Shown here piece by piece: positions 1 through 64,000 of a stretch of 64,000 nucleotides of DNA. Position 1 is the stretch's first letter, and each line of letters begins with the position of its first letter. Source of the stretch: Desulforadius tongensis (GTDB lineage: Bacteria > Bacillota > Desulfotomaculia > Desulfotomaculales > Desulfohalotomaculaceae); the NCBI RefSeq assembly GCF_016907915.1, contig NZ_JAFBCW010000012.1:1-64000 (forward strand), written 5' to 3'. Made by a program: the position numbers and the translations under genes. The notes under the pieces were generated by a model. It worked only from the letters and a program-made list of their open reading frames with translations, was not told where the DNA came from and searched no databases.

Positions 1-76
<76 letters not shown>

Positions 77-217
77 TATCTATGGATAAGCTCTTCCAGC
101 TCTCCTGTTCAATATAAAATATCCATTGGCTTTATCGCCCTTGACATCCATCTCTCACTGTTTAGTTTTCAAGGATCGCTGCCAGTTTTTGGGCCGCCTG
201 GTTCAGCGGCAGGATTT

Positions 218-246
218 AGTTTAACATCTTTGTCCCTTAATGTCAA
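218..246 (-). promoter_or_regulatory. rRNA operon promoter
   Basis: On the minus strand TTGACA (246-241) and TAAACT (223-218) are separated by exactly 17 bp, close to the sigma-A consensus, about 140 nt upstream of the 16S gene. The leader in between (about 150-178) carries the CTTGAAAAC...AACAG type of sequence common in Firmicute rRNA leaders. The remainder of 77-348 shows no gene. A second rrn promoter was not recognised. Confidence 0.8.
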
Positions 247-348
247 CTGGTATTTTTAATTTTTTTGCCCGCTGCTTTTTGGGATCAGCAGTTTTAAATT
301 GTATTACACCGGGAAAATTACTTCAACAATCAATTTTTGGTAATTTGA

Positions 349-1716
349 TTATCTTATCTTTATAACAGGAAAACGATTCGGCAGGCTGATACCAGCCTTT
401 TTCAACAGCACCGCTGCTCTTTGCTGTGCCTGCTGCAGTATTTCTTCTTCATTAACGGTGAGAATTTTTTTATCCCGCATCAACCATTGACCGTCGCACA
501 TAGAAGATTCCACGTTACTAGAATGCATGGCATAAACCAGGTTGGCAACGGGGTCATGCAGCGGCAGGGTCCCGGCACTGGCAGGGTTGATGATAATCAA
601 GTCCGCCTTTTTACCCGGTTCCAGCGATCCAATTTGATCTTCCCACAGTACACAGCGGGCACCGTTGACAGTGGCCATTTCCAGTACTTTTTCCGCCGGT
701 AAAACCTCGGGGTTAAGGGTACGTCCCTTATGAATCAGTGTGGTCAGGTACATTTCGCTCATCATATCCATGCGGTTATTACAGGGAGCACCATCTGTAC
801 CAATGGAAACACTAATACCCCTGGCCAGCATTTCCGGCACCCGGGCAAAGCCCAGTACCTTCATGGCAGCAGCAGGATTGTGAGATACTTTCACATTATA
901 CAGTGCAAAAAGGTCTATTTCTCTATCTGTCAGCCAAACAGTATGTACCGCCAAAAAGTTTTCATCCAGTACACCTAATCTTGCCAAGTGCTCCACCGTG
1001 GTAAGACCGCGCTGTTCCCTGCTAAAACGTACTTCTTCATTAATTTCTGCCACATGCATATGAATGCCCACACGGTATTTATCTGCCAGCGTTTTTGTTC
1101 TTGTGATTAGTTCATCAGAGTTATTAAATATAGTGCGTAAACTAAACCACACCCTGATGCGGCCATTTGCCCGGCCGTGCCAGCGTTTGATAAGCTCCTC
1201 TTGTTTATGCAGGGCAGTGTCAGTGCTTTCCTGCCAGTTGGCCGGCAGTCCTTCACCGCAGTCCATGGTGGAACGGGATAAAATTCCCCGGATACCTATT
1301 TTTTCAACGGCTTTACCCATGCCGTCCACTTCCTGCCCCCCGGCTTCGGCAAAGGTGGTAACACCGGAATGTATCATCTCTAAACAGCAGGCCAGGGATG
1401 AAATATATGAATCTTCTAAGTCCATGCTGCTTTCATAGGGCCAAATGCGTTTACGCAGCCATGTTAAAAGGTCTACATCATCCCCGATACCGCGACCCAA
1501 CTGCTGGGATAAATGAACATGGGTGTTAATTAAACCGGGCATAACTATTTTCCCGCTGGCATCAACTATTTCGGCACTGCTGTTGATTTGCTCCGCCTGT
1601 ACCCGGCCCACCGCCGCTATTTTATCGTTTTCTACCAGGACATCACCGTTTTCAAACACTTGTCTTTCGGAATTCATAGATATGACATAGCCGTTTTTTA
1701 TCAGTATCTGCCTCAT
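349..1716 (-). CDS. amidohydrolase, MTA/SAH deaminase family
   Basis: This 455-residue metal-dependent hydrolase belongs to the amidohydrolase superfamily branch that holds 5'-methylthioadenosine/S-adenosylhomocysteine deaminases and triazine chlorohydrolases. Visible motifs are the metal-binding HVHL after MPGLINT (near residue 67), the HMH pair (about 220), a further His in AVHTVW (about 258) and the late Asp in GTDGAPCNN (about 308). The length is usual for the family. It probably deaminates an adenine nucleoside by-product of methylation, releasing ammonia; the exact substrate cannot be read from the sequence. It stands alone between the DtxR-type regulator gene and the rRNA promoter, and all three point leftwards. 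Confidence 0.85.
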   Translation of the reverse strand: MRQILIKNGYVISMNSERQVFENGDVLVENDKIAAVGRVQAEQINSSAEIVDASGKIVMPGLINTHVHLSQQLGRGIGDDVDLLTWLRKRIWPYESSMDLEDSYISSLACCLEMIHSGVTTFAEAGGQEVDGMGKAVEKIGIRGILSRSTMDCGEGLPANWQESTDTALHKQEELIKRWHGRANGRIRVWFSLRTIFNNSDELITRTKTLADKYRVGIHMHVAEINEEVRFSREQRGLTTVEHLARLGVLDENFLAVHTVWLTDREIDLFALYNVKVSHNPAAAMKVLGFARVPEMLARGISVSIGTDGAPCNNRMDMMSEMYLTTLIHKGRTLNPEVLPAEKVLEMATVNGARCVLWEDQIGSLEPGKKADLIIINPASAGTLPLHDPVANLVYAMHSSNVESSMCDGQWLMRDKKILTVNEEEILQQAQQRAAVLLKKAGISLPNRFPVIKIR

Positions 1717-1889
1717 AATCTATCTCCTTATAATTATTTTTTCGATTAAATTCTACATAAAGCAAATATTCCCTTTTTACCGGGATTTTTAAAGACGGAA
1801 AACAATGGGATGAAAAAAGACAGGTTTGAAATTGTTCACCTGCCATTGTAAACCCGCTGATATGTTTTATAGTACTGCGGTGAATTTTA

Positions 1890-2342
1890 CTATTTTCCTG
1901 CATACCCGTTAATCAACCCCAGCCCCTTTTCCTTCCGATAACGACAATGTTCTAAAAATTTTTTCCGGCATTCCTTGTTATTTTCTAAAAAGTCCAACAA
2001 GCTTTCTATCGCCCTGATGGTGGGCAGTGATAAATAATGTTCCATGGCTTCCGCTTCCGCTTTAACATCACACTGGGAATTTATTGCTTTTAAAAAATTC
2101 TGCAGTATACCGTTTCTTTCTACCAAAAATTTTCCCACCCGGCGCCCTTTTTCCGTTAAAACCAGTTCTCTATACTTTTTATATATTAAGTAATCTTTCT
2201 CACTTAACTTGCGAATGGCATTATTAACCGAGGGCATTGTTACATCTAAACAGGAAGCAATATCGCTAACCCGAACCACATCGTTATGTAGTGAAAAGCG
2301 ATAAATTTCTTCCAAGTAATCCTCCAGGCTGGGTGACAGCAT
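1890..2342 (-). CDS. DtxR/MntR-family metal-dependent regulator
   Basis: A 150-residue regulator with an N-terminal winged helix (residues about 1-70, starting LSPSLEDYLEEIY, typical for MntR/IdeR) and a helical dimerisation and metal-binding domain. There is no C-terminal SH3-like domain, which fits the short MntR type. Such proteins bind Mn2+ or Fe2+ and repress metal transporter genes. No metal transporter is adjacent, although two feo clusters lie 8-14 kb away. It is divergent from the trmO-like gene, so the 152-nt gap (2343-2494) must hold both promoters. Whether it senses Mn or Fe cannot be decided here. Confidence 0.85.
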   Translation of the reverse strand: MLSPSLEDYLEEIYRFSLHNDVVRVSDIASCLDVTMPSVNNAIRKLSEKDYLIYKKYRELVLTEKGRRVGKFLVERNGILQNFLKAINSQCDVKAEAEAMEHYLSLPTIRAIESLLDFLENNKECRKKFLEHCRYRKEKGLGLINGYAGK

Positions 2343-2494
2343 TGAAACTCCCCCCTATTTTATTGCGGATACCCTTGTATAACATTTTACGTTGCAATCT
2401 CTATAAAATTACTTCCTCTATAAAAAACATTTGATTGGTATAAAGTTATAATTTAAAATAATTGTATAAAAATTTTTAACTTGGAGGGATATTA

Positions 2495-2980
2495 GTGGCA
2501 GAAATAAAATACAAACCCATTGGGATAATTCATTCACCTTATAAAGATACAAAGGGAATGCCTATACAACCCACCGGAGCTCAAGGTGTAAAAGGAACCA
2601 TAGAAATAAGCCCGCAGTACGCCGAAGGATTAAAGGATATAGATGGATTCTCCCACGTTTTTTTAATCTATCACTTTCATCTCTCTAAAGGATACTCATT
2701 AACCGTTAAACCATTTCTAGACAATGATTTACACGGTGTATTTGCAACCAGAGCACCCAGGCGTCCCAATTCCATCGGGATATCGGTGGTTAAAATTTTA
2801 AAAGTTGAGGGAAATATCATACATATTGAAGACGTTGATATTTTAGACGGTACACCTTTACTGGATATTAAACCCTGTGTACCGGAGTTTGATTTCCGGA
2901 AAGTAGAAAAGACCGGATGGCTTTCTAAAACAGCCGGCAGAGTTTCTGAGGTTAAGGCAGATGAGCGGTTCTGTAAGTAA
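2495..2980 (+). CDS. trmO: tRNA (N6-threonylcarbamoyladenosine-A37) methyltransferase, TrmO/TsaA family
   Basis: This 161-residue protein matches the TsaA/TrmO (YaeB-like) fold, which uses S-adenosylmethionine to N6-methylate t6A37 in tRNA-Thr. Diagnostic stretches are the N-terminal PIGIIHSPY, DIDGFSHVFLIYHFH and the RAPRRPNSIGIS loop near residue 90, followed by VDILDGTPLLDIKPCVPEFD. The start is GTG with TTGGAGGGAT just upstream. In anaerobes short TsaA proteins also sit beside molybdenum or other metal genes, so the tRNA role is inferred from the family. It is one of few rightward genes here and forms a single-gene unit. Confidence 0.85.
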   Translation: MAEIKYKPIGIIHSPYKDTKGMPIQPTGAQGVKGTIEISPQYAEGLKDIDGFSHVFLIYHFHLSKGYSLTVKPFLDNDLHGVFATRAPRRPNSIGISVVKILKVEGNIIHIEDVDILDGTPLLDIKPCVPEFDFRKVEKTGWLSKTAGRVSEVKADERFCK

Positions 2981-3037
2981 ACAAAGCAGTGCCAGAGCAG
3001 CGAGCACCGCTTATACAGCATTTTCGGTTTATGCTTT

Positions 3038-3772
3038 TTATTCAACCCTGTTGCACACATATAATCCCCACCCGGTAAACAGCAGCAGGTAAGCAATCTG
3101 TACCGCCGGTGCCCAGAGAGGTATTTCACCGCCCAAAGCCACAGCTCTCAACCCTTGACTGGCCGGAGTTAACGGCAGCACATTTATCACATGGCGCATT
3201 ATTTCCGGTACCCTGTCTAAAGAGAAAAATGTACCGCAAATAAATATCATTGGCGTAATAACAAAATTGTTAAACCTGGCCATGTCGGGGTGGGATTTTA
3301 TTTTCAAGGCCACCAGAAAACCCAGGCTGGAAAATACCAGGCAGTTTAAAAACATCAGTGCCAAAAACAGGACATTTATTTCCAGCCTGGCACCAAAAAT
3401 AAAAGAAATGGTGATAATTATCAGCGCTGCATATATTCCCCTCATAGCACCAGCTACAATTTTGCCGGCGGCAAAGGATAAAATAGTAATCGGGGCCACC
3501 ATATACTCTTCCAGCGTCTTGTCATATAAGCGAGCAATGGAAAGCGGAGTGGCAATGGCATTAAAACTGGTGTTCATGGTACTTAAAGCAACAATACCGG
3601 GAACCAAAAAGTTGATATAATCAACACCACTTAAATTTACAGACCTGCCCAACCCCCAGCCAAAGGTTATCAAATATAACAGGGGGGCCACCATAGAACT
3701 GGTGGTAATGGTCCAAAAGCGGCGTTTAAAAAACAAGTACTCTCTCCACAACACTGCCAAAAATCCGGACAT
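3038..3772 (-). CDS. ABC-2 type transporter permease
   Basis: A 244-residue integral membrane protein with about six hydrophobic helices and the pattern of ABC-2/DrrB-type export permeases (an N-terminal cytoplasmic stretch, then VAPLLYLITFGWGLG and a central LVPGIVALSTMNTSFN). It pairs with the ATPase gene immediately upstream (3 bp apart, same strand), so the two form one exporter. Relatives move drugs, lipids or polysaccharide precursors. Nothing nearby identifies the substrate. Confidence 0.88.
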   Translation of the reverse strand: MSGFLAVLWREYLFFKRRFWTITTSSMVAPLLYLITFGWGLGRSVNLSGVDYINFLVPGIVALSTMNTSFNAIATPLSIARLYDKTLEEYMVAPITILSFAAGKIVAGAMRGIYAALIIITISFIFGARLEINVLFLALMFLNCLVFSSLGFLVALKIKSHPDMARFNNFVITPMIFICGTFFSLDRVPEIMRHVINVLPLTPASQGLRAVALGGEIPLWAPAVQIAYLLLFTGWGLYVCNRVE

Positions 3773-3775
3773 TGC

Positions 3776-4621
3776 TCATTCACTCTTTTCCTCAGTTAAT
3801 TTAACAAAGATGTCTTCTAGTCTGCTTTGTCTTACAGTTATCCCTTCCCCCATTGAAGAAGCCGCTTTCAGTGCTTCTTTTTGATCTTTATAAAAATACA
3901 AAACCGTCTTATCGTTGTAAAACTGTTCTACTACAACAGGCCCCACCATATTCTTGAGTTCATCCAGGGAACCGCTCATTAACAGCCTTCCCTTTTTTAA
4001 CAAACCTATTTTAGTGCATAAAGCCTCGGCTTCTTCTAAATAATGGGTGGTTAAAACAATGGTAATACCCCTTTTGTGCAGACCCTTAATTAAATCCCAA
4101 ACCTTCCGCCGGGAAGAAACATCCAAACCCACCGTGGGCTCATCCAACAACAAAATTGCCGGTTTGTGCATCAGTGCCCTGGCAATGAGCAGTTTGCGCT
4201 TCATTCCACCGGATAGTTTGCCGACTTGGGTATCGGCTTTATCTGTAAGCCTAGTAAAATCCAGCAGTTCTTTTATCCTGCCTGCGGATTCCTTTTTAGG
4301 TATTCCGTACAACATACCATGCAGCTGCAAGTTTTCTACAACGGTTAATTCCGGTTCCAGATTATTGTGCTGGGGTACCAATCCTATTTGAGATTTAAAT
4401 TTGGTATTATTGCGGTTTACAGGCTCACCGGCCACCAGCACCCGGCCGGAGGTAGGTACGGTAAGGGCACTGATAATACGTATCAGTGTTGTTTTACCCG
4501 CACCGTTGGGACCCAGCAAGCCGAAGAATTCCCCTTCTTTAATATGTAAGGACAGGCTGTCCAGCGAAACGGTATCGCCATATCTTTTGGTCACCTGATC
4601 TAACGCTATCAATTCAGTCAC
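3776..4621 (-). CDS. ABC transporter ATP-binding protein
   Basis: A complete ABC ATPase of 281 residues. It has Walker A GPNGAGKTT (about 38-46), Q-loop VPQHNN, signature LSGGMKRKL, Walker B AILLLDEPTVGLD and the switch His in LTTHYLEEAE. The length and the C-terminal extension fit the DrrA/CcmA-like exporters that work with ABC-2 permeases. It is first in a two-gene operon with the permease gene. The substrate is unknown. Confidence 0.92.
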   Translation of the reverse strand: MTELIALDQVTKRYGDTVSLDSLSLHIKEGEFFGLLGPNGAGKTTLIRIISALTVPTSGRVLVAGEPVNRNNTKFKSQIGLVPQHNNLEPELTVVENLQLHGMLYGIPKKESAGRIKELLDFTRLTDKADTQVGKLSGGMKRKLLIARALMHKPAILLLDEPTVGLDVSSRRKVWDLIKGLHKRGITIVLTTHYLEEAEALCTKIGLLKKGRLLMSGSLDELKNMVGPVVVEQFYNDKTVLYFYKDQKEALKAASSMGEGITVRQSRLEDIFVKLTEEKSE

Positions 4622-4685
4622 TTCCGTCTTTTTAAGGAAATACTTTTATTTATTATAATCATAGCATTTCCCGAAAATGAATTAT

Positions 4686-4714
4686 ATACGGGTTCGATAA
4701 AATCGAACCCGTAT
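4686..4714 (-). terminator. terminator after cbiK
   Basis: A perfect 13-bp inverted repeat with a 3-nt loop (ATACGGGTTCGAT / ATCGAACCCGTAT) begins six nt past the cbiK stop codon. On the minus strand it is followed by a moderately T-rich stretch. It separates the cobalamin genes from the ABC exporter operon. Confidence 0.75.
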
Positions 4715-4719
4715 GCAAA

Positions 4720-5643
4720 TTAGTTATCCAGCTGAGCAATGGCATCTTTAACATGTTGTACATAAATATCCTGAATGGCGGGATTCTCTCCTAAGCCGTG
4801 GAGGTAAGTTTCCACTGTATACTCATCTTTAAGCTGCATTTTCCAAGATTCTTTTTCATCTCCCGCCAGGTCGTTTTGGGCGTGATCACCGGCCACCAGC
4901 ATAAAGGGCATCAGAATAACACTCTTTATATCCTTAGCCGCCAACTGTTCCTTGATATCTTCCAATGTAGGTTCAGCTTCAACTGTGCCCACAAATATAT
5001 TCAGGTTGGCTTTATTTATTTCCTGCTGGAATTTATCATAGCAGGCATTTGCTTCATGGTGAGTACCGTGACCCATCAACAGCACGGCCTGGTTTTCTGC
5101 CAGTTCGGGAATTTGTTCTTTTAATGCCTCTAAAGCAATGGCATAGTCATTGGGATTGCTTTCGCTGCCAAGCAGCGGTCTGCCCAGTACAATTTGTTCA
5201 AAGGCTTTTTCTGCAGCAAATTTATCCACAATAATTTTTACTTCATCGTACTCTGCACCGGGTATTATATGCAGCGGTTGTACCACTACCTGCTTGTAAC
5301 CTTCTTCTTTCAATTTTGTCAGCGCCTGTTCAGGATTGTCAATGGACAGTCCATCTCTTTGAGCCAGTTTTTTAATAATGAACTCGGAGGTAAATGCTCG
5401 ACGTATTTCGTAATCTTTAAAGGTATTTTTTATTTTGTTTTCAACACTTTCAATGCAGGCTTTTCTGGCTTCCGGGTAACTGGTTCCAAAGCTAACTACT
5501 AAAATAGCTTTTTTATCTTTCACCTGTGAACTTGTTTCCTGTGCTTCCCTTTCTGCACCGCAGCCGGCAAGAAGCACTGCCATCATTACTGCAGCCAGTA
5601 CTAATGCAGCAAATTTTTTAACAGCCTTCATTTTGTAAAACAT
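4720..5643 (-). CDS. cbiK: sirohydrochlorin cobaltochelatase CbiK, exported lipoprotein type
   Basis: CbiK inserts Co2+ into sirohydrochlorin in the anaerobic B12 pathway. The 307-residue protein shows family motifs VVSFGTSYPEARKACIESVE near residue 50, the metal-ligand His in QPLHIIPGAEYDE and a His-rich MGHGTHHEAN. Unusually, it begins with a signal peptide ending in a lipobox (VLLAGCGAE, Cys about residue 28), so it is predicted to be a membrane-anchored lipoprotein outside the cytoplasm. Periplasmic CbiK variants are known in Desulfovibrio. An extracytoplasmic chelatase is odd for a biosynthetic step, so a role in tetrapyrrole or metal handling is also possible. It lies 111 nt behind cobI and is probably under the same riboswitch. 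Confidence 0.88.
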   Translation of the reverse strand: MFYKMKAVKKFAALVLAAVMMAVLLAGCGAEREAQETSSQVKDKKAILVVSFGTSYPEARKACIESVENKIKNTFKDYEIRRAFTSEFIIKKLAQRDGLSIDNPEQALTKLKEEGYKQVVVQPLHIIPGAEYDEVKIIVDKFAAEKAFEQIVLGRPLLGSESNPNDYAIALEALKEQIPELAENQAVLLMGHGTHHEANACYDKFQQEINKANLNIFVGTVEAEPTLEDIKEQLAAKDIKSVILMPFMLVAGDHAQNDLAGDEKESWKMQLKDEYTVETYLHGLGENPAIQDIYVQHVKDAIAQLDN

Positions 5644-5754
5644 CTCCCTTCAATTATCTTAAAAATAAAATTTTCAGCACCAGCCGGCGCCATTTGTACC
5701 GCTCTTAATGCAAAATTTTTATTACCCGGCAATGCCGCTTGGTTCATTACGGTT

Positions 5755-6468
5755 TTACTGATTTTTATTCAGGTATCTTCTAACTAAAATTGTAGATAAA
5801 TAATTGACCTTTTGTTCTCCATCTTTTTCCAGGTCGGTTACAATTTTTTCCCCTTCTAAACCACATTTACTGACCATAACTGCGTTTTTAATCAATCCCA
5901 ATTGTTTCAACTTATTAACCACTTGTTTATAATTCTTATAAACCTTGAGCAAAACCAAATTATTTGATGTGGACATCACCTCTTCCAGTTTTTTCTCATC
6001 TATAGTGGCCGGAACTACACACAGGATGTCATTCCCTTCTGCCAGCGGGTAGTTTAACCTGCCGCCAATGGCAGAAAAGGATGTCACTCCCGGTACTACT
6101 TTAATTGAATGACCGCAGCCTTCTAAAAGTCTTTGTATGTATATGAAGGTGCTGTAAAGCATGGGATCACCCAGGGTTAAAAATACAACCTTTTTCCCTT
6201 CATCCAGCAGCTGATTGATTATTTTTTTGTTGTTTTCCCAAGCGTCGAGTAATTTTTCCCGGTTATAAACCATGGGAAAAACTAATTCTAATATCTGGGT
6301 TGATTCATCGATATAGGGTTTGGCAATGGACAAAGCTGCACTTCCATCTTTTTTTTCTGTTTTAGGAGCCAGAATTACATCCGCTTGTTTTATTACATTT
6401 ACTGCTTTGACGGTTAATAACTCCGGATCCCCGGGACCCACCCCCACACCGTATAACACTCCTGCCAT
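5755..6468 (-). CDS. cbiL: precorrin-2 / cobalt-factor II C20-methyltransferase
   Basis: A 237-residue tetrapyrrole methylase. The N-terminal GVGPGDPELLTVKAVNVI, the FLTLGDPMLYSTFIYI loop near residue 100 and VPGVTSFSA are the SAM-binding signatures of CobI/CbiL enzymes, which methylate C20 of precorrin-2 or cobalt-factor II. It is the first gene after the B12 riboswitch and precedes cbiK. The rest of the cobalamin pathway is not in the window. The choice between CobI and CbiL substrates rests on the neighbouring cobaltochelatase, which implies early cobalt insertion. Confidence 0.9.
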   Translation of the reverse strand: MAGVLYGVGVGPGDPELLTVKAVNVIKQADVILAPKTEKKDGSAALSIAKPYIDESTQILELVFPMVYNREKLLDAWENNKKIINQLLDEGKKVVFLTLGDPMLYSTFIYIQRLLEGCGHSIKVVPGVTSFSAIGGRLNYPLAEGNDILCVVPATIDEKKLEEVMSTSNNLVLLKVYKNYKQVVNKLKQLGLIKNAVMVSKCGLEGEKIVTDLEKDGEQKVNYLSTILVRRYLNKNQ

Positions 6469-6529
6469 AATATCCTCCGTTTCTTTTATTGCTGCCTAAA
6501 AAATGGTATCTTACTAAGAAAGACATCAA

Positions 6530-6562
6530 CAAAATAAAAAACCCTTGACCTTTGGCCAGGGT
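6530..6562 (-). terminator. riboswitch-linked intrinsic terminator
   Basis: On the minus strand the hairpin ACCCTGGCC-AAA-GGTCAAGGGT, with one bulge and one G-U pair, is followed by TTTTTTATTTTG. It sits between the B12 aptamer and the cbiL start, the expected place for an expression platform that stops transcription when cobalamin is bound. Confidence 0.75.
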
Positions 6563-6694
6563 AATAATCGCAATGCATAACAATGAAAGCCGCGCTTAAA
6601 TTAGACATTAATTAGATAGGTGCTTTGGTAAGCAGCATATCTAAAAAACACACGCCAACTTAAGCATCAACCCTATTACCCGGAAGGTCGTGCT

Positions 6695-6866
6695 GAATAC
6701 CTGTTTAGGCAGGTTTCCTGACTTACGGCTCATCGCTCACTCTCACCTTCCCAGCATTTAACCAGTGGTATTCAAGAGCTGCTCACCGAATACAGTGGCC
6801 GGTCCGCCCGGGATTCTCACCCGCGTTCCCTTTTAACCTTCACCGGTGGTGAAGGCACCTAAACAT
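6695..6866 (-). promoter_or_regulatory. cobalamin riboswitch (AdoCbl aptamer)
   Basis: The minus strand carries the conserved order of cobalamin aptamer blocks: AGGTGCC at the 5' side, GGGAACGCGGGTGAGAATCC, GCGGACCGGCCACTG, a second CCACTG, and the B12 box region GAGCCGTAAGTCAGGAAACC. It lies about 230 nt upstream of cbiL with a terminator in between. It should repress cbiL and cbiK when cobalamin is plentiful. Confidence 0.95.
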
Positions 6867-7006
6867 TTTATGTAATTTAACATTATATTTATACCAATAT
6901 TTTCTTGGTTTGTCTATACAATTTTTTATAATTATTGTAAATTCCTTGCCTACAATAACAATTATTTCATATAATCAATTTGTACTGAATTAAAGGGGTG
7001 AAAGTA

Positions 7007-8170
7007 ATGCAGAATTTTATTTTTAGAAATCCCACTAAACTGGTATTTGGAAAAGATACTGTAAAAAACATCGGTACAGAAATTAATAATTCCGGCATTA
7101 AAAAAGTACTGCTGGTATACGGCAAAGGGTCTATTTTTAAAAATAAGGTTTATGAAACAGTAATCAGATCTTTAAAAAATGCCGGCATAGAAGCGGTGGA
7201 ACTGGGAGGCGTTAAGTCTAACCCCGTTCTGTCAAAAGTATACCAGGGTATTGAACTGGCCAAAAAAGAAAATGTGGAAGGGGTTTTAGCTGTGGGCGGC
7301 GGCAGTGTGATAGATACCGCCAAAACCATAGCGGCAGGTTTTTATATAACGGGTGATATATGGGACGTTTTCGAAAAAAAAACCCGGGTCAATAAAGCGC
7401 TGCCCATCTTTACTGTGTTAACCATTTCAGCCACTGGATCGGAAATGAACCCCGTCGGCGTAATAACTAAAGAAGAAGAAAATAAAAAATGGGGATTTGG
7501 CTCGCCTTACACCTACCCCAAAGTATCAATCATAGACCCCACGGTGCAGTTTTCCCTGCCCCCGCACCAGACCGTCTACGGTGCCATTGATGCCATGTCC
7601 CATGTTTTCGAGCTGTACTTTGGCAGCGAGGCGGATACCGGCGTACAGGATGAAATAGCGGAGGGAATAATCAGAACAATAATGAAGCACGTTCCGGTTC
7701 TTTTGAAAGAGCCTGATAACTATCAATCCCGGGCTCAATTGGCCTGGTGTGCAACCCTGGCTTTAAACGGAATTAACCAGGCCGGAAGGGTGCCGGGGGA
7801 TTGGGCCTGCCATGATATTGAACACTCGCTCAGCGCTTACTACGACATAGCTCACGGAGCAGGTCTGGCCATTATCATACCCGCCTGGATGAAATACGTT
7901 TATAAGGAAAACATGAATAAATTTGAACAATTTGCTGAAAGGATTTTTAATATCACCGGCGGACAGCAGGAAGATAAAATTATTCAGGCCATCAACTCAT
8001 TAAAAGCATTTTTCCAAAAGCTCAATGCCCCCACCACCTTAAAAGAAGTGGGAGTAAAATACAGCGACCTGGAAAAACTGGCTGAAAACACCGTTATCTC
8101 CGGTCCCAGGGGCAGGATAAAAAAACTATCTAAAAATGATATAGTAGAAATTTTAAAAGCAGCCTATTAA
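7007..8170 (+). CDS. iron-containing alcohol dehydrogenase (butanol dehydrogenase type)
   Basis: A 387-residue group III (Fe-dependent) alcohol dehydrogenase. It shows the NAD(P)-binding VGGGSVIDTAKTIA (about residue 95), TGSEMNPVGVIT, and metal ligands in GAIDAMSHVFE, HDIEHSLSAYYDIAHG and later residues. The sequence resembles clostridial NADPH-dependent butanol dehydrogenases (BdhA/YqdH). The likely start is the ATG at 7007, eight nt behind the Shine-Dalgarno AAAGGGG. A GTG nine nt further upstream lies inside that site and is less plausible. It is a single-gene unit divergent from the B12 riboswitch. Confidence 0.9.
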   Translation: MQNFIFRNPTKLVFGKDTVKNIGTEINNSGIKKVLLVYGKGSIFKNKVYETVIRSLKNAGIEAVELGGVKSNPVLSKVYQGIELAKKENVEGVLAVGGGSVIDTAKTIAAGFYITGDIWDVFEKKTRVNKALPIFTVLTISATGSEMNPVGVITKEEENKKWGFGSPYTYPKVSIIDPTVQFSLPPHQTVYGAIDAMSHVFELYFGSEADTGVQDEIAEGIIRTIMKHVPVLLKEPDNYQSRAQLAWCATLALNGINQAGRVPGDWACHDIEHSLSAYYDIAHGAGLAIIIPAWMKYVYKENMNKFEQFAERIFNITGGQQEDKIIQAINSLKAFFQKLNAPTTLKEVGVKYSDLEKLAENTVISGPRGRIKKLSKNDIVEILKAAY

Positions 8171-8178
8171 CAAACACT

Positions 8179-8211
8179 CCCCCACCGGATTTGCTGATTG
8201 CCCGGTGGGGG
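8179..8211. terminator. hairpin between convergent genes
   Basis: A 10-bp stem (CCCCCACCGG / CCGGTGGGGG) lies between the alcohol dehydrogenase and the HD-GYP gene, which converge. It probably serves as a bidirectional terminator, although the T-tract is weak on both sides. Confidence 0.55.
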
Positions 8212-8215
8212 GTAA

Positions 8216-9427
8216 TTAGGCGGATTTATTAACCAACCGGATAAACTTTTTTACCATATAAGGATCAAATTGCGTACCAGCCCCCTTTTCCATTTCTAAC
8301 ACTGCTGCATTAAAAGATAAAGCCCGGCGGTAAGCTCTGTGGGATCGCATGGCATCCCAGGCATCAGCAATGCAGGCAATACGCGCCTCAAAGGGAATAT
8401 CTTCGCCCTTTAATCCTTCAGGATATCCCCCGCCGTCATATCTCTCGTGATGATAGCGAACTACATTCAGTGCCCGGCCGAGAAAATCGATGGGTGACAG
8501 TATTTTGCTGCCAATAAGAGGATGAGTTTTTATTAATGCAAATTCTTCGTCGTTCAGCCGTCCTGTTTTGTTTAATATTTTTTCCGGTATGCCGATTTTC
8601 CCCACATCATGTAACAGCGCCCCATATCGTATATTAACTATCTCCGCGGGAGAAACTTTAAGTTCCTTGGCCAACGCCACAGACACCCGGGCTACGTTTT
8701 CGGAATGATTATGGGTATAGGCATCCTTGGCATCAATGGCAGAAACCAGGGCGCTGATAGTCTTCATGTACACGTCCTTACGCCCGTACTCGATATTTAA
8801 ACGGGCATTGTTTAATATTAAAGAAGCGTCACGGGCAAACTTAATTACTGTTTTGCACTGGTTTGGCGAATATTCAATTCCATGCTCGTCCTCACCATGG
8901 TGGCGGTGCATAAGAACCACCACACCTATAATTTCATCTGCATAACTTAAAGGGACCACCAGCATGGAACGAATAAAGGGATCGACAGAGCGTAAGCTGC
9001 TCAATAAATAATCACTTTCTGAACTGAGGTTGAGACAATAATCCAGCGGCAGCACATCGATAATTTTAAAATTATCGCTGACAAAGGATATTACCCTGTC
9101 AACCAGTTTTCCCCGGGAAAGCATCAACTCCATATTGTTGTTTTTCCTGTCGTATAGAAAAATACAACCAACTTCACTACCGGTTATTTCCATGGCCATA
9201 TCTAAAATCGATTTTATGGTTCCCTTAAAATCGCCACTTTTTATCAGCTGGGTAAATATCTCGTAAAGAAAGGTGACATCATTAAGCTTTCTTTTCAAAA
9301 TTTCATTTTGCTCCAGCAGTTCAGCATTACTTTTTTTTAACTCGTTATATAACTGTTCCCATCCCTTTGTATAATTAATTATTTCATCAGCAATGTTTTT
9401 AGTATTACAGCGAAACGTTTTTATCAC
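8216..9427 (-). CDS. GAF and HD-GYP domain protein, putative c-di-GMP phosphodiesterase
   Basis: A 403-residue signalling protein. A short coiled coil (about 20-50) precedes a GAF-like sensor domain (about 55-205) and a C-terminal HD-GYP domain with HDVGKIGIP, the [14 protein letters not shown] signature and [16 protein letters not shown] domains hydrolyse c-di-GMP, and all expected metal and substrate residues appear present. It overlaps the upstream chemoreceptor gene by 23 bp, so the two are translationally coupled and probably act in one pathway. The GAF ligand is unknown. Confidence 0.88.
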
Positions 9428-10556
9428 CTTCTTTCATTACATTTTTACAATTTGCACTTATCTGCCGCAGTTGAGACGTTAAGTCTCTAACCCGGTCAAT
9501 GGGAAGAGATAACGAACTTTTATCCTTCCTCTCCTCTTCCACCGCTTCTATAATTTCCGTAATATTTTCCGCCACTTGTTCCGCCACCAGACCTATTTCT
9601 TGAATTTCAGCAGTTAGTTCCTGCACCACTTCATTGATTTGTACAAAAAATTTTCCTGTCTCTTTGGCCATTATGGTGCCGCTTTCTACATTCTTTGAAC
9701 CTTCATTAATCACCAGTACAGTCTTTTCTGACTGCTGCTGCATTTCTTTAATTAGTATTTCAATTTCTTTAGCGGAATTGGCCGATTGCTCTGCCAGTTT
9801 TCTTACTTCTTCAGCTACCACAGAAAATCCCCGGCCGTGTTCGCCGGCTCTTGCCGCTTCAATGTTGGCATTTAAGGCCAATAAATTGGTAGAATCAGCA
9901 ATATTAGTAATCATATCAATTATTTGCGTTATCTCTCTAGATTTTTTACTCAAAGCACCTATTACCGCCGCAGTATTATTGAAAGTGGCATTTATGGCTT
10001 CCATTTGACCGGTTACTTTCTCCACCTTAGTACTGCCCTTATCTGCATGCTCGGCTGCCTTTTGAGCAGTATCCGCCACATTCCAAACCATATTATTAAC
10101 TTCATTTATTTTTTGAGAAATTTCCGCCAGCGAACGGGCAATATTTGATATCCTGCCGGCGTTATCAATATTAATTTCTCCCACAGAGCAAAAAATTTCT
10201 TGAGCAGTTTCATTAACCTGATCAATTAATTTTTTTACCTTGCCGGCCGCTTGACGGAAGCAGTTGACTAAATCAGAAGCATCCCCGGCAGCATTTTCAT
10301 CCAGCTCAACAGGCATATGCTGCTGTACTGTTCTTTTAATATCTGCATTTAATTTGCGCAGCGGTTTAATATGTACACGGTTAACTAAAATGGTAATAGT
10401 AGTGCATAAAACCGATAAACTGATAATATAAGCTGTTATATATTTATACAAATCTTTCGATATACTCTTATTAATTAGGAAAGAAAGCAAAAAACTAAAC
10501 GCCAGTGACAGTATAATTACTAACAAAAATTTTGCCCTGATACTTAAACCCTTCAT
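9405..10556 (-). CDS. methyl-accepting chemotaxis protein with minimal extracellular part
   Basis: A 383-residue chemoreceptor. Two transmembrane helices (about 10-28 and 38-58) are separated by only about ten residues, so there is practically no external sensor domain. A HAMP-like linker is followed by the long signalling coiled coil with the conserved hairpin tip ([20 protein letters not shown], then [13 protein letters not shown]). It would signal to CheA/CheW, sensing either membrane state or an internal partner. The partner may be the overlapping GAF/HD-GYP protein encoded just downstream. Confidence 0.88.
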
Positions 10557-10599
10557 TATTTAGCTTCCCCTTTCAGAACTCCCAAAAACCACACATACA

Positions 10600-10629
10600 G
10601 TTGTGCGGGCAATTTCATGCCCGCACAAC
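10600..10629 (-). terminator. terminator of the first feo operon
   Basis: A perfect 11-bp inverted repeat with an 8-nt loop (GTTGTGCGGGC / GCCCGCACAAC) lies just past the last small feo gene. On the minus strand a GTTTTTGGG stretch follows some 14 nt later. Confidence 0.65.
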
Positions 10630-10640
10630 CGATGTTGGTA

Positions 10641-10787
10641 CTAACTGCTGCACTTTTCATTATCGATATTGCAAGAGCAGCCCTCACAACCGCCGCCGCA
10701 ACCGCTGCCCCGGGCTGATTTTCTAATTTGATATATAATCAGTATACCGGCAGATACAGCTGTAACAAGCAATATTATAGTTTCCAT
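10641..10787 (-). CDS. FeoB-associated Cys-rich membrane protein
   Basis: A 48-residue gene with one N-terminal transmembrane helix (ETIILLVTAVSAGILIIYQI) followed by a Cys/Gly-rich tail (SGCGGGCEGCSCN). This is the layout of the small FeoB-associated Cys-rich proteins that often follow feoB in Firmicutes. It begins 16 nt after the feoB stop and is the last gene of the operon. The cysteines may bind Fe2+ or help insert FeoB; the function is not established. Confidence 0.85.
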   Translation of the reverse strand: METIILLVTAVSAGILIIYQIRKSARGSGCGGGCEGCSCNIDNEKCSS

Positions 10788-10803
10788 ATAAAGCAACTCC
10801 CCC

Positions 10804-12855
10804 TTAACTCAAGCCAAACAGGCGACCAACTTGATAAACAAGAACTGCCATCACCCAACCAAGAACCAGCGTATATACCATTGTAAAAACAGTCCATTTC
10901 CACGAACCAGTCTCTCTTTTAATAGTACCGATAACAGCAGCGCAGGGAGTATACAGCAGAGTCATTACCATAAATGCATATGCAGAAAGCGGTGTCCATA
11001 ACTGATGAATGGCAGTAACCACTCCTTCTTCACCCACCCCGTAAATAACACCCAAGGTGCCCACAACAACTTCTTTAGCCAATATACCAAAAATAAGAGC
11101 AGTGCTGGCTTCCCATGAACCAAAACCGGCAGGAGCAAACAGCGGAGCAAAGAAACTGCCTATCTGCCCCAGCGCACTTTCTTTACTGCCCGGTTCCACA
11201 CCCCAAGGCAGTACTGAAAGCGCCCAAATCAGTACAACAACGGAAAAAATAATTGTACCGGCTTTTTTAACAAAGATACCTGCCCTTTCCCACATGTGAA
11301 TCATAGTAGCTTTTAAAGTAGGAATGCGGTAAGGCGGCAGCTCTAAAACAAAAGGAGAAACTTCTCCCGGAAAAAGAAGTCTTTTAAAAATTACACCCAT
11401 TATTACCGCCATTACGATACCAAGCAAATACAATGAAAATATTATCAGACCTTCATACTGGCTGAAGAATGCACTGACAAACAGTACATACACCGGCAGC
11501 CTGGCAGCACAAGACATCAGCGGGGTGATAAGTATAGTTATTATTCTGTCCTTTTTGTTTTCCAGTGTGCGGGCAGCCATTATACCGGGTACGTTGCAGC
11601 CAAAGCCCACCAGCAGGGGAATAAATGATTTACCATGCAGTCCCAGGGTATTCATGAAACGATCCATAACATAAGCCGCCCGGGCCATGTAACCGCTGTT
11701 TTCCAGCAGTGCTATGGCAAAAAACAGCAGCACAATATTCGGTATAAATACCATTACCGAACCTACACCGCCGATAATCCCGTCCACTATAAAGGAGGTT
11801 ATCAAATCGGAAGCACCTGCTGCTGCCAACCAGCCTCCAACTACCCCTCCCAAAATTTCAAAAAATCCTTCAACCCACCCGATCATCGGATCGCCAAGGG
11901 CAAAGGTAAACTGAAACACCAACCACATGGCTGCTAGAAAAATAGGTATACCCAACACCCGGTGGGTAACAACTTTGTCTATTTTATCTGAAAAACTCAA
12001 TCTTTGTTCCGCTGAAATTCGCTTTCGAACTGCCTGCTTGGAAACTCCGCTTATAAATCCATAGCGCCGGTCGGCAATCAGCGACTCTGCATCTTCACCG
12101 GTCTCATCCAAAAGAAAAGCAGCACTTTCCTCGCTCTGTTCCAGCAGTTCAGCGGTGCCCGGTATTGCTTTAACCTGCTGGTAAACCTCTTGGTCTTCTT
12201 CCAGCAATTTTATAGCCAGGTATCTAGATGGGTATTCCTGGGATAATTGACTGTGAGAAGAAATGATATCTTCCAGCTTTTTAAGTTCTTTTTCCAAGTC
12301 GCTTCCGTAGTTAATTTTTAGAGCTTCTCTTTTGGGTTCATTGGCCGCCTGTATCGCCCTTACTACTAATTCTTTCATCCCCTGCTTTTTTGTTGCCACC
12401 GTCGGTACCACCGGTACACCCAGCAGCTTGGAAATCTTTGCTACATCAATATGTATAGCCTTTTCTTTGGCTTCGTCCATCATGTTCAGCGCCACTACAA
12501 CATTGGCACCCATTTCCAGCAGTTGAACGGTTAAATAAAGGTTGCGTTCTATGTTGCTGGCATCAACTACATTGATAATGACATCGGGCTTTTCTTTTAA
12601 AATAAAATCCCGGGCCACTCTTTCATCTTCCGAGTATGCACCAAGACTGTATGTACCGGGCAAGTCAACTACCTTGTAAGCCTTTCCCTGGTGTATGAGT
12701 TTACCTTCTTTTTTTTCCACCGTTACTCCCGCATAGTTACCCACATGCTGGCGGGCCCCGGTAAGATTGTTAAAAATACTGCTTTTACCCGAGTTAGGAT
12801 TGCCAGCCATGGCAATTACTGTTTCACCGGTTTGCAATACTCTGGCTGCCTCCAT
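10804..12855 (-). CDS. feoB: ferrous iron transporter FeoB, full length
   Basis: FeoB imports Fe2+ under anaerobic conditions. The 683-residue protein has an N-terminal G domain with G1 GNPNSGKSS (about 18-26), G3 DLPGTYSL and G4 NMMDEA, then a helical GDI region. The C-terminal membrane part has two Gate motifs ([20 protein letters not shown] near residue 415; [18 protein letters not shown] near 520). It is cotranscribed behind two feoA genes under a Fur-controlled promoter. Confidence 0.97.
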
Positions 12856-12882
12856 AAATCTCCCTCCTGTTAAACTAATTAA

Positions 12883-13110
12883 TTAACCAACTTCCTCCAC
12901 CATTATTTTGTTAGCCACACCCTGCCCGAGCACCAGGCGTCCTTCGCCTAGACTCACTATCAACGGGCCATAGTTGTCGTTTTTGATGATGCGCACAGTT
13001 ACACCTTCGATAAACCCCATCCCGGTTAATCTCTTTCTTACTCCCCTTCCGCCGGCAATTTCTCTGACAACCCCCGTGCGGTTCATGCCCAGAAACCAAA
13101 GCGGTTTCAT
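12883..13110 (-). CDS. feoA: FeoA family protein
   Basis: A 75-residue SH3-like FeoA protein (GRGVRKRLTGMGFIEGVTV, then LVLGQGVANKIMVEEV). FeoA is a small cytosolic partner needed by FeoB. It is the second of two tandem feoA genes (1 bp apart) before feoB, with a 27-bp gap to feoB. Confidence 0.92.
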   Translation of the reverse strand: MKPLWFLGMNRTGVVREIAGGRGVRKRLTGMGFIEGVTVRIIKNDNYGPLIVSLGEGRLVLGQGVANKIMVEEVG

Positions 13111-13111
13111 A

Positions 13112-13354
13112 TCACATCACCTCAACATGTATTTCCGCAGCTTCCTGCTTACGCAAGCTTAAACTGTACCCTCTGACCAGTATTTCCATGGGGTCACCCA
13201 GCGGGGCCACACCTTTGACATTAATTTCCACCCCGGAAACCAATCCCATATCCAAAATACGCCGGCGTAACGGACCTTTAGCACTGATGCGTACTACTTT
13301 ACCCCTGCTGCCGGGTTTCATATCACTTAATACCACACTGTCCTTTGCACTCAT
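13112..13354 (-). CDS. feoA: FeoA family protein
   Basis: An 80-residue FeoA-type SH3 protein (LSDMKPGSRGKVVRISAKGP, RRRILDMGLVSGVEI, YSLSLRKQEAAEIHVEV). It is the first gene of the feo operon, about 85 bp downstream of the -10 box of the Fur-regulated promoter. Two feoA copies ahead of one feoB may allow a heteromeric FeoA partner. Confidence 0.92.
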   Translation of the reverse strand: MSAKDSVVLSDMKPGSRGKVVRISAKGPLRRRILDMGLVSGVEINVKGVAPLGDPMEILVRGYSLSLRKQEAAEIHVEVM

Positions 13355-13408
13355 ATTCCAGTCTGCACTCCCTTCATTTTTTTACCTGTAGAATACCGAT
13401 CTTAATAA

Positions 13409-13467
13409 TGAAAATTATTCTCATTGATAACAATTATCATTATAGATTGGCAGGTTTTTTCTGTCAA
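13409..13467 (-). promoter_or_regulatory. feo promoter with two Fur boxes
   Basis: On the minus strand TTGACA (13467-13462) and TATAAT (13444-13439) are separated by 17 bp, a perfect sigma-A promoter. Directly next to the -10 box is a 7-1-7 Fur box, TGATAACAATTATCA (13425-13439), which shares one base with it. A second copy, TGAAAATTATTCTCA (13409-13423), lies 16 bp further, two mismatches from consensus. Iron-loaded Fur should therefore block the start of feoA-feoA-feoB transcription. Confidence 0.85.
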
Positions 13468-13508
13468 GGTATTTAATAAAAATATTCACTCCAAAAAAAC
13501 AGCAAATT

Positions 13509-13548
13509 TAAAAACTGCTGCCCCAGTGACCTGCAGCAGCAGTTTTTA
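13509..13548 (-). terminator. terminator of the second feo operon
   Basis: A 13-bp inverted repeat (TAAAAACTGCTGC / GCAGCAGTTTTTA) follows the split-feoB operon on the minus strand and ends in a T-rich tract. It insulates this operon from the feo promoter to its left. Confidence 0.8.
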
Positions 13549-13603
13549 ACTATAAACATATTTCTGAACGCAAAAATTTCAGTTTAAATTCCCAATCTTT
13601 ACT

Positions 13604-14998
13604 TCAAATCAACCCCAGAGCTCTCACCAGATAGTTAACTGTAATGCACACCACTATACCAACAACGGTGGGAATTACGGCAGCCACTGCCATCCAATAC
13701 CAACTGCGCTGCTCCCGCTGAATGGTAAAAAGTGTGGTACCGCAGGGCCAGTGACAAAGAACAAACAGCATGGTGCAAAGGGCTGTTAACCAGGTCCAAC
13801 CATGCTGATCAACCAGCAAGCGGCGCAGGGCTTCTAAACTGTCCAGTTCCATCATCACTCCGCCGGAAACATAACTCATAATTAGAATTGGAAATACAAT
13901 CTCGTTGGCTGGCAGTCCCAGGATAAAGGCCAATAAAATAAAGCCATCCAATCCCAGGTGCCGGGCAAAGGGATCCAACCATCCCGCTAAAGCAGCCAAA
14001 ATACTGGTGTCACCGATCATAGTGTTGGCCAGAATCCAGACAATACCGCCGGCGGGAGCAGCAATAATCACAGCCCGGGTCAGCACAAATATGATGCGAT
14101 CCAATACTGAGCGGACTATCACTTGGACGATCTGCGGTTTCCTGTAGGGAGGCAGTTCTAATGTAAAGGATGACGGTATCCCCTTTAACAGCGTTTTAGT
14201 CAGCAGCCAAGAAATTAACAGGGTAATTGCTATACCAAACACCACCAGGCCGGCCACTGACAAAGCGGCAGCGGCACTGCTCATGGACGCCGCCGAACTG
14301 CCAACAAAAACGGTGGCCAAAGCAATTAAAGTGGGAAAACGACCGTTGCAGGGCACAAAACTGTTGGTTAAAGTAGCAATCAATCTTTCCCTGGGTGAAT
14401 CAATAATCCGGCAGGCTATTACACCGGCAGCATTACAGCCAAAACCCATGCTCATAGTCAGAGCCTGCTTGCCGTGAGCACCGGCACCTTTAAAAAAGCG
14501 GTCCAGGTTAAAGGCCACCCGGGGTAAATATCCCAAATCTTCCAATAATGTAAAGAGCGGGAAGAAAATAGCCATCGGCGGCAGCATAACCGAAACTACC
14601 CAGGCCGCTCCCCGGTAAACACCCAGTACCAAAAAGCCGTGCAGCCAGGCCGGTGCGCCGACAGCTATAAACAGTTCTGTCAACCGCTCTTCAATCCAAA
14701 ACAACCCCTGGGCCAGTATAGCTGACGGTATATTGGCACCGGTAATGGTCATCCAAAGAATCACCGTCAGCATGCCAAACATGATGGGAAATCCCCATAC
14801 CGGAGAAGTCAGCACCCTATCTATCCTGCGGTCCCAATCCATATTTTTACCGGCTTTGCTGCTCACTGTACCGGCGGCAATACTTTCGGCCGATTGATAA
14901 ATACTGTTAACAATACTGTGCCGTACCTCATCCTGGCATATACCAATAATTTCCCGGGCTTCCTTCATCAAAACACCCAGGGATGCTCGGCAGCTCAT
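13604..14998 (-). CDS. FeoB channel part as a separate protein (split FeoB, C-terminal half)
   Basis: This 464-residue membrane protein corresponds to the transmembrane part of FeoB: two Gate (nucleoside-recognition) domains, with SMGFGCNAAGVIACRIIDSP near residue 185 and further helices to the end. It lacks a G domain, which is encoded by the gene just upstream. The start ATG overlaps the upstream TGA (ATGA, 14995-14998), so the two are translationally coupled. That argues for a true split rather than a frameshift. A soluble N-terminal stretch of about 60 residues precedes the first helix. Confidence 0.88.
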   Translation of the reverse strand: MSCRASLGVLMKEAREIIGICQDEVRHSIVNSIYQSAESIAAGTVSSKAGKNMDWDRRIDRVLTSPVWGFPIMFGMLTVILWMTITGANIPSAILAQGLFWIEERLTELFIAVGAPAWLHGFLVLGVYRGAAWVVSVMLPPMAIFFPLFTLLEDLGYLPRVAFNLDRFFKGAGAHGKQALTMSMGFGCNAAGVIACRIIDSPRERLIATLTNSFVPCNGRFPTLIALATVFVGSSAASMSSAAAALSVAGLVVFGIAITLLISWLLTKTLLKGIPSSFTLELPPYRKPQIVQVIVRSVLDRIIFVLTRAVIIAAPAGGIVWILANTMIGDTSILAALAGWLDPFARHLGLDGFILLAFILGLPANEIVFPILIMSYVSGGVMMELDSLEALRRLLVDQHGWTWLTALCTMLFVLCHWPCGTTLFTIQREQRSWYWMAVAAVIPTVVGIVVCITVNYLVRALGLI

Positions 14999-15771
14999 GC
15001 CAGCACCTCCCGGGTCGCTTTAATCATTTCTTGACTGTAAAATTTCTCCAAAGATTCAATTAAAGTTTTATCTCCCTCAAGCAGTCGCAGCGCTACCCAG
15101 CGGGAATTTAATTCTGCTCCCAAAACTTCCTTTATCTTTGGTTCCAGTTTGGAAATGGCATTTTCTAATTCTGAAGAATAATGTACAAGTTTTGGTTTCG
15201 GCTTTAAATCACCGCATACCACTTGACTTATTAAATCCAACAATTGGGGTAAACCTTCACCGGTGCACGCTGCAGTTGCCACAGCCGGTATTCCCAAAAG
15301 CTCACTTAATTTCTGGATATCAACATTCAATTTTTTACGCCGGGCTTCGTCTATCAAGTTAACACAAACAATAACCTTTTCGGTGATTTCCATAACCTGC
15401 AGTACCAGATTTAAATTTCTTTCTAAACAGGTGGCATCCACCACCACAACGGTGGTATCCGGTTTGGCAAAGCAGATAAAATCCCTGGCCACCTGTTCTT
15501 CTACGGAATTGGCCAGTAAAGAATACGTTCCGGGCAGATCCACCACTGTATACTCGCGGCCTTTATAAATAAAGCTGCCTTTGCTTTGCAGTACCGTTTT
15601 CCCCGGCCAGTTACCGGTATGCTGTCGCAGCCCAGTCAAAGCATTGAACAAGGTACTTTTGCCGGTATTGGGATTGCCGGCTAAAGCTATCACAGACCGG
15701 TTATCTGTAACTTTTACATTAAACATCTCCCTGGTGGCAGGTATTCCCACTGATTGATAAGTTAAACCCAT
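14995..15771 (-). CDS. FeoB GTPase part as a separate protein (split FeoB, N-terminal half)
   Basis: A 258-residue FeoB G domain: G1 GNPNTGKST (about 32-40), QHTGNWPGKTV, G3 [10 protein letters not shown]4 NLIDEARRK, plus the GDI helices (residues about 190-255). It has no membrane helices and stops where FeoB normally enters the membrane. It works with the channel protein encoded by the overlapping next gene. A 22-residue extension precedes the G domain. Confidence 0.9.
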   Translation of the reverse strand: MGLTYQSVGIPATREMFNVKVTDNRSVIALAGNPNTGKSTLFNALTGLRQHTGNWPGKTVLQSKGSFIYKGREYTVVDLPGTYSLLANSVEEQVARDFICFAKPDTTVVVVDATCLERNLNLVLQVMEITEKVIVCVNLIDEARRKKLNVDIQKLSELLGIPAVATAACTGEGLPQLLDLISQVVCGDLKPKPKLVHYSSELENAISKLEPKIKEVLGAELNSRWVALRLLEGDKTLIESLEKFYSQEMIKATREVLA

Positions 15772-15794
15772 TTTTGGTCCTCCCCAGCTTTCAC

Positions 15795-16034
15795 TCAGCT
15801 CTCCAATTCCACCAGCACTAGACTGGATTCTTCTTGACGCAGCGCAATTACTGCCCCGCGAATATTATAAGCAATGGGATCGCCCAGCGGGCTGCGCCCC
15901 ACCGCTTCCACTCTGGTTCCCGGCACCAATCCCAAATCCAACAGCCGTCTCTGCATTATTCCCCCGGCATTAACCCTTCTCACCACTGCCGCAGATCCCA
16001 CAGGCAGTTGATTCAATGTTTTGGAACCGGCCAT
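15795..16034 (-). CDS. feoA: FeoA family protein
   Basis: A 79-residue FeoA protein (LNQLPVGSAAVVRRVNAGG, then RRLLDLGLVPGTRVEAVGRS). It is the first gene of the second feo cluster (feoA, GTPase, channel). No Fur box as clear as that of the first cluster was seen upstream; AT-rich palindromic fragments near 16050-16070 are only weak candidates. This cluster may respond to another signal or metal. Confidence 0.9.
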   Translation of the reverse strand: MAGSKTLNQLPVGSAAVVRRVNAGGIMQRRLLDLGLVPGTRVEAVGRSPLGDPIAYNIRGAVIALRQEESSLVLVELES

Positions 16035-16236
16035 TTTAAGTTCCCCCTTTCTTAGATCAACGATAATTAATGATGTTTAAGAATGTTAACTATATCTAAC
16101 AACTCTTAACAATAAAGATAATATGTTGCTGCAGCGCCACCTGTTACACCTTAATATTGAAAAAATTTTCCTTAAAACCAGTGGGAGCAAAAAAGAAGAT
16201 GGTAATGCAGCCATTGGCCGATCACCATCTTCTTCT

Positions 16237-16448
16237 ATTTCCCATAACATAAAAAAAGGCGGCTCACTGGCCCCGCAAATCACCGGAATTGTGCAGTTTA
16301 AAGACATTCCCGGTGGAACATGGGTTTGTGTGGATGTCACCGGTATCCCACCGTATCAACCGGCCGCAGATGACAAGCCGCCACCGGTCCCCACGGTTTT
16401 CACATCCACCAGTTTAATAACTGCCGGGTGGGTAAGCCATCGTTTTAA
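16237..16448 (+). pseudogene. Cu/Zn superoxide dismutase remnant
   Basis: The plus strand encodes KGGSLAPQITGIVQFKDIPG, GTWVCVDVTGIPPYQPA, then after a one-base frame slip near 16384-16386 GPHGFHIHQFNNC. This is the order of a Firmicute Cu/Zn superoxide dismutase (SodC), including two of the copper-binding His in GFHIH. The rest, with the remaining ligands and the disulfide partner, is missing. A TAA at 16446 ends the second frame, and the remnant abuts the opposite gene. The frameshift plus 3' truncation make it non-functional. Confidence 0.75.
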
Positions 16449-16834
16449 TTAGTAACATAGTAATAAATAAAATACAGCGTATAAGCACTTGATACGGGCA
16501 TTAAAAGTTTATCTAATTTTGTAATAACAAATTTCTTATACTTTAATACCTTTATGCAGCGGTAGGTATTTACCGCAGTTGATATAAACAATACTACCGC
16601 CAGCATAAAAGGTACTATAACATCATGTTCATAGTAGATGCTGCCGGTGACAGTATAAAATAGCGAGTAAGAAAAAGAAATCAACGATAAAACAAAAGCA
16701 AACAGTTTATTAAGGGTTTCTTCACCTAATAACCTTTGGCTTTCATTGACAGCAGCAGTAAATTCCCCTAAAATTTCTTTTTCACCGGTTTTAAAGTATT
16801 CTAATGTGGTAAGTATATCTAAAATCAATATCAA
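16445..16834 (-). CDS. small membrane protein of unknown function
   Basis: A 129-residue protein with three hydrophobic helices (about 43-62, 70-90 and a C-terminal one near 112-127). It matches nothing I recognise. It sits between the Cu/Zn-SOD remnant and the tRNA-Pro terminator, transcribed leftwards. No ribosome-binding site is obvious before its ATG, so expression is uncertain. Confidence 0.5.
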   Translation of the reverse strand: MILILDILTTLEYFKTGEKEILGEFTAAVNESQRLLGEETLNKLFAFVLSLISFSYSLFYTVTGSIYYEHDVIVPFMLAVVLFISTAVNTYRCIKVLKYKKFVITKLDKLLMPVSSAYTLYFIYYYVTN

Positions 16835-16930
16835 AAAACTAAATATCAGTATCGAACTGCTTATTTACCTCACCCCTTTGCAGTGTGTGTAAGAAAATGA
16901 CACAGTCACACATTACAGTACAATTATACA

Positions 16931-16968
16931 AAAAAAGAACCCTGAATACTCTTTCAGGGTTCTTTTTT
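16931..16968. terminator. bidirectional terminator downstream of tRNA-Pro
   Basis: A 16-bp perfect stem, AAAAAAGAACCCTGAA / TTCAGGGTTCTTTTTT, with a 6-nt loop and T-runs on both strands. It lies 15 nt past the CCA end of the tRNA-Pro fragment and is probably the original terminator of that tRNA gene. Confidence 0.92.
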
Positions 16969-16983
16969 CACAGCTTATTTTAC

Positions 16984-17040
16984 TGGTCGGGATGACAGGA
17001 TTTGAACCTGCGGCCTTTCGGTCCCGAACCGAACGCTCTA
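16984..17040 (-). tRNA. 3' fragment of tRNA-Pro(CGG), attachment site of the element
   Basis: The minus strand carries the anticodon arm (TTCGG-TTCGGGA-CCGAA, anticodon CGG), variable region, T arm and acceptor 3' strand with CCA of tRNA-Pro. The 5' side does not follow: beyond 17040 the sequence cannot form the D stem, and only five of seven acceptor positions could pair. The displaced 3' end next to an integrase gene is the hallmark of an integrated element. The 57-nt fragment is one att site. The intact tRNA-Pro should stand at the other element end, beyond 64000. Confidence 0.85.
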
Positions 17041-17083
17041 GCATATTAACCTAAAAGGTATCCCTGGCGGGAAAGTTAAAAAA

Positions 17084-18178
17084 CTAACTAAGTGAACTAC
17101 CTCTGGGAACATACCTATAAGTAACCTCTACCCGGTTATGTCCCAAATCCCTCGTCAATTTTAATCTTGCCACTTTATCTACCGTTTCTTTATAAGGCCT
17201 TTTACACATTGATTGGGCTTTTTGATTAGTTATAGAAAATTCCTTAGCTAAAGTTCGCCAATCTTTCTTTTTTATTAAGTTATTTACCCTCTCCGTATAT
17301 TCCTCATACCGCTTCACTGCAAAAGTTTTCCGCATACCGTGCAGGCCCCGGCCTTCAAATCCTTCCTTTGAACAAATGGTTTTAATTCTTCTATACATAG
17401 TGGGCTGCTTCAACCCTGTGAAAATACGCCCACCTTTGCTTTCCCGAACTAATTTTTCCATTAAATCCTGGTACTTCCTATCGTACTTAACAGTACGCCA
17501 TTTTCCACCTTTCTCGCAAAGCGTTACTGTACCATTTTTTAAGTCTATTCTATCTGCAGTAACTGCTTTAGTGTAATCTCTTGTAACACTAGCCTCTTTA
17601 ATCACCCTACCGTTAATAACAACTTTTTGCCCTCTTTTGACCTGGCGGCCAAAAATAGATTCTGCCCGGCAGCCGGTAGCCCGAATAAATTTCAGTGCAT
17701 CTGCAGCACGCGGATCTATTTCAGCCATTCTTTTAATTAACCTGTCAGCCTCTTCCGGAGTATAAGCCGGGCCACGCTGCACTGTTACATCTTCCCGGCT
17801 ACGTCTAGGCTTTTTAAACTCTTTAATTTTCCAATTGACTTTCCCAAATCTGGCATTGACCATGTGCTCTAATTTTTGTAAAGCCGCAGTATATTGATGA
17901 ACAGTCTCCGGGCGATGAGTCAAAGCCACCCGTTCGAGAAAGTTCCTAACTTCATCCGGTTTAACATCGCAAATACGAAATTTATTAGTTCCGCGCCTCT
18001 CGGCCAAATCTTCTGCCCAGCGCATGCACGCTGCCCGGTAATCATCATATGTCTTAGCACCAACCAAAGCCCCGGCCAACTTCCCCTGATTTTTTATTTT
18101 AACCTTCGATTCACCAAACCTCCGGCTCATGGAAAAAAGCTGGTCAACCTGACGGAAAATTGTTTTCCTTTTACCCAA
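17084..18178 (-). CDS. int: tyrosine recombinase / integrase
   Basis: A site-specific recombinase that should integrate and excise the element at tRNA-Pro. It has an N-terminal SAM-like/core-binding domain (about 35-130) and a catalytic domain with Arg in RATGCRAESI, the HGMRK box (His-x-x-Arg), the LGHNRVEVTYRYV box (second His and nucleophilic Tyr) and a Lys in the beta-hairpin region. The likely start is TTG at 18178: GGAGGGAGG stands six nt upstream and the N-terminus becomes MGKRKTIF. That gives 364 residues. It lies 44 bp from the att tRNA fragment. No excisionase-like gene was recognised nearby. Confidence 0.92.
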   Translation of the reverse strand: MGKRKTIFRQVDQLFSMSRRFGESKVKIKNQGKLAGALVGAKTYDDYRAACMRWAEDLAERRGTNKFRICDVKPDEVRNFLERVALTHRPETVHQYTAALQKLEHMVNARFGKVNWKIKEFKKPRRSREDVTVQRGPAYTPEEADRLIKRMAEIDPRAADALKFIRATGCRAESIFGRQVKRGQKVVINGRVIKEASVTRDYTKAVTADRIDLKNGTVTLCEKGGKWRTVKYDRKYQDLMEKLVRESKGGRIFTGLKQPTMYRRIKTICSKEGFEGRGLHGMRKTFAVKRYEEYTERVNNLIKKKDWRTLAKEFSITNQKAQSMCKRPYKETVDKVARLKLTRDLGHNRVEVTYRYVPRGSSLS

Positions 18179-18208
18179 AACCAAACCTCCCTCCGGTCGG
18201 TAAAAATG

Positions 18209-18483
18209 CACGGCTGCCGCCGTGACCTAACCGAATCCTCACCTTACTTTTCTATTACCTTTTTGCTGCCGCAAAAAGACAATAGAAAAGTAAGGGTATG
18301 CATGCCAAGCCTCCGGGTCGTTTATTTATACCTTCGGCCTAAATAAACGACCCTCCGGTCGTACCCCTCATCACCTGGCCTGCCGGCCAGGCGCTTCGCT
18401 ATTTACCGCCGTCACGGCTGCCGCCGTGTCTCCGGCTATGTCCATACATTCGTCATTTCATTCCGAATGTATGACAGCCCCCC
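18209..18483. repeat. array of six DNA hairpins beside the integrase
   Basis: Six inverted repeats stand in 275 nt: 18209-18224 (CACGGC-TGCC-GCCGTG), 18243-18294 (about 22-bp stem, inner loop TGCC), 18315-18353 (14-bp stem), 18374-18391 (CCTGGCC-TGCC-GGCCAGG), 18413-18428 (second copy of the first) and 18443-18483 (CATACATTCG stem). Four share the tetraloop TGCC. No gene fits. Candidates are an origin of transfer, a single-strand replication origin or recombination accessory sites. The following stretch, 18484-18734, also lacks a gene and holds further short hairpins such as 18709-18724. Confidence 0.6.
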
Positions 18484-18734
18484 TACACGCCCATGCGCTT
18501 TTAGCGCTCACGACCGGGCCCTTAGCCGCACTCGCAGGCCGTCTCAGATCCTGGTCATCGCCGTTGAAGCTCCGCACTCACATGAGTGGGAAATATATAC
18601 CTTCTCTGGGGAAAGAAGGTGAGACGTTTTTTACCGCAGGTAGCGTTCCCCTGCGGGGTAGGCCCGGCATCCCGCCAGGCCTTTATAATACTAATGTGGA
18701 GTTTGCTACCCCGGTTGAACCGGGGGAATTCTTT

Positions 18735-18917
18735 TTACCGTACCGCCATAACAACCAGATGTGCTGCCAGGTAAACTGGCACTGCAACACACATGAAGGG
18801 AAACAACCTGCGTTCCATAAACCGGTCTATCGCATCGTAGGTTTCCATAAGCAAGTCACGGTCGTTATGGCTGCTTTCCGTACTTTCCGTAATCACTAAA
18901 CTTTTTGTTTGCTCCAT
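18735..18917 (-). CDS. small single-pass membrane protein
   Basis: A 60-residue gene with a charged N-terminal half and a C-terminal transmembrane helix (LFPFMCVAVPVYLAAHLVVM). An in-frame TAA stands immediately before its ATG, so the start is fixed. The Shine-Dalgarno AAAGGAGGTG lies 49 nt upstream, with a GC hairpin and a GGGGTACCCC palindrome in between. The same design is seen in neighbouring genes and supports it being real. Function unknown. Confidence 0.55.
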   Translation of the reverse strand: MEQTKSLVITESTESSHNDRDLLMETYDAIDRFMERRLFPFMCVAVPVYLAAHLVVMAVR

Positions 18918-18928
18918 TTATTTTTGCC

Positions 18929-18976
18929 GGGGTACCCCTTGCCGGGGAGTAATAATCCCCGGCGGGCACCTCCTTT
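18929..18976 (-). promoter_or_regulatory. SD-hairpin-start leader of the 60-residue gene
   Basis: AAAGGAGGTG (18976-18967) is followed by the stem GCCGGGGA / TCCCCGGC (18941-18963, 7-nt loop) and the palindrome GGGGTACCCC (18929-18938) before the ATG at 18917. If the hairpins fold, the ribosome site and start codon come close together. Confidence 0.6.
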
Positions 18977-18978
18977 AT

Positions 18979-19164
18979 TTATCTTTCTATGTCGTAGTCT
19001 CCGTTCTCAATATCTTTTATAAGAGCATTAATACTGCCCAATAATGCACCTGCCTTGGCTGCATAAGAATTACCTGTATCTTTATATGTTTCAAATGCTT
19101 CTTCTCCGTTTTCTTTTATCCGTTTTAGACGGGTAATTATTAATTGCTTTTCGATACCTTTCAC
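18979..19164 (-). CDS. small hypothetical protein
   Basis: A gene of about 61 residues, mostly helical and charged (KQLIITRLKRIKENGEEAFE; SYAAKAGALLGSINALIKDI). I place the start at GTG 19164, because AAAGGGGGAAGG lies upstream with a perfect ATACCGGC / GCCGGTAT hairpin (19172-19191) between it and the GTG. An alternative ATG at 19206 has no ribosome site. Its 5' part overlaps the 3' end of the DUF3854 gene by 74 nt. Function unknown. Confidence 0.6.
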   Translation of the reverse strand: MKGIEKQLIITRLKRIKENGEEAFETYKDTGNSYAAKAGALLGSINALIKDIENGDYDIER

Positions 19165-20191
19165 TTTTTTGATACCGGCGGTAGCCGGTATCCTTCCCCC
19201 TTTCATTTATTATCACTATCTTTTTTTGGGCTAACTTTTTTTTGGCTAAAAGCGCATCATCCACACCCTTGGCCCCAGCCCAAACAGCTTTCATAACTTT
19301 ACAACCACGGCTTACCAGTTCGTTGATTAGTTCTCTTACCGCCCTTGCAATCCAAACATTCTGGGTCTGATCCATGTCAAAGGCGATAACTATTTCCGCT
19401 TTCCTGTATTTTTCAATCACCTCTAATACCGGCTTCCACGTTGTAGCCCCTATAAGCCCCAGCACCACAGCACCCAGGTACTGGCTTGCTATGGTCGCTT
19501 TTAGAGGGCCTTCTGTTATCCAAATTCTTCGGTCAGTTAGTTTATTGGGCTTTGCCACATGCACCGGTACTCCGGAACATGAGCCAGCTTTTTTCTTTGA
19601 GCTGCTGAACAGCCGGTATTTTCCACGGCTATCCGGAATATCCAGCCTGGTTTGTAGAGCTTGTATTCTGCCGTCCGTATCAAGTATGGGAATAATAAAC
19701 CCCGGTTTCATGCTGAATGTCCAGTAGCAGCCACCTCTCCTGTTTTCAGCCCGGTAGAACCCGGGAATACCCTCAAGGCTGTGTCCCCTGTCAATAAGTC
19801 TTTTACATATCGACCAGGGGCGTTCAGCCCTGGGAACTGACCGAAAATACTTTATAACATTTTCCGGCAGCCCTCTATTAACCGATAATTCATTACGGTG
19901 TTCCGAAGACAGGCTGAGAAGACTTAAAAAGTCCCTATACACCCTGTCCCGAACTTCCATCGGTGCTGCTGGTACCGGTTTCTCACGGGTTACTCCCTGT
20001 ATATATACTGGTGCGCTTTCCAGCTTATGCAGCCAACCACCGTTTCGCACAGGGTAGTTGCTCGGCACTCTCATGCAGATTGCAATTTTTGAGTTGAACC
20101 CGCACCAGTCAGGCTTGCCGCATATAGGACATGGATACCGGTAACTAACCCTCTGCAACGGCTCAAGATTTCTGGCTGTTTTCATTTTCAT
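19091..20191 (-). CDS. primase-like protein with zinc finger and DUF3854/TOPRIM domain
   Basis: A 366-residue protein. The N-terminal part has Cys residues typical of a primase zinc ribbon (YPCPICGKPDWCGF near residue 20). The C-terminal half carries a TOPRIM/DUF3854 domain (WITEGPLKATIASQYLG, then VIAFDMDQ and a following basic region). Such proteins are usual in ICEs and phages and probably act in DNA priming or replication during transfer. No helicase domain is present. An in-frame TAG lies between the Shine-Dalgarno and the ATG, so the start must be downstream of the leader hairpin, at 20191 or the ATG two codons later. Confidence 0.75.
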   Translation of the reverse strand: MKMKTARNLEPLQRVSYRYPCPICGKPDWCGFNSKIAICMRVPSNYPVRNGGWLHKLESAPVYIQGVTREKPVPAAPMEVRDRVYRDFLSLLSLSSEHRNELSVNRGLPENVIKYFRSVPRAERPWSICKRLIDRGHSLEGIPGFYRAENRRGGCYWTFSMKPGFIIPILDTDGRIQALQTRLDIPDSRGKYRLFSSSKKKAGSCSGVPVHVAKPNKLTDRRIWITEGPLKATIASQYLGAVVLGLIGATTWKPVLEVIEKYRKAEIVIAFDMDQTQNVWIARAVRELINELVSRGCKVMKAVWAGAKGVDDALLAKKKLAQKKIVIINERGKDTGYRRYQKSERYRKAINNYPSKTDKRKRRRSI

Positions 20192-20198
20192 AATCTAA

Positions 20199-20252
20199 GC
20201 GGCAGCAGTGCCGCCCTTCACCTCCTTCGGGTTTTGGGCGGCATGAGCCGCC
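20199..20252 (-). promoter_or_regulatory. structured leader of the DUF3854 gene
   Basis: Hairpin A GGCGGC-TCAT-GCCGCC (20252-20237), the ribosome site AAGGAGGTGAA (20227-20218), then hairpin B GCGGCA / TGCCGC (20214-20199), and only then the ATG at 20191. The arms of A and B are similar enough to pair with each other, which could hide the ribosome site. Confidence 0.6.
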
Positions 20253-20263
20253 TACCTAACTAA

Positions 20264-20950
20264 TTACATAAGCCCTTCTGATTTTAGACTTGTGAATCTT
20301 CCGTCACCGATAATTAGATGATCTAAAATGTTAATACCGATGATTTTTCCCACTTCTATTAGTCTTTTAGTGATATTTATATCTTCTTTACTTGGTGTTG
20401 GGTCACCACTTGGATGGTTGTGCACTAACACAATTCTTGCTGCACTGCGTTTAATTGCACTTTTAAACACTTCTCTTGGGTGTACCAATGATGAATCCAA
20501 TATTCCAATAGTAATAGTTTCTATGGTTATTACCTGATTCTTGGTATCTAAGAGAACAGCTCTAAACTGTTCTCTGTCCAAGTAACGTATTTCATCCATA
20601 AGTGTTGCAATGTCGTTAGGAGTTTGGATAGTAACTTTATTCTCTTGTTTTTCTTTCTGTATCATTCTGTGGATCTCAAAAACAGCAATCAATCTTGATG
20701 CTAATTTGGGTGTAATTCCCTTTAACTGCAGTAACTCTTCTCTAGTCATCTCCATAATTTCCGACAGTTTTTTAGATAATAAGTACATCATTGTCTCATC
20801 GGGAATATTTCCCAATATAGACGTGAGTAAAACCGCCATGCCGGAAGTATCGTTCTTATTAATTTTATAAATTGCTTTTGATTCCATTAGCCTTTTGGCT
20901 AATGTTGTAGCCGGTTTTTTATTTCTATCTTCCCATAATGCTATTTGCAT
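20264..20950 (-). CDS. radC: RadC family protein (JAB/MPN domain)
   Basis: A 228-residue RadC protein with a helix-hairpin-helix region (LLQLKGITPKLASRLIAVFE, residues about 75-95) and a C-terminal JAB/MPN domain. The metal motif is LVHNHPSGDPTPSKEDI, that is HxHPSG with Ser and Asp. Chromosomal RadC was once linked to DNA repair, but copies on mobile elements are common and their role is unsettled. The start is fixed downstream of an unusual leader hairpin: a TAG stands in frame at the Shine-Dalgarno site and no start codon lies in between. Confidence 0.9.
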   Translation of the reverse strand: MQIALWEDRNKKPATTLAKRLMESKAIYKINKNDTSGMAVLLTSILGNIPDETMMYLLSKKLSEIMEMTREELLQLKGITPKLASRLIAVFEIHRMIQKEKQENKVTIQTPNDIATLMDEIRYLDREQFRAVLLDTKNQVITIETITIGILDSSLVHPREVFKSAIKRSAARIVLVHNHPSGDPTPSKEDINITKRLIEVGKIIGINILDHLIIGDGRFTSLKSEGLM

Positions 20951-20956
20951 AATTAC

Positions 20957-21021
20957 GGTACCGGCCCCTCCAGCCGGTACCTACCCTCCTTTCGTTGGAT
21001 AGATTTCCGGCCGGAACGGCC
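20957..21021 (-). promoter_or_regulatory. structured leader of radC
   Basis: Hairpin A GGCCG-TTC-CGGCC (21021-21009), Shine-Dalgarno AAAGGAGGG (20993-20985), then hairpin B GGTACCGGC / GCCGGTACC (20957-20981, 9-bp stem). The ATG at 20950 is 34 nt from the ribosome site in linear sequence. Confidence 0.65.
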
Positions 21022-21059
21022 TTTTAACTTTCTAAACTCCTCCTTCCCGGCGGGAAAGT

Positions 21060-21120
21060 TAAAAAAACAAAAAGAGAACGCCCAAAGTTCAACAGTAAAA
21101 CTTTGGTAATCGTTCTCTTT
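21060..21120 (-). terminator. long nested-stem terminator
   Basis: On the minus strand AAAGAGAACG pairs with CGTTCTCTTT, enclosing an inner stem CCAAAGTT / AACTTTGG. A TTTTTGTTTTTTT tail follows. It ends the transcript of the coiled-coil gene (21174-21623). Confidence 0.75.
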
Positions 21121-21173
21121 CTTCTATCCTGCCGGTACAGGCTTATTCTTGCTATAGTTTCAAGTTATTTTAC

Positions 21174-21623
21174 TTATTTTGCCAGGCTTTCTAACCGAGC
21201 TACCTTTGCCACAAGATAACTGGTGTTTGTTTCAATACTATCTAACTTACTTTCGATACGTTTAAACCGATCATTTTGGACTTCTCTGTCATCATATAAA
21301 CCCCGGAGCTTTTCAATGACCTGATTTTCTATGCGAGATTCTAATTGGAGTTGATTGTTTTCTACTGCTTCCATGCGACCTTCCATCGATTCCATACGAC
21401 CTTCCATCGATTCCATGCGGCCTTCCATCGATTCCATGCGGCCTTCCATCGATTCCATGCGGCCTTCCATCGATTCCATGCGGCCTTCCATCGATTCCAT
21501 ACGGCCTTCTAGTTTGTTTAGGTTATTTCGAATTTCTTCTTGGCCTTCGGCCAGAGCTTGCTGACCTTTGGTTAAAGCTTGCAGCTGCTGTAATACCAGT
21601 TCTTGAAACTTGGTATTATCCAT
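21174..21623 (-). CDS. coiled-coil protein with seven-residue repeats
   Basis: A 149-residue, almost wholly helical protein. Residues about 40-88 consist of near-identical MEGRMES heptads, followed by more heptad sequence (NQLQLESRIENQVIEKL). This predicts a long trimeric or dimeric coiled coil. The heptads come from a 21-nt tandem repeat. A normal GGAAGGGGG ribosome site lies before the ATG. Similar DUF-type spacer proteins occur in Firmicute mobile elements, but I do not know the function. Confidence 0.7.
   Translation of the reverse strand: MDNTKFQELVLQQLQALTKGQQALAEGQEEIRNNLNKLEGRMESMEGRMESMEGRMESMEGRMESMEGRMESMEGRMESMEGRMEAVENNQLQLESRIENQVIEKLRGLYDDREVQNDRFKRIESKLDSIETNTSYLVAKVARLESLAK
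21361..21510 (-). repeat. 21-bp tandem repeat, about seven copies
   Basis: The unit (plus strand CGATTCCATGCGGCCTTCCAT) repeats with few changes inside the coiled-coil gene and codes for MEGRMES. Copy number is likely to vary between strains because each unit keeps frame and heptad register. Confidence 0.85.
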
Positions 21624-21641
21624 ATATATCCCCCTTCCTTT

Positions 21642-22031
21642 CTAAAACGGTACATCTTCATCATTGAAATCGGGTTCATTTTCGGCAATACTACCGTTTA
21701 CATTCTCGTCATCTTTCGGGTAGTCTAAAAACTCAATACTTCTTGCTACTACTTCGGCGGTTTTCCTTCTAACTCCTTCTTTGTCGGTGTAGGAACGCAC
21801 GGTGAGCATGCCTTCCACAGCTATTTTGCGGCCTTTCTGCAGATTGTTGGCAGTTACTTCTGCTAACCTGTTCCAGGTAACGATGTTGATAAAGTCTGCT
21901 TCTCTTTCTCCATGCTGGTTGGTAAACGGCCGGTTTACCGCTAATGGAAACCTTGTTACGGGTACTCCTTTAGGAGTATACCGGGGTTCAGGGTCTTGCG
22001 CCAGTCTTCCGATTAATATCACTTTGTTCAC
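21642..22031 (-). CDS. ssb: single-stranded DNA-binding protein
   Basis: A 129-residue SSB: an OB fold with NKVILIGRLAQDPEPRYTPK at the start, FINIVTWNRLAE and GRKIAVEGMLTVRSYTDKEG, ending in the acidic tail EPDFNDEDVPF that recruits repair and replication proteins. The start is GTG at 22031 with AAAGGATGG upstream. The element-encoded SSB probably coats the transferred single strand. This gene has a plain leader, unlike several of its neighbours. Confidence 0.96.
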   Translation of the reverse strand: MNKVILIGRLAQDPEPRYTPKGVPVTRFPLAVNRPFTNQHGEREADFINIVTWNRLAEVTANNLQKGRKIAVEGMLTVRSYTDKEGVRRKTAEVVARSIEFLDYPKDDENVNGSIAENEPDFNDEDVPF

Positions 22032-22065
22032 TAATTACCATCCTTTCTTTTTTTATTTGCTTTCT

Positions 22066-22119
22066 AAAAAACAAAAAGAGACCGCTAAGGTTTAATAACC
22101 CTTAAATTACGGTCTCTTT
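22066..22119 (-). terminator. long nested-stem terminator
   Basis: AAAGAGACCG / CGGTCTCTTT encloses TAAGG / CCTTA, followed on the minus strand by TTTTTGTTTTTT. It closes the transcript of the Cys-rich gene (22137-22409). It resembles the structure at 21060-21120. Confidence 0.75.
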
Positions 22120-22136
22120 CCGTGTTTCTGATTGTC

Positions 22137-22409
22137 TTACCCCGTCACAAATACCGCAAATAAAGCACCATTACTCATACGGCGGTATTTGGCCTGTTCC
22201 TGTTTCTTTTCTTCAGATTTCTGCGAGGGTTGTTCTTTCTCCACTACTGTAGGAGTAGGTATGAATGTTATGCCCTGAGCCAAACCGCAGCAGCCGTTTT
22301 GCCAGGCCATACATTTTTCTTTTACACATTCCATAAAGTGTTCTTCCCATTCAATCTCGTCCGCATCAATTGTAACTTTCTTTTTTCTAAACGGACACAA
22401 TCTTTCCAT
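22137..22409 (-). CDS. small Cys-rich hypothetical protein
   Basis: A 90-residue protein (starting MERLCPFRKK) with cysteines arranged as CPF...ECVKEKCMAWQNGCCG, a likely metal or Zn site in the first half, then a Pro/Lys/Glu-rich tail. Function unknown; similar short Cys-rich proteins occur in phage and ICE replication modules. The start at 22409 lies after a leader hairpin. A GTG in the 3' arm of that hairpin (22421) is an alternative that would add four residues. Confidence 0.65.
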   Translation of the reverse strand: MERLCPFRKKKVTIDADEIEWEEHFMECVKEKCMAWQNGCCGLAQGITFIPTPTVVEKEQPSQKSEEKKQEQAKYRRMSNGALFAVFVTG

Positions 22410-22419
22410 TCTTCCGGAC

Positions 22420-22482
22420 ACGGGCCTCGGCCCGTATCCTCCACCTCCTTTTAGTTAGTGTAGGATTACAGGCCGTTGGCCT
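22420..22482 (-). promoter_or_regulatory. structured leader of the Cys-rich gene
   Basis: Hairpin A AGGCC / GGCCT (22482-22470), Shine-Dalgarno AAAGGAGGTG (22451-22442), then hairpin B ACGGGCC / GGCCCGT (22435-22420) before the ATG at 22409. The block is clearly related in sequence to the leader at 22930-22990. Confidence 0.65.
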
Positions 22483-22544
22483 AGGTTTTCTCGTGAACTA
22501 CCCTTCCTTCCGCCCTTACGGACGGGGACTTCCCGGCGGGAGAG

Positions 22545-22918
22545 TTAATATTCCAGCTTTTTTAACTGTTCGTCGGAAGCTTTTATAATTCTCTTGTAAA
22601 ATTCCGTGAACTCATCAAAACTAAAATACTTTACAGTAATACTCTCAAAGGGCAACGCATTTCGAATGACCAACCATTCGTCACCGCCGTCAACCTGGTT
22701 AATAAAAGCTATATTACCGAGGTAAAATGCTTTCCCCAGGCACCAATTGCCCTTTTGCATCTTAGAATACAGCTCTTTCAACGTTTCGCAGCAATAGAAG
22801 GATTTCTCTGAGAATGGCGGGTCATAGGCTTCCCTAATCCAAGGATTACGGTTACCTATTTCAAGCCATTTTTTAAGTAAATCCCGTCTAAATCCCGTCT
22901 ATTTCCTTTTATTTCCAT
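22545..22918 (-). pseudogene. hypothetical gene broken by an 11-bp tandem duplication
   Basis: An ATG at 22918 opens a frame (MEIKGNRRDL) that stops after about 20 codons. AATCCCGTCTA is repeated in tandem at 22880-22890 and 22891-22901 (plus strand). Removing one copy restores a continuous frame of about 117 residues that joins RDLLKKWLEIGNRNPWIREA to CCETLKELYSKMQKG and runs to 22545. The remaining intact part alone (22545-22781, 78 residues) lacks a ribosome site. The restored protein has no family I recognise. The break looks recent, as the rest of the frame is undamaged. Confidence 0.75.
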
Positions 22919-22929
22919 TCTTCCAGACA

Positions 22930-22990
22930 CGGGCCTTGCGCCCGCATCCATTCACCTCCTTAAAGTGTTTGGATTACGGGCATTAGGCCC
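22930..22990 (-). promoter_or_regulatory. structured leader of the broken gene
   Basis: Hairpin A GGGC / GCCC (22978-22990), Shine-Dalgarno AAGGAGGTGAA (22961-22951), hairpin B CGGGC / GCCCG (22930-22944), then GTGTCTGGAAGAATGGA. The last block is nearly identical to the leader of the Cys-rich gene. Here an in-frame ATG (22951) also lies right at the ribosome site. Confidence 0.6.
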
Positions 22991-23009
22991 CTATTACGTA
23001 CCTAGATTC

Positions 23010-23393
23010 TTAGAAACCAAGAAGCAAGCCAATTTTATTTTTAACTTCAGCCAAAGTTTCAGTGTCCATATGACCAATTAATTTTACTGAAGCCTTTGGC
23101 ACCACCGTTAAATGATCTGTGACCACTTTCGATGGCTTTCTAAGACCTGCTTCCGGCCACTTCTTAATATTTACTTCCCAGCGATTTCTAGCCGTACTGC
23201 CTGATATTTTTGCCACAACCAAGTCCAGTCTAATGGTGTTGTGTTCAAGTGAACTCAACACTACTGCGGGTCTGGTTTTGCTTCCCGGTTTATCACTGTA
23301 CAGCATATCTTTTACAGTTATCACATCTCCCGGTGCAAATACACCTTTTCTACTAACCTTTTGCTTCTTCCCATTTTCTTTTAAAATACTCAT
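23010..23393 (-). CDS. PemK/MazF-like toxin
   Basis: A protein of about 127 residues with the MazF/PemK fold: VFAPGDVITVKDMLYSDKPG, then KTRPAVVLSS (the basic RP-x-V-V-L motif of the active-site strand), VVTDHLTVVPKASV and a C-terminal helix. Such toxins are mRNA endonucleases neutralised by a cotranscribed antitoxin. I choose the ATG at 23393 (MSILKENGKK), which overlaps the upstream antitoxin-like gene by 41 nt. The pair would stabilise the element in its host. Confidence 0.8.
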   Translation of the reverse strand: MSILKENGKKQKVSRKGVFAPGDVITVKDMLYSDKPGSKTRPAVVLSSLEHNTIRLDLVVAKISGSTARNRWEVNIKKWPEAGLRKPSKVVTDHLTVVPKASVKLIGHMDTETLAEVKNKIGLLLGF

Positions 23394-23565
23394 CGTCTTC
23401 TTCGGTGTAGCCGTCATCGTCTTCATAGAATCCAGTGGCCTCATGAAAGACCACCTTCTTTCCTGCCAGTTCCGGCCACAGCCGACACATAATCCGGTTG
23501 AACAGCCAGTTCTGGTCTTCCCATGTCATTTCTGCAATTTGACGATCTAATTCTTCCCTTGTCAT
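23353..23565 (-). CDS. putative antitoxin partner of the MazF-like toxin
   Basis: A 70-residue acidic protein (MTREELDRQIAEMTWEDQNW; acidic YEDDDGYTEEDDEYF near the C-terminus). It precedes and overlaps the MazF-like gene, the normal antitoxin position. Start ATG 23565 with GAGGAG upstream; a GTG two codons earlier is possible. No DNA-binding domain is apparent. The antitoxin role is inferred from position and acidity only. Confidence 0.65.
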   Translation of the reverse strand: MTREELDRQIAEMTWEDQNWLFNRIMCRLWPELAGKKVVFHEATGFYEDDDGYTEEDDEYFKRKWEEAKG

Positions 23566-23613
23566 TCTCACTTACTCCTCTCATTCCCGGCACGCTCCTT
23601 TCTAACATAAAAT

Positions 23614-23644
23614 AAGCGTCCGGGGCTTTCTCCCACGGACGCTT
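23614..23644 (-). terminator. hairpin upstream of the toxin-antitoxin pair
   Basis: AAGCGTCCG / CGGACGCTT with an inner CCC/GGG stem is followed on the minus strand by ATTTTATG. It may end the upstream RNA or attenuate the toxin-antitoxin transcript. Confidence 0.5.
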
Positions 23645-23664
23645 GATTTAACGCCCGTGGGGCC

Positions 23665-23736
23665 AAAAAACACAAAAAGACACCTAGCAGAGCAAGCTGA
23701 AAATTTTTTGCTCGCCAAATCTGCCAAAGTGTCTTT
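23665..23736 (-). terminator. long nested-stem terminator
   Basis: AAAGACAC / GTGTCTTT encloses further stems (GCAGA / TCTGC and GAGCAA / TTGCTC) and on the minus strand runs into TTTTTGTGTTTTTT. No gene precedes it; it would end a transcript from the non-coding block 23740-24110. Confidence 0.7.
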
Positions 23737-23739
23737 CAT

Positions 23740-24110
23740 CTTTCGAAAAGAATTCACAAATCTTTCTTAATTTCTTGTCCGGCCTTCTATCCAGTGCATG
23801 GGCATACCCGGACTTCAACCCTTGCACTTTCACCCTGCGTTGCCGCCGCCTCAGCACCGGGTGTGCGGGCTACACATTTACCGGTGGTTAGGTTTCTGCT
23901 TACCTCTCAGCCCCGTGGCGGTGAAAACCCCAAAAACCCTGCACGGGGGTTGGTGCCGTTTCTTCCTGCAACCTAGCATCCCCCCTCGACGGAGCACACC
24001 CGCCGGATGCCGCATTACTGCACGGTTACAGATTTTCTACTTGGATTTACCAGTGTTGGGTTCTGATTCCCCACTGAGCCAAGCTCCTCCTAGACTGTTA
24101 TAATGGGGGT
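23740..24110 (-). ncRNA. candidate structured non-coding RNA
   Basis: This GC-rich stretch has no plausible gene. On the minus strand it can form a chain of stems: GCATCC / GGATGC, AGGT / ACCT, CACCGG / CCGGTG with inner GTGT / ACAC, and GTGCA / TGCAC with inner GGG / CCC. It ends in the terminator at 23665-23736. No family was matched with certainty. The gene-free region 23572-24348 also holds two strong hairpins at 24189-24211 (perfect 10-bp stem) and 24222-24263. Confidence 0.4.
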
Positions 24111-24188
24111 AGCTAACAGCTAGGGATTTTTTTGTGCCTTATTCCCGGCGCGGCCACTCACCGGTGTAGTGTGAATGCCTGCATTTGC

Positions 24189-24263
24189 CATGATAAACGC
24201 TGTTTATCATGCTGCCGGCATGGAAGACTGTAGTAACTCGATTACTACAATGGCCGGTCTTCC
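24189..24263. repeat. two strong inverted repeats in non-coding DNA
   Basis: CATGATAAAC-GCT-GTTTATCATG (24189-24211) and GGAAGAC...GTCTTCC enclosing GTAGTAA / TTACTAC (24222-24263). They could be protein-binding sites, an origin part or a terminator of the unknown RNA; nothing in the sequence decides this. Confidence 0.6.
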
Positions 24264-24348
24264 TGGTACAGCCAAAATTTCACTCTGTGATTGACTGCAC
24301 CTTAGCTTTAAGTACACACTTTAAAATTATCAGATTTTTTTAAAAAAA

Positions 24349-25056
24349 TCAACCCATAATATTTAAAAATTGTTTCTGGTTTACGTCAAAAAATTTATTC
24401 TCATTGCCATTCAGTTGTTTAGCTAGATTTTTTGCGTATTTGTTTATATTCAGTGCATCCAGTGTTTTTCGGTTTACCAAGAAAATTGTAGATCTGTAAT
24501 TAGGTATTTTAGAAACTTTAACGTCTTCTAAAAGCTCAATGTTATATACCTGACCGTTCCGATCTTTTACTTTGTAGTGGCCTATCATGGTGAAATACCC
24601 TGATACAGTGAATACAAAATTTGCTTTAAGATATAGTTTGTATTTCTGTTCCAAAGATAAGGTAAACGGCAATGAATTATATTTTTCACCCATGTCATCC
24701 AGGGCATATACGCCTCCTGTATCGACCATATACCAAAAGTATTCTCTATCTTCAGTTTTTATATGGTTTTCAAATATTAGACCCGTTATAATACAAAATT
24801 CTTTTATTTTTTTAAACCTGTTAAATTTTAGGCCTGTACCTGAAATTATCATATCGGTATCAGCAATCTGAAACTGGTTTATAATTTTAAGTACTGACTT
24901 GTGTTCCTCTGCAAGAGCAAATATCCTAAAAAATCCAGCCACATCGTCTTTTGATATATTTCTATTAACTAAAGGTTTCTTAATATTTGAATACCTTCGT
25001 CCTTCAATTGACTCTATTGACTCTAAAAAATAATCGGAATCATAATTGCACAGCAT
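24349..25056 (-). CDS. hypothetical protein
   Basis: A 235-residue protein without signal peptide or membrane segments. It alternates charged helices with aromatic-rich strands (REYFWYMVDTGGVYALDD; LYLKANFVFTVSGYFTMIGH). It resembles uncharacterised ICE-borne proteins that may carry a winged-helix start, but I cannot assign a family. It is AT-richer than the GC-rich non-coding block next to it. A GAGGC motif precedes the start. Confidence 0.6.
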   Translation of the reverse strand: MLCNYDSDYFLESIESIEGRRYSNIKKPLVNRNISKDDVAGFFRIFALAEEHKSVLKIINQFQIADTDMIISGTGLKFNRFKKIKEFCIITGLIFENHIKTEDREYFWYMVDTGGVYALDDMGEKYNSLPFTLSLEQKYKLYLKANFVFTVSGYFTMIGHYKVKDRNGQVYNIELLEDVKVSKIPNYRSTIFLVNRKTLDALNINKYAKNLAKQLNGNENKFFDVNQKQFLNIMG

Positions 25057-25071
25057 TTTTTATGCCTCCAT

Positions 25072-25138
25072 TTGACACTCCCCACGGCTAAAGCCGGGGA
25101 GTGTCAAGTGAATTACCGCAGGCACAAGACCGTGCGGT
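25072..25138. repeat. IS200/IS605-type end hairpin remnant
   Basis: TTGACACTCCCC...GGGGAGTGTCAA (25072-25107) with an inner CGGCT-AA-AGCCG stem is typical in form and wording of the terminal hairpins of IS200/IS605 elements in Firmicutes. A second stem ACCGCA / TGCGGT follows (25115-25138). No transposase or TnpB gene is near, so this is a remnant or a non-autonomous palindromic element. Confidence 0.55.
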
Positions 25139-25144
25139 TTCCCA

Positions 25145-25756
25145 TTATTCTCCGTTGATAAAAATATCTTTTAATTGTATGGATAAATCAGTGAATATGC
25201 TTGATTTTACTGTATCATCTTTTGAATACACTACCGGTTCTAAGTAAATCCCGTTTTCTAAGGTAAAAATTTCTACTGATTTGTTTTTTGGTGATACTAT
25301 CCAGTATTCTTTTACTCCAAACCTCATGTATAAATCCATTTTAATAACATAATCTTTTGAAGTCGTAGAAGGAGATAATACTTCAACTGCAATTGTTGGT
25401 ACTCCTGTATAGTTATTTTCGTTAAAACCGCTCTTATCACAAATAACAGTTATGTCTGGTTGAACTCTATGCTTTTCTGTTTCATTTTGAAAAACAACAT
25501 CAAAAGGTGCAACAAAATGTTTGCATTCTTTATTTTTAAAATAGATGCCAAATTCCGTAGATAGATTAGTTACCACTCTTTGATGTTCAACAGATGGTGC
25601 TGATTGTAAATGCACCTCTCCGTTAATATACTCTAATCTATCTTCACTACTGTTATCCATTTCCAGAAATTCCTCATATGTTACTTTTGTGAGTTTCGGT
25701 AACAGCTTAATCACCTCCAATTTCCTAAATATTGGAATATAATTATAATACCACAA
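25145..25756 (-). CDS. Uma2 family (DUF820) restriction-endonuclease-like protein
   Basis: About 185-203 residues of the PD-(D/E)xK fold: TYEEFLEMDNSSEDRLEYI at the start, the catalytic PDITVIC (Asp) and IAVEVLSPST (Glu) strands, then KMDLYMRFGVKEYWIV. The Uma2 family is abundant in cyanobacteria and some Firmicutes; a DNA-cleaving role is assumed from the fold. The start is uncertain: GGAGG stands eight nt before a CTG codon in LLPKLTKV, while the upstream ATG at 25756 has no ribosome site. A role in defence or transposition is unproven. Confidence 0.8.
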   Translation of the reverse strand: MWYYNYIPIFRKLEVIKLLPKLTKVTYEEFLEMDNSSEDRLEYINGEVHLQSAPSVEHQRVVTNLSTEFGIYFKNKECKHFVAPFDVVFQNETEKHRVQPDITVICDKSGFNENNYTGVPTIAVEVLSPSTTSKDYVIKMDLYMRFGVKEYWIVSPKNKSVEIFTLENGIYLEPVVYSKDDTVKSSIFTDLSIQLKDIFINGE

Positions 25757-25759
25757 TAA

Positions 25760-26626
25760 TTATTCTTTAGCTATAGTCTTTGTTTTCTTTTGCTGCCAAT
25801 AAGCACGGTTTTTCTTCCTTCCTCTAATGAGTTCTGGATCAAACAGTGCTAAACTTATCGTTTTTTCTTTTGGGTTAAAGTTATTTACTTTGCATACCAA
25901 CCTATCTCCTAATTTAGGTCTTTTTTGGTTTACCGGGTAGGGAGCAATCCCCACAACCCCCGGACATAGGGCTAAAAATATATTGTTTATACCGAGGCGA
26001 ACCACTGTACCGGTGACAACATCTCCCCTCATATAGCGGACGTGATCCCACGGGTCGACCAGCGAAACCGCTATTTCTCCAGTGGTTTTATCTACCTTAT
26101 CTACAACTGCTTTTATATATTGACCTTCGCTGTACAGTTCGTCCAGCTGCATAGATTTTGAAACCCTGGCTTCTCTGGGGTTAAAACTGACGATAACTCC
26201 ACCGCCAATGTCTACGCCCAGCCATGTATCGGTGACGAATACTACCTGAGCTTCAAATTCCAACCCTTCTTCTGCTATGTTAATTAAATATGTCTTGCTT
26301 TCTTCTATTATCTCCCGGCGGGTGCAGGCTACAAGGTTGCTTTTCTTATCTATAGCTTTGATTCTGATGTTAATTTCTTTTCCCACAAAGAAGTTCATCA
26401 TTCTTTCGGTCGGCAGGCCGGTTTCACTAGCCGGTACTAGTCCTCGAATGTTCGGAATGTCATTAAACTCCAGTTCCCATACTAAGCCTTCCAATGTTTC
26501 ATGTCTTCTAGTGGCAATTACCGCGGCCGTTAAAATGGTATTTCTATCTTTAGCATCGTAAAGCATATTCCAATAATCAATTAATTGATCGTTTAGATTT
26601 CTTTCAGGCGGTAAAAGTGTTTTCAT
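25760..26626 (-). CDS. protein with three S1 RNA-binding domains
   Basis: A 288-residue protein built of S1 OB-fold repeats: about 30-108 (LVWELEFNDIPNIRGLVPAS), about 115-192 (FEAQVVFVTDTWLGVDIGGG) and about 195-268 (GDVVTGTVVRLGINNIFLAL). It resembles a shortened ribosomal protein S1 and should bind single-stranded RNA. It is cotranscribed with the VirD4 gene region and has a normal AAGGAGG leader, preceded by a long hairpin at 26657-26719. An element-borne S1 protein might help translate the hairpin-containing leaders of the element; that is inference. Confidence 0.8.
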   Translation of the reverse strand: MKTLLPPERNLNDQLIDYWNMLYDAKDRNTILTAAVIATRRHETLEGLVWELEFNDIPNIRGLVPASETGLPTERMMNFFVGKEINIRIKAIDKKSNLVACTRREIIEESKTYLINIAEEGLEFEAQVVFVTDTWLGVDIGGGVIVSFNPREARVSKSMQLDELYSEGQYIKAVVDKVDKTTGEIAVSLVDPWDHVRYMRGDVVTGTVVRLGINNIFLALCPGVVGIAPYPVNQKRPKLGDRLVCKVNNFNPKEKTISLALFDPELIRGRKKNRAYWQQKKTKTIAKE

Positions 26627-26656
26627 GTGTCAATAATCCTCCTTATTTTTTATTTT

Positions 26657-26719
26657 CCCGCCGGCATCCCCTGCCTGAACCTTTCTTGCTTGTGTAGAAG
26701 GCAGGGGATGAAAGGCGGG
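26657..26719 (-). promoter_or_regulatory. long hairpin in the leader of the S1-domain gene
   Basis: CATCCCCTGCCT pairs with AGGCAGGGGATG, flanked by CCCGCC / GGCGGG across a 2/3-nt internal loop. No T-run follows on the minus strand, so it is not a typical terminator. It lies between virD4 and the S1 gene and could be an mRNA-stabilising or autoregulatory structure. Confidence 0.55.
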
Positions 26720-26761
26720 CCATGTTTTGTTGATGAAGCAATCTCCTTCCTGAGCAGTGAA

Positions 26762-28813
26762 CTACCACTCATTACTTTTTAGTTCCATTAGACCTTTTTT
26801 AGTTTTATAACTAATAACCGTACGACTTTTAGTTAGGGTGGTAGCAGAATCAATAATCTCCGGCAAATCCACTTCAAAACTTCTCGGCGGCACCAGTTCG
26901 CTGACTTCCAATTTCCCGGCTTTCTTTATTTTCTTTGCCTGGGGCAGTTTAACCCAACCAAGTTTTTTAAGGTATAGCGGATAACACCATTGAATCAGGG
27001 CTATACAGTCCAGTGGATCCATTCTTGTTATCTCATCAGGCTCCATCAATGATCTTTTTATTGCACTTTGAGTTTTTTCTGCAAACTTGAAATAATGAAC
27101 CATTGGTATGGTTAAATCTTCTTTTTCAAATCTACCCTCCACTGCTGCCTTACCCAGTATCCGTGAAAACATACTTGCTGTTTCTTGATCACTGGGGGTA
27201 ACCCCTAAAAGAAGTATTGTCGGGCAGTTGGCAAGTATATTCTTGGCCTCGTTCGGCCCGTACACGTCGTCCAGCTGGCTGCGGCCCTGTAGAATGAACT
27301 GGATGTGAATACCGAGGCTGCGGGCGGTGGAAATGATCTCCGAAAACCCGGGAATCTGCCCAATGTTGGCAAACTCATCCAAAAGAAAACGTACCGGCAC
27401 CGGTAGTTTTCCATTGTGCTGATCAGCTAGGCGGTACAGGCGTTTGAACAGGAACATATAGAAGGTGGACAAAATCGGCCGCAGCACCTTTCCTTCCCCG
27501 CTGACCGGTATAACGCAGAACAGGGCTGTCTTTCTGCGGCCCACTGCACCCAGCTTAATCTCGTGTTCCGACAGCAGCGCGGCCAGCGGCTCCGTGGTCA
27601 GGATTTTCAGTTTCGCCGACAGGCCCGACACTGCGTGGTCAAAGTTTGCCGAAGCCACGCCGCGCCAGCGTTCGTAAATGGTGGCACTGATTTTTCCCGC
27701 TTGATACGCGGCTTTAAATTTCACGTCCAGATCTTCTTTTGTCCACGCAGTCAAGCTCATAGCCGCCCGCAGGTGCTGCTGTTCCGCCGGGAAATCGCCC
27801 TTTAAGAGTCCTGTCAAAGCCTCAAGCAGCTGAACTTCCTTTGCAAGAAAGTATGTGCTGTCATCCTTTCCGGCATTGTGAATCAGGCAGGCCGCCATTT
27901 CCGCTATCTCCGCGTCATTCCCACACTCGGAAATGGCGTTCCACCGGTGGCTGACGGCGGGATTGGTCAGGTTGAAAATCCGGACCTCATACCCCTTTTT
28001 CTTCAGCCACCTGGCGGTGGTAGCGGCCAGCTCTCCTTTCGGGTCGGTACAAATGAATGATTGCCCATCTGCAACAGCTGCCACGATATTAGAAAGAACA
28101 AAGGAAAACGATTTTCCGGAACCGGTGCCGCCGAATATGGCAGCATGTCCGGCCAGGCCCGGTTTGCCCTTCGGTGACTTCCCGGGTATCACCCGGACGA
28201 TTTTCCCGTCCAGCTTCCCCAGGACTATTCCGCCGGAACCTTTATCCTTGCCCCTGATTTTAGGCGGGCCAAACTCGCACAGGTGCTTTACGTCCCGCAG
28301 CGCGGCCCACCGCGCTGTACCGAGGGCAGCATTGTCGGCAAGTTTCAACCCGTGCACCCGGTCCGGGCCGTTTCTTTGCCGGTTCCGCCACCACAGGTAA
28401 CCGACGGCCGTGCCTGCGCCGAGCAGCACGTTCAGGTACTGCCACAGGCGTTTCACATCCGGGTGCGTCAGCATTTCCGCCGGCCTGCTCAACCAGGCCC
28501 AGCCGACACTAAATGGGTGGCGGAAAACATAGGGCAGCATTTTCCCGTGGGCAGCGGCTACCGCCTTCTCTTCCGGGGTTGAAAAGATTGAAACGGCTGA
28601 CAGATGGTGCTGTAAATCGTGTACCGCGGCAGCCACACTCCCCACTGTCCAAACATCGGCAAAATAAAAAAGCGGCACGGCAACCGGCACGCTTCCCAGT
28701 ATCAGTGCTGCTTTTTTATGTTCCTGAACCCACCCGCACCCGGGTAATTGTAGTTTAGGTAATTTATCCAGCAACTCTTTAGTTTTCAGCAACAGTTTCA
28801 CCTCCCAATTCAT
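26762..28813 (-). CDS. type IV secretion coupling ATPase VirD4/TraG
   Basis: The coupling protein that feeds the relaxosome to the conjugation channel. The 683 residues include N-terminal transmembrane segments (about 34-56 and 126-142), Walker A FGGTGSGKSFSF (228-238), Walker B VRFLLDEFANIG (near 475) and the TraG/TraD C-terminal region with GRSQLDDVYGPNEAKNILAN. It overlaps the upstream small gene by 35 nt. GGGAGG precedes a TTG codon at 28792, so translation may start seven codons inside the longest frame. The base composition in its first half is clearly more GC-rich than neighbouring genes. Confidence 0.93.
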   Translation of the reverse strand: MNWEVKLLLKTKELLDKLPKLQLPGCGWVQEHKKAALILGSVPVAVPLFYFADVWTVGSVAAAVHDLQHHLSAVSIFSTPEEKAVAAAHGKMLPYVFRHPFSVGWAWLSRPAEMLTHPDVKRLWQYLNVLLGAGTAVGYLWWRNRQRNGPDRVHGLKLADNAALGTARWAALRDVKHLCEFGPPKIRGKDKGSGGIVLGKLDGKIVRVIPGKSPKGKPGLAGHAAIFGGTGSGKSFSFVLSNIVAAVADGQSFICTDPKGELAATTARWLKKKGYEVRIFNLTNPAVSHRWNAISECGNDAEIAEMAACLIHNAGKDDSTYFLAKEVQLLEALTGLLKGDFPAEQQHLRAAMSLTAWTKEDLDVKFKAAYQAGKISATIYERWRGVASANFDHAVSGLSAKLKILTTEPLAALLSEHEIKLGAVGRRKTALFCVIPVSGEGKVLRPILSTFYMFLFKRLYRLADQHNGKLPVPVRFLLDEFANIGQIPGFSEIISTARSLGIHIQFILQGRSQLDDVYGPNEAKNILANCPTILLLGVTPSDQETASMFSRILGKAAVEGRFEKEDLTIPMVHYFKFAEKTQSAIKRSLMEPDEITRMDPLDCIALIQWCYPLYLKKLGWVKLPQAKKIKKAGKLEVSELVPPRSFEVDLPEIIDSATTLTKSRTVISYKTKKGLMELKSNEW

Positions 28814-29159
28814 CTGCCGGCGGTGCTATACGCACCGCTATCCTGTCACGGGCGCCGATGTAATCCAGTATGTTTTTGCTTATGTATATCACCCCCAGTT
28901 CACCCTTTTCCCCGATATCCTCGGTGAATCTGATTTTCTTTTCGGTTTCCTTGTCTTTCACGCACGTTGCTGTATAACCGCCCGGTGGAAAGATGTTTTT
29001 ATCCGGTGCCAGTTGAAGAACCATTTCCTCGCCGATTTTCATCTGCCGGGTAAAAGATATCGGCAGGTATATTCTGCCGATACGATCCACGTTTTCTTTG
29101 TAGCACGCCTTGTACTTTGTATTTTTGTACAACCGTAAGACGAATTCTATTGCTCTCAA
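28779..29159 (-). CDS. hypothetical protein, possibly AbrB-like
   Basis: A 126-residue protein between topoisomerase III and virD4. The stretch ENVDRIGRIYLPISFTRQMK resembles the start of swapped-hairpin AbrB/SpoVT DNA-binding domains, and a second similar beta-rich unit may lie near residues 90-115 (LGVIYISKNILDYIGARDRI). It could be a small regulator or an accessory transfer protein. It is translationally coupled with virD4 by overlap. The family assignment is tentative. Confidence 0.6.
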   Translation of the reverse strand: MRAIEFVLRLYKNTKYKACYKENVDRIGRIYLPISFTRQMKIGEEMVLQLAPDKNIFPPGGYTATCVKDKETEKKIRFTEDIGEKGELGVIYISKNILDYIGARDRIAVRIAPPADELGGETVAEN

Positions 29160-29164
29160 CTTTT

Positions 29165-31540
29165 CTACCCCCTATCAAACTCAAAACCTACTTTACCGTT
29201 TTCCATAACCAGAGCAGCGTCAAACTTTTTCCCAGCCTTGGATTTAAAACCCTTGATTATTCCTGTTTTTCCTTTTTTCAGCAGATCCTTTGCCTGTTTG
29301 GCGGTGATTTTTTTTCCGGCTATCTCCTTCCAAATGACGAACTTGCAGCCTTCTTTGTAGCCGCTGCAGCCGTATCCTTTCTTACCCTCGACTACGTTCT
29401 TGCCGCATAAAGGACATTTACCAAGAGGTTCAATATTTCTTTGGGGAAAATCAAATTCCACCTTTCCTTCACCGGACAGCTTCAGTACCGCGTCAAACTT
29501 TTTCCCAGCCTTGGACTTAAAACCCTTGATTACTCCTGTTTTTCCTTTTTCCAGCAGATCCTTTGCCTGTTTGGCGGTGATCTTTTTCCCGGCTATCTCC
29601 TTCCAGATGACAAACTTGCAGCCTTCTCTGTATCCGCTACACCCGTATCCCTTCTTCCCCTCGATTACGTCTTTACCGCACAGCGGGCATTTACCTAATA
29701 TCTCCCTGTCCTGGCCGACAGCATTGCTGGCTTCCTGTTCCTTTGCTATTTGCACCACCTCCCGTGCAAAGTTTTTTATATTTTCTAACCATGTACCGGC
29801 ATCATTCTGTCCTTCTTCAATCTGCCGCAGGCCTTCTTCCCACTCTGCTGTCATTTCTACGGATTTCACCTGTTCCGGCACCAGGTCAATGAGTGCTTCC
29901 CCTTTCGGAGTAGGCACCAGCGTTTTCTTCTGCCGCTGTATATATCCCACCTTGATCAACCTTTCAATGATCGCCGCCCTGGTAGCCGGTGTGCCGATAC
30001 CGCCTGCGGCTTTCAATGTATCGGCCATTTCTTTATCTTTAACCATTTTTCCGGCGTTTTCCATTGCCGCCAGCAGTGTGGCCTCGGTGTACCTCTTGGG
30101 CGGTTTGGTTTGTTTCTCTGGGGTTTCGACCTTTTGAACGGTCACCGTTTCGTTCTCGGCCAGGTGCGGGATGGCCTGTTCTTCTCGGCCGTCATCCTCT
30201 TTCTCCTGCTCCGATTCGTTCCGGTATACCGCCTTCCAACCCCGGTCAAGTTCCACCTTGCCTTTAGACGTAAAACTCTCACCGTTGACGGTAGTAATAA
30301 CCTTTGTCACCGCGTACCTAGCATCCGGGTAGAATACGGCCAGAAACCGGCGCGCAACCAGGTCATATACAAGCTGTTCGTTTTTACCTAAAGCTGATAT
30401 ATCAGGTTTTTTGTCTGTCGGTATAATGGCATGGTGGTCGGTTACCTTCCCATCGTTTACGTACCTTTTCCCGAGCTGGCACTGCCCTTTGGGAATTAAG
30501 TCTTTATACTCCGGCACTTCGCTAAGGGCATTTAACCTGCCCTGAAGCGTACTTACCATTGCCTGCGTAATATACCGGCTGTCAGTACGCGGGTATGTTA
30601 ACAGCTTGTACTTCTCATAGAGTTCCTGGGCTGCATTTAACGTCTGCTGAGCGGTCAGCCCGTACCGGCGGTTGGCTTCTTTTTGCAGGTCATTTAAGTT
30701 AAACAGCGTTGGCGGTTGCTCTACAGATTCCTTTTGATCAACCCCAGTTATCCTACCTGTACCGGTCCCTTTGATTTTTTCCAGTATTGCGTCCAGCTCT
30801 TTCCGGGAAAATAACCGGCCGTTATTATCTCCCACCCACTTTCCCGGGTACGTTTCGCCTGTTTCCTTCCTGAATACAGCCCATATTTCCCAGTATTTTG
30901 CCGGCTTAAAATCCCGTATCTCTCGCTCTCTTGTCACTACCAGGGCAAGCGTGGGCGTTTGTACCCGTCCCACAGATAGGACGGAGTTGTGTCGGACGGA
31001 AAAGGCTCTGGTGGCGTTGATACCTACAAGCCAGTCAGCCTCTGCCCTTGCTTCGGCAGCTGCAGCCAGGTTGTCCATCTCTTTTCCTGCCAGCAGCCGT
31101 TGAAAAGCACTTTTTATGGCCGACGGTGTTGCTTCAGAAAGCCACAGCCTTTTAATTGGTTTTTGGCAGCCGCAGTGCCGGTAAATACGCCGGAAAATCA
31201 GTTCCCCTTCTCTACCGGCATCGCAAGCGTTGATAACTTCTCCTACTTCTGAAGAATTGAGCAGGTTTCTTAGTACCTGCAGCTGTTTTCTGCCTTCCCT
31301 GACGGGTTTTAGCCGGAAGTCCGGTGGTATAATAGGCAGTTGTCCCAGGTTCCACTTTGTCAGACTCTCATCGTATTCATGGGGTTCGGCTAGCTCCAGT
31401 AAGTGTCCGAAAGCCCATGAAACAAGGTACTCCTGATTTTCCAGATGGCCTTCCATTTTTTTGAAACTGCCCAGGACTGCAGCAATATCCCTGGCAACTG
31501 ATGGTTTTTCTGCAATTATTAAAGTTTTTATAGCAAACAC
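29165..31540 (-). CDS. topB: DNA topoisomerase III
   Basis: A type IA topoisomerase of 791 residues: TOPRIM domain at the N-terminus (KTLIIAEKPSVARDIA; NACDAGREGELI), active-site Tyr in LLTYPRTDSRYI (about 320), and two C-terminal zinc-ribbon-like modules (CPLCGKDVIEGKKGYGCSG and CPLCGKNVVEGKKGYGCSG). The two modules, about 85 residues each, are nearly identical, the mark of a recent internal duplication. TopB-like proteins are standard in ICEs, where they resolve transfer or replication intermediates. Start GTG at 31540 with GGAAAGG close by. Confidence 0.95.
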   Translation of the reverse strand: MFAIKTLIIAEKPSVARDIAAVLGSFKKMEGHLENQEYLVSWAFGHLLELAEPHEYDESLTKWNLGQLPIIPPDFRLKPVREGRKQLQVLRNLLNSSEVGEVINACDAGREGELIFRRIYRHCGCQKPIKRLWLSEATPSAIKSAFQRLLAGKEMDNLAAAAEARAEADWLVGINATRAFSVRHNSVLSVGRVQTPTLALVVTREREIRDFKPAKYWEIWAVFRKETGETYPGKWVGDNNGRLFSRKELDAILEKIKGTGTGRITGVDQKESVEQPPTLFNLNDLQKEANRRYGLTAQQTLNAAQELYEKYKLLTYPRTDSRYITQAMVSTLQGRLNALSEVPEYKDLIPKGQCQLGKRYVNDGKVTDHHAIIPTDKKPDISALGKNEQLVYDLVARRFLAVFYPDARYAVTKVITTVNGESFTSKGKVELDRGWKAVYRNESEQEKEDDGREEQAIPHLAENETVTVQKVETPEKQTKPPKRYTEATLLAAMENAGKMVKDKEMADTLKAAGGIGTPATRAAIIERLIKVGYIQRQKKTLVPTPKGEALIDLVPEQVKSVEMTAEWEEGLRQIEEGQNDAGTWLENIKNFAREVVQIAKEQEASNAVGQDREILGKCPLCGKDVIEGKKGYGCSGYREGCKFVIWKEIAGKKITAKQAKDLLEKGKTGVIKGFKSKAGKKFDAVLKLSGEGKVEFDFPQRNIEPLGKCPLCGKNVVEGKKGYGCSGYKEGCKFVIWKEIAGKKITAKQAKDLLKKGKTGIIKGFKSKAGKKFDAALVMENGKVGFEFDRG

Positions 31541-31562
31541 AACCTTTCCGTTTTTGTTTAAC

Positions 31563-32579
31563 TCAACTCATTAAAAGTGCGTCGTACAACCCACAACGCT
31601 TTTTCGTATCTACGCTGTCTTTTTTATAACTAATCTTGGGTGGGTATTTTTCCGGTTTTTTAAGTGCCTTCTCCATCCACCTAATCACATTGTTAATTTT
31701 TTTATCCTGTTCAGCTAGTCGGTCAACCACATACATGACACGTTCCTTCCCGTAAGTTTGCACCCATCGGTAAATATAAGGCAGTATATTTTCATCTTCA
31801 CCGATTTTTTGAAAATAATGGACTGCTGTTTCTTCGTAGTCATCGTAAAGCTGTTCATCCGTTTTTGTTTTGGTTAGCCGATGTTTTGTCTTTTCGCTTT
31901 TCCCGGCCGCATCTTCCTCCTCCTCATCATTCATCTTAATTTCTGTATTGTAATCTCTGTATGTAATCTCTGGTATTGCTTTCACGATTCGTTCGGTTTG
32001 ATTTTTTGAATTGTTAATTTGATTTTTCGTTTTATGAAATCCATTTTTTATTTCGTGATATGCGTTTTTCGTTTCGTGAATTCCATTTTTCGTTTCGTGA
32101 AATGCATTTTCTGTTTCAGAAAATGGAATTTCTGATTCGTTAAAAGGAACAGCAACTTTATAATCCTGTAAAATGTATCCCAATTTTAATAAATCCTGTT
32201 GAATTTTTAAAATGTTTACGCGGTACTGCTTTGTCCTGTCCCATTTATACTCCGGGTTGGTTCTTTCGCTTAACCACCCATTTTTAACTAATACGCTAAG
32301 ATGTTTTCTGATGTTGGCAGGTGCTAAATTAAGCATAGTTTCCTCACTGAGTTCTTCAGCCGTTTTATATATCCATCCGTTGGTTGGCTCAAAATTTTTT
32401 TCGACACCGTTTTTTCGGGCTCTGCTAATTTCTTCAGCTATAAATTTATCAAAATCCCTCACCCGCTCACTCCAATATATAAACTGGTTTAAAAGTATTG
32501 CTTTTGTAATGTCGCCTGTTAATGCCACAAATTCTTCCTTAATCACAACCCGTTTTAATCGCTTTAAATTATCTTTCAT
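31563..32579 (-). CDS. replication-initiator-like protein with winged helix
   Basis: A 338-residue protein. The N-terminal part (about 1-130) looks like the winged-helix domain of phage/plasmid replisome organisers (ITKAILLNQFIYWSERVRD; ANIRKHLSVLVKNGWLSERT). Residues about 150-190 are a run of seven-residue repeats of the type NGIHETK. The C-terminal part (about 235-325) is helical and DnaD-like in feel. It overlaps the upstream HAD gene by 11 nt. A role in element replication is likely but inferred. Confidence 0.65.
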   Translation of the reverse strand: MKDNLKRLKRVVIKEEFVALTGDITKAILLNQFIYWSERVRDFDKFIAEEISRARKNGVEKNFEPTNGWIYKTAEELSEETMLNLAPANIRKHLSVLVKNGWLSERTNPEYKWDRTKQYRVNILKIQQDLLKLGYILQDYKVAVPFNESEIPFSETENAFHETKNGIHETKNAYHEIKNGFHKTKNQINNSKNQTERIVKAIPEITYRDYNTEIKMNDEEEEDAAGKSEKTKHRLTKTKTDEQLYDDYEETAVHYFQKIGEDENILPYIYRWVQTYGKERVMYVVDRLAEQDKKINNVIRWMEKALKKPEKYPPKISYKKDSVDTKKRCGLYDALLMS

Positions 32580-33096
32580 CTCTTTCCGCCCTCCAGTCGC
32601 TAATCTTTATTTCCCGCCAGCTTTTAAACCTTTTGAGGTTTTTCCCCTTAACATGCCTGTTGTACGGCCAGTCTTTGAGAAGTACCTGTATGCCGGCATC
32701 AAGCATTGCCGTTGCTGTACAAGGCTCATCTTCAAAGAAAAGTACCACTTTTTTCTTTACAGCAAAATCTGCCTTTTCATCCTGGGGTACGAAAAATACC
32801 GGTCTTTTTGGAAACCGGTGAATCTCTAACCACCTTCTGGTAATAAATTCGGCCGCCCTGCTTCTACTTGTGACATAAACGATTTGACACCCCTTGCTAG
32901 ACAGCTCATATAACACACGGGCAGCTCCCGGAAACGGTTCGGCTTTCCGGAGAATGCGTAATCCTTCCCCGGACATGAAAAAATCCCGGGGGACTTCCGG
33001 GAACGGGTATTTTTCAAAAGTTATTGTTTCAAAATGCCGTAGTAGTTCCAAGTTCACATTGGCTATGGTGTTGCATATGTCTACTCCTACCCGCAT
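32569..33096 (-). CDS. HAD-superfamily nucleotidase-like protein
   Basis: A 175-residue protein with HAD topology similar to 5'(3')-deoxyribonucleotidases: motif I in VGVDICNTIANV, motif II Thr in IVYVTSRSR, a Lys in QDEKADFAVKKK and motif III VVLFFEDEP. In motif I the usual second Asp (DxD) is Cys, so the general acid/base is missing. Phosphatase activity is thus doubtful; a binding or altered activity is possible. It sits between the replication-initiator-like gene and the partition genes. Confidence 0.7.
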   Translation of the reverse strand: MRVGVDICNTIANVNLELLRHFETITFEKYPFPEVPRDFFMSGEGLRILRKAEPFPGAARVLYELSSKGCQIVYVTSRSRAAEFITRRWLEIHRFPKRPVFFVPQDEKADFAVKKKVVLFFEDEPCTATAMLDAGIQVLLKDWPYNRHVKGKNLKRFKSWREIKISDWRAERDER

Positions 33097-33121
33097 TAAC
33101 TTCTCACCTCTTAGCTATATT

Positions 33122-33391
33122 TTATATTTCCAAAAAAGCATCTATATCGAACTGTATATCTTTATCCCGGTTTTCTTTTACGGGACGGGGATTTCCGTTC
33201 GCAATCATTTTCTCCAGCCTGTCCAGCCGTGTATTTATGTCCGAAATATAACCTTTTATTTCTGCAAGAATACCCGCCAACTGCATGGCTGCGTCTATGG
33301 CTTCCCTTGCTCGCCTGCTTCTTGCCCCTTTCGGGTACTGCCACAGTGGATGTGTGTCCGGCAGTCTAATAACCAGTCTCTTATCGGGCAT
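33122..33391 (-). CDS. ParR-like partition adaptor (candidate)
   Basis: An 89-residue protein directly downstream of the actin-like ParM gene. The N-terminal part (DKRLVIRLPDTHPLWQYPKG) could form a ribbon-helix-helix, followed by a helix-rich middle and an acidic C-terminus (KDIQFDIDAFLEI), the layout of ParR proteins whose tail contacts ParM. The ATG at 33391 lies eight nt after AAGGGAG and is preferred over a GTG three codons earlier. The ParR role is inferred from context. Confidence 0.6.
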   Translation of the reverse strand: MPDKRLVIRLPDTHPLWQYPKGARSRRAREAIDAAMQLAGILAEIKGYISDINTRLDRLEKMIANGNPRPVKENRDKDIQFDIDAFLEI

Positions 33392-33487
33392 GTCATACAC
33401 TCCCTTGCCTTGATATTACTGGGTTTTTGGCTATTTTTTTGTTGTCATGTATGACAAGCGGTAGTTAAACGGTCGCCTGTCATACAT
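33391..33487. repeat. candidate parC site: TGTCATACAT repeats
   Basis: Three related sites stand between parM and the parR-like gene: TGTCATACA (33391-33399, at the gene start), the palindrome TGTCATGTATGACA (33443-33456) and TGTCATACAT (33478-33487). Spacing is about 52 and 35 bp. They may be the ParR-binding centromere and operator. Confidence 0.5.
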
Positions 33488-33518
33488 AACTACTAAAAAA
33501 ACACCTTAAAGCCTTATT

Positions 33519-34496
33519 TCATGCGGTTTCTAGCCGTCTGACAACACTTAAAAAACCCTTTGCGTTAGCCCACTGGGGATCAGGGAGTATTTGGGTGACG
33601 GGAAATATATTTTTTAATGCCGGCAGAGCATCAGCACCGCCTCCGGCCAGGTAGGCCCTGCGCACAAATGCTGCCCGGTCACCGAGGCGGGCCATTACCT
33701 GGTCAATGATGTTCACGGCTACAGCATCCTTGATTTTTTTAAGTGCGTCTGATAAATCTATTTCATTACCATAGAAAAAGATTTTGCCTTTGTTATTGAT
33801 TAGTTGGTGAACATCAACCGCTGCCAATGGCGTTCCGGTTCGAGTTTGATATTCCGCTGAAATTGCCTCATGAACCGTGTGAACACCGGTTTCTATGCTG
33901 CCGCACAGGCTGGATACCGGCCTCGCTATTCCGCCGGCAATTTCAGCCACCACAAAATCTGTGGTTTTGTATCCCACATCCACCAGCAGCACCAACCCGT
34001 CTGAGGGCAAGTCCGGAGCGGTAAGCAGGGCCCCGGCTCCCTGCGGATATACAACTACTCTGCCGAAGCTCACCCGATTGAAAGAACCGTTGTCTACTTT
34101 CACCTCAGCGTGCAGGCTCATAAGATGTTTGGAAAGCTCTTCTCGCTGGCTCCGGTAGTATGCCACTGGAAGCCCAACTCCCAATATTGCCCCTGGTTGA
34201 ATGTTTAATAGTCTGGCAGATGTAAGTATTAAAATGTCGTGATTAGGATGCCGGTGCTTGTGGCGGTCTAGCGTAAACGTTGCACCTCTACCTTCCCGCA
34301 CAGCCAGTTCTCCTACGAAATGTTTTGTTTTCGTACCGTTCACCTGGCGTATTTCTACCGTATGACCTACGCCTTCTGACATATCCGCTAAAGTCAGTTC
34401 CCGATATGGGGCCACTACAGATGGAATTATTATGCGGTGATCAGGGGATACAGCCTTTACGTGGCTGTATCCCACATCGATGGCTATAGCTTGCAT
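33519..34496 (-). CDS. ParM/StbA-family actin-like partition protein
   Basis: A 325-residue actin-fold ATPase: phosphate 1 loop IAIDVGYSHVKAV (about 5-17), phosphate 2 LVLLVDVGYKTTDFVV (about 168-183), adenosine motif YLAGGGADALPALKN (about 288). It should form filaments that move element copies apart. Start ATG with AAGGAGTGA upstream. Its presence with a ParR-like gene and repeats suggests that the element spends time as a replicating circle. Confidence 0.85.
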   Translation of the reverse strand: MQAIAIDVGYSHVKAVSPDHRIIIPSVVAPYRELTLADMSEGVGHTVEIRQVNGTKTKHFVGELAVREGRGATFTLDRHKHRHPNHDILILTSARLLNIQPGAILGVGLPVAYYRSQREELSKHLMSLHAEVKVDNGSFNRVSFGRVVVYPQGAGALLTAPDLPSDGLVLLVDVGYKTTDFVVAEIAGGIARPVSSLCGSIETGVHTVHEAISAEYQTRTGTPLAAVDVHQLINNKGKIFFYGNEIDLSDALKKIKDAVAVNIIDQVMARLGDRAAFVRRAYLAGGGADALPALKNIFPVTQILPDPQWANAKGFLSVVRRLETA

Positions 34497-34545
34497 AAAA
34501 CAATCACTCCTTAATTTTCTGTTCTATTTTCTGTTCTAAAATATA

Positions 34546-34579
34546 AAAAGCACTGGATATATCCTTTACCAGTGCTTTT
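34546..34579 (-). terminator. terminator, second of a tandem pair
   Basis: AAAAGCACTGG / CCAGTGCTTTT with a 12-nt loop, followed on the minus strand by TTATATTTT. It lies between the 34698-34946 gene and parM. Confidence 0.8.
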
Positions 34580-34595
34580 AGTGACAAAAAAATAA

Positions 34596-34621
34596 AACCG
34601 TCACAGAAAACCTCTGACGGT
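34596..34621 (-). terminator. terminator, first of a tandem pair
   Basis: ACCGTCA / TGACGGT with an 11-nt loop, followed on the minus strand by TTTATTTTTTT. With the adjacent hairpin it gives double termination after the 82-residue gene. Confidence 0.8.
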
Positions 34622-34697
34622 CTTTTTCGTGCGGGTATATTAGTAGCAAGCATAAGCAAAGTAACTAGGACACTTCTCTGCCTTTTCTAGCCATTCT

Positions 34698-34946
34698 CTA
34701 ACTTTTAACGTAGTTATTGTCTTTAACTAGAGTAAATTCTCGGTTTAAAGGTTCTTCTTGAACAAAATAATCAACAAACTCTTCAAAAGTTGCTCCTGGG
34801 TTGCACTCTAAAAATTCTTTATAATAATCATCGACTACGCCACCCCATAGGCTGTCTGCATATTCAAGTGCCTGCTTTTTGTTTTTTGCAATAATCCATT
34901 CTGCAACCCCATCCTCATTCAGTCTAAACATTTTTTTATTTTGCAT
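34698..34946 (-). CDS. hypothetical acidic protein
   Basis: An 82-residue acidic protein (FRLNEDGVAEWIIAKNKKQA; then DYYKEFLECNPGATFEEFVD) with no signal peptide or helix-turn-helix. I take the ATG at 34946, nine nt after AAGGAG, over a TTG three codons upstream. It lies in an AT-rich accessory segment with two other unknown genes. Small acidic proteins of this kind are often anti-defence or DNA-mimic candidates, but nothing here proves it. Confidence 0.6.
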   Translation of the reverse strand: MQNKKMFRLNEDGVAEWIIAKNKKQALEYADSLWGGVVDDYYKEFLECNPGATFEEFVDYFVQEEPLNREFTLVKDNNYVKS

Positions 34947-35027
34947 AAAAAACAACTCCTTATATTTTTAACAAAAATCTTTTTTTATTTATAAGCTCGT
35001 TGTGATAAAATTAAAAAAATATTTTCA

Positions 35028-35702
35028 CTAGTTACCACACTGATATTTTTTAGGATACTTTTCCTTGTATATTTTTTCATAAAGTCTTTTCATCTCGCTG
35101 CAAGGAAGATATATTTCAAATTTACTTTTCTCCCAAGTGTGGTAGTGTTCAAAGGTTACTTCTATGAAAGGAACATAATTGTCCAAATAGGCAAAATAAA
35201 ATTCTATAAATTTCAACCCGTAAATATCAAAATATTTTAGCAGTTGGTCTTTGTAAAACACGTCATATTTTTTAGGATTAAGTTCATCTATATTACTATA
35301 AACGACCGGAATGATATATTGCTCCGAATTCAGTACAGCCTGGTAAATCTCCATTTCTATAGAACCTTTTTCCAAGGGAGTTGGATCAGGAAGTTCAATT
35401 AACCTGGATACAATTCTCACTGCTTGTCTGTACCAATTCTTCTTGCCAATCTCTTTTTCATACTTGCGATACCATCTTTTGTCTAAATCAATTAATGCAG
35501 GAAAGTCGGTCTCAAAGGGAACAACAACTGAATGCCTGAATTCCTTATCCGTCAAAAAGCGTAGTACATCTTCGTGAGTATATTGCGGTATACTCTTTTC
35601 CAAAAACATGATCATATTTCTGGTCGGCTGACAACAAGCATCGCCGAGGTAATAAGTAGGATAAAGACCATGATGCTCATAAACTATTTGATTTACTTTC
35701 AT
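35028..35702 (-). CDS. hypothetical protein
   Basis: A 224-residue soluble protein, aromatic-rich (IVYEHHGLYPTYYLGDACCQ; LKFIEFYFAYLDNYVPFIEV). No family is recognised. The ATG at 35702 follows AAAGGTGTTG. It is divergent from the 280-residue gene starting at 35731, with only 28 bp between the starts. The AT-rich composition shared by both suggests they came in together as cargo. Confidence 0.55.
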   Translation of the reverse strand: MKVNQIVYEHHGLYPTYYLGDACCQPTRNMIMFLEKSIPQYTHEDVLRFLTDKEFRHSVVVPFETDFPALIDLDKRWYRKYEKEIGKKNWYRQAVRIVSRLIELPDPTPLEKGSIEMEIYQAVLNSEQYIIPVVYSNIDELNPKKYDVFYKDQLLKYFDIYGLKFIEFYFAYLDNYVPFIEVTFEHYHTWEKSKFEIYLPCSEMKRLYEKIYKEKYPKKYQCGN

Positions 35703-35730
35703 TTTCAACACCTTTCCTAGGAGGTTTTAT

Positions 35731-36573
35731 ATGCAAAACGCACGTCTTCCTAACGGACAGATTATTAATGCATATGAATATGATCGTCTAATACATGGAG
35801 ATAAGATTTATTGTTGTTACTGTAAAGCAGAAGTAATTTATGTTGGTATTGGCAATAGAAATAATGTTCCTTTTTTTAGAACAACTGGACGTAATAAATC
35901 AGTTCATGAAGATTACTGTCCTGAGAAAAGACAAATAAAACAAATAAAAACACTTAAAGCCCTTAATAAGTATACAGTTGATATTAATAAAGCCAACTTA
36001 AATGATTTTCACGTTATTAAAGTAGATTTTAGTAATAATGATATCGCTCGAATACCTCATGGCGAGATCAGTGAAATTAGTAAAAATAATTCTAAGAAAA
36101 GACTTAATTATACTTTAAGTTATTCAAACAGAAAAAACTGTTTAGTTAGAAGAATCACCTCTCTTGCAACTATTGCTAAAATTTTGCAACAAAATACACC
36201 GGAACAGTTAAGGAAAATTGCTCTTGATATCGGTGGAAAGATGGTACCTATCAATCAATTAGTAATTGAGCAAAATAAAGCTTATGAAATTAGTAAAACA
36301 GGTAATTTTTACCTTCCTTGGTTTATTGTTTATGGAAAAGTCCGGTCTGTGGTAAAACTTAACAAAATTATGTTCATAAATTTTGATGAGCAAGATGGTT
36401 TAAAACCTTTTGCCGCCTATATCTTCTCAGGTTATTACAAATATTTCACATATACCAAAGAACAGTTAGAAGGAAAACATATTCTTGTTCAAGGAAACAT
36501 TAAATTTAATGAAAAATATAATAAAGCAGAAATTCAAGTCATGTGTAATAATCAGTTATATATTATGAAATAG
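35731..36573 (+). CDS. hypothetical protein with an N-terminal zinc-site-like motif
   Basis: A 280-residue protein, the only rightward gene of the element in this window. The N-terminal region has IYCCYCKAEVIYVG...SVHEDYCPEK, a plausible Cys/His zinc site as in nuclease-associated or competence CoiA-like domains. The rest is basic and beta-rich (FAAYIFSGYYKYFTYTKEQL near the end). AGGAGG precedes the ATG. It could be a cargo or defence gene; no function can be assigned. Confidence 0.6.
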   Translation: MQNARLPNGQIINAYEYDRLIHGDKIYCCYCKAEVIYVGIGNRNNVPFFRTTGRNKSVHEDYCPEKRQIKQIKTLKALNKYTVDINKANLNDFHVIKVDFSNNDIARIPHGEISEISKNNSKKRLNYTLSYSNRKNCLVRRITSLATIAKILQQNTPEQLRKIALDIGGKMVPINQLVIEQNKAYEISKTGNFYLPWFIVYGKVRSVVKLNKIMFINFDEQDGLKPFAAYIFSGYYKYFTYTKEQLEGKHILVQGNIKFNEKYNKAEIQVMCNNQLYIMK

Positions 36574-36650
36574 CATTCTTGAAGATTTCCCGAAAAACAA
36601 TCAAAAACTACTTCTCCATGATCACCCAATGACCGGATAATGTCCGGTCA

Positions 36651-37280
36651 TTATTCGTTCATAACCAAGCTGCAAATATGCCCTTGATCTTCTACCCTAC
36701 GGATCTGCGCTGCTTTTGCCAGCGCATCCACTACCTGTTCCGGTGCAAATCTGGCCACTTCTGCCAATGCCACTTCCGGGGCAAAGGATTTCACAGTGCG
36801 ATAATCCCTTTTGGCCACCATTGCCGTATACACATCGCAGGCTGCCAGAACTAAAACATCAATTGACGGTTCATATATACCGTACGGGTAGCCGCGGCCG
36901 CCAGGCCTTTCGTGGTGCTGGCGTACCAGGCGCAGCACATCATGGGGCACATCCGGCCATTTTTCTTTAATTATTTTTTCACTCTGTAAAGGGTGGGTCC
37001 GTATTATATCCCACTCATGCGGTAGAATTGGTGTTTTTACAAAAAGTTCTTTCGGCCAGGTAGTCTTGCCCAAATCATGTAGAAAAGCAGCTATACCTAT
37101 GTTCACCACCTTTTTGCTGTCATAGGACATGCCCATGGCGATAGCCGTTTTGACGGCCAGTTTCATTGTTTCAAAGGCATGTTGGTGCAATACAGGTATT
37201 GGCTGCATCATCTTTTCAGCCCAGTCCCAGTATAAGTCTTTCAGTGTTAACACCGCCTTTTTTGAGTTTTGAGTTTTCAA
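36651..37280 (-). CDS. HD-GYP domain protein, putative c-di-GMP phosphodiesterase
   Basis: A 209-residue stand-alone HD domain with the full HD-GYP signature: AAFLHDLGKTTWPKELF (HD metal site), TPILPHEWDIIRTHP, then VRQHHERPGGRGYPYG and VLAACDVYTAM. It should cleave c-di-GMP. No sensor domain is attached. The start is uncertain: TTG at 37280 or a GTG ten codons later, and a strong terminator hairpin (37286-37310) lies immediately upstream, hinting at control by read-through. The element also carries a GGDEF gene (49764). Confidence 0.82.
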   Translation of the reverse strand: MKTQNSKKAVLTLKDLYWDWAEKMMQPIPVLHQHAFETMKLAVKTAIAMGMSYDSKKVVNIGIAAFLHDLGKTTWPKELFVKTPILPHEWDIIRTHPLQSEKIIKEKWPDVPHDVLRLVRQHHERPGGRGYPYGIYEPSIDVLVLAACDVYTAMVAKRDYRTVKSFAPEVALAEVARFAPEQVVDALAKAAQIRRVEDQGHICSLVMNE

Positions 37281-37285
37281 TACCT

Positions 37286-37310
37286 AAAAAACCCCACCAA
37301 AAGGTGGGGT
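37286..37310 (-). terminator. terminator just upstream of the HD-GYP gene
   Basis: ACCCCACC / GGTGGGGT with a TTTT loop and a TTTTTT tail on the minus strand, ending six nt before the HD-GYP start region. It either ends upstream transcription or acts as an attenuator. Confidence 0.8.
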
Positions 37311-37371
37311 GAGGAGGGAAAATGTAATATTGTAACTGCCAAGCGTAAGCATCTCTTTTCTGGCGTGGTAT

Positions 37372-37408
37372 AAAAAAGGGCCAGTTTTTCTACCGAAAAA
37401 CCAGCCCG
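37372..37408 (-). terminator. terminator after the surface-protein gene
   Basis: GGGC-C-AGTTTTT pairs with AAAAAC-C-AGCCC and on the minus strand is followed by TTTTTTATACC. It marks the end of the long surface and pilus gene block. Confidence 0.75.
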
Positions 37409-37549
37409 GTTAATTTCATTATTCATTTAATAATTGTCAAATTAACCACTTACGGGAACTGTACTTATAATCGAGTAGGAGCTTCTTCCACTGTTTTAAT
37501 CATCCATGCCCCTGAGCTTGGCATACTAGACAGGGTTGTTTTATTTAAT

Positions 37550-40147
37550 CTATCTAGTTTTTGTGATGACTGTTATGTTGCTACCGGTATCATCCCCTCT
37601 GGGTTTTGTGATGACTGTTGTGTTGCTACCGGTATCATCCCCTCTGGGTTTTGTGATGACTGTTATGTTGCTACCGGTATCATCCCCTCTGGGTTTTGTA
37701 ATGACTGTTATGTTGCTACCGGTATCATCCCCTCTGGGTTTTGTAATGACTGTTGTGTTGCTACCGGTATCATCCCCTCTGGGTTTTGTGATGACTGTTA
37801 TGTCGCTACCGGTATCATCCCCTCTGGGTTTTGTGATGACTGTTGTGTCGCTACCGGTATCATCCCCTCTGGGTTTTGTGATGACTGTTGTGTCGCTACC
37901 GGTATCATCCCCTCTGGGTTCCGTTATCGTTATAGGTACTGTTGCAGTTTTACCTTCATATCTCACAGTTATGGTGGTACTGCCTATACTTACGCCTTGT
38001 ACCGTACTGCCAACTACAGTAGCTATACTGGCATTTGCCACTTGATAGGATGCAGAACCGGTTACATCTTTGGTACTCCCATCGGAATAATACGCGGTTA
38101 CTGCCAATGATTGAGTTTTGCCGGTAAGGATATTCACCACAGCCGGGCTTACGGTGATATTTTCCAGTACGGGAGGCGCGTATGCCTCGTTTACCGTTAT
38201 GTTTATGTTTGAAGTTATGCTGTTATAGCTAACAGTAACGGTTGTTGTGCCAGGTGTAATGCCGGTAACTAATCCGCTGGTATTCACGGTGGCTATCGCA
38301 GAATTGTCGGAGGTATATTCCGCTTCGTCGGTTATATCTTTAGTGCTTCCGTCAGAGTAGTTTGCCAGCACGGACAGTGCCGCGGTATTCCCTTCATCAA
38401 TAACAACCGGGTTAGGAGTTACCGTAATGCTTTGAAGGGTTATTGCTGCATTTACCGTTACAGGTACGGTTACTGATTTACCCTCATAGGTAATGGTTAC
38501 TGCTGCACTGCCGGGAGTTATGCCGCTAACTAAACCGTTAACTGACACGGTTGTTATACCTGTATCACTGCTTGTATATTCTGCTTCACCGGTTATATCT
38601 TTAGTGCTTCCGTCAGAGTAATGCGCGGTTACCGTTAGCTGCTGGCTTTTATCTTCAGTAATGTTTACTGCTGTGGGCGTTACGGCGATGCTTTTCAGGG
38701 CCGGATTTACTGTTACAAAACAAGTGTCAGTATACCCACCATCCTTGGTTTTAACCGTAATTACCGCCGTACCCACTCCGACAGGCGTTACTACCCCGTC
38801 TGATACAGATACTACGCTTTCGTCACTACTTGTCCAGGTTACGTCTTTGTTAGTAGTATCTGAAGGTTCTATGGCGACTGTTAATGTTTCAGATGGGCCG
38901 TTTTCTGTGAGAATTAGTTCGTGCTTATTCAAAGTTACCCCAGTCACAGATACAGTTGAAGTGCCGCCAACTTCAGGCGGTCTTGGAAGTCCCCTAAGCC
39001 ATGGGTAGCTTTCACCTTCTTCAATGTCCCAGGTGTTTATAAAATCCCACTGGGCTGCTGTGTACGTATCTTTCTTTTTCATTAATGATGCGGGTTTAGA
39101 AATACCTCCTCCTTCTGACTCAAGACAACCCGATGGTTCGAGAGCCCAGAAGCTATTCTCCACCACAGGATCAGTACCATAATATGTTCCTAGCAAACCA
39201 CCAATACGACTATAATCTTTGCCCAAAACCTTTCCGGTACTGTAACACATGTTGATTTTTATATCTCTATAACCAGAAGGTGAAAACCCCATCAAGCCGC
39301 CGATATCTTTCCAGCCTGAAACCGGTACTATGGCAAAAGAGTTGGACAAATAAAATTCAGCATAATTTCCTATAAACCCTACTATGCCACCAACACTATT
39401 TTCTCCCTTTACGGAACCACCGGTAACATAGCACTCATTAATGGAGGTGTTCTCCACATATCCCACCAAACCTCCAGTTTTGCTGCCGATGTAACTGTAA
39501 TGAATGCCTGAAACATCTACGCCTGTAACGTAACACCGAGAGATTTTTACAGGTTCCCCATAACTATAATTTTCTGAGATCTTTACTAAGCCTGTAGAGT
39601 ATCCTACCATGCCACCGTTACCTACCACACCAATCACAGAACCGTTTTTCACATAGCAATTGATTATTTTAGTTCCCTGTTCCGCACGTCCTACCAGTGC
39701 CCCCACGAAATTACAGCCTTTAATGTCAACATTTTCAAGACCTAAGTTCTTAATCTCACAAAATCTTGTTTCACTGAACAGTCCAATATTTGAGGTTTCC
39801 TTATTAATTGGGTAATGGATATGCAGGTTTCGTATAACATGTCCGTTGCCGTCAAACACTCCCGCAAAAGGTCCCGCAAAAACTACATTTTCATCTCTTT
39901 TACCTATCGGTGTCCAATCCCAACCACTTAAATCAATATCTGCAGTAAGTTTAAAACTAGAAGAGAGATTGTAACGTACCTCATCAAGTTCTTCAGGTGT
40001 CGCAATGAGATACGGATCGTCAGGAGTGCCTGATCCTCCTGAAAAGGCATGGCATGTCCCAGGAACCGCCGCAAAAACCGCCACTGCCAACATGAAAGCG
40101 AAAATCACAAATATTTTATTTTTTGTCACTATATAAAATCCCCCCAA
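37550..40147 (-). CDS. large secreted surface protein with GLUG, Big2 and RGD repeats
   Basis: An 865-residue exported protein. A signal peptide (about 8-35, ending GTCHA) is followed by a start like FSGGSGTPDDPYLIATPEEL, then GLUG-type repeats (about 110-370, e.g. GGLVGYVENTSINECYVTGG). Four bacterial Ig-like Big2 domains (about 400-745, e.g. YSDGSTKDITGEAEYTSSD) come next, then eight 15-residue repeats PRGDDTGSDTTVITK (about 745-863). No sortase motif or membrane anchor is seen. It lies directly downstream of a pilin gene and is probably an adhesin for mating contact or a pilus-associated protein. Confidence 0.85.
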   Translation of the reverse strand: MGGFYIVTKNKIFVIFAFMLAVAVFAAVPGTCHAFSGGSGTPDDPYLIATPEELDEVRYNLSSSFKLTADIDLSGWDWTPIGKRDENVVFAGPFAGVFDGNGHVIRNLHIHYPINKETSNIGLFSETRFCEIKNLGLENVDIKGCNFVGALVGRAEQGTKIINCYVKNGSVIGVVGNGGMVGYSTGLVKISENYSYGEPVKISRCYVTGVDVSGIHYSYIGSKTGGLVGYVENTSINECYVTGGSVKGENSVGGIVGFIGNYAEFYLSNSFAIVPVSGWKDIGGLMGFSPSGYRDIKINMCYSTGKVLGKDYSRIGGLLGTYYGTDPVVENSFWALEPSGCLESEGGGISKPASLMKKKDTYTAAQWDFINTWDIEEGESYPWLRGLPRPPEVGGTSTVSVTGVTLNKHELILTENGPSETLTVAIEPSDTTNKDVTWTSSDESVVSVSDGVVTPVGVGTAVITVKTKDGGYTDTCFVTVNPALKSIAVTPTAVNITEDKSQQLTVTAHYSDGSTKDITGEAEYTSSDTGITTVSVNGLVSGITPGSAAVTITYEGKSVTVPVTVNAAITLQSITVTPNPVVIDEGNTAALSVLANYSDGSTKDITDEAEYTSDNSAIATVNTSGLVTGITPGTTTVTVSYNSITSNINITVNEAYAPPVLENITVSPAVVNILTGKTQSLAVTAYYSDGSTKDVTGSASYQVANASIATVVGSTVQGVSIGSTTITVRYEGKTATVPITITEPRGDDTGSDTTVITKPRGDDTGSDTTVITKPRGDDTGSDITVITKPRGDDTGSNTTVITKPRGDDTGSNITVITKPRGDDTGSNITVITKPRGDDTGSNTTVITKPRGDDTGSNITVITKTR
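37558..37919 (-). repeat. 45-bp minisatellite, eight copies, coding for RGD repeats
   Basis: Eight near-identical 45-bp units encode PRGDDTGS(D/N)(T/I)TVITK. Differences between units are a few single bases, which suggests recent expansion. Loss or gain of units keeps the frame. Confidence 0.95.
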
Positions 40148-40195
40148 ATTTTATAATCCGGAGGGGCCCTGCCAGAGGGGCAAAGCCCCTCCTTT

Positions 40196-40453
40196 TTACT
40201 CGATTACTATGCCGGTAATAGCACCGGTATAACCTGCCTTCAAATTGGTAATTTGTTCGGTTGCAGAAGGCAGACTGGACGGTGTTTGAATTGCCTTGAT
40301 GTCATCCACAGCACCAGCGGACAGGTAACGACTCGCGGCATACAGGCCAAAGCATACGCCGGTTGCACCTAAACCCACCACGGTTGTCCATGCTAGGGAT
40401 TCCGCAGTATATCCTTCCTCGCCCTTAATGAACGCTTTAATTTTTTTAATCAT
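40196..40453 (-). CDS. Flp/Tad-type pilin
   Basis: An 85-residue type IVb pilin: a short basic leader (MIKKIKAFIKGEEG), the cleavage-site pattern EEG-YTAESLAW with Glu at +5, a hydrophobic helix (TVVGLGATGVCFGLYAA), then a variable tail. It is cut by the prepilin peptidase encoded at 42231 and assembled by the Tad machinery. It is the longest of the small pilins here and separated from the rest by a structured leader, so it may be the major subunit. AGGAGG lies 14 nt before the ATG. Confidence 0.8.
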   Translation of the reverse strand: MIKKIKAFIKGEEGYTAESLAWTTVVGLGATGVCFGLYAASRYLSAGAVDDIKAIQTPSSLPSATEQITNLKAGYTGAITGIVIE

Positions 40454-40551
40454 AATGTTAGCTTCAACCTCCTAATTAATTTTTATTTTTCAACAACACC
40501 AACCAACAAACTACTTACTTTTTAAAGACAATTCCACCTCCCCGTTCACTT

Positions 40552-40596
40552 TAAAAAACAAAGGGCCACCGGAGTTTACCTTTCCGCGTGGCCCTT
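40552..40596 (-). terminator. attenuator-like terminator upstream of the pilin gene
   Basis: AAGGGCCAC / GTGGCCCTT with an 18-nt loop and a TGTTTTTT tail on the minus strand, in the roughly 300-nt leader of the pilin gene. No gene is present in 40454-40760. Confidence 0.7.
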
Positions 40597-40624
40597 ATTC
40601 TTAACTACAAAACAAAGGCAGGAC

Positions 40625-40689
40625 AACCGCAGAAAGGTACAACTCAGCACAAAGCGTAAAATTCTTACGCTTTACCTTTCAGTGCGGTT
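40625..40689 (-). promoter_or_regulatory. branched leader RNA element, possible riboswitch
   Basis: On the minus strand: AACCGCA pairs with TGCGGTT, AAAGGTA with TACCTTT, and AAAGCGTAA with TTACGCTTT. A GCAC/GTGC pairing would exclude the second stem. A terminator follows 30 nt downstream, then the pilin gene. It does not match an aptamer I can name. Confidence 0.4.
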
Positions 40690-40760
40690 CCCCCGCCCCT
40701 GAAGTTTCTTTGTTTAATTAAAGTGTAATTCACTTTCTAATAAATGTCAACACATATCTT

Positions 40761-41078
40761 CTAGTCATTGGCAGTTCTGGGCAAAACATGCAGATTAGCT
40801 TTTAGTTGTGTTCTCTTTTTAAATTCCGTTATCTTTAATTTAAACTCCTTCATTTCAGAAGGTCTGACCAAATATTCTGCCAGGGTAGTTCCGTCTTTAT
40901 CTACCGAGATAGTGCTGAAGGGCCATAAATTTTCAAGTTGATTAACCATATAGTTATCGCTATGATTGAATCTGAATGATATTTTATAGTTTTTTACCTT
41001 TCCCTGGGATTTAACCAGGTCTACGCTGTCAGCTTTCAACTGTTTGACTATATCTACACATGACAACTCTTTGCACAT
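40761..41078 (-). CDS. hypothetical protein in pilus cluster
   Basis: A 105-residue cytosolic protein. AGGGAGG stands before the ATG at 41078 (MCKELSCVDIVKQLKADSVD), which fixes the start. The sequence mixes strands and basic helices (MKEFKLKITEFKKRTQLKAN). No family is recognised. It follows the TadE-like genes by 16 bp and is presumably cotranscribed with them. Confidence 0.55.
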   Translation of the reverse strand: MCKELSCVDIVKQLKADSVDLVKSQGKVKNYKISFRFNHSDNYMVNQLENLWPFSTISVDKDGTTLAEYLVRPSEMKEFKLKITEFKKRTQLKANLHVLPRTAND

Positions 41079-41094
41079 ATAAAAAACCTCCCTT

Positions 41095-41667
41095 CTATTT
41101 TTTAGGAAGCTTGCAAAACCAAATCTTCTTATACAAAACTGTATCTCCAAACATTTTTTTGGCAGGTATCTCAACTGCCGAAATAACTCCCGGTGAATTA
41201 AGGATGATTTTTTTCGAGTTGATGTAAAAGGTTGCAGGAAATTCACCGTCGAAAATTGCGCTCTCTGTTAGCCTATTATCGTATTCGTATATCATGCCGC
41301 CGGCATTTCTGTTCCCGTCGTTTCCGTTATAGACTATTAATTTGAACTTTGGTTTACCAGAAAATGCCGAGTATTTTTTAGGTTCCAGATTGTTGTTCAG
41401 TTCAAGGTTTTTAGCAAGTAGATCCGTAAACACATTGTAAGCCCGTTCCGGGATAATTATTTTTTCTTTATCGATTACATCGTATTGCAATGCAGCTCCT
41501 TCGGTTGCCATTTTAACGGAATTAGCTAAAATTACATCCGCGCTTGTCACGGTCTGCGAAATTAAAACTATGCTTACCAATACCGCAAAAAACAAGACAA
41601 TTGTGGGTAATGCCATTACTATATGCCCGTTTTCTTCTCTAATCTTCCGTCTTACTGCTAATAGCAC
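41095..41667 (-). CDS. TadE/TadF-like pseudopilin
   Basis: A protein of about 190 residues with a single N-terminal hydrophobic helix behind a prepilin-like junction (EENGHIVMALPTIVLFFAVL) and an extracellular domain of about 150 residues. This is the plan of TadE/TadF minor pilins. It overlaps the next TadE-like gene by 29 nt. AGGAG lies nine nt upstream of the GTG at 41667, which I prefer to a TTG three codons earlier. Confidence 0.65.
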   Translation of the reverse strand: MLLAVRRKIREENGHIVMALPTIVLFFAVLVSIVLISQTVTSADVILANSVKMATEGAALQYDVIDKEKIIIPERAYNVFTDLLAKNLELNNNLEPKKYSAFSGKPKFKLIVYNGNDGNRNAGGMIYEYDNRLTESAIFDGEFPATFYINSKKIILNSPGVISAVEIPAKKMFGDTVLYKKIWFCKLPKK

Positions 41668-42082
41668 TGCCCTCAACTCCTATTCTCACTGTTTCACTGC
41701 CCTGGCTTGGGCTGCCGTTTATGACCGTCTTGGCCGTAAAACTATTGAAGTCTTTAGGCATAAACTCTATCCGTAATGTTACTTCTCCCGGGTGATACAC
41801 CGTAGGACTGCTGCCGGTAATTTTAATTGTTTCCGGATCTGCACCCAGGTTAATTAGTTTTTTAATCAATTCCTGCCTGTCAGAAGCAGTCAACCCTCCT
41901 TTTACGGCCATTTTGGACAGCGTTTCGTATTTGTATGCTTCCGCGTGCTGGTAGATTGTCATTACTCCCCAGTATTGGACTGCGGCGAATATCAGAAAAA
42001 CCAACACGGGAATAACCAGAAGGCCGGTAATTATACCCCAGCCGTCTTCTTCCTTTATTAGTCTGCCCAAATAGCTTTTAAT
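41639..42082 (-). CDS. TadE-like pseudopilin
   Basis: About 147 residues: a short leader, KEEDGWGIITGLLVIPVLVF (prepilin-type junction and transmembrane helix), then a domain with SDRQELIKKLINLGADPETI. The start codon is unclear. AAGGAG stands seven nt before an ATT codon at 42082, and a TTG at 42070 is an alternative; longer in-frame starts overlap the pilin gene upstream and lack a ribosome site. The first gene half overlaps the preceding pilin gene, so translation is coupled. Confidence 0.6.
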   Translation of the reverse strand: MKSYLGRLIKEEDGWGIITGLLVIPVLVFLIFAAVQYWGVMTIYQHAEAYKYETLSKMAVKGGLTASDRQELIKKLINLGADPETIKITGSSPTVYHPGEVTLRIEFMPKDFNSFTAKTVINGSPSQGSETVRIGVEGSAISSKTED

Positions 42083-42234
42083 ATTCTTTCTTCTCCTTGT
42101 TCTGTCACATAAAGCACTGCATGTACTATTCCGATTATAATAGGTATTGTGCCAATACCGATAATCGCAGCTCCGATAATCCATTCGAGAATACTCCCCT
42201 CCTCAGAAGTTAAAAAGTGTATTAATTTGTTCAA
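42058..42234 (-). CDS. small Flp-type pilin
   Basis: A 58-residue pilin: NKLIHFLTSEEG-SILEWIIG, with Glu at +5 after the cleavage Gly, then a hydrophobic helix (GAAIIGIGTIPIIIGIVHAV). The start is TTG at 42234, five nt after GGAGGGG and overlapping the stop of the prepilin peptidase gene (TTGA). Confidence 0.75.
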   Translation of the reverse strand: MNKLIHFLTSEEGSILEWIIGAAIIGIGTIPIIIGIVHAVLYVTEQGEERILKAIWAD

Positions 42235-42773
42235 ACCAACCCCTCCTTTCTGGCTAAGCAAAAAACTAGAGCAAAAAATATAATCGGTGCCCCCGTATGA
42301 CTTACAGGCTTTTTATACAGACCTTTAGACGGGTCTTTTACGCCGCTAAAGCCGAGTACAATCTCTGCCTTCATTGCAGATATAGCATTTCCAAATTTAA
42401 AATCACATGCCTTAAATCTTATAAAAAGTGCAGCGGCCAGCAGGCAAACAAAGAAAAATGCCTGGAAATACAAACTTAAAGGCGGCTGTAAACATGCTGC
42501 TATCCCGACAATCAGCTTAATATCGCCTGCCCCTATATACCCTGTTAGCGTAACTGTAGCCCCAATAAATACCGATACTAACACATTAATTAAAAATGCT
42601 TTTGGGCCGCCTACGTATAAAGACCACGACCAGCCTAAAATAATAAGCGGCAGGGTTACAAAATTTTTAATTTTACGCCACCGCAAATCGGTATACACGG
42701 ATACTAACGCACCCAGTATGGATATTATCACTGGCACTGGTAAACTAAAACTGAACGTCGTAAATGTTTCCAA
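42231..42773 (-). CDS. prepilin peptidase (TadV/CpaA type)
   Basis: A 180-residue membrane aspartic protease of family A24: first catalytic Asp in VYTDLRWRKIKN and the second in the GAGDIKL (GxGD) motif, with about six hydrophobic segments. It lacks the N-methylation domain, as usual for TadV/CpaA. It should process all small pilins and TadE-like proteins of both pilus sets, being the only such peptidase in the window. Confidence 0.88.
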   Translation of the reverse strand: METFTTFSFSLPVPVIISILGALVSVYTDLRWRKIKNFVTLPLIILGWSWSLYVGGPKAFLINVLVSVFIGATVTLTGYIGAGDIKLIVGIAACLQPPLSLYFQAFFFVCLLAAALFIRFKACDFKFGNAISAMKAEIVLGFSGVKDPSKGLYKKPVSHTGAPIIFFALVFCLARKEGLV

Positions 42774-42927
42774 TTATGTTCCCTCCTTGATAGCGTAATG
42801 CTGCCAATATGCCAAACAATATACTTGCACCACCAAGTCCGATTATAACTGCGTACGCTAAATACTGAAACATTACGCCCTCCTCATTTAGCAAAAGCTC
42901 TTTTATTTTTTGCTGTAATCCCTTCAT
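42745..42927 (-). CDS. small Flp-like pilin
   Basis: A 60-residue protein with leader KIKELLLNEEG, then VMFQYLAYAVIIGLGGASIL. The position +5 is Gln instead of the usual Glu, which is unusual for pilins and may mark a minor subunit. The ATG at 42927 is chosen over one two codons upstream. It overlaps the peptidase gene by 29 nt. Confidence 0.65.
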   Translation of the reverse strand: MKGLQQKIKELLLNEEGVMFQYLAYAVIIGLGGASILFGILAALRYQGGNIIGNIYDVQF

Positions 42928-42943
42928 ATGCAACTTCCTCTCC

Positions 42944-43747
42944 TTAATTTAATTTGATAGACATAATAGTTTTTGCGATATGATAACCTATAGGCCCCAG
43001 AGTCACCCCTATAAGTGCCAGCCCGGGCAATATCAGATATATTGCCTGAATTACCGGTCTTACCCCTAAGCGACGTTCAACTCGGTATTGTCTGATTCTT
43101 TCCATAGTCTCACTTTCGTGACTTAAGAAACTCGCTACGTTCGCCGCGCCTATCACCACTGCTCTCTGCATTATACCAACCAGCACATCCGCTTCAGGTA
43201 CGTCCAATTCCTTTCTAAATTTCTCCAAAGCCCTGCTGGGACCATAACTCCAGTTGGTTAGGCATCTCTGTAATGGCTTTTTAATCACATCAAGCAAATA
43301 CAAGCTTACCGTTAATGCCTCGTATAAGGAGTAGCCTGCCGACGAATATATACTTATCATTTCGTATAACAGCAGGACTTCACTGGCTTTCTTCTCCTCG
43401 TTAAGTTTTTGAGAAAACCATACATAGGCTTTTTTACCTATATATACAAAAAACCCCCCGGCCAGCGAACAAACAACTGCCCATATCGGGTACTGAAACA
43501 TTACTATATAGCCGACAAACATGCCCATTATCACACTGTAATTTTCTTTTATTACGCTGGTTGTTTTGCTTTTTTTTATATTTTCTTTCTGTGGTATATA
43601 CGGCTTTATATAATATCCAATTAACTTGAATAAAAAAGTGATGGATATTGCCATACAAACAGCCATAAAAGCAGTAATTAAAACATCTGCCCTCAAATAC
43701 GATATATCTTGAAATCTGTCCAGCCAGGTAATTTCCACCTTTACCAC
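42944..43747 (-). CDS. TadC-like pilus membrane protein, system 1
   Basis: A 267-residue type II secretion F-domain protein with hydrophobic helices near the N-terminus and at the C-terminal end. The central T2SF domain includes LLYEMISIYSSAGYSLYEAL and ERRLGVRPVIQAIYLILPGL. TadB and TadC form the inner platform on which the pilus grows. It follows the TadB-like gene after a hairpin (43759-43798). Confidence 0.8.
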   Translation of the reverse strand: MVKVEITWLDRFQDISYLRADVLITAFMAVCMAISITFLFKLIGYYIKPYIPQKENIKKSKTTSVIKENYSVIMGMFVGYIVMFQYPIWAVVCSLAGGFFVYIGKKAYVWFSQKLNEEKKASEVLLLYEMISIYSSAGYSLYEALTVSLYLLDVIKKPLQRCLTNWSYGPSRALEKFRKELDVPEADVLVGIMQRAVVIGAANVASFLSHESETMERIRQYRVERRLGVRPVIQAIYLILPGLALIGVTLGPIGYHIAKTIMSIKLN

Positions 43748-43758
43748 CCCCTAAAAAC

Positions 43759-43798
43759 AAAAGTTCATCCACTTTGAAGAAAAAATGGATGAACTTTT
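43759..43798 (-). terminator. terminator-like hairpin between tadB and tadC of system 1
   Basis: AAAAGTTCATCCA / TGGATGAACTTTT, followed on the minus strand by TTTTGTTTTTAG, overlaps the end of the tadB-like gene. It may reduce read-through into the downstream pilin part of the operon. Confidence 0.7.
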
Positions 43799-44747
43799 AG
43801 AAGTTTACCTTTTTAAGAACGTTGTCTAAAATCAGGCCGACTGTGAATGACAGGAATGCCAGTAAAATAATTATTCTTCCAAAAGGCCTGTTATAAAATT
43901 CCAGCGTAGTATCCGGAAATATGTTAAGAACTATAAAAAAGCCGGGGATAATAAGCATGTTTAAAATAATTCCGATACGCCGCTCCCCGCTCAGCTGGGT
44001 AATATTTTTTTCGATTAATAACCTGTGCATGTTCAGTTTTCTTACGATTCGCGGCAGTACCTTGATTATGTTTGCATCTTTTGTTGCTGCGTATAGTAAC
44101 TGCGCCCACAACTTCCCGTATTCATTGTTGATGTTGGCTGCAAATCGTTCAAAGGCCCTTTTAGGTGCTTTGCTCGCGTTCAAATCGTTCACGCACTTTA
44201 TGATGTGTTTCCTCAAGGGGTTGCTAACACCTTCGGCGGCTCTAGCCAGGGATTCCCTTAAGTTTCTTGTCAGTTCAAACTCCACGCCAAATAGTTGTAG
44301 CGCAGCGGGTAATTGTTCATTTATTTTCCTTTTATGCTTTCTGGTTGCCCGGTTTAAATACATAAGCGGCAGGATTATAAAAAGCACCAGTGCCGTTACA
44401 GACATTAGAATATCCTGGAATATGAAATATACAAGAAACGTTCCAACCAGAGGCATTATAACCGTTATCAACATGTACTTGTACGTGCTGATATTGAAGC
44501 CTGTATTACTTAAGCCCTTGTCTATACGGTTACTGTAAGCATTCAGCAGCCGGATGCTGTTTTTTGGTACATATAGATTTCTTGCTACTTCCGGCATGGC
44601 CAGTATTCTATCTCGTTCTTTTTTCCATAAAAGAACTTTATTAACTGTCGCACCTGCCATAGATAAAAAAAGGTTCAATGTAAGAATAAGCAATACTGTA
44701 AAAGAAATAAATATCACGCCGTTCAAGAGCAACTCATTCCCATGCAC
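43797..44747 (-). CDS. TadB-like pilus membrane protein, system 1
   Basis: A 316-residue T2SF-domain membrane protein with an N-terminal helix (GVIFISFTVLLILTLNLFLS), two central helices (about 95-135), a cytosolic domain (LPAALQLFGVEFELTRNLRE) and two C-terminal helices. It directly follows the TadA ATPase gene, as in tad operons, and forms the platform together with TadC. Confidence 0.8.
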   Translation of the reverse strand: MHGNELLLNGVIFISFTVLLILTLNLFLSMAGATVNKVLLWKKERDRILAMPEVARNLYVPKNSIRLLNAYSNRIDKGLSNTGFNISTYKYMLITVIMPLVGTFLVYFIFQDILMSVTALVLFIILPLMYLNRATRKHKRKINEQLPAALQLFGVEFELTRNLRESLARAAEGVSNPLRKHIIKCVNDLNASKAPKRAFERFAANINNEYGKLWAQLLYAATKDANIIKVLPRIVRKLNMHRLLIEKNITQLSGERRIGIILNMLIIPGFFIVLNIFPDTTLEFYNRPFGRIIILLAFLSFTVGLILDNVLKKVNF

Positions 44748-44764
44748 TAAATTTCATCCCTCCC

Positions 44765-46183
44765 TTAGTTAGTTAACTGTCTTCTTAACATTTCCAATCC
44801 GTCCAGCTCTTTTTTGCTAACACCATACTTGAAAAGTTTCCTCTTTAAGTTTTTTGATAATCCTTGCGGGTATACCCACCTGCCAATTTCATATTTTTCG
44901 TCAGACGGTTCCCACATGATAAGATCACTGTACTCCGGGCCGTTTTCTCCATCCCACACCTCTGCAATATGTTCAATCTTCCTAATACCTGTATCGCTGT
45001 TCCCGTAAAGCTGGATAATAACATTAAAAGATTGCGCTATTTGCTGTTCCAGTATTTTAACCGGAAGCCTGCTTCCTTCTTCCAATGCCATCTGCGCAAG
45101 TATACTCACTGCCTTCCTTGCAGAATCGCAGTGTATTGTCCCCATGCTGCCGTTATGCCCTCTCTGGCAGGCTTTTATCAACTGCCCGGATTCACCAAGT
45201 CCACGGGCTTCGCCAACGATAATCAAATCGGGAGATAACCTTAACGTGACATAAAAACAACGGCCCATATCCCATCCCAGCTCCGAGTGTACTTCCAGCG
45301 ATATAATGTCCCTTTCCGGATACCACTCGTCTAATTCCAGTTCCCTGTCCGTTTCTATCGTTACTATACGCAGTGCCGGGTTAATAAACTTAGCTAGCCA
45401 GCGCAGCAGGGTGGTTTTCCCTGTATTGGCATCGCCGCAGATTAAAATGTTTGCCCGGCCTTTAACCAGCAGCGAAAGCAGTTTTAGAGTGTATTCGTCC
45501 ATTGTTCCGCTGCTGATATAGTTCTCGTCAGTAGTCATAAAAGTACCGTGCCTTCTGAGTGCCAGGCACGGCCCCTTTGTAAGCGGCGGGCCTAACGCAG
45601 TTATCCTTGTTCCGTCATACCTCCTGGACTCGCATCCAGGGTTCCCTTCATCAAGGGATGTACGGTCATGCTCAATCAGCCGGGATATTATTTTGCGAAT
45701 GTGTTCCTCATCCTTGAATGTTATGGTTGATGTCTTGTTGCGGCCTTTTTCCTGGTAATATACTTTTTTAGGCGAATTGATTCTTATTTCATCTATACCC
45801 TCCATGCGGTATAAGTCCTCTATTCTATCTAGTCCCCACAGATATTTATATATTTCTTTTGCAGCTTTTTCAGTACTTATTCCATCAACAGATATACCGT
45901 ATTTGTTTAATAGTGATTCAACCACTTTCCGTGCTTTAAGATCGTATCCCGGTTGACCGGCTTTTGCCAGGTACAGTATTTTGTGTATATCTTCCCCATC
46001 TATCTCTATATCGGTTTGAATATCACTTACCAGTTCCTGGACAAATTGCGTTGCTTCAAATAAGGTCTTTTTTCCTAACCTGACAAGTGTACTATCGTTT
46101 ACAGTTTCTTCAGCATCTTTTTCTTCTATTCTCTTTTCTGTCCCAAAAGACATGGCTTCTTTTTTGTTTTTCTTAAAAAACAT
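44765..46183 (-). CDS. TadA/CpaF secretion ATPase, system 1
   Basis: A 472-residue hexameric ATPase of the VirB11/TadA family powering pilus assembly. An N-terminal domain is followed by Walker A GDANTGKTTLL (about 250-260), the Asp box in VTIETDRELEL, Walker B LSPDLIIVGEARG and the His box MGTIHCDSA. The ATG overlaps the stop of the CpaB-like gene by one base, so the two are coupled. It differs clearly in sequence from the second TadA (54620-55987). Confidence 0.9.
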   Translation of the reverse strand: MFFKKNKKEAMSFGTEKRIEEKDAEETVNDSTLVRLGKKTLFEATQFVQELVSDIQTDIEIDGEDIHKILYLAKAGQPGYDLKARKVVESLLNKYGISVDGISTEKAAKEIYKYLWGLDRIEDLYRMEGIDEIRINSPKKVYYQEKGRNKTSTITFKDEEHIRKIISRLIEHDRTSLDEGNPGCESRRYDGTRITALGPPLTKGPCLALRRHGTFMTTDENYISSGTMDEYTLKLLSLLVKGRANILICGDANTGKTTLLRWLAKFINPALRIVTIETDRELELDEWYPERDIISLEVHSELGWDMGRCFYVTLRLSPDLIIVGEARGLGESGQLIKACQRGHNGSMGTIHCDSARKAVSILAQMALEEGSRLPVKILEQQIAQSFNVIIQLYGNSDTGIRKIEHIAEVWDGENGPEYSDLIMWEPSDEKYEIGRWVYPQGLSKNLKRKLFKYGVSKKELDGLEMLRRQLTN

Positions 46184-46953
46184 TAACTGCCACCTGCCCT
46201 TTTACAAAAGTAACTCGTTCCATTACCAATTGCAGTTATAACGTTTTCCACATCCTTATTTTTTATCTTTATAACTGCAACGGCAGTCATAGAAAGAGTT
46301 GATTTCTTTTCTCTTATTGCTTCTTCCATTGCTTCTTCCGGCGCATTAAGCAGTGCCTGTTTGTATATACTCACATTTCTTTTGTCCAACACATCAATAA
46401 TAACTGCCTGCTCTGCCACCAACTGCGCCCGCTCTACTTCATCACTGGCATCGGTACTTTTCCTGGTGGGTAGGTCTGAAGACTGCCTGTCATTTATCCA
46501 GTATATATCTACCACGTCGCCAGGGCGTATTTTAAATCCTACAGCTCTTATAGCGTCTACGGGAATACCCACCAGGCCTTCATCTTCCTCTACAATCAGG
46601 GAACTGTCGGATAGCTTTTTAAGTAATATCTGTTCGTTTTTATACAGTACGGTATTTGCTCTTTTACCGATTACTTCTTTGGGGTTTTTGGCAGTACCCG
46701 ACAGGCTGCTGCCCAGAGGTATCTCGATGTACTTAATATCTTCGGAAGTGATCACAGAATAGGGCATTATGTCTCTTCCTGCCACCAATACCTGTTCTGT
46801 CGGCCTGTTGTCTATAAGGTAATCCCGGAGTTTATAGGTTCCCAAACCGGCAAGGGTTAAAGAAAACACTATTACCATAAAACCTGCCAGCCTCTTATTT
46901 AAAAAAGAGGTTTTGTTAAACTTCCCTTTATTGGCATTTATTGATATTTTCAT
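46183..46953 (-). CDS. CpaB/RcpC-like SAF-domain protein, system 1
   Basis: A 256-residue protein with one N-terminal transmembrane helix (about 25-45) and an SAF domain (VLVAGRDIMPYSVITSEDIK) followed by VGIPVDAIRAVGFKIRPGDV. In Gram-negatives CpaB supports the secretin; here no secretin is expected, so the role is likely in the cell-wall part of the pilus. It shares plan but little sequence with the second copy at 50372. Confidence 0.8.
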   Translation of the reverse strand: MKISINANKGKFNKTSFLNKRLAGFMVIVFSLTLAGLGTYKLRDYLIDNRPTEQVLVAGRDIMPYSVITSEDIKYIEIPLGSSLSGTAKNPKEVIGKRANTVLYKNEQILLKKLSDSSLIVEEDEGLVGIPVDAIRAVGFKIRPGDVVDIYWINDRQSSDLPTRKSTDASDEVERAQLVAEQAVIIDVLDKRNVSIYKQALLNAPEEAMEEAIREKKSTLSMTAVAVIKIKNKDVENVITAIGNGTSYFCKRAGGS

Positions 46954-46964
46954 AAATTACCCCC

Positions 46965-48014
46965 TTAACCAAACAAAGTTTTCAGCATTCCCTTAAAGTT
47001 AAAGACAGAGGTTTCTTCTTTTTTAGTGGTTATTACCCAGTCTGGGCATACAATCCTGACCAGATGACTGATTTCTTTGACAAAATCTGTATCAGGCATT
47101 GATATAACAGGATGCCTATTGCTAATCATCATGTGTTCGTGAATATCTTTAAGCTCCGGTATAAGTGCTTCAAAGCCTATTTCCATGTCAAAAACGTTCA
47201 ACATTTTTTTGGTGTCTTCTATATTCCCGTTATACCGGTTTAAAACTGGAATTAATTTTTCCGTGACTTTGTGATGTTCCAGGTATGGGTGCATTTGGGC
47301 AACACCTTCTATCGAAGGGTAGTCGTCTTTTATCACCATGAGCACTGCGTCAGCAATACTTAATACTGCTTCAAACATTTTCCTATCAGAAGGCATGTCA
47401 ATTATTACTAATGCAAATACTCTTTGGCAGTCTTCAATAATTTTAAGAAGCTGGTCTGCAGTAATCTGCAACCATTCGGACGTAAATACTACGCCGGGCA
47501 GTATATGTAAATTGTCAATGTCGGGATGGCGAAGAGTAAGTTCTTCATAAATCTGTCCGTCTGTTGTCTTTAGTTTTACAGGCCAGCGGGTGATTGTAGG
47601 TATGAAGTCTTCACACTCTGCCAATGCACTAATTCCCATAATTCCCATATAAGTACATACTTTCGGTATGTCGGCAAAATCTAAAATAACAATGGGGTTT
47701 TGGCTTGGTATGGTAAGTGCACTCTGCATGGCTAGGGCGGTCAAAATTGTAGTTTTTCCCTGTCCACCTCCCGGTGATATTGCAGCAACTGTTTTGTTTC
47801 TAACAAATCTAGTCCTTTCTACAACCTGAATTTTGTTAATGCCCTGGCTTTCGCTGTCATCTTCTTCCGGCTCGTATTTTCCCAGCAAAATGTCTCTTAC
47901 TGCGTCAACGCTGATGTTGAATGAGTTGGCAATTGATTCTTCGTCTAAAACTTGCGCCATTTGTTTGATGCGTTCAACTGTATCCTTACTTATTCTTGAC
48001 ATTATCACTTCCAT
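46965..48014 (-). CDS. MinD/ParA-like ATPase with N-terminal helix-turn-helix
   Basis: A 349-residue protein. Residues about 5-50 look like a helix-turn-helix (IANSFNISVDAVRDILLGKY). The rest is a deviant-Walker ATPase (AISPGGGQGKTTILTALAMQ; VIIDMPSDRKMFEAVLSIAD). TadZ/CpaE-like proteins localise the pilus at a cell pole. The predicted start lies inside AAAGGAG; a GTG or ATG shortly downstream may be the true start. Confidence 0.75.
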   Translation of the reverse strand: MEVIMSRISKDTVERIKQMAQVLDEESIANSFNISVDAVRDILLGKYEPEEDDSESQGINKIQVVERTRFVRNKTVAAISPGGGQGKTTILTALAMQSALTIPSQNPIVILDFADIPKVCTYMGIMGISALAECEDFIPTITRWPVKLKTTDGQIYEELTLRHPDIDNLHILPGVVFTSEWLQITADQLLKIIEDCQRVFALVIIDMPSDRKMFEAVLSIADAVLMVIKDDYPSIEGVAQMHPYLEHHKVTEKLIPVLNRYNGNIEDTKKMLNVFDMEIGFEALIPELKDIHEHMMISNRHPVISMPDTDFVKEISHLVRIVCPDWVITTKKEETSVFNFKGMLKTLFG

Positions 48015-48040
48015 CTCCTTTCCTTAAAAACTATCCAACA

Positions 48041-48075
48041 TAAAAACAGACCGCCCCTTTTGCCTAGAGGGCGGC
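48041..48075 (-). terminator. terminator after the CpaE-like gene
   Basis: CCGCCC / GGGCGG with a 12-nt loop, followed on the minus strand by TCTGTTTTTATG. It lies between the CpaE-like gene and the ParA-like gene. Confidence 0.65.
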
Positions 48076-48080
48076 CCTGC

Positions 48081-49673
48081 TTACTTTCTTTTTAGAAAGC
48101 TAAATAATCTGCCTTTCTTTTTCTCTTTTTTCAGATCATACTTCTGCCCGGCAATGACAGCTAACTCTTCCGCCACACGATGCCACTGGCTTTTTTCATC
48201 ATCAATTCCCACAACCGTACCTTTATACACAGCTTTAACGTGTTTTTCCCAGTCTTCCGGAATAGTAGCTATTATCCTTGGTAGTTTGTTTTTGGGTACG
48301 GTATCTTTAAAACCTGCATTGTAGCAGTTTTCTATAAGCCGCGGGTTATGCAGTTTCGGGCTAAATCTGTTTAGTATGATTTTTATTTTCTCCGGTTGTA
48401 CACCCATCATTAATAGTTTTGGTGCGTAATCTTTGGTTTCTTCCTCGCTGAACTTGGACTGGTCAACAATAGAAAGGATTAGGTCAGCTAAGGGGAATAT
48501 TTCATACAGCCACACTTTTTCGTGGAATTCGGGAGAAGAATCTCCTATCACAACCGGGAATTCTCTTACAAGTATGTCTGCAATTTGCACCAATTGCCCT
48601 TTCTGGAAATTGGGAATTTGCTTGTTCATCGGCCCGGGCAGTACGTACAAGTTATCGCTTACCTTTACGATTATATTTCTTACATTTTGAGGAGTGATGT
48701 ATCTTTCAGCAAGGTACTCTATACCCGGCACATTTTTTATGTCAAAAAAATTTTTAAGGTTCGGGCCGCCAAAGGCAATATCCCAAAGCAGTGTTTTTAT
48801 ACCTGCTTTTGATAGTGCCAAGCCTAGTGTAATACAAGCAGTCGTCTTGCCTACTCCGCCTTTGTTTGCACTGGTAATTGCAAACACACCATTGTACTTG
48901 GCAGGGGTATTTGCAATTACATTGCTCTGCGTAGGTGATGGTTGATAACGCGCGGTGTTTAACGGTTCAGCCGGTTGCCGATAAGGTTGTCCCTGCTGGT
49001 ACGGTTGAGTTAACTGTTCCCGTTGTATAGGAACTGTTTGCTGGTTTTCTTGTGCTGGCTGTTGGTACGGCTGTTCAATTCGTGCCGCTGGCCGGTCAGC
49101 CTGCACCGGCTGCATCAAGGGGTGCGGTGGTTCTACGTACTGTTGTACGGATATTCCCGGCGGCTGTATTTGCGACTCTATATACTGTTGTACCCGCGTT
49201 TCCGGCTGCTGTACGGGTGATTGATATGGCTGCTGTACCGATTCCTGATGCGTATCCTCTTCCTCAATAATCGGCCCTTCTTTAATTTCTTTGGGGTATG
49301 TCAGCGCAACCGGCAATGTATACGGCCTGTCGCCTGGCAAAACGCCCGTGACAATGTTGTATAACCCGTATTTTTTGCACATGCGTATATAGCCTTTAGT
49401 GGCTTCATTAACTACCCCGGCCAGTATGACTATATGACTTACCGGGAATTGCACCTGCAAGTTGGCAAATAATTTCTGATGATCTTTTCCGGGTAAAAAC
49501 CTGCTTATAACTACCACGTCCGGCCTCACGTCTGGCCTGTAAGAACTATATGATAAAAGGGCATCCGAGTGGTTTACCGTTATAAATTGCCAGTTCTTGA
49601 ATTTCGGCATCTTTTGTAGGTTTTCTTTGATTATATCAGCACTAGGATCTTCGGCTGCTATTACGCAGAGCAT
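48081..49673 (-). CDS. CpaE/TadZ-like protein with Gln/Pro-rich linker
   Basis: A 530-residue protein: an N-terminal receiver-like domain (about 1-130), a long Gln/Pro/Tyr-rich linker (about 140-255) and a C-terminal MinD-type ATPase with Walker A ANKGGVGKTT (269-278) and LPGPMNKQIPNFQKGQL. It matches the TadZ/CpaE layout used to place Tad pili. The low-complexity linker is unusually long and could act as a flexible tether. Confidence 0.82.
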   Translation of the reverse strand: MLCVIAAEDPSADIIKENLQKMPKFKNWQFITVNHSDALLSYSSYRPDVRPDVVVISRFLPGKDHQKLFANLQVQFPVSHIVILAGVVNEATKGYIRMCKKYGLYNIVTGVLPGDRPYTLPVALTYPKEIKEGPIIEEEDTHQESVQQPYQSPVQQPETRVQQYIESQIQPPGISVQQYVEPPHPLMQPVQADRPAARIEQPYQQPAQENQQTVPIQREQLTQPYQQGQPYRQPAEPLNTARYQPSPTQSNVIANTPAKYNGVFAITSANKGGVGKTTACITLGLALSKAGIKTLLWDIAFGGPNLKNFFDIKNVPGIEYLAERYITPQNVRNIIVKVSDNLYVLPGPMNKQIPNFQKGQLVQIADILVREFPVVIGDSSPEFHEKVWLYEIFPLADLILSIVDQSKFSEEETKDYAPKLLMMGVQPEKIKIILNRFSPKLHNPRLIENCYNAGFKDTVPKNKLPRIIATIPEDWEKHVKAVYKGTVVGIDDEKSQWHRVAEELAVIAGQKYDLKKEKKKGRLFSFLKRK

Positions 49674-49750
49674 TAAACGAAACCTCCCTTTATTTTTTTG
49701 TTCTATGCCGCTTCCATTCCAAGGCTTTTCTCGGCAGGAAAGTTAAAAAT

Positions 49751-49777
49751 ATAACCCGGGTGTCTATCCCGGGTTAT
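49751..49777 (-). terminator. terminator overlapping the GGDEF gene stop
   Basis: ATAACCCGGG / CCCGGGTTAT with a 7-nt loop and TATTTTTAAC on the minus strand. The stop codon of the GGDEF gene lies within the loop region. Confidence 0.75.
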
Positions 49778-50357
49778 ACTGTTTACCTCTGTTACGCCCG
49801 CTTTCTTTGGCTTCATACAGTGCGTCATCGGCCTTTTTGAATACTTCTTGTACGGCAGCACCGTCAATAGGGTACACCGCGCAACCAAAACTCAAAGTTA
49901 CGGGTATTTCCATCTCTTGAATTTTAAAAGGTTGAGAACTTACCAATGTGCGCACTCTTTCTCCTATATCAAAAACTTTCCTATAGCAGGGAGTTATCAA
50001 TACGAATTCTTCCCCGCCGTACCTTGCTAAATAATCGTCCGGCTTTGTGGCGTTTTTTGCCCTGACCGCAAATATTTTCAACACTTCGTCCCCCACTGGG
50101 TGTCCGTAAGTGTCGTTTATTGACTTGAATTTATCCAGATCAAGGACAAGAATACCAAAGGCGGCGTTCTGCCTATCTGCTTCTTGAACTGCATACGAAA
50201 GTGTCGCTTCGTATACCTGCCGGTTGGGCAATCCGGTTAAAAAGTCCAAATTTTCCTGCTTACATTCAGGCCAAACAATCCTTAAGTCCCTAAGGTTATT
50301 TAACCCAAAGATTTGGTAGGGCGATATTGTTTCCCAAAAAAACTTAATTCTTTTCAT
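49764..50357 (-). CDS. diguanylate cyclase (GGDEF domain)
   Basis: A 197-residue protein consisting of a short lead and a complete GGDEF domain: LTGLPNRQVYEATLS, LDLDKFKSINDTYGHPVGDE, the signature ARYGGEEFVLI, and ALYEAKESGRNRG at the end. It should make c-di-GMP from GTP. The RxxD inhibitory site five residues before the signature reads KPDD, so product inhibition is probably lost. No sensor domain is attached. Its place between the two pilus gene sets suggests that it controls them. Confidence 0.9.
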   Translation of the reverse strand: MKRIKFFWETISPYQIFGLNNLRDLRIVWPECKQENLDFLTGLPNRQVYEATLSYAVQEADRQNAAFGILVLDLDKFKSINDTYGHPVGDEVLKIFAVRAKNATKPDDYLARYGGEEFVLITPCYRKVFDIGERVRTLVSSQPFKIQEMEIPVTLSFGCAVYPIDGAAVQEVFKKADDALYEAKESGRNRGKQYNPG

Positions 50358-50371
50358 CTTTTGCTTCTTCC

Positions 50372-51124
50372 TTATCCTGCTGGTTTTGTTTTTTCAACTT
50401 CTTCAGCTTTATCCTTTTCTTTGGGCTTCACTTTCTCCCCGCTTTTCACCACATATATTCTTTCATCTTCAGCGTAGGTTATTAGTTCACTTATTCTTTT
50501 CTGGGAAACTTCCACCGCTATTGCAGCAGGAATACTTTTCTTGCCGGTAGGATTTGAAATTTCCTCTAAAGCCGAACTATTCTTGACAGGTTCTATATCG
50601 TTGCCGTCAGAATCCAGCACCCTTAGTACCTTTGCGCCGGAATATATAGGCTCATGCAGTAACTTTTTTATCGTCTTGGTTGTTTCTTTAAACCCTAATT
50701 CGTATTCTTCCCTTTCATCCATACCTACCACCAGGTACAGGTCAACTTCTTCTCCTGGTGTGACAAAACAAGATTTAATTAAGTCAGTAGGAATAACCAA
50801 CTGGCAGTAGCCCGGTCTTATTGGTTTTGACAATATTACACTGTTTTTAAATATATACTGGTTTTTGCCGATTGACTGGGCAGTTACCTTCCCTTTTACA
50901 TCTTCCAAATTCTTTACAAGATTATCTGCAATTTTTTCCGGTACTTTAACAGTTTTGACATCACCCGCTGTTATTTCCGTGCCTACCGGTATAAACCGGG
51001 TTGTCTGCAATACTTCAACCGTCTTTGTTTCCTTTTTCAGGTTTATATTGGAAGTTACTACTATTGCCCCGGTAAAGATTATGGCTAGAACCAAGGATAC
51101 CATTATACCGATTTTTCTACTCAA
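50372..51124 (-). CDS. CpaB/RcpC-like SAF-domain protein, system 2
   Basis: A 250-residue protein with an N-terminal helix (GIMVSLVLAIIFTGAIVVTS) and an SAF domain (TTRFIPVGTEITAGDVKTVK), then QLVIPTDLIKSCFVTPGEEV and a Lys/Glu-rich tail. It is the counterpart of the protein encoded at 46183 for the second pilus set. It overlaps the upstream gene by eight nt. Confidence 0.8.
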   Translation of the reverse strand: MSRKIGIMVSLVLAIIFTGAIVVTSNINLKKETKTVEVLQTTRFIPVGTEITAGDVKTVKVPEKIADNLVKNLEDVKGKVTAQSIGKNQYIFKNSVILSKPIRPGYCQLVIPTDLIKSCFVTPGEEVDLYLVVGMDEREEYELGFKETTKTIKKLLHEPIYSGAKVLRVLDSDGNDIEPVKNSSALEEISNPTGKKSIPAAIAVEVSQKRISELITYAEDERIYVVKSGEKVKPKEKDKAEEVEKTKPAG

Positions 51125-51701
51125 TATAGTATGCCCCCCTGTAAATCCTCTTCTTATTCGCTTTCAGGTGTAAGCTGACAAAGGGAGGATATGGAATTCC
51201 GTATCCCCCCTTCTTGAGGTACGCTTTTTGGATTTTTTCCCGTTCTCTTATTGCTTTTCTGAATACTGAAGGCGGAGGTAGGTGGCTTTCCCATATTACC
51301 AGGTTCCCCGACATGTTGTCCCTGCCGGCAATACTGATCAAATCCCGGCGGTAGTTTTTAATGTATGCTGCCAAACCACCTTCACCACCTTCGATGTCAT
51401 TCAGGTGAATTTCAAAGGTTTTTTTTACCCGCCCGTTTATTCTGCTGCCAGTGAGAATTTTGCCCCACCAATTCCATATCGGCAGTAATACCACCGTTTT
51501 CAGCTTCAATTCTTCCCTGCTGTACTTCTTTGCTTTGGGCAAATATACGGCGTAAAAATACAGAAGCGCAAAACCGTTCAGCAGGGCCAAAATAAATAAA
51601 ACCCTGCCAAACAGGATTTTGCCGCTGATAAGCGCCATCGCCGCCATAAGCATAAGCAGACCGTACAGCCATATGACAATGTCCCTTCCTTTTGTACCCA
51701 T
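51117..51701 (-). CDS. membrane protein of unknown function in pilus cluster
   Basis: A 194-residue protein with two N-terminal helices (about 8-28 and 32-53) and a basic cytosolic domain (RVKKTFEIHLNDIEGGEGGL; LPPPSVFRKAIREREKIQKA). No family is recognised. Its conserved place between the DUF4320 and CpaB-like genes suggests a structural or regulatory role in pilus set 2. Confidence 0.6.
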   Translation of the reverse strand: MGTKGRDIVIWLYGLLMLMAAMALISGKILFGRVLFILALLNGFALLYFYAVYLPKAKKYSREELKLKTVVLLPIWNWWGKILTGSRINGRVKKTFEIHLNDIEGGEGGLAAYIKNYRRDLISIAGRDNMSGNLVIWESHLPPPSVFRKAIREREKIQKAYLKKGGYGIPYPPFVSLHLKANKKRIYRGAYYIE

Positions 51702-51722
51702 AACTGTACTCCGTGAAACTCC

Positions 51723-52145
51723 CTAATAGGAAGGATAGCAGTAGCTTATACCGCTGTATGCCCCGTCAAGGTATGTGCTGACAGAACGGCCCTTGCCAAC
51801 CAGCGGAATGGGAGTTTTAATGTCAATAAACTCCCCTACTTTAAAGTGAAATTTTCTTGTTATTTTTGCAGTTACTGTAGTGCCCCAGTCCACCGGAGCA
51901 CTAACAGGTTCAATTTCTACATCTATGTCGTCGGGAGCTATATTCAATTCTTTTGTAAATTTGCGCAGGTCTTCATCTGCTTCTGTCGTGTAGCCGCCGT
52001 ATTTGCCCATACTTCGCGCTATGTACTGCGCTTCGTTTTGTACGGCATTCCACTGCGTGACCATCCCGATGAACATCCCCCCGGCCACTACAAAGCATAG
52101 AAAAAGAAATATAGAACCGAAAGACATCACCATGTCTTTTAGCAT
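51723..52145 (-). CDS. DUF4320-like pseudopilin
   Basis: A 140-residue protein with an N-terminal hydrophobic helix (MSFGSIFLFLCFVVAGGMF) and the stretch TQWNAVQNEAQYIARSMGKY seen in DUF4320 proteins of Firmicute mobile elements. It has the TadE-like plan and is probably a minor pilin. It lacks a clear charged leader before the helix. Confidence 0.7.
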   Translation of the reverse strand: MLKDMVMSFGSIFLFLCFVVAGGMFIGMVTQWNAVQNEAQYIARSMGKYGGYTTEADEDLRKFTKELNIAPDDIDVEIEPVSAPVDWGTTVTAKITRKFHFKVGEFIDIKTPIPLVGKGRSVSTYLDGAYSGISYCYPSY

Positions 52146-52167
52146 GTGTATCGCCTTCCTTGTTAGA

Positions 52168-52374
52168 TTAGAAGCCTAGTTCACTTTTAATATAGTCAAT
52201 CATATCACTAAATAAGTCTGTTGCAGCACCTGGTGCTATACCCAGCAAACCTAAGATAATGGCAACTGCAATTACTGTTGTACCAAGCGTCCATGCCGCT
52301 GCTTTAAGGTCGCCGCGTTCATTGGCAAGGATCTGCTTTGCTTGTTTTATTCTTAACTGTAATACTTTTTTCAT
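52168..52374 (-). CDS. small pilin, system 2
   Basis: A 68-residue protein: basic leader (KKVLQLRIKQAKQILANERG), then DLKAAAWTLGTTVIAVAIIL and a short amphipathic end. The leader Gly followed by a hydrophobic helix fits a type IVb prepilin, although the residue at +5 is not Glu. It is probably the main pilin of set 2. Confidence 0.7.
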   Translation of the reverse strand: MKKVLQLRIKQAKQILANERGDLKAAAWTLGTTVIAVAIILGLLGIAPGAATDLFSDMIDYIKSELGF

Positions 52375-52402
52375 ACAAAGTTCCTCCTTTAATCTTAATT
52401 AT

Positions 52403-53008
52403 CTAATTAATGTTTTTTGTGCTCTTTACAATCGCATAATATCTCATGGGTACATCTATTGTTTGCGTTCCCACCCACGGAACGTACCCGCTGAATACCG
52501 TTACATCCATCTCCGCTACATAACCGGGCGCGCGGGCAATTCCCATACCCGGCACGTCATCACCTCCTTTTACAGCGTAAAAACTTGTAACTTTATACGG
52601 ATACGGCCATTCATCAAAAAATTCTTCAATCCGGTTAAAAAAATACGCCCTGGCGCAATCTTCACGCAGTTCGACCATGCTGGTATCGCCGTCCATATTG
52701 GCGGCTTGGGCTGCGTATTCCATCGCTTCGCCAAACCACATATACGCCACTACTGCCTTCTGGCGGCAGGCAAAGCCTGTGGCTATTACGGACACGAATA
52801 CCATCAAAATGAGAATTGCTGCAAAACTCAGTATCGGCAATTCTGCCAATCCTTCTTCTCCTAAGATATCCAGCCTTTTATATTTGTTATCAGGTAATTT
52901 ATCATGTTGAGGCAGACCAGCCCTATCAGTATTACAGTGAATATCCATACTATCACACCCAGTACTTTTGAGAGTTTCGATTTTCTTGACATTAACAACC
53001 TCCATCAA
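52403..53008 (-). CDS. TadE/TadG-like pseudopilin, system 2
   Basis: A 201-residue protein. A long cytosolic lead (about 48 residues) ends in the prepilin-type junction LGEEG-LAELPILSFAAILI, followed by an extracellular domain (RIEEFFDEWPYPYKVTSFYA). Glu at +4 resembles TadE-type sites. The true start may lie further inside. It overlaps the upstream TadC-like gene by four nt. Confidence 0.65.
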   Translation of the reverse strand: MMEVVNVKKIETLKSTGCDSMDIHCNTDRAGLPQHDKLPDNKYKRLDILGEEGLAELPILSFAAILILMVFVSVIATGFACRQKAVVAYMWFGEAMEYAAQAANMDGDTSMVELREDCARAYFFNRIEEFFDEWPYPYKVTSFYAVKGGDDVPGMGIARAPGYVAEMDVTVFSGYVPWVGTQTIDVPMRYYAIVKSTKNIN

Positions 53009-53841
53009 AAACCTAAACCTCTAGACATTTGCTCAACTACACATTTGATGAATATCGGATAGATGAATATAGGTATTGCCCCAAGGAGCGCCACCACTGC
53101 GATGAGGGCGAAAAAACCGGATTTTGCTGCTGTTGCCCTGGCTACCGCTTTTTCGTTTTCGTTGTCTATGGTTTCGGCTAAATCGTCAAACATACCCGGC
53201 TCCACTTTTGAGTCCCATGCCATGCCAATTCTAAAGCACACGGCGTCTATTACCGGGTGTTTTGCTCTTTTGGCAAGGATATTTAAAGCTTCCCTGGCCT
53301 GCCCCGTCCGGCTGATCCGGCTGATAACAGCTTCCATTTCACCTTTTAGCGGCTCCGGCAGGAATGAAAGGGTGAACATCATTGACTCCCGCACAGTGAG
53401 CGCCCCTACATCCAGAAAAACAGGCATAAAGTTAACCAAAGACGGCACGCCCATAAACAACCTGTCCTGCCATTTTTTAAATTCGTTCTCCATTATTACC
53501 TTTGTTACCACGATTCCTACAATCGCAGCCAGTACCCCGAGTAAAAGGGTAAATATGCCCAAAAATTTAAGACCAATCATTGTTACCAAAAAACCGAAAC
53601 CCACGCCGAAAAATACCGCGTATTTTACTATTTCGTCCGGCGACCGTTTGATAATGCTTAATTTTTCTTTGTATTCTTCATCTCCAAAAAAGCTTTCAAT
53701 TTTTTCCCTGATATGGCCCACCGTTATTGCCGCCGGTGATACGTCGTATTCACTGGCCGGCACCAGGAAAAGATACAGCAGGGCAAATACTGATACAAAC
53801 AGACATATCCATATCGCTAAAATAAGGCTGATAAGTACCAC
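53005..53841 (-). CDS. TadC-like pilus membrane protein, system 2
   Basis: A 278-residue T2SF-domain membrane protein with N-terminal helices (ILAIWICLFVSVFALLYLFL), a central pair (about 85-115), the cytosolic motif region LVNFMPVFLDVGALTVRESM and a C-terminal helix. It follows the TadB-like gene by three bp. It forms the inner platform of the second pilus system. Confidence 0.8.
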   Translation of the reverse strand: MVLISLILAIWICLFVSVFALLYLFLVPASEYDVSPAAITVGHIREKIESFFGDEEYKEKLSIIKRSPDEIVKYAVFFGVGFGFLVTMIGLKFLGIFTLLLGVLAAIVGIVVTKVIMENEFKKWQDRLFMGVPSLVNFMPVFLDVGALTVRESMMFTLSFLPEPLKGEMEAVISRISRTGQAREALNILAKRAKHPVIDAVCFRIGMAWDSKVEPGMFDDLAETIDNENEKAVARATAAKSGFFALIAVVALLGAIPIFIYPIFIKCVVEQMSRGLGF

Positions 53842-53844
53842 CTC

Positions 53845-54627
53845 CTATTCCAAATCAGCGTTGCTGGACAGCTTTTTCATGGCAAACAACATGCCTATAA
53901 CTATAAAAAGTCCCATCGCCATCATAATGGGAGCTTCTTTGTACATATCTCTCAACACTGTAGCGTCAAGAATTAGCCCGGCACCTAAAATAAATATGGC
54001 TATCTTGCAGGCAAGCACGGGTTCTATGTTTGCTTTCATTCTTTCAGCCAGTTGTTTGTCTTTTTTCTGTATGGCGTAATTCAATTTTTTCAACCCCCGG
54101 GCCGCCGCGGGCGGGCCACCCACCCTGTCGCTGGCTTCGATAATAGCGGCCACCGCGTACAGTTCTTTTAATTTGTACTTATCCCCCATTTGCCTAAGCA
54201 TGAGCGGGAATGTCGCCGTTCTGTCGAGATTGTGCCGCCCCAGCATCTCCTGAAAATCAGAGGCAAATGGTTCGGGCATTCTTTCTGCCGAGTGTCGGAT
54301 AACTTCCGACGTCAACTGCCCCGCGCCGTATAAACCAGCGGCACCGGTGATAAAGTCTTTGACCAGCTTGCGCGGCTTTTCTCTTTCCTTTTTTTCCCGC
54401 CATTCCGTTATCCAGCCGGGAATAAACCAGCCGGGTAAGGCCAGCACTAATCCGGATAGTGCACTTATGAATATTACCTTTCCAATTATAAAGAACACTA
54501 CAGCACTTATCAGCGGCAGAATGTACTTTCTTAAAAAGTTCTTTGCCCTACCTATATCGGGATACTCACCAACGAATATTGAGTACAAAAAAGCAAACAG
54601 GCTTAAAAATAAAAGGAGTTTAAGCAT
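53845..54627 (-). CDS. TadB-like pilus membrane protein, system 2
   Basis: A 260-residue T2SF-domain protein: N-terminal helices (about 1-18 and 30-70), the cytosolic domain (FITGAAGLYGAGQLTSEVIR), and two C-terminal helices. It overlaps the TadA gene end by eight nt, which indicates coupled translation. Confidence 0.8.
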   Translation of the reverse strand: MLKLLLFLSLFAFLYSIFVGEYPDIGRAKNFLRKYILPLISAVVFFIIGKVIFISALSGLVLALPGWFIPGWITEWREKKEREKPRKLVKDFITGAAGLYGAGQLTSEVIRHSAERMPEPFASDFQEMLGRHNLDRTATFPLMLRQMGDKYKLKELYAVAAIIEASDRVGGPPAAARGLKKLNYAIQKKDKQLAERMKANIEPVLACKIAIFILGAGLILDATVLRDMYKEAPIMMAMGLFIVIGMLFAMKKLSSNADLE

Positions 54628-55987
54628 TTGTCGGCTCCACTCCTAGGCCTGGGTAAAGGTATTTACCCTTTACTTCCTCATAAACAGGCTTTATTGTTGC
54701 ACCCCTAAAAGCCAGGCGAGCAAGTCTTTTTGCAGTAATGGGGTTTTCATATATCCACCTTCTTGATTTGCCTTTTGTCCGGGCAAACTCTTCTTCATCA
54801 AATCTAATTATGGTGTTGTAGCCTTCATCTGTTACTTCAACCAGGCTCATAAATGTTCGCTTGCCTGTAAAATCTTTGTCAACGAATATCAGGAAGTGGA
54901 ACATGGAGCGAATTTGGTCGTCCACCATGTCCCTGGGCAGCGTCATGCCTCCCCGGGCAAACATTTTGGGGAATCTTGACCGCAGTTCATTTACCCCACC
55001 AGCGTGGAAGGTTGTCCAGAAACCGCCGCTGGTACTTTCTGCGATTTCGCTGGACGCCACGATTTCACCGGCCCGTGTCTCACTCACTATTCCCCTGTCC
55101 GGGTTGTTACGGTTCATGCTGTCGCATATATCCGGCATTCTAACGATTTCTTTTTCACCGATTTTAACCGTTACCATGTTGATGCAGTTCTTCAGGTTGG
55201 GCATGTACAGCTCAAATGACGTTTCACCGATTATTACCCTGTCCATTTCAGGTATAAAAAGTCCCATAGCACGTAAGATAGTGGTTTTCCCACTGTCTGT
55301 CCTGCCGCATACCGCAAGGTTTGCCTGCCCCAGCACGAGAAGATCTTTTGCTATATCGTAAAACAACTGCGGAAATGTGGCGTTTTCCACCATTTTTTCA
55401 AGGGGTAACGGTGGCCTGATTGTCGGTGATTTACGAATAGTAAACGCTGTACCCAGCGGGCTTGCTTTATAGCCTATTGCCGCCAGACGTGAACCGTCTG
55501 GAAGCCACGCGTCAACTATCGGTGATTCAGCGGTGAACGGCCTGCCGGAATAGTCACAGTGTTTTTGCACGAATCTCCTGACTTCTTCATTGTTCTTGAA
55601 ATAATGGTTTCCAGCAAAGTGTGTTCTACCGTGTTTGCCATAAAACACCTGCGGCCCTTTTTTAGATGGGTTAACCATCACTTCTGTAATCTCTTTAGCT
55701 TCTTCACCCAAAAAAAATGGTGATAAAGGGCCGTACCCCGTTGCTTGACCTAAAATATCTTCTGTGATTTCATCAACTTCGTACGGCAGGATGTCTTCTC
55801 TTGTCAGTACCGCGTTTTTAATTAAGTGTTTGATGGCATCTGTGTCCATTGCCTCACCTAAAGACGACCTGCTGAATAATTCCGGGTTTTTTTTGTGTAT
55901 TTGGGATGCCAGTTCTTCGACTATTTTGGCTTTTTCCATCTGTCGGTGCTGCTCCCAATCTTCATCTATGAACTGCAAACCTTTCAT
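54620..55987 (-). CDS. TadA/CpaF secretion ATPase, system 2
   Basis: A 455-residue ATPase of the VirB11/TadA family: N-terminal domain with VDEITEDILGQATGYGPLSP, Walker A GRTDSGKTTILRAMG (about 229-240), Walker B region DRGIVSETRAGEIV and the His box WTTFHAGGVNEL. It heads the second tad operon. In a conjugative element it could alternatively serve as the VirB11-type motor of the DNA channel, but the adjacent tadB/tadC genes favour a pilus role. Confidence 0.9.
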   Translation of the reverse strand: MKGLQFIDEDWEQHRQMEKAKIVEELASQIHKKNPELFSRSSLGEAMDTDAIKHLIKNAVLTREDILPYEVDEITEDILGQATGYGPLSPFFLGEEAKEITEVMVNPSKKGPQVFYGKHGRTHFAGNHYFKNNEEVRRFVQKHCDYSGRPFTAESPIVDAWLPDGSRLAAIGYKASPLGTAFTIRKSPTIRPPLPLEKMVENATFPQLFYDIAKDLLVLGQANLAVCGRTDSGKTTILRAMGLFIPEMDRVIIGETSFELYMPNLKNCINMVTVKIGEKEIVRMPDICDSMNRNNPDRGIVSETRAGEIVASSEIAESTSGGFWTTFHAGGVNELRSRFPKMFARGGMTLPRDMVDDQIRSMFHFLIFVDKDFTGKRTFMSLVEVTDEGYNTIIRFDEEEFARTKGKSRRWIYENPITAKRLARLAFRGATIKPVYEEVKGKYLYPGLGVEPTNA

Positions 55988-56049
55988 TTTAAAGCAAAAC
56001 CCCTCCTTTTTCTCCTTTTTGAAATCAGTTTTATCCTTCCGTGAAAAGC

Positions 56050-56087
56050 AAAAACCTTCTGACCTTGTTGCAGGCCAGAAGGTTTTT
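56050..56087 (-). terminator. terminator between the exported-protein genes and tad operon 2
   Basis: AAAAACCTTCTG / CAGAAGGTTTTT with inner GCC/GGTC pairs, followed on the minus strand by GCTTTTC. It lies just past the stop of the 555-residue gene. Confidence 0.8.
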
Positions 56088-56090
56088 CTG

Positions 56091-57758
56091 TTACTGCGCC
56101 CTGCTGTTTACACCAGAGCCGTTTACAAGCAGCACACCGCTTACAGAATCGCTTACCGTTCCGGATTTGGTTACTGTTTCATACCATGTATGGCAATGGC
56201 GATGCCCATTACTGGTGTGGCAGCTTCTATGTCTAACTTTATATTGGTAAACATAGTGTATAGTGTAATTCGCAGTTAAAGTGTATTTCTTCGGGTATTT
56301 TGCCATTAGCTTATCTTTTATGGGATTGTATATTCTGGCCCCGTCCATCGCCCAGTCTTCCTGGAAGGTAGCTGTCGCTTTGTGCCCGTTGGGGTTCATG
56401 TTTATTGTCGTTGTTCCTTTGGGCGGCAGCGGGTTACCGAATGTAAATCTCGGGTTTTTCTTCGGGTATGTTATACTTGCCGAAGTTATCTCCCATGATA
56501 CCAGCTTTCCTTTAGGCGGCGTTGGTGCACTGGGTTTTAATGTCGCAGTCACCCAGTCAGTCCATTTGGCCGTATTTGCCGGCCTGGTGATAGTTTTATC
56601 TTGGCTTACCGCCTGGAATGTTAACTTACTGTTTGTTACTACCGGAGCTAAAGGTTTCAGTATATTAATTATCGCTTCATCACGGTTGTTCTCCCAGTTT
56701 ATATCTTCACTTGTTACCGGGTTAACCCTGACTATTAGTGTTGTTCCTTCACTTTGGGCCGTAACTTTAAACTTATACGCCTTTTCTTCTCCCGGCTTAA
56801 ATTCAATTACGCCGTTTGACGGCAGGCTGTCAGCAGGGTTTATGGCTGTCAACCTTACAGGCCATTCATTGCCGCCAACTTCATGTACCAGCGTCAGTTT
56901 TGCAGTTTCAGGCTTTGTATGCCCCTCTGCCAGCTTAAATCTGACTGTTCCTTCTACCGGTGCCCCCGGCTGTATGTCGTTATATTCCACCTGGTCAAAA
57001 ACTACTGAAAAATCAGGGGCGGACTGGGCTACCGGTGCCAGCGGTATGGTTAAGTACCAAACACTACCGCCTGATTGGTGCCACATACGCCCCATACCCC
57101 AGGTGTATTGAGTTGGCGGCACTAATACATGTACATATTCATGCCAGGGCTTGTCGTCATTAGGGTTAAAGGGTATGGGCACTCTATCAGCGCTTTCAGA
57201 TTTCGCGTATGCTTTCAAACCTTCGATTATACTGTCGCGAAGTTCTGGTTTGCCGTCAAAATCATTTTCATGAATTAGAGGCTCTCCTCTGGCTTTTAAA
57301 GAGGCTTCAACATCTGGATTTTTCCACGGCCATTTAATCCAATTCCTGCTGTTGATGCATCCCCCAGCCCAGTTATCATGGCGGAAGAAAATATTTGTAA
57401 ATGCTTCGTTGTTTATTGTGTAACCCAAATAACGGTGGTTTCCTGTATCGGAGTCAAAATCAAAAGGTTTGCCATACACAAATATTCGCCTGTTTGCCCA
57501 CAATTGGTGTTCTTTGTCAATTTTGTCGTTAATTCTATATTTGTTACCCATACTGTATTCTCTAAAATAATCTATTACCCCAAATCTTGCTTTCAGTTCA
57601 TCATTTGCCTCTTTTAAAGCCTCGTCTATGTTTTGCGGCGGATTTTGCGGCGGCAAACTAACAGGAGGCTCCGTTGAGCCTCCTGTATCAGCCATAACAG
57701 CATTCGTAAATGTTAACAGCATAAAAACAGAAAATATAACTGTAAATATTCTTCGCAT
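56091..57758 (-). CDS. large exported protein of unknown function
   Basis: A 555-residue protein with a signal peptide (about 1-23, ending NAVMA). The N-terminal half (about 55-250) is Trp-rich without a recognised family. The middle (about 255-370) looks like a CARDB-type Ig fold (LKPLAPVVTN), and the C-terminal region has a His/Cys-rich loop (HRSCHTSNGHRHCHTWYE). No anchor motif was found. It may be a pilus-tip or surface protein; the His/Cys loop suggests metal binding. Confidence 0.7.
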   Translation of the reverse strand: MRRIFTVIFSVFMLLTFTNAVMADTGGSTEPPVSLPPQNPPQNIDEALKEANDELKARFGVIDYFREYSMGNKYRINDKIDKEHQLWANRRIFVYGKPFDFDSDTGNHRYLGYTINNEAFTNIFFRHDNWAGGCINSRNWIKWPWKNPDVEASLKARGEPLIHENDFDGKPELRDSIIEGLKAYAKSESADRVPIPFNPNDDKPWHEYVHVLVPPTQYTWGMGRMWHQSGGSVWYLTIPLAPVAQSAPDFSVVFDQVEYNDIQPGAPVEGTVRFKLAEGHTKPETAKLTLVHEVGGNEWPVRLTAINPADSLPSNGVIEFKPGEEKAYKFKVTAQSEGTTLIVRVNPVTSEDINWENNRDEAIINILKPLAPVVTNSKLTFQAVSQDKTITRPANTAKWTDWVTATLKPSAPTPPKGKLVSWEITSASITYPKKNPRFTFGNPLPPKGTTTINMNPNGHKATATFQEDWAMDGARIYNPIKDKLMAKYPKKYTLTANYTIHYVYQYKVRHRSCHTSNGHRHCHTWYETVTKSGTVSDSVSGVLLVNGSGVNSRAQ

Positions 57759-57773
57759 ATTTAATTAACCTCC

Positions 57774-58751
57774 CTATATATCGCTTAAAACTCCCGGTTC
57801 CCAGACTACAATATTTATAAGATAACTACCCGCTGGAGCACCTGCCTTAATTGTCTGACCGTCAATATGGAAATATTTAAGCGGTACATCATCAAACCTG
57901 TCTTTTTTCTTACTAACATAGTCAATAATCATATCTGCGTTTTCTTTGCCGAATTTACTTGCCAGAATACTGCGTGCTTTTTCCAGCTGCTGCTCCAATG
58001 CTACTCCGTTTCTTTCCAACACATCCAAAATAATAACAATTTCAGTTCTGGTTTCCGAGTCAGGCCCTTCAATTCCATAGTAAGTTTTACCCCCATAAAA
58101 AGGCACATCATCAGGTACAGCAAACCCTCCAACCATATGAGTACCAGGCTGGTTTTCCTCTTGTACTACTTTCTCTTGTACTACTTTCTCCACTTTCCCG
58201 CCTATGTACTCTATCACGTTGCTGATGTCGGGCTTTAGCTCACCCTTGGGATAAGCTATCACTACGCCGTTCTTGCTATCCCACTCTACTGTATACCCCA
58301 ATGCTTCCGCTACAAAACGGGCGGGCAGATATGTCCTGCCGGTCTTTAAAATTGGAGCCACGTCTATTGCTCTTGCTTTACCGTTTTCGATTATCTGTTT
58401 CTTCCCGATTACCAGCTCTGCGGAAAATTCTCCCCGCTTCAGGGAAGCCTTCTGCTTTACCCCGTCCCATTCAATGTTGTTATCGTTCACGCCCAGGGCA
58501 TTGCCCAGGTAACGTACGGGCACAAATGTTCTGGATTGCTCAATAAAGGGTACTGCGTCCATCTTTATTCCCGGTGTTTGGTTGTTTACAAAATATTCGT
58601 TCTTACCAACTACGAATACAACACTTTTTACCAGTTTACCCTGTTCGTACACGTCTATTTTTTCTCCCGCTTTCACAGTACCCGGCATTACGGCCAGAAA
58701 AGCCGCCAGGCAGCACATTAATATAACGCTTTTCAATACTATTTTTTTCAT
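57774..58751 (-). CDS. secreted protein with copper amine oxidase N-terminal domains
   Basis: A 325-residue protein with a signal peptide (about 1-28) and two stalk-type copper amine oxidase N-terminal repeats (PFIEQSRTFVPVRYLGNALG; PILKTGRTYLPARFVAEALG). These domains are common in Firmicute cell-surface proteins and are not enzymes by themselves. The C-terminal part (about 215-325) is not recognised. It is 15 bp upstream of the 555-residue gene, so both are probably made together. The 168 nt before it (58752-58919) hold nothing notable. Confidence 0.8.
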   Translation of the reverse strand: MKKIVLKSVILMCCLAAFLAVMPGTVKAGEKIDVYEQGKLVKSVVFVVGKNEYFVNNQTPGIKMDAVPFIEQSRTFVPVRYLGNALGVNDNNIEWDGVKQKASLKRGEFSAELVIGKKQIIENGKARAIDVAPILKTGRTYLPARFVAEALGYTVEWDSKNGVVIAYPKGELKPDISNVIEYIGGKVEKVVQEKVVQEENQPGTHMVGGFAVPDDVPFYGGKTYYGIEGPDSETRTEIVIILDVLERNGVALEQQLEKARSILASKFGKENADMIIDYVSKKKDRFDDVPLKYFHIDGQTIKAGAPAGSYLINIVVWEPGVLSDI

Positions 58752-58919
58752 ACAGTACCATCCTTTCTTTTTTTCTTTGCAACTACCAAAGCAAACACAG
58801 CACCAGCAGTATGAACAGCCAAATAGCGGTTGTCTTCTGACAAGTTTCTTCGTCCATTTCTTAATTAGACTGAATTTACCAGCAATTTGTTCTAAAATCA
58901 GGTAGATTTTCGCTAAAGT

Positions 58920-59588
58920 TTATAAAATTTCCAATAAAACTCTTTCCCATTCTCTCTTCCCGGCGCTCAAAGCATAAACCTCTCCTTCTTGAGCAGCCTT
59001 GATATAAGTGGTATAGTCTACTTTAATCTCCACCCGGCGTTGGCATATTTGTTTTGGTATATCCATATCACCTGTAACAAGTAACAGTTCTACAGTGGGT
59101 TTCTCAACCTTTATTCTTACTAACTCCTTCAATTGCTGAGCAATCAATTCCCCTTCAAACGGGTTACCGGTATAGGGAATGACTAGCACATCCGCTTCCG
59201 CTATGGCTGCGTATGCTGGCGGGTATTCGAAGTCCCTGCCTGCGTTTACTATTATCACGCTCTGGTCTTGTTCCTTAACCAGTTGAATAATTTTCCTGAA
59301 CAGTTCAACGGTTTCCGCTGGTTCTCCAAAATCCGGCGTGCCTATATTAGTTAGCTTATTGCCGGCCGGCAGGTATTCTACACCCCATTTCATCCTTCTA
59401 ATCATTTTACCGGCCAGTTCCGGAGTAAGGCTTTTACCGAGCGTCATTATCCCCGCGTCTTTTTTATTAAAATCTTCAATACTGCTGGAATGTTTGATCC
59501 CAAACCACCCATCCAGTTCAGGGCAGGCAAGATCATAATTCAATAATATGGTGTTGTAGTGCTCAACCGCAGCAACAGCTAGGTTCAA
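58920..59588 (-). pseudogene. ATPase half of a TadZ/CpaE-like protein, after an in-frame TGA
   Basis: This reading frame carries the rest of a MinD-like ATPase (NLAVAAVEHYNTILLNYDLA; DQSVIIVNAGRDFEYPPAYA; EADVLVIPYTGNPFEGELIA) but not its P-loop. It is in exactly the same frame as the upstream half (59601-60293), separated only by the TGA at 59601-59603. Its TTG at 59588 has no ribosome site. So it is either the silent part of a broken gene or the second part of a recoded one. Confidence 0.7.
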
Positions 59589-59600
59589 GGCTGCTGCAGT

Positions 59601-60293
59601 TCATGTAGCACCTGTGGGACCCCAGACGGTTACAACTTTGCTGTCTTCATAGTTATAATTATTATTGTCTTTTCTTTCCAGTAAATCTCTAACTGCTGCT
59701 TTTGTTTCATCAGTTATTTGCTGCAGTTTATTGTTTATTGAGTTTATGGGATTTTTTATCTTTAATTTTGTTAAGCCTTTTTTTGCAGGGTTTAGTTCTT
59801 CTCTTCGTACATGCTTATGTTTTTCTGGTTGTTGCCCGGTGGTATCCTCGTTTTTTTCTTCGCCTATTATTGGAAGTGATATATTTGCCCGCTGTAATTT
59901 ATCAATTATTTCTTTTGGTATGTCTCCCAGTTTCCCGGGCCTTAATAGTTTCTCTATAATGACAACAGGTCTAACAGGATCGTAAACGAAATCGTATACC
60001 CCGTACGGAACTAATTTTTCAATTAACTCTTGAGCTTTCATTAATGATAAGTCACCGGGTAAAGCTACCACTCTAATCCCTTTTTCTCTCATGGTTCTGA
60101 TAAGTTCAACTATGTCGTCATCTCCGCTTAGGGCAGGAGATATGATAACCGTATCTGCGCCGGTTTCTTTAATCATCTTATTTACAATGCTTCGGTGGTA
60201 ACTGGTTCCAACAGTTTCTATGTTGTTTTCCGGTAACATTCTTGATAAGTCGTTATCTAGCTTTTCAATGCCGGTAGCAATTAAAACTTTCAA
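59601..60293 (-). pseudogene. receiver-like half of a TadZ/CpaE-like protein, ending in a TGA at the P-loop
   Basis: A 230-residue frame: receiver-like domain (KVLIATGIEKLDNDLSRML; VVALPGDLSLMKAQELIEKL), a Lys-rich linker, then KVVTVWGPTGAT followed by TGA. This is where a Walker A motif (GPTGA-GKT-like) should continue, and the frame goes on past the TGA with TAAALNLAVAAVEHYN. The protein belongs with the TadZ/CpaE group of the second pilus set. The TGA removes the ATP site unless it is read through. Confidence 0.7.
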
Positions 60294-60296
60294 AAA

Positions 60297-62036
60297 TCAT
60301 CTCTCCTTTGTGCTTTGTAGTATAAGTACCGGATTTATCCAATCGTTTTTATTTAAGTCAAATACACTGAAATGCAGGTGTGGGCCCGTGGAAACTCCAG
60401 TGCTGCCCACGTTTCCGATTTTTGTTTCCGATTGGACGGATTGTCCTTTTCTAACTGTAATTAAAGATAAATGTCCATAAAGATATTTGTGCTGGCCGTC
60501 CTGAACTATTACAGTTTTGCCGTATCCACCTTTCCACCCCGCATAAATGACCACTCCGGAGGATACTGATACTACCGGTGCGCCCTTTGGCGCGCGAATG
60601 TCAATACCATTATGGAATTTCTTTGTTTTAAAAATTGGGTGTATTCTTAAACCGAACGGAGAAGAAATATCATAATATCCGGGTACGGGCCAGATGTTGT
60701 TTGCTCTTTTAAAGGCTTCCGCCATTTCCCAGATAGGACCGGCATATTCTTTTAGGCATCTTTCTTCTGCATCATCTCCTTTATAGCCACCGTAAAATGT
60801 TAAAACTTCAAGCGTATCCTCTTTCCAACCTCCTTCCCAGTCAACATTATTAAGGCCTAAATTTTTCAACATATATGCTCCTGTCAAAATTTGCGCCCTG
60901 GGGTTGTCCCTGTCCATTTCCGGGTCAAACCCCAGCAGCTTTGAATAATGTTCCCAGTTAGACGGGGTAAGCTGCATCAAACCGTAACAGCCTGTACTTG
61001 AATTTTCAGCCTGCGGGTTAAAACTGCTTTCTTTAAAAGCCACCGCAGCCAAAAACCACCATGGAATACCGTATTTATCTTCTGCTTCTTTGAACAGCGG
61101 CATAAGCTCTGGGGGAACCATGGCAGCGGAAATGAAATATTTAATTTCTAAATTATCAAGCAACCACTCCAGCCATTCTTTTTGTTCATTAAATGCGTTG
61201 CCGGCTTCCCAGACCGCTGTTCGGGCCAGCGATACTTCATCATCTCTTGCTACCCTGTATTCATCGACAATCCAATCTTCCAACCTCTGCCACTTGTTGG
61301 GAAGTATTTGCTGGACGTCTTTCAATTCTTCTTTGGTAATTGTTACCCTGCTCTTGCCGCTGCCGTATGTCCTGGTTACCCATTCATAGTGGTACTGGTA
61401 GTGTCCTTCAATGGTGTATGCCTCCACAAGCAGGTACTGTACAGTTACTTCCGTTTCGCTTTCTCCTTCCTCGTTGGTTGAAGTGGTGTAAATATTAGAT
61501 TGCTTGTAATAAAAATAAGGATGCAGCGCTTCAGCCACATTCTCCTGATCGGTTATCTCATCCTGTCCGAAGTTATATGCCCTGTAAAGGCTGGCAGCGT
61601 GAAGCTGCCCCCATTTGAGTGCCAAATCCGTGTCGGAGCCGTACTGGTCAGCCAGCATATTCAGTTTAGTAACGCCCCTGCCGGGATAATACGGGTTGTC
61701 TGGAGTGGATTCGTACTTTTCACCGCCCGGTTCCGCCGGTTTTTTATTTATCAACCAGGTATCCTTTACATTGTATTTGTCACAATACTTCTGGTATTTT
61801 TCCCGGGCTTCATTATCACTTTCTGCATCTATTTGGGGTACTCCGGCCAGAGCGCCCAGCTGGGGCATAGCCGAATATACAGCGGCTACCAGCATCGCAA
61901 GTATGAAGAAAAATATAATAGCAACAATTATATACGGAATAAAGGGTTTTAACGCTCTCAACAGCAGTCGTGTCAGTATAGCTGCCATTTTTCTGGCCTG
62001 CTCTACCGCTTCTTTTTCAATTTTTTGAGTGTCCAT
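60297..62036 (-). CDS. VirB1-like lytic transglycosylase fused to M23 endopeptidase
   Basis: A 579-residue peptidoglycan hydrolase anchored by one N-terminal helix (PYIIVAIIFFFILAMLVAAV). It has a goose-lysozyme/SLT domain (about 310-430, KESSFNPQAENSSTGCYGLM) with the catalytic Glu in FKESSF, and a LytM/M23 domain (about 460-575; HNGIDIRAPKGAPV and GPHLHFSVF with zinc ligands). The pair cuts glycan and peptide and opens the cell wall for the conjugation channel, as VirB1/TcpG proteins do in Gram-positive systems. Confidence 0.9.
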   Translation of the reverse strand: MDTQKIEKEAVEQARKMAAILTRLLLRALKPFIPYIIVAIIFFFILAMLVAAVYSAMPQLGALAGVPQIDAESDNEAREKYQKYCDKYNVKDTWLINKKPAEPGGEKYESTPDNPYYPGRGVTKLNMLADQYGSDTDLALKWGQLHAASLYRAYNFGQDEITDQENVAEALHPYFYYKQSNIYTTSTNEEGESETEVTVQYLLVEAYTIEGHYQYHYEWVTRTYGSGKSRVTITKEELKDVQQILPNKWQRLEDWIVDEYRVARDDEVSLARTAVWEAGNAFNEQKEWLEWLLDNLEIKYFISAAMVPPELMPLFKEAEDKYGIPWWFLAAVAFKESSFNPQAENSSTGCYGLMQLTPSNWEHYSKLLGFDPEMDRDNPRAQILTGAYMLKNLGLNNVDWEGGWKEDTLEVLTFYGGYKGDDAEERCLKEYAGPIWEMAEAFKRANNIWPVPGYYDISSPFGLRIHPIFKTKKFHNGIDIRAPKGAPVVSVSSGVVIYAGWKGGYGKTVIVQDGQHKYLYGHLSLITVRKGQSVQSETKIGNVGSTGVSTGPHLHFSVFDLNKNDWINPVLILQSTKER

Positions 62037-62057
62037 TTTACACCCCCTATATAAAAT

Positions 62058-62091
62058 AACAACTCCGGCCGTTTTACTGGCCGGAGTTGTT
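62058..62091 (-). terminator. terminator after the 269-residue gene
   Basis: A perfect 13-bp stem AACAACTCCGGCC / GGCCGGAGTTGTT directly past the stop codon, followed on the minus strand by ATTTTATATAG. The weak T-run suggests partial read-through into the transglycosylase gene. Confidence 0.7.
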
Positions 62092-62901
62092 CTAGTTTTT
62101 CGTTTTTGAATTTGTCCAATTGGCTACGGCACCGGTTGCTCGCGAACCCAGGCTGGCTGCCCTGCTTCCCAGGGGTGACAGGGCCAGTGCCGAGGCTACC
62201 CGCGTGGTGGCTGCAACCCTGTTATTAGTACCGCTGATGTCCTGCATGGCCTGCCAGAATGTCTGTCCGTTCTTTTTTCTGGTTTTTATTTCCTGAACTA
62301 AATTATATGATGTTGATGCAAAACCGGTTGCTGACTTGCCGGCTGCCGCGTATATTCCGGCCATCATCGGCGCCACCTCCGGTACTGCAAATGAAGATGC
62401 TGCTCCCACTTTGGCCATTGTGCCGGCAGCTTTGTTACCGGCCTGGCCTGATATGTTGATTATGTCGTCCAGTTTGCGCTGCCCTTTTTGGGATATTGAC
62501 GACATATCCCGGCCCGCAACGGTACCATTATTTGCTGTATTCATGTATTGTTTGGTTGTCCCGCCGGCTGTATCGCTGGCTGTATTTGGTGAATTGGCAT
62601 TTATATTTCCAATACCCGGATTAGGGCCGCCTGGATTGCCTGGATTAGAGCCTGGAGAATTGGGCATCTTTGAAACTATGTTTCCCGAACCAGAACTCCC
62701 GGTAGGTAAACTGACCATTCCTCTCTTTTTCATAAGTCCAAAGGTTGCTCCGATGGCTCCCAGTCCAATCATGGCCCACTTATCTTCATCCACCGTACCG
62801 ACTCTAGCTACCAGCTTCATGAATATGGAACTGAGCATTTTGCTGACCGGAATAACGGTTAGCAGCATGAAAAAAGTTTCCCAAACTGTTATTTTTGCCA
62901 T
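62092..62901 (-). CDS. membrane protein with Gly/Asn/Pro-rich linker, T4SS-associated
   Basis: A 269-residue protein: two hydrophobic segments near the N-terminus (about 8-32 and 44-60), a Gly/Asn/Pro/Ser-rich linker (about 68-115), and an Ala-rich C-terminal part (AAGTMAKVGAASSFAVPEVA). The ATG overlaps the stop of the VirB6-like gene by one base. The plan resembles the second part of TrbL/VirB6 proteins, and it may be a detached C-terminal portion of that component. Family unproven. Confidence 0.6.
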   Translation of the reverse strand: MAKITVWETFFMLLTVIPVSKMLSSIFMKLVARVGTVDEDKWAMIGLGAIGATFGLMKKRGMVSLPTGSSGSGNIVSKMPNSPGSNPGNPGGPNPGIGNINANSPNTASDTAGGTTKQYMNTANNGTVAGRDMSSISQKGQRKLDDIINISGQAGNKAAGTMAKVGAASSFAVPEVAPMMAGIYAAAGKSATGFASTSYNLVQEIKTRKKNGQTFWQAMQDISGTNNRVAATTRVASALALSPLGSRAASLGSRATGAVANWTNSKTKN

Positions 62902-63902
62902 TACTTAACCCCCCAGCTGCCGGACAGCAGTACCGCCAGGAATGAGGCTATCACAACACACAGACCGAGTATGAAAAGACCGATAAATGCCTTAATCAAT
63001 CCTTCTTTTGCTTTCGCCCTTTCTTCCTGTTTTCTGGCTATGATGATTCTGATTCCCAGGACAACCAGAACCGCCACGCAAATACTGCTGGCAAAAGCAG
63101 CAAAGAATACTCCGATCTGCACCAAACCGCTGGAAAACCACGCCGTGTCCACTTTACCAGCCACCTTACCCACGCCGGTGGCAATACTAAGAAATATTCC
63201 CAGAGACATGGCGTGGGCGGATTGAAGGAATATGGTCTGAATTATCTCCGCCACCCATATTTCAAGCACCTGACGTTCGGCTGTAAGCATCCATATCCAA
63301 GCAATAATCGGAGTTACTACTATATTTGCAGTAACAACCCATTTGCGAATGGTATAAACCGCATTAAAATAAACATCAAACGCCACCATAGAGAGGTTTA
63401 AAAGTGCATCGGCAAAGAGGTTTCCTGTCTGAATACTGGATAGCAGGGAGCTGCCGAATATGTTTGTCTGGCCGTTAAATATGAGTTGATCTAAACTTTT
63501 TAAACCGAAAAGTTCATTGAACATAATAATAATTGCATTAAACGGGGCAGCAATGATTTGTTCAAACATCCCCGCCGCCTGGCTCATAACCGGTTGTTCC
63601 AGTTCCGGGCTTGTGGCAAAGGAGTTGAGTAATTTGCCACAAATCCATACAAACCCATCGTTGATTCCTGACAGGATGGTAATAAAAACCGGAGCCAGAG
63701 CCACCAACCCCATCGCCAGCACCGACCTCTGAACATCTTCTATAAACGATGCCCTGATGCCGGGGTTCATCGCCGACCGCATGTAACTGTAGCCGGATCT
63801 GACAATTAACAGGAGTAGAAAACCTCCACCAACGGAAGTAAGTACCGCATACCAGAACATCATAACCTGCCATTGCTCTTCCGTAAACATTGACGGGTGC
63901 AT
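62901..63902 (-). CDS. VirB6/TrbL-like conjugation membrane protein
   Basis: A 333-residue polytopic membrane protein with about six to seven helices, including WYAVLTSVGGGFLLLLIVRS, LAMGLVALAPVFITILSGIN and ANIVVTPIIAWIWMLTAERQ. The last is the hallmark region of VirB6/TrbL channel proteins in Gram-positive conjugation systems. It should form the inner-membrane DNA channel together with VirB4, whose gene is expected further upstream. Confidence 0.8.
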   Translation of the reverse strand: MHPSMFTEEQWQVMMFWYAVLTSVGGGFLLLLIVRSGYSYMRSAMNPGIRASFIEDVQRSVLAMGLVALAPVFITILSGINDGFVWICGKLLNSFATSPELEQPVMSQAAGMFEQIIAAPFNAIIIMFNELFGLKSLDQLIFNGQTNIFGSSLLSSIQTGNLFADALLNLSMVAFDVYFNAVYTIRKWVVTANIVVTPIIAWIWMLTAERQVLEIWVAEIIQTIFLQSAHAMSLGIFLSIATGVGKVAGKVDTAWFSSGLVQIGVFFAAFASSICVAVLVVLGIRIIIARKQEERAKAKEGLIKAFIGLFILGLCVVIASFLAVLLSGSWGVK

Positions 63903-63908
63903 ATACGC

Positions 63909-64000
63909 TCACCTCGCCAGCACAGCTTCAGGGTCTGAGCGCAGGAAGTGTTCTTCAAAAGGAAAACCTTTAAAGGTTACTACTGCGCTTTCCATACCAG
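63909..64000 (-). CDS. C-terminal end of a gene running off the window
   Basis: An open frame enters from the right edge and ends at TGA 63909-63911 with ESAVVTFKGFPFEEHFLRSD and PEAVLAR. It ends seven bp before the VirB6-like gene and is on the same strand, so it belongs to the conjugation operon. Too little is visible to name it. Confidence 0.6.
   Translation of the reverse strand, partial: GMESAVVTFKGFPFEEHFLRSDPEAVLAR

What the first reader, a model, noticed from the sequence alone, without database searches (positions are those of the whole stretch)
18929..22990. Hairpins placed between Shine-Dalgarno and start codon in at least five neighbouring genes
In the genes starting at 18917, 19164, 20191, 20950, 22409 and 22918, a strong purine-rich ribosome site is followed by a GC-rich hairpin and only then by the start codon, 25-50 nt away. 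The stems differ in sequence but keep base pairing (GGTACCGGC/GCCGGTACC, ATACCGGC/GCCGGTAT, ACGGGCC/GGCCCGT, GCGGCA/TGCCGC, GCCGGGGA/TCCCCGGC), which is natural covariation. In-frame stops (TAG before 20191, TAA before 18917, TAG at the radC ribosome site) exclude upstream starts. Single cases are known in phage T4 (genes 38 and 25), where the hairpin brings the two sites together. A whole module built this way suggests a shared translation control.
Basis: partly seen in the sequence, partly recalled or inferred. Interest (0 to 1): 0.8.

Follow-up and report, generated by a model that had tools for sequence, protein, structure and literature searches.

The report
Two-state hairpin leaders in mobile element
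A family of mobile DNA elements in spore-forming bacteria starts many of its genes with an RNA that can fold two ways, only one of which brings the ribosome's landing site next to the start codon, and almost always carries nearby a ribosomal-protein-S1-like gene that could throw the switch.

Summary
Five canonical Shine-Dalgarno/hairpin/start leaders lie in 4.6 kb; shuffles give 0.003, and 400 kb of host sequence gives 4. Homologues across Desulfotomaculia and two other Firmicutes families keep the arrangement. Homologues that lack the hairpin start at the same codon with normal spacing.

The spacer hairpin is only half of the element. Four of the six window leaders, and about 100 relatives, carry two more arms upstream of the Shine-Dalgarno (SD). 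Arms 1-4 can pair as 1:2 + 3:4, which puts the SD 9-10 nt from AUG (ON). Or they pair as 1:4 + 2:3, one long hairpin that separates SD from AUG (OFF). OFF is the predicted ground state (68 of 79). The SD is about equally exposed in both states, so the switch changes SD-AUG distance rather than SD access. No Rfam family matches.

Leader-bearing elements nearly always encode a three-OB-fold S1-like protein, usually about 2-3 kb upstream on the same strand (Fisher p 3e-14, confounded by shared element). Keeping the G-poor linker before the SD single-stranded flips the predicted fold to ON in 70 of 79.

Architecture: confident. Distance switch: likely. S1-like trigger: plausible, untested.

The parts
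22916..22991 (-). Four-arm leader of the (frameshifted) gene starting at 22918
   Evidence: CM match 80.5 bits; SD at about 22961, hairpin TGGATGCGGGC/GCCCGTGTCTG
22878..22899 (-). 11-bp tandem duplication GACGGGATTTA x2 that frameshifts the 22918 gene
   Evidence: sequence; an intact homologue is encoded in L058
22407..22483 (-). Four-arm leader of gene 22409 (CPFR protein family)
   Evidence: CM match 75.6 bits; MFE -34.6 kcal/mol, z -4.6
20948..21022 (-). Four-arm leader of radC (20264-20950)
   Evidence: CM match 29.6 bits; MFE -41.8, z -5.8; protein matches Pfam RadC
20189..20252 (-). Four-arm leader of the DUF3854 primase-like gene (19091-20191)
   Evidence: CM match 19.8 bits; MFE -33.6, z -4.5
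19162..19204 (-). SD plus spacer hairpin (19171-19192) of gene 19164; arms 1 and 2 absent
   Evidence: homologue in L013 has SD and ATG at normal spacing without hairpin
18915..18976 (-). Variant leader of gene 18917 (60-aa membrane protein): hairpin 18941-18963 plus a further competing arm
   Evidence: five homologues with the same layout (family 4)
25760..26626 (-). S1-like protein, three OB folds; candidate trans-acting factor; ordinary leader without hairpin
   Evidence: Pfam S1, bS1 relatives, AlphaFold pLDDT 86, best fold match bS1 in a 30S mRNA delivery complex; leader read

Best explanation
The leaders are two-state RNA switches that set the distance between SD and start codon. Four arms surround the SD: 1 and 2 before it, 3 and 4 between it and AUG. 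When 2 pairs with 3 and 1 with 4, the RNA is one long hairpin with the SD near its tip and AUG beyond its base, too far for initiation (OFF, predicted ground state). When 1 pairs with 2 and 3 with 4, the 3:4 hairpin is looped out and AUG lies 9-10 nt from the SD (ON). I propose that the element's S1-like protein holds the G-poor linker between arm 2 and the SD single-stranded, alone or on the 30S subunit, and so flips the leaders of the downstream module (SSB, RadC, ArdC-like, primase-like genes, depending on the element) to ON. Shown by sequence comparison: the leader, its conservation, complementarity of both states, linkage to the S1-like gene. Predicted: state energies and the flip. Inferred: that ON/OFF equals translation, and that S1-like is the trigger.
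For: Spacing: total GGAGG-AUG 35.3 nt; with hairpin removed 9.8 +/- 1.9 (65 of 79) against 7.8 +/- 3.0 in host genes. Hairpin-less homologues keep the same start with normal spacing. Arm 2:3 complementarity z -3.15, 86% below -2, against -0.08 and 2% in 93 host leaders. Double changes keep pairing 73% (3:4) and 57% (2:3), slid controls 47% and 37%. The two states are near in energy, OFF lower by 5.0 kcal/mol on average. Removing arms 1+2 raises P(3:4) from 0.00 to 0.98; holding the 18-nt linker open raises it to 0.96, 70 of 79. The linker has 1-3% G at its core. S1-like gene in 27 of 32 leader-bearing genomes of the class, divergent copies in three of the other five, same linkage in the separate family f31, about 2 kb upstream. 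Most S1-like loci opened have 2-7 leaders downstream. In E. coli the first three OB domains of S1 suffice to unfold structured mRNA on the 30S, and S1 plays no major role in B. subtilis translation (PMC3858243).
Against: No expression, probing or binding data. Part of the 2:3 complementarity follows automatically from two similar palindromes; the tail-only test is weaker (z -1.33, 27% below -2). Covariation is modest and ortholog pairs are not independent. Holding the linker open also blocks part of arm 2, so the flip is partly built in. The leader/S1-like association is confounded by both being parts of one element; S1-like copies without leaders exist (first copy in G040, G041, G015; decayed in G057, partial in G034). 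Gene 19164 has only the spacer hairpin.
Confidence: 0.5

Rival explanations
1. One reading: static split ribosome binding sites as in T4 genes 38/25. The spacer hairpin just bridges SD and AUG; upstream arms are incidental or insulate the SD.
For: Looped-out spacing close to normal; gene 19164 has the hairpin without upstream arms; T4 precedent, spacing 22 to 5 and 27 to 11 nt (PMC3014915).
Against: Upstream arm 2 is complementary to arm 3 in most leaders (z -3.15) and predicted to win over 3:4 in 68 of 79.
Confidence: 0.2
2. Kinetic switch without trans factor: the nascent RNA forms 1:2, then 2:3 unless a ribosome lands on the SD before arm 3 appears; the leader senses ribosome supply or transcription-translation coupling.
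For: In the nascent RNA ending after arm 3, arm 3 pairs upstream in 78 of 79.
Against: Holding only the SD (15 nt) open favours 3:4 in just 29 of 79; does not explain the linked S1-like gene.
Confidence: 0.15
3. Fold-back silencing of read-through transcripts, as in transposase genes: only the long hairpin matters and it keeps the genes silent unless transcription starts between arm 2 and the SD.
For: The long hairpin is the MFE, z -4.5 to -5.8.
Against: Only about 8-20 nt lie between arm 2 and SD and a -10 box would fall in GC-rich arm 2; the ON-only part of arm 4 would not be kept; the SD core is not better hidden in the long hairpin (0.52 unpaired in the free leader against 0.43 with 3:4 enforced).
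Confidence: 0.08
4. DNA-level palindromes: operators of a DNA-binding regulator, or REP-like mobile palindromes that happened to settle at gene starts.
For: Similar palindromes recur within one element; DNA palindromes and RNA hairpins look alike.
Against: Fixed position to SD and AUG, G:U pairs kept, sequence changes with pairing, genome-wide model hits only at gene starts of the element.
Confidence: 0.05

Closest known systems
Split (accommodated) ribosome binding sites of phage T4 genes 38 and 25 (PMC3014915)
   Same: A hairpin between SD and AUG restores a functional spacing; close relatives keep it, distant ones lack it
   Different: Here a regulon of many genes in mobile elements, with upstream competing arms that make it two-state and a linked S1-like gene
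SD-sequestering leaders (T4 gene e, I-TevI, mobE; IS10 fold-back)
   Same: An upstream arm pairs across the start region of a mobile or phage gene
   Different: The SD core is predicted equally exposed in both states; what changes is the distance to AUG
Attenuator-type four-arm leaders and translational riboswitches
   Same: Mutually exclusive 1:2/3:4 and 2:3 pairings around a signal
   Different: No conserved aptamer or loop sequence, no Rfam match, no leader peptide recognised
Ribosomal protein bS1
   Same: Tandem OB/S1 domains, best sequence and fold match of the linked protein
   Different: 288 aa, three OB folds, far below NCBIfam cut-offs, encoded in a mobile element

Membership tests
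Split RBS (T4 gene 25/38 type) | Stable hairpin between SD and start codon | tested here: met
Split RBS (T4 gene 25/38 type) | Hairpin shortens spacing to a functional distance | tested here: met
   35.3 to 9.8 +/- 1.9 nt
Split RBS (T4 gene 25/38 type) | Disrupting the hairpin lowers translation | not testable with these tools
   needs reporters
Split RBS (T4 gene 25/38 type) | The spacer hairpin is the structure formed by the free leader | tested here: not met
   P(3:4) median 0.00 in the full leader by thermodynamic prediction, above 0.5 in 10 of 79
RNA thermometer / SD-sequestering leader | SD hidden in one state and exposed in the other | tested here: not met
   SD core unpaired 0.52 in the free leader, 0.43 with 3:4 enforced
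Known riboswitch or Rfam leader family | Match to a curated covariance model | tested here: not met
   no leader match
IS10-type fold-back inhibition | Own promoter lies downstream of the upstream arm | tested here: inconclusive
   A linker of about 8-20 nt leaves no room for a sigma-A promoter outside the arms; transcript ends unknown
Ribosomal protein bS1 (linked protein) | Multiple S1/OB domains | tested here: met
   three OB folds read from the model, Pfam S1, fold match 9gut_B E 9.6e-15
Ribosomal protein bS1 (linked protein) | Passes curated bS1 family cut-off | tested here: not met
   63.6 bits against cut-off 368
Ribosomal protein bS1 (linked protein) | Binds 30S and unfolds mRNA | not testable with these tools
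   needs biochemistry

The most novel reading that the evidence does not exclude
A mobile-element regulon controlled by a new class of RNA switch that sets SD-AUG distance, thrown by the element's own S1-like protein: in effect a private translation-initiation factor with its cognate leaders.
Probability: 0.35. Interest if true: 0.92.

Novelty: new variant of a known kind. Interest (0 to 1): 0.78.

Why it matters
Split ribosome binding sites have been a T4 curiosity; here is a large natural set (about 100 leaders, more than 30 genomes) in which the same geometry recurs with different sequences, and in which the switching variable appears to be SD-AUG distance. If the S1-like protein is the trigger, mobile elements carry their own initiation factor for a private set of mRNAs, which makes the open question of how Firmicutes ribosomes handle structured mRNAs directly testable. 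The leaders would also be ready-made parts for translation control.

Tried and rejected
Ribosome coupling to the upstream gene: stop codons lie mostly 26-64 nt before the SD but range from 1 to 279, so it cannot be general. CsrA binding: a GGA loop occurs in only some hairpins. Internal promoter between arm 2 and SD: no room. Pair counting on the 13-sequence alignment A5 showed no double changes because that class is too similar, so orthologue pairs were used. Some weak model matches outside the class (for example G155, G202, G250, G387, G409, G473) look like chance. My first reading, that the long hairpin hides the SD, was withdrawn. Literature searches found T4 and S1 papers but no report of these leaders; the library is not complete.

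Full report
OBSERVATION. Counting only strong SD + hairpin + start codon 3-8 nt after the hairpin, there are 5 in 18.5-23.1 kb and none elsewhere in the 64-kb window; a 400-kb sample of the same genome has 4, and shuffles of the 4.6 kb average 0.003. A covariance model of 13 leaders finds 3 places in the 2.58-Mb genome, all here. The first-stage finding is therefore not chance and is confined to one module of what looks like a conjugative element: VirD4-like and topoisomerase genes (26762-28813, 29165-31540; named from their sequence, not profile-tested), T4SS pilin, a tyrosine recombinase next to a tRNA-like fragment (ARAGORN calls no tRNA).

START CODONS. In-frame stops are confirmed for 20191, 18917 and radC. 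Homologues settle most of the rest. The 19164 gene has in L013 no hairpin at all: AAAGGAG, 7 nt, ATG at the same residue. The primase-like gene in L014 (Thermanaeromonas) has GGAGG and ATG at 8 nt, no hairpin. SSB homologues have normal spacing in six elements, and in L054 a spacer hairpin. So the hairpin is an optional insert in an otherwise normal initiation region. The 22918 gene is broken by an 11-bp duplication; L058 has an intact homologue that begins right after its hairpin.

CONSERVATION. The layout recurs before radC, DUF3854 primase-like, ArdC-like (Pfam ArdcN), DUF6573, CPFR-family, SSB and unknown genes in dozens of genomes of the class and in families f31 and f46 of the phylum. 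The model matched 32 of 113 class genomes and 22 of 398 phylum genomes at E 0.01, the weakest of the latter probably chance. Two genomes are named by size: G040 matches Desulfotomaculum acetoxidans (4,545,624 bp, PMC3035247) and G057 matches D. ruminis (3,969,014 bp). No Rfam family matches.

ARCHITECTURE. Upstream of the SD most leaders carry an arm complementary to the 5' arm of the spacer hairpin, itself preceded by a short partner arm. Folded whole, five test leaders give one long hairpin (1:4 outside, 2:3 inside, SD near the tip) of -34 to -42 kcal/mol, z -4.5 to -5.8. The alternative is 1:2 plus 3:4. Over 79 leaders the long hairpin is lower by 5.0 kcal/mol on average and lower in 68; 35 differ by under 5. 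Arm 2:3 complementarity is far above shuffles (mean z -3.15, 86% below -2; host leaders -0.08, 2%). Much of this could follow from two similar palindromes; the part outside them (tail before the SD against SD and lower arm 3) is weaker (z -1.33). Among 584 ordered orthologue pairs, double changes keep pairing in 73% of cells for 3:4 and 57% for 2:3, against 47% and 37% when one side is slid by two. Both states therefore have support, 3:4 the stronger.

WHAT CHANGES. The SD core is about half unpaired in the free leader and no more so with 3:4 enforced (0.52 and 0.43), so this is not classical SD hiding. What changes is distance: 35 nt in total, 9.8 +/- 1.9 nt with 3:4 looped out (65 of 79 leaders; in several of the others a bulge splits the lower stem), against 7.8 +/- 3.0 in ordinary host genes. 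P(3:4) is 0.00 (median) in the free leader and 0.98 without arms 1 and 2.

TRIGGER. Looking for a shared gene, I found a protein of 288 aa in 11 of 14 element regions. It has an S1 domain, its relatives in PDB and NCBIfam are bS1, AlphaFold gives three OB folds as I read its strands (pLDDT 86) and the best fold match is bS1 in a 30S mRNA delivery complex. It is present in 35 of 113 class genomes; 27 of the 32 with a leader match have it (Fisher p 3.5e-14); a profile search finds divergent copies in three of the other five. In f31 it lies about 2 kb upstream of the first leader in all five genomes. Of the S1-like loci opened afterwards, most have 2-7 leaders downstream; exceptions are the first copy in G040, G041, G015, a partial copy in G034 and a decayed one in D. 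ruminis. The association is confounded by common membership of one element. A physical link exists: the linker just before the SD is almost free of G (1-3% at its core), and holding 18 nt of it single-stranded flips P(3:4) to 0.96 (70 of 79), whereas holding only the SD does so in 29. The 18 nt include part of arm 2, so this is suggestive only. In E. coli the first three OB domains of S1 are enough to unfold mRNA on the 30S, and S1 plays no major role in B. subtilis translation (PMC3858243).

VERDICT. What it works like is the T4 split ribosome binding site (PMC3014915), but the predicted ground state is the other fold, so I do not file it as a plain member. The S1-like trigger is a hypothesis with strong linkage and no direct test.

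Noticed in passing
window 22878-22899 (-): An 11-bp tandem duplication (GACGGGATTTA twice) frameshifts the gene starting at 22918; intact homologues exist (L058).
   Followed up: yes
window 23740-24200 (-): Non-coding stretch of about 400-500 nt before gene 23571; of the stretch compared only the last 160 nt resemble L013 (84%). No Rfam match; could be an oriT or an unknown RNA.
   Followed up: partly
window 21174-21623 (-): Coiled-coil gene with several near-identical 21-bp repeats (GGAAGGCCGCATGGAATCGAT).
   Followed up: no
window 33519-34496 and 49764-50357 (-): The element region also encodes an actin-like (ALP/MreB-like) protein and a GGDEF diguanylate cyclase.
   Followed up: no
window 23010-23571 (-): PemK/MazF-like toxin gene with a small upstream gene, possibly its antitoxin, directly before the leader module.
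   Followed up: no
L185 -6047, L055 12678, L064 9679, window 18915-18976: Leaders of the 60-aa membrane protein family (and one ArdC-like gene) have a further competing arm after the spacer hairpin, a possible five-arm variant.
   Followed up: partly
window 21060-21140, 22070-22130, 23690-23720 (-): Terminator-like hairpins with T-rich tails (TTTTTGTTTTTT) recur between genes of the module, so the genes may also be controlled at termination.
   Followed up: no
L202 (IMG/VR contig, 108 kb): A leader of the same class occurs in a contig filed as viral; it may be a misfiled conjugative element.
   Followed up: no

Follow-up and report, generated by a model that had tools for sequence, protein, structure and literature searches.

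Type IV pili on Gram-negative conjugative elements are known, and conjugation in Gram-positive bacteria is usually described without such pili. The ICE PAPI-1 of Pseudomonas aeruginosa carries its own type IV pilus for mating (PMC5297154), and in the IncI conjugative plasmids TP114 and R64 (thin pilus) a type IV pilus selects the recipients (PMC9045228). Among Gram-positive bacteria, the linear plasmids of Cutibacterium acnes combine tad genes with VirB4- and TcpC-like genes, the link of their Tad pili to conjugation being unproven (PMC5696575), and the circular plasmid pCCELLA01 of Carboxydocella (CP028515) has VirD4, VirB4-like and M23 genes, CuAO and CARDB surface proteins and Tad. The Gram-positive MPF-FATA systems (CD1110 and CD1115 families) contain VirD4, VirB4, PrgI and an SLT/M23 hydrolase. 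As for Desulfotomaculum reducens, which belongs to the same bacterial group as the genome studied here, four tad operons and Flp-like pilins lacking Tyr+6 are described by Imam 2011 (PMC3244431). An earlier note on the present DNA called Tad systems normally chromosomal, which is too strong, Tad being the type IV filament most often found on plasmids (PMC6668835).

Two questions are open in Gram-positive conjugation, namely how DNA passes through the thick wall and by what means monoderm donors, lacking a conjugative pilus, keep hold of their recipients (PMC12857230, in whose main text the word Tad is absent). A family with a Tad pilus genetically joined to a T4SS array, to which the locus of Desulforadius tongensis described below belongs, makes both questions testable.

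The element and its secretion genes

The locus is best explained as an integrated conjugative-type element whose family is found across Desulfotomaculum-like Firmicutes. It begins at about 17 kb and runs on past 75 kb, the contig ending at 75325, before the right border; the features lying in the window, the whole analysed stretch of 64,000 nucleotides, are given in Table 1. The tRNA linkage claimed by the earlier note is borne out: a tyrosine recombinase, with the R..HxxR..GH..Y residues visible in its sequence and with 62-63% identical counterparts in two related elements (G054 and G056), abuts a 3' fragment of tRNA-Pro(CGG) at 16984-17040. This fragment (98% identical over 60 nt to an intact tRNA-Pro(CGG) of a genome of the same genus) is a single copy in the assembly, and the pairing of integrase and presumed attachment site that marks an ICE is found at the left end only. 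No exact direct repeat of at least 18 bp was detected between the flanks searched in G054, G056 and a third element, G061, and in G054 and G056 ARAGORN placed no tRNA next to int1. When empty sites were sought, alignments in same-family genomes were confined to the tRNA and short pieces and did not take in the flanks, and a flank search in the sister species of G056 gave no clean one.

The VirD4, VirB6-like and SLT+M23 proteins and TopB named in the earlier note are all present. That note suggested seeking VirB4 and a relaxase beyond position 64000. A short way past this point are VirB4, PrgI and a TrbC/VirB2 pilin; no relaxase was found by Pfam in the ORFs scanned in this element up to the contig end. 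VirB4 is split into two genes here and its nearest family is CD1110. In total, VirB4, VirD4, VirB3/PrgI, VirB6 (by topology and synteny) and VirB1 of a Gram-positive FATA-type T4SS are found. Thirty genes on one strand, from 67.66 kb (beyond the window) down to 41.1 kb with a maximum gap of 168 bp, make up a co-directional array joining VirB2/PrgI/VirB4/VirB6/VirB1 to both Tad sets, and the proximal set is embedded in the T4SS array, with genes overlapping. Pfam also recognised no relaxase among the unmatched ORFs scanned in G054 and G056, thus self-transfer is put forward here as a proposal. Tyrosine recombinases can serve as relaxases, e.g. TcpM of pCW3, and the recombinase at 17084 may possibly do so.

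Table 1. Features of the element within the window, in order of position
Feature	Position	Strand	Evidence
tRNA-Pro(CGG), 3' part; presumed left attachment site	16984..17053	-	Rfam RF00005
Tyrosine recombinase (integrase, or possibly TcpM-like relaxase)	17084..18211	-	NCBIfam NF040815 E 4.6e-10, below cut-off
DUF3854 protein (primase-like), kept across element family	19091..20191	-	PF12965; synteny
VirD4 coupling protein, CD1115 family	26762..28813	-	NF045973 357 bits (cut-off 250); PF02534
TopB-type topoisomerase	29165..31540	-	PF01131; synteny
ParM/Alp-type actin (plasmid segregation)	33519..34496	-	PF17989, PF21522
HD-GYP-type phosphodiesterase (putative c-di-GMP breakdown)	36651..37280	-	PF13487; GYP motif
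Large surface protein, Big_2 domains; candidate adhesin	37550..40147	-	PF02368
Flp-like small pilin candidate	40196..40453	-	...KGEEG^YTAESLAW... then hydrophobic segment
TadE-like pseudopilin	41095..41676	-	N-terminal EENG^ + hydrophobic helix; family member in other elements
TadE-like pseudopilin	41639..42184	-	28.8% identical to annotated TadE of pCCELLA01, E 3e-8
TadV-type prepilin peptidase	42231..42773	-	PF01478; GAGD active-site motif visible
Flp-like small pilin candidate, distal set	42745..42933	-	NEEG^VMFQYLAYAV...
TadC1, distal platform protein	42944..43747	-	Position after TadB1; weak profile match to TadC2, prob 65%
TadB1, distal platform protein	43797..44747	-	AlphaFold model; Foldseek prob 1.00 to EpsF/PilC/GspF cytoplasmic domains
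TadA1, distal CpaF-type ATPase	44765..46183	-	PF00437, 102 bits
CpaB1	46183..46953	-	PF08666, PF16976
CpaE/TadZ-like ATPase	46965..48014	-	PF13614
CpaE/TadZ-like ATPase, conserved beside proximal set	48081..49673	-	PF01656; in 21/24 proximal-set segments
Terminator-like hairpin between T4SS/proximal-Tad block and distal block	49748..49780	-	13-bp stem + T run
GGDEF diguanylate cyclase	49764..50357	-	PF00990; GGEEF motif
CpaB2	50372..51124	-	PF08666; in 22/24 segments
Conserved membrane protein, proximal set	51117..51701	-	In 22/24 segments
TadE-like protein, proximal set	51723..52145	-	In 22/24 segments
Small pilin without Glu+5, proximal set	52168..52374	-	Glycine cleavage-type site, hydrophobic helix, C-term FGF/FGI
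Pseudopilin-like protein	52403..53008	-	EEG^LAEL + hydrophobic helix; in 19/24 proximal-set segments
TadC2, proximal platform protein	53005..53841	-	AlphaFold pLDDT 86; weak Foldseek match SpoIIIAB/EpsF
TadB2, proximal platform protein	53845..54627	-	T2SSF: PF00482 match in 18/19 family members
TadA2, T4SS-proximal CpaF-type ATPase	54620..55987	-	PF00437, 35 bits
Secreted CARDB-like protein, recurrent partner	56091..57758	-	31% identical to pCCELLA01 annotated CARDB protein, E 1.7e-34
Copper amine oxidase N-domain surface protein	57774..58751	-	PF07833
CpaE-like gene, receiver + ParA domains; interrupted by in-frame TGA 59601-59603	58920..60293	-	
VirB1-type SLT + M23 cell-wall hydrolase	60297..62036	-	PF01464, PF01551
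VirB6-like membrane protein	62901..63902	-	Multi-TM; PF18895 at C-terminus; synteny directly after VirB4
VirB4 C-terminal end; gene runs on to contig position 65627	63909..64000	-	PF19044, NF045971

Two Tad gene sets and their conservation

Two complete and divergent Tad (type IVc pilus) gene sets, running in the same direction as the Gram-positive T4SS, are confirmed. Both TadA genes of the earlier note are real: each has the TadA/CpaF-type Walker A, Asp box, Walker B Glu and His box, the best PDB relatives of both are CpaF, and CpaF outscores VirB11 for TadA1 (154 versus 48 bits) as well as for TadA2 (102 versus 41 bits). The tree places proximal TadA and distal TadA in two supported clades of their own, distinct from chromosomal TadA and from VirB11. 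That one TadA set has become a VirB11-like motor of DNA transfer, which the earlier note had considered, is not supported by descent for either, since sequence and tree group them with CpaF/TadA and leave VirB11 outside.

Each TadA has retained platform proteins, a CpaB and pilins of its own. Two TadB/TadC pairs are present, both TadB being identified as platform proteins by T2SSF and Foldseek and the TadC more weakly, TadC1 by its position and a profile match; one TadV, two CpaB, TadE-like proteins and small Flp-like pilins complete the sets, and three CpaE-like genes occur in the island besides. The small pilins have a glycine cleavage-type site and a hydrophobic helix but lack the Glu+5/Tyr+6 of Flp, and nearly all proximal sets read have the same kind of small pilin at the corresponding place. 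Since Gram-positive Flp-like variants without Tyr+6 are known (PMC3244431), we regard the sets as a divergent form of Tad. A search of the genome's contigs with the TadA2 protein gave one locus only.

Regarding distribution, a class-wide search gave the same 113 genomes as an order-wide one. The T4SS-proximal TadA clade occurs in 22 of these 113 and in 6 sampled genomes outside the class, where in most cases a second TadA from a different clade accompanies it, and 26 TadA pairs within the class lie at most 32 kb apart. Other genomes, complete ones included, also show the gene order T4SS - proximal Tad - CpaE - distal Tad - Alp - TopB - VirD4, which rules out an assembly chance or a one-off. 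The central claim of the earlier note, two separate Tad machines on a conjugative-type element, therefore stands: many related elements carry such a pair, arranged alike with respect to their T4SS, and no Tad gene was seen to fall outside the ICE as far as the contig, which covers the left border, allows.

Viewed from VirB4, TadA is found within 40 kb at 22 of the 45 VirB4 places in the class, and two TadA at 10 of them. The 20 closest VirB4 relatives include eleven whose contig runs on for at least 25 kb downstream; by a tally made by hand, TadA is present there in 9/11 and two TadA in 6/11. The other two (G001 and G065) have no TadA that was found near VirB4, so a T4SS of this type does not strictly require Tad. 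Compared over the same 13 elements, proximal TadA has a median identity of 56% and distal TadA of 37%, and over 10 elements the value is 32% for VirB4 and 57% for the proximal TadA there; VirB4 is less well conserved than the proximal Tad. The distal set differs from element to element and is sometimes missing (e.g. G054), and the G061 copy is decayed, with a broken proximal TadA. That the elements are mobile is indicated by their patchy distribution, by the presence of several copies in a genome and by their spread across classes. Such a Tad-T4SS family could also explain the several tad operons in Desulfotomaculum-type genomes (PMC3244431).

Possible roles of the Tad sets

The array, with its layout kept in close relatives, points to pilus-assisted conjugation in these bacteria. 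We favour as probable a T4SS built with two Tad pili that serve mating contact, of which one is bound to the T4SS and the other can be exchanged. The Gram-positive T4SS (VirB4, PrgI, VirB6, VirB1, VirB2-like pilin, VirD4) would be built together with both Tad machines. The proximal set (TadA2-B2-C2, its own small pilin, CpaB2) would most likely form a pilus or short pseudopilus in the mating apparatus, bringing or holding the recipient, and the distal set (TadA1-B1-C1, TadV, Flp-like pilins, TadE, Big_2 protein) most likely an exchangeable adhesive pilus that widens partner choice, while the element-borne GGDEF and HD-GYP enzymes may switch assembly via c-di-GMP. From the gene content, the co-directional array, the conserved pairing and order, the CpaF-type ATPases and the tRNA-fragment boundary, all observed, we infer transfer, pilus formation, division of labour and c-di-GMP control. 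The lack of a recognised relaxase among the ORFs scanned, the position of the right border beyond the contig, the proximal pilin without Glu+5/Tyr+6, the in-frame stop in one CpaE gene and the two well-covered VirB4 relatives near which no TadA was found are counted against this proposal.

It is unlikely that the proximal Tad is integral to the DNA-transfer channel, as a piston or conduit through the thick wall with TadA2 in VirB11's job. Such a role would agree with its place directly behind the T4SS genes, with the hairpin that parts both from the distal set, with the unusual pilin without Glu+5, and with a TadA2 about 57% alike retained beside VirB4s only about 32% alike; moreover, Gram-positive T4SS have no VirB11, and how they get across the wall has yet to be settled (PMC12857230). 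However, TadA2 is CpaF-type and has retained TadB/TadC partners, CpaB and pilin, and 2 of the 11 well-covered T4SS relatives have no Tad found nearby. We are similarly doubtful that proximal Tad and T4SS make one hybrid machine, in which a pseudopilus would span the wall, the CpaF-type ATPase would supply VirB11's force, and the second, swappable Tad pilus would select partners.

That the Tad sets are cargo of benefit to the host (adhesion, biofilm or surface sensing) and unneeded for transfer is quite improbable, as the proximal set lies among the T4SS genes, with genes overlapping, has changed less than VirB4 and is retained in elements that have diverged, where cargo usually varies; in its favour are the frequent plasmid carriage of Tad (PMC6668835), the variable or absent distal set, and the C. 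acnes pili with their unproven link to conjugation (PMC5696575). We hold it very unlikely that the island has never been, or is no longer, self-transferring, being decayed or mobilisable, with T4SS and Tad working as a protein secretion or adhesion organelle. The lack of a recognised relaxase, the stop codon in a CpaE gene and the decayed G061 copy would accord with this, but the remaining T4SS and Tad genes are open, VirD4 scores above the CD1115 cut-off, the distribution indicates mobility, and a tyrosine recombinase can act as relaxase.

Comparison with known systems

The island differs from its nearest counterparts in several respects. MPF-FATA systems share its VirD4, VirB4, PrgI and SLT/M23 hydrolase and are not described with Tad genes in the literature searched, so the island differs by Tad and by its split VirB4; a dual-Tad version in monoderms was likewise not found described there. 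The passages of PMC3244431 draw no tie between the tad operons of D. reducens and conjugative elements. Much of the gene content of pCCELLA01 is found again in the island, but the plasmid has one Tad set, whose CpaF is 27-28% identical to both island TadA, and is typed as mobilizable with a MOBC relaxase. The C. acnes plasmids, Gram-positive and with tad beside VirB4- and TcpC-like genes as here, have one Tad set and an FtsK/TraB-type translocase. PAPI-1 resembles the island as an ICE with its own mating pilus, yet is Gram-negative, with a single type IVb pilus, no Tad genes and another T4SS. TP114 and R64 are also Gram-negative and have one pilus, whose adhesin is switched by a shufflon, where the island has a second machine instead.

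Transfer genes and the two Tad sets

The window covers C12:1-64000, part of a draft genome of 2.58 Mb, and the contig ends at 75325. The two TadA ATPases claimed in the earlier note are both real, TadA2 in the set proximal to the type IV secretion system (T4SS) and TadA1 in the distal one. The same note called for the sequence beyond 64000 in order to find VirB4 and a relaxase. The final 11 kb of the contig encode VirB4 (TraG P-loop domain), PrgI and a TrbC/VirB2-type pilin, together with a D12 methylase and a recombinase of the XerC type; no relaxase was found in the element up to the contig end, nor among the ORFs scanned in the related elements G054 and G056. The relaxase gene may lie past the contig end, or the tyrosine recombinase at 17084 could be the relaxase by analogy with TcpM, a reported precedent for such a recombinase in this role. 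VirB4 is split into two genes, as it is in G056, G060 and G061.

From 67657 to 41095, 30 genes, several of them overlapping, all occupy the minus strand, none separated from the next by more than 168 bp, in the order VirB2-like, PrgI, VirB4, VirB6, SLT/M23, CpaE, two surface proteins and proximal Tad, followed by GGDEF, two CpaE, CpaB1, distal Tad, TadV and TadE. Two terminator-like hairpins suggest that the T4SS and proximal Tad may share a single transcript, with the distal set transcribed separately.

Features of the element and of the rest of the window (L002 is the contig sequence just past 64000)
Feature	Position	Strand	Remark
Cobalamin riboswitch	6691-6877	minus	118 bits
FeoB ferrous iron transporters (two)	13604-15771; 10804-12855		one is two overlapping genes
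tRNA-Pro(CGG), 3' fragment	16984-17040		left end of element
Tyrosine recombinase	17084-18211
VirD4	26762-28813		NCBIfam CD1115 conjugation family, 357 bits (cut-off 250)
Terminator-like hairpin	43758-43799	minus	consensus match only
TadA1	44765-46183	minus	distal
Terminator-like hairpin	49748-49780	minus	consensus match only
TadA2	54620-55987	minus	proximal
CpaE-like gene	58920-60293	minus	in-frame TGA at 59601-59603
VirB4, N- and C-terminal parts	L002:1778-2566; L002:2-1627	minus

Both Tad sets look complete. The best PDB match of TadA1 and TadA2 is CpaF (154 and 102 bits), and VirB11 scores far lower (48 and 41 bits). T2SSF membership holds for 18 of 19 members of the TadB2 family, TadB1 aligns with TadB2 at 96.8% probability, and the predicted TadB1 model resembles EpsF, PilC and GspF domains, folds to which TadC2 shows a weak match; TadC1 is identified chiefly from its position. 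A CpaB and small pilins occur in each set, and there is a single TadV for the whole element. In nearly all elements read, the proximal pilin locus encodes the same type of small protein, with a cleavage-type glycine, a hydrophobic helix and a C-terminal FGF or FGI, and without the Glu+5 typical of classical pilins.

The CpaE-like gene is a single ORF in most other elements aligned. Its TGA aligns with the lysine of a degenerate P-loop in several relatives. At -18 kcal/mol (z about -2.2 to -2.6), the RNA hairpin directly after the TGA is stable, and the host genome has a tRNA-Sec gene; selenocysteine is a less likely explanation than gene decay.

Recurrence, conservation and mobility

Gene maps of fetched segments show this gene order again in G056, G061 and G063, whose genomes are complete or nearly so, and also beyond the class in G470 and G191. 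Within the class there are 26 TadA pairs spaced by at most 32 kb, and TadA lies within 40 kb of VirB4 at 22 of 45 VirB4 places, the chance expectation being estimated at a few per cent (given some 1.5 TadA places in each genome of roughly 3 Mb). By hand count, the contig continues for 25 kb or more downstream in 11 of the 20 closest VirB4 relatives; TadA follows in nine of these and two TadA in six, and in the other two, G001 and G065, no TadA was found near VirB4.

Median pairwise identity is 56% for proximal and 37% for distal TadA in the 13 elements with both sets, and 57% for proximal TadA and 32% for VirB4 in 10 elements. Picking the segments partly by their TadA2 match biases proximal identity upward; the VirB4-based counts are free of this bias. 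By these identities the proximal Tad is better conserved than the adjacent T4SS motor, which argues against passing cargo. G054 has the proximal set only.

In a TadA tree built by a quick method, with some long branches, proximal TadA2 belongs to a single clade of 24 and distal TadA1 to a single clade of 15. In another group of elements (G017, G063 twice, G026 twice) a proximal TadA closer to chromosomal TadA is paired with a different distal clade; the two-Tad layout has thus been put together, or reassembled, from different parts. The proximal TadA ORF at G026:C1:228802 and G026:C33:452792 has 767-771 aa, about 320 aa above usual, a possible fusion. The pair of CuAO-domain and CARDB-like proteins (57774/56091) is doubled in G061, G057 and G026:C33, which suggests swappable surface cassettes.

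The tRNA-Pro(CGG) fragment, present in one copy in the assembly, is nearly identical to relatives' intact tRNA and adjoins the end of the tyrosine recombinase gene; ARAGORN makes no call there, which would fit loss of the 5' part. On its right side the element runs past the contig end. The proximal TadA clade occurs in 22 of the 113 genomes of the class (46-70% identity), in two copies in some, and in six sampled genomes outside it (55-62%), and is absent from both remaining genomes of the genus; this is the pattern of a mobile element. Among named records the closest is an uncultured Desulfotomaculum MAG (L042). G061 holds a second copy of the element (C1:2430001-2490000) that looks decayed, with the proximal TadA broken in two and a distal TadA ORF extending to 759 aa.

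Possible roles of the pili

On PAPI-1 and TP114, element-borne type IV pili grip and select recipients (PMC5297154, PMC9045228), and in the simplest reading the pili here probably serve likewise for recipient contact. After such contact the SLT/M23 hydrolase would open the wall locally and VirD4/VirB4 would deliver the DNA; the exchangeable distal pilus with its Big_2 surface protein would determine the range of partners, and pilus assembly would be adjusted by the GGDEF and HD-GYP enzymes that the element itself encodes. A stronger reading, hypothetical here, would place a Tad pseudopilus within the transfer channel itself, which is attractive because VirB11 is missing from Gram-positive T4SS and their route through the wall is an unsolved question (PMC12857230).

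No earlier description of a monoderm dual-Tad T4SS element was found in the openly licensed literature searched. The small circular Carboxydocella plasmid pCCELLA01 (CP028515.1; L121, L211) carries VirD4, a VirB4-like protein, M23 and one Tad set; with that single set, where the present element has two, it is a related and simpler form of this arrangement.
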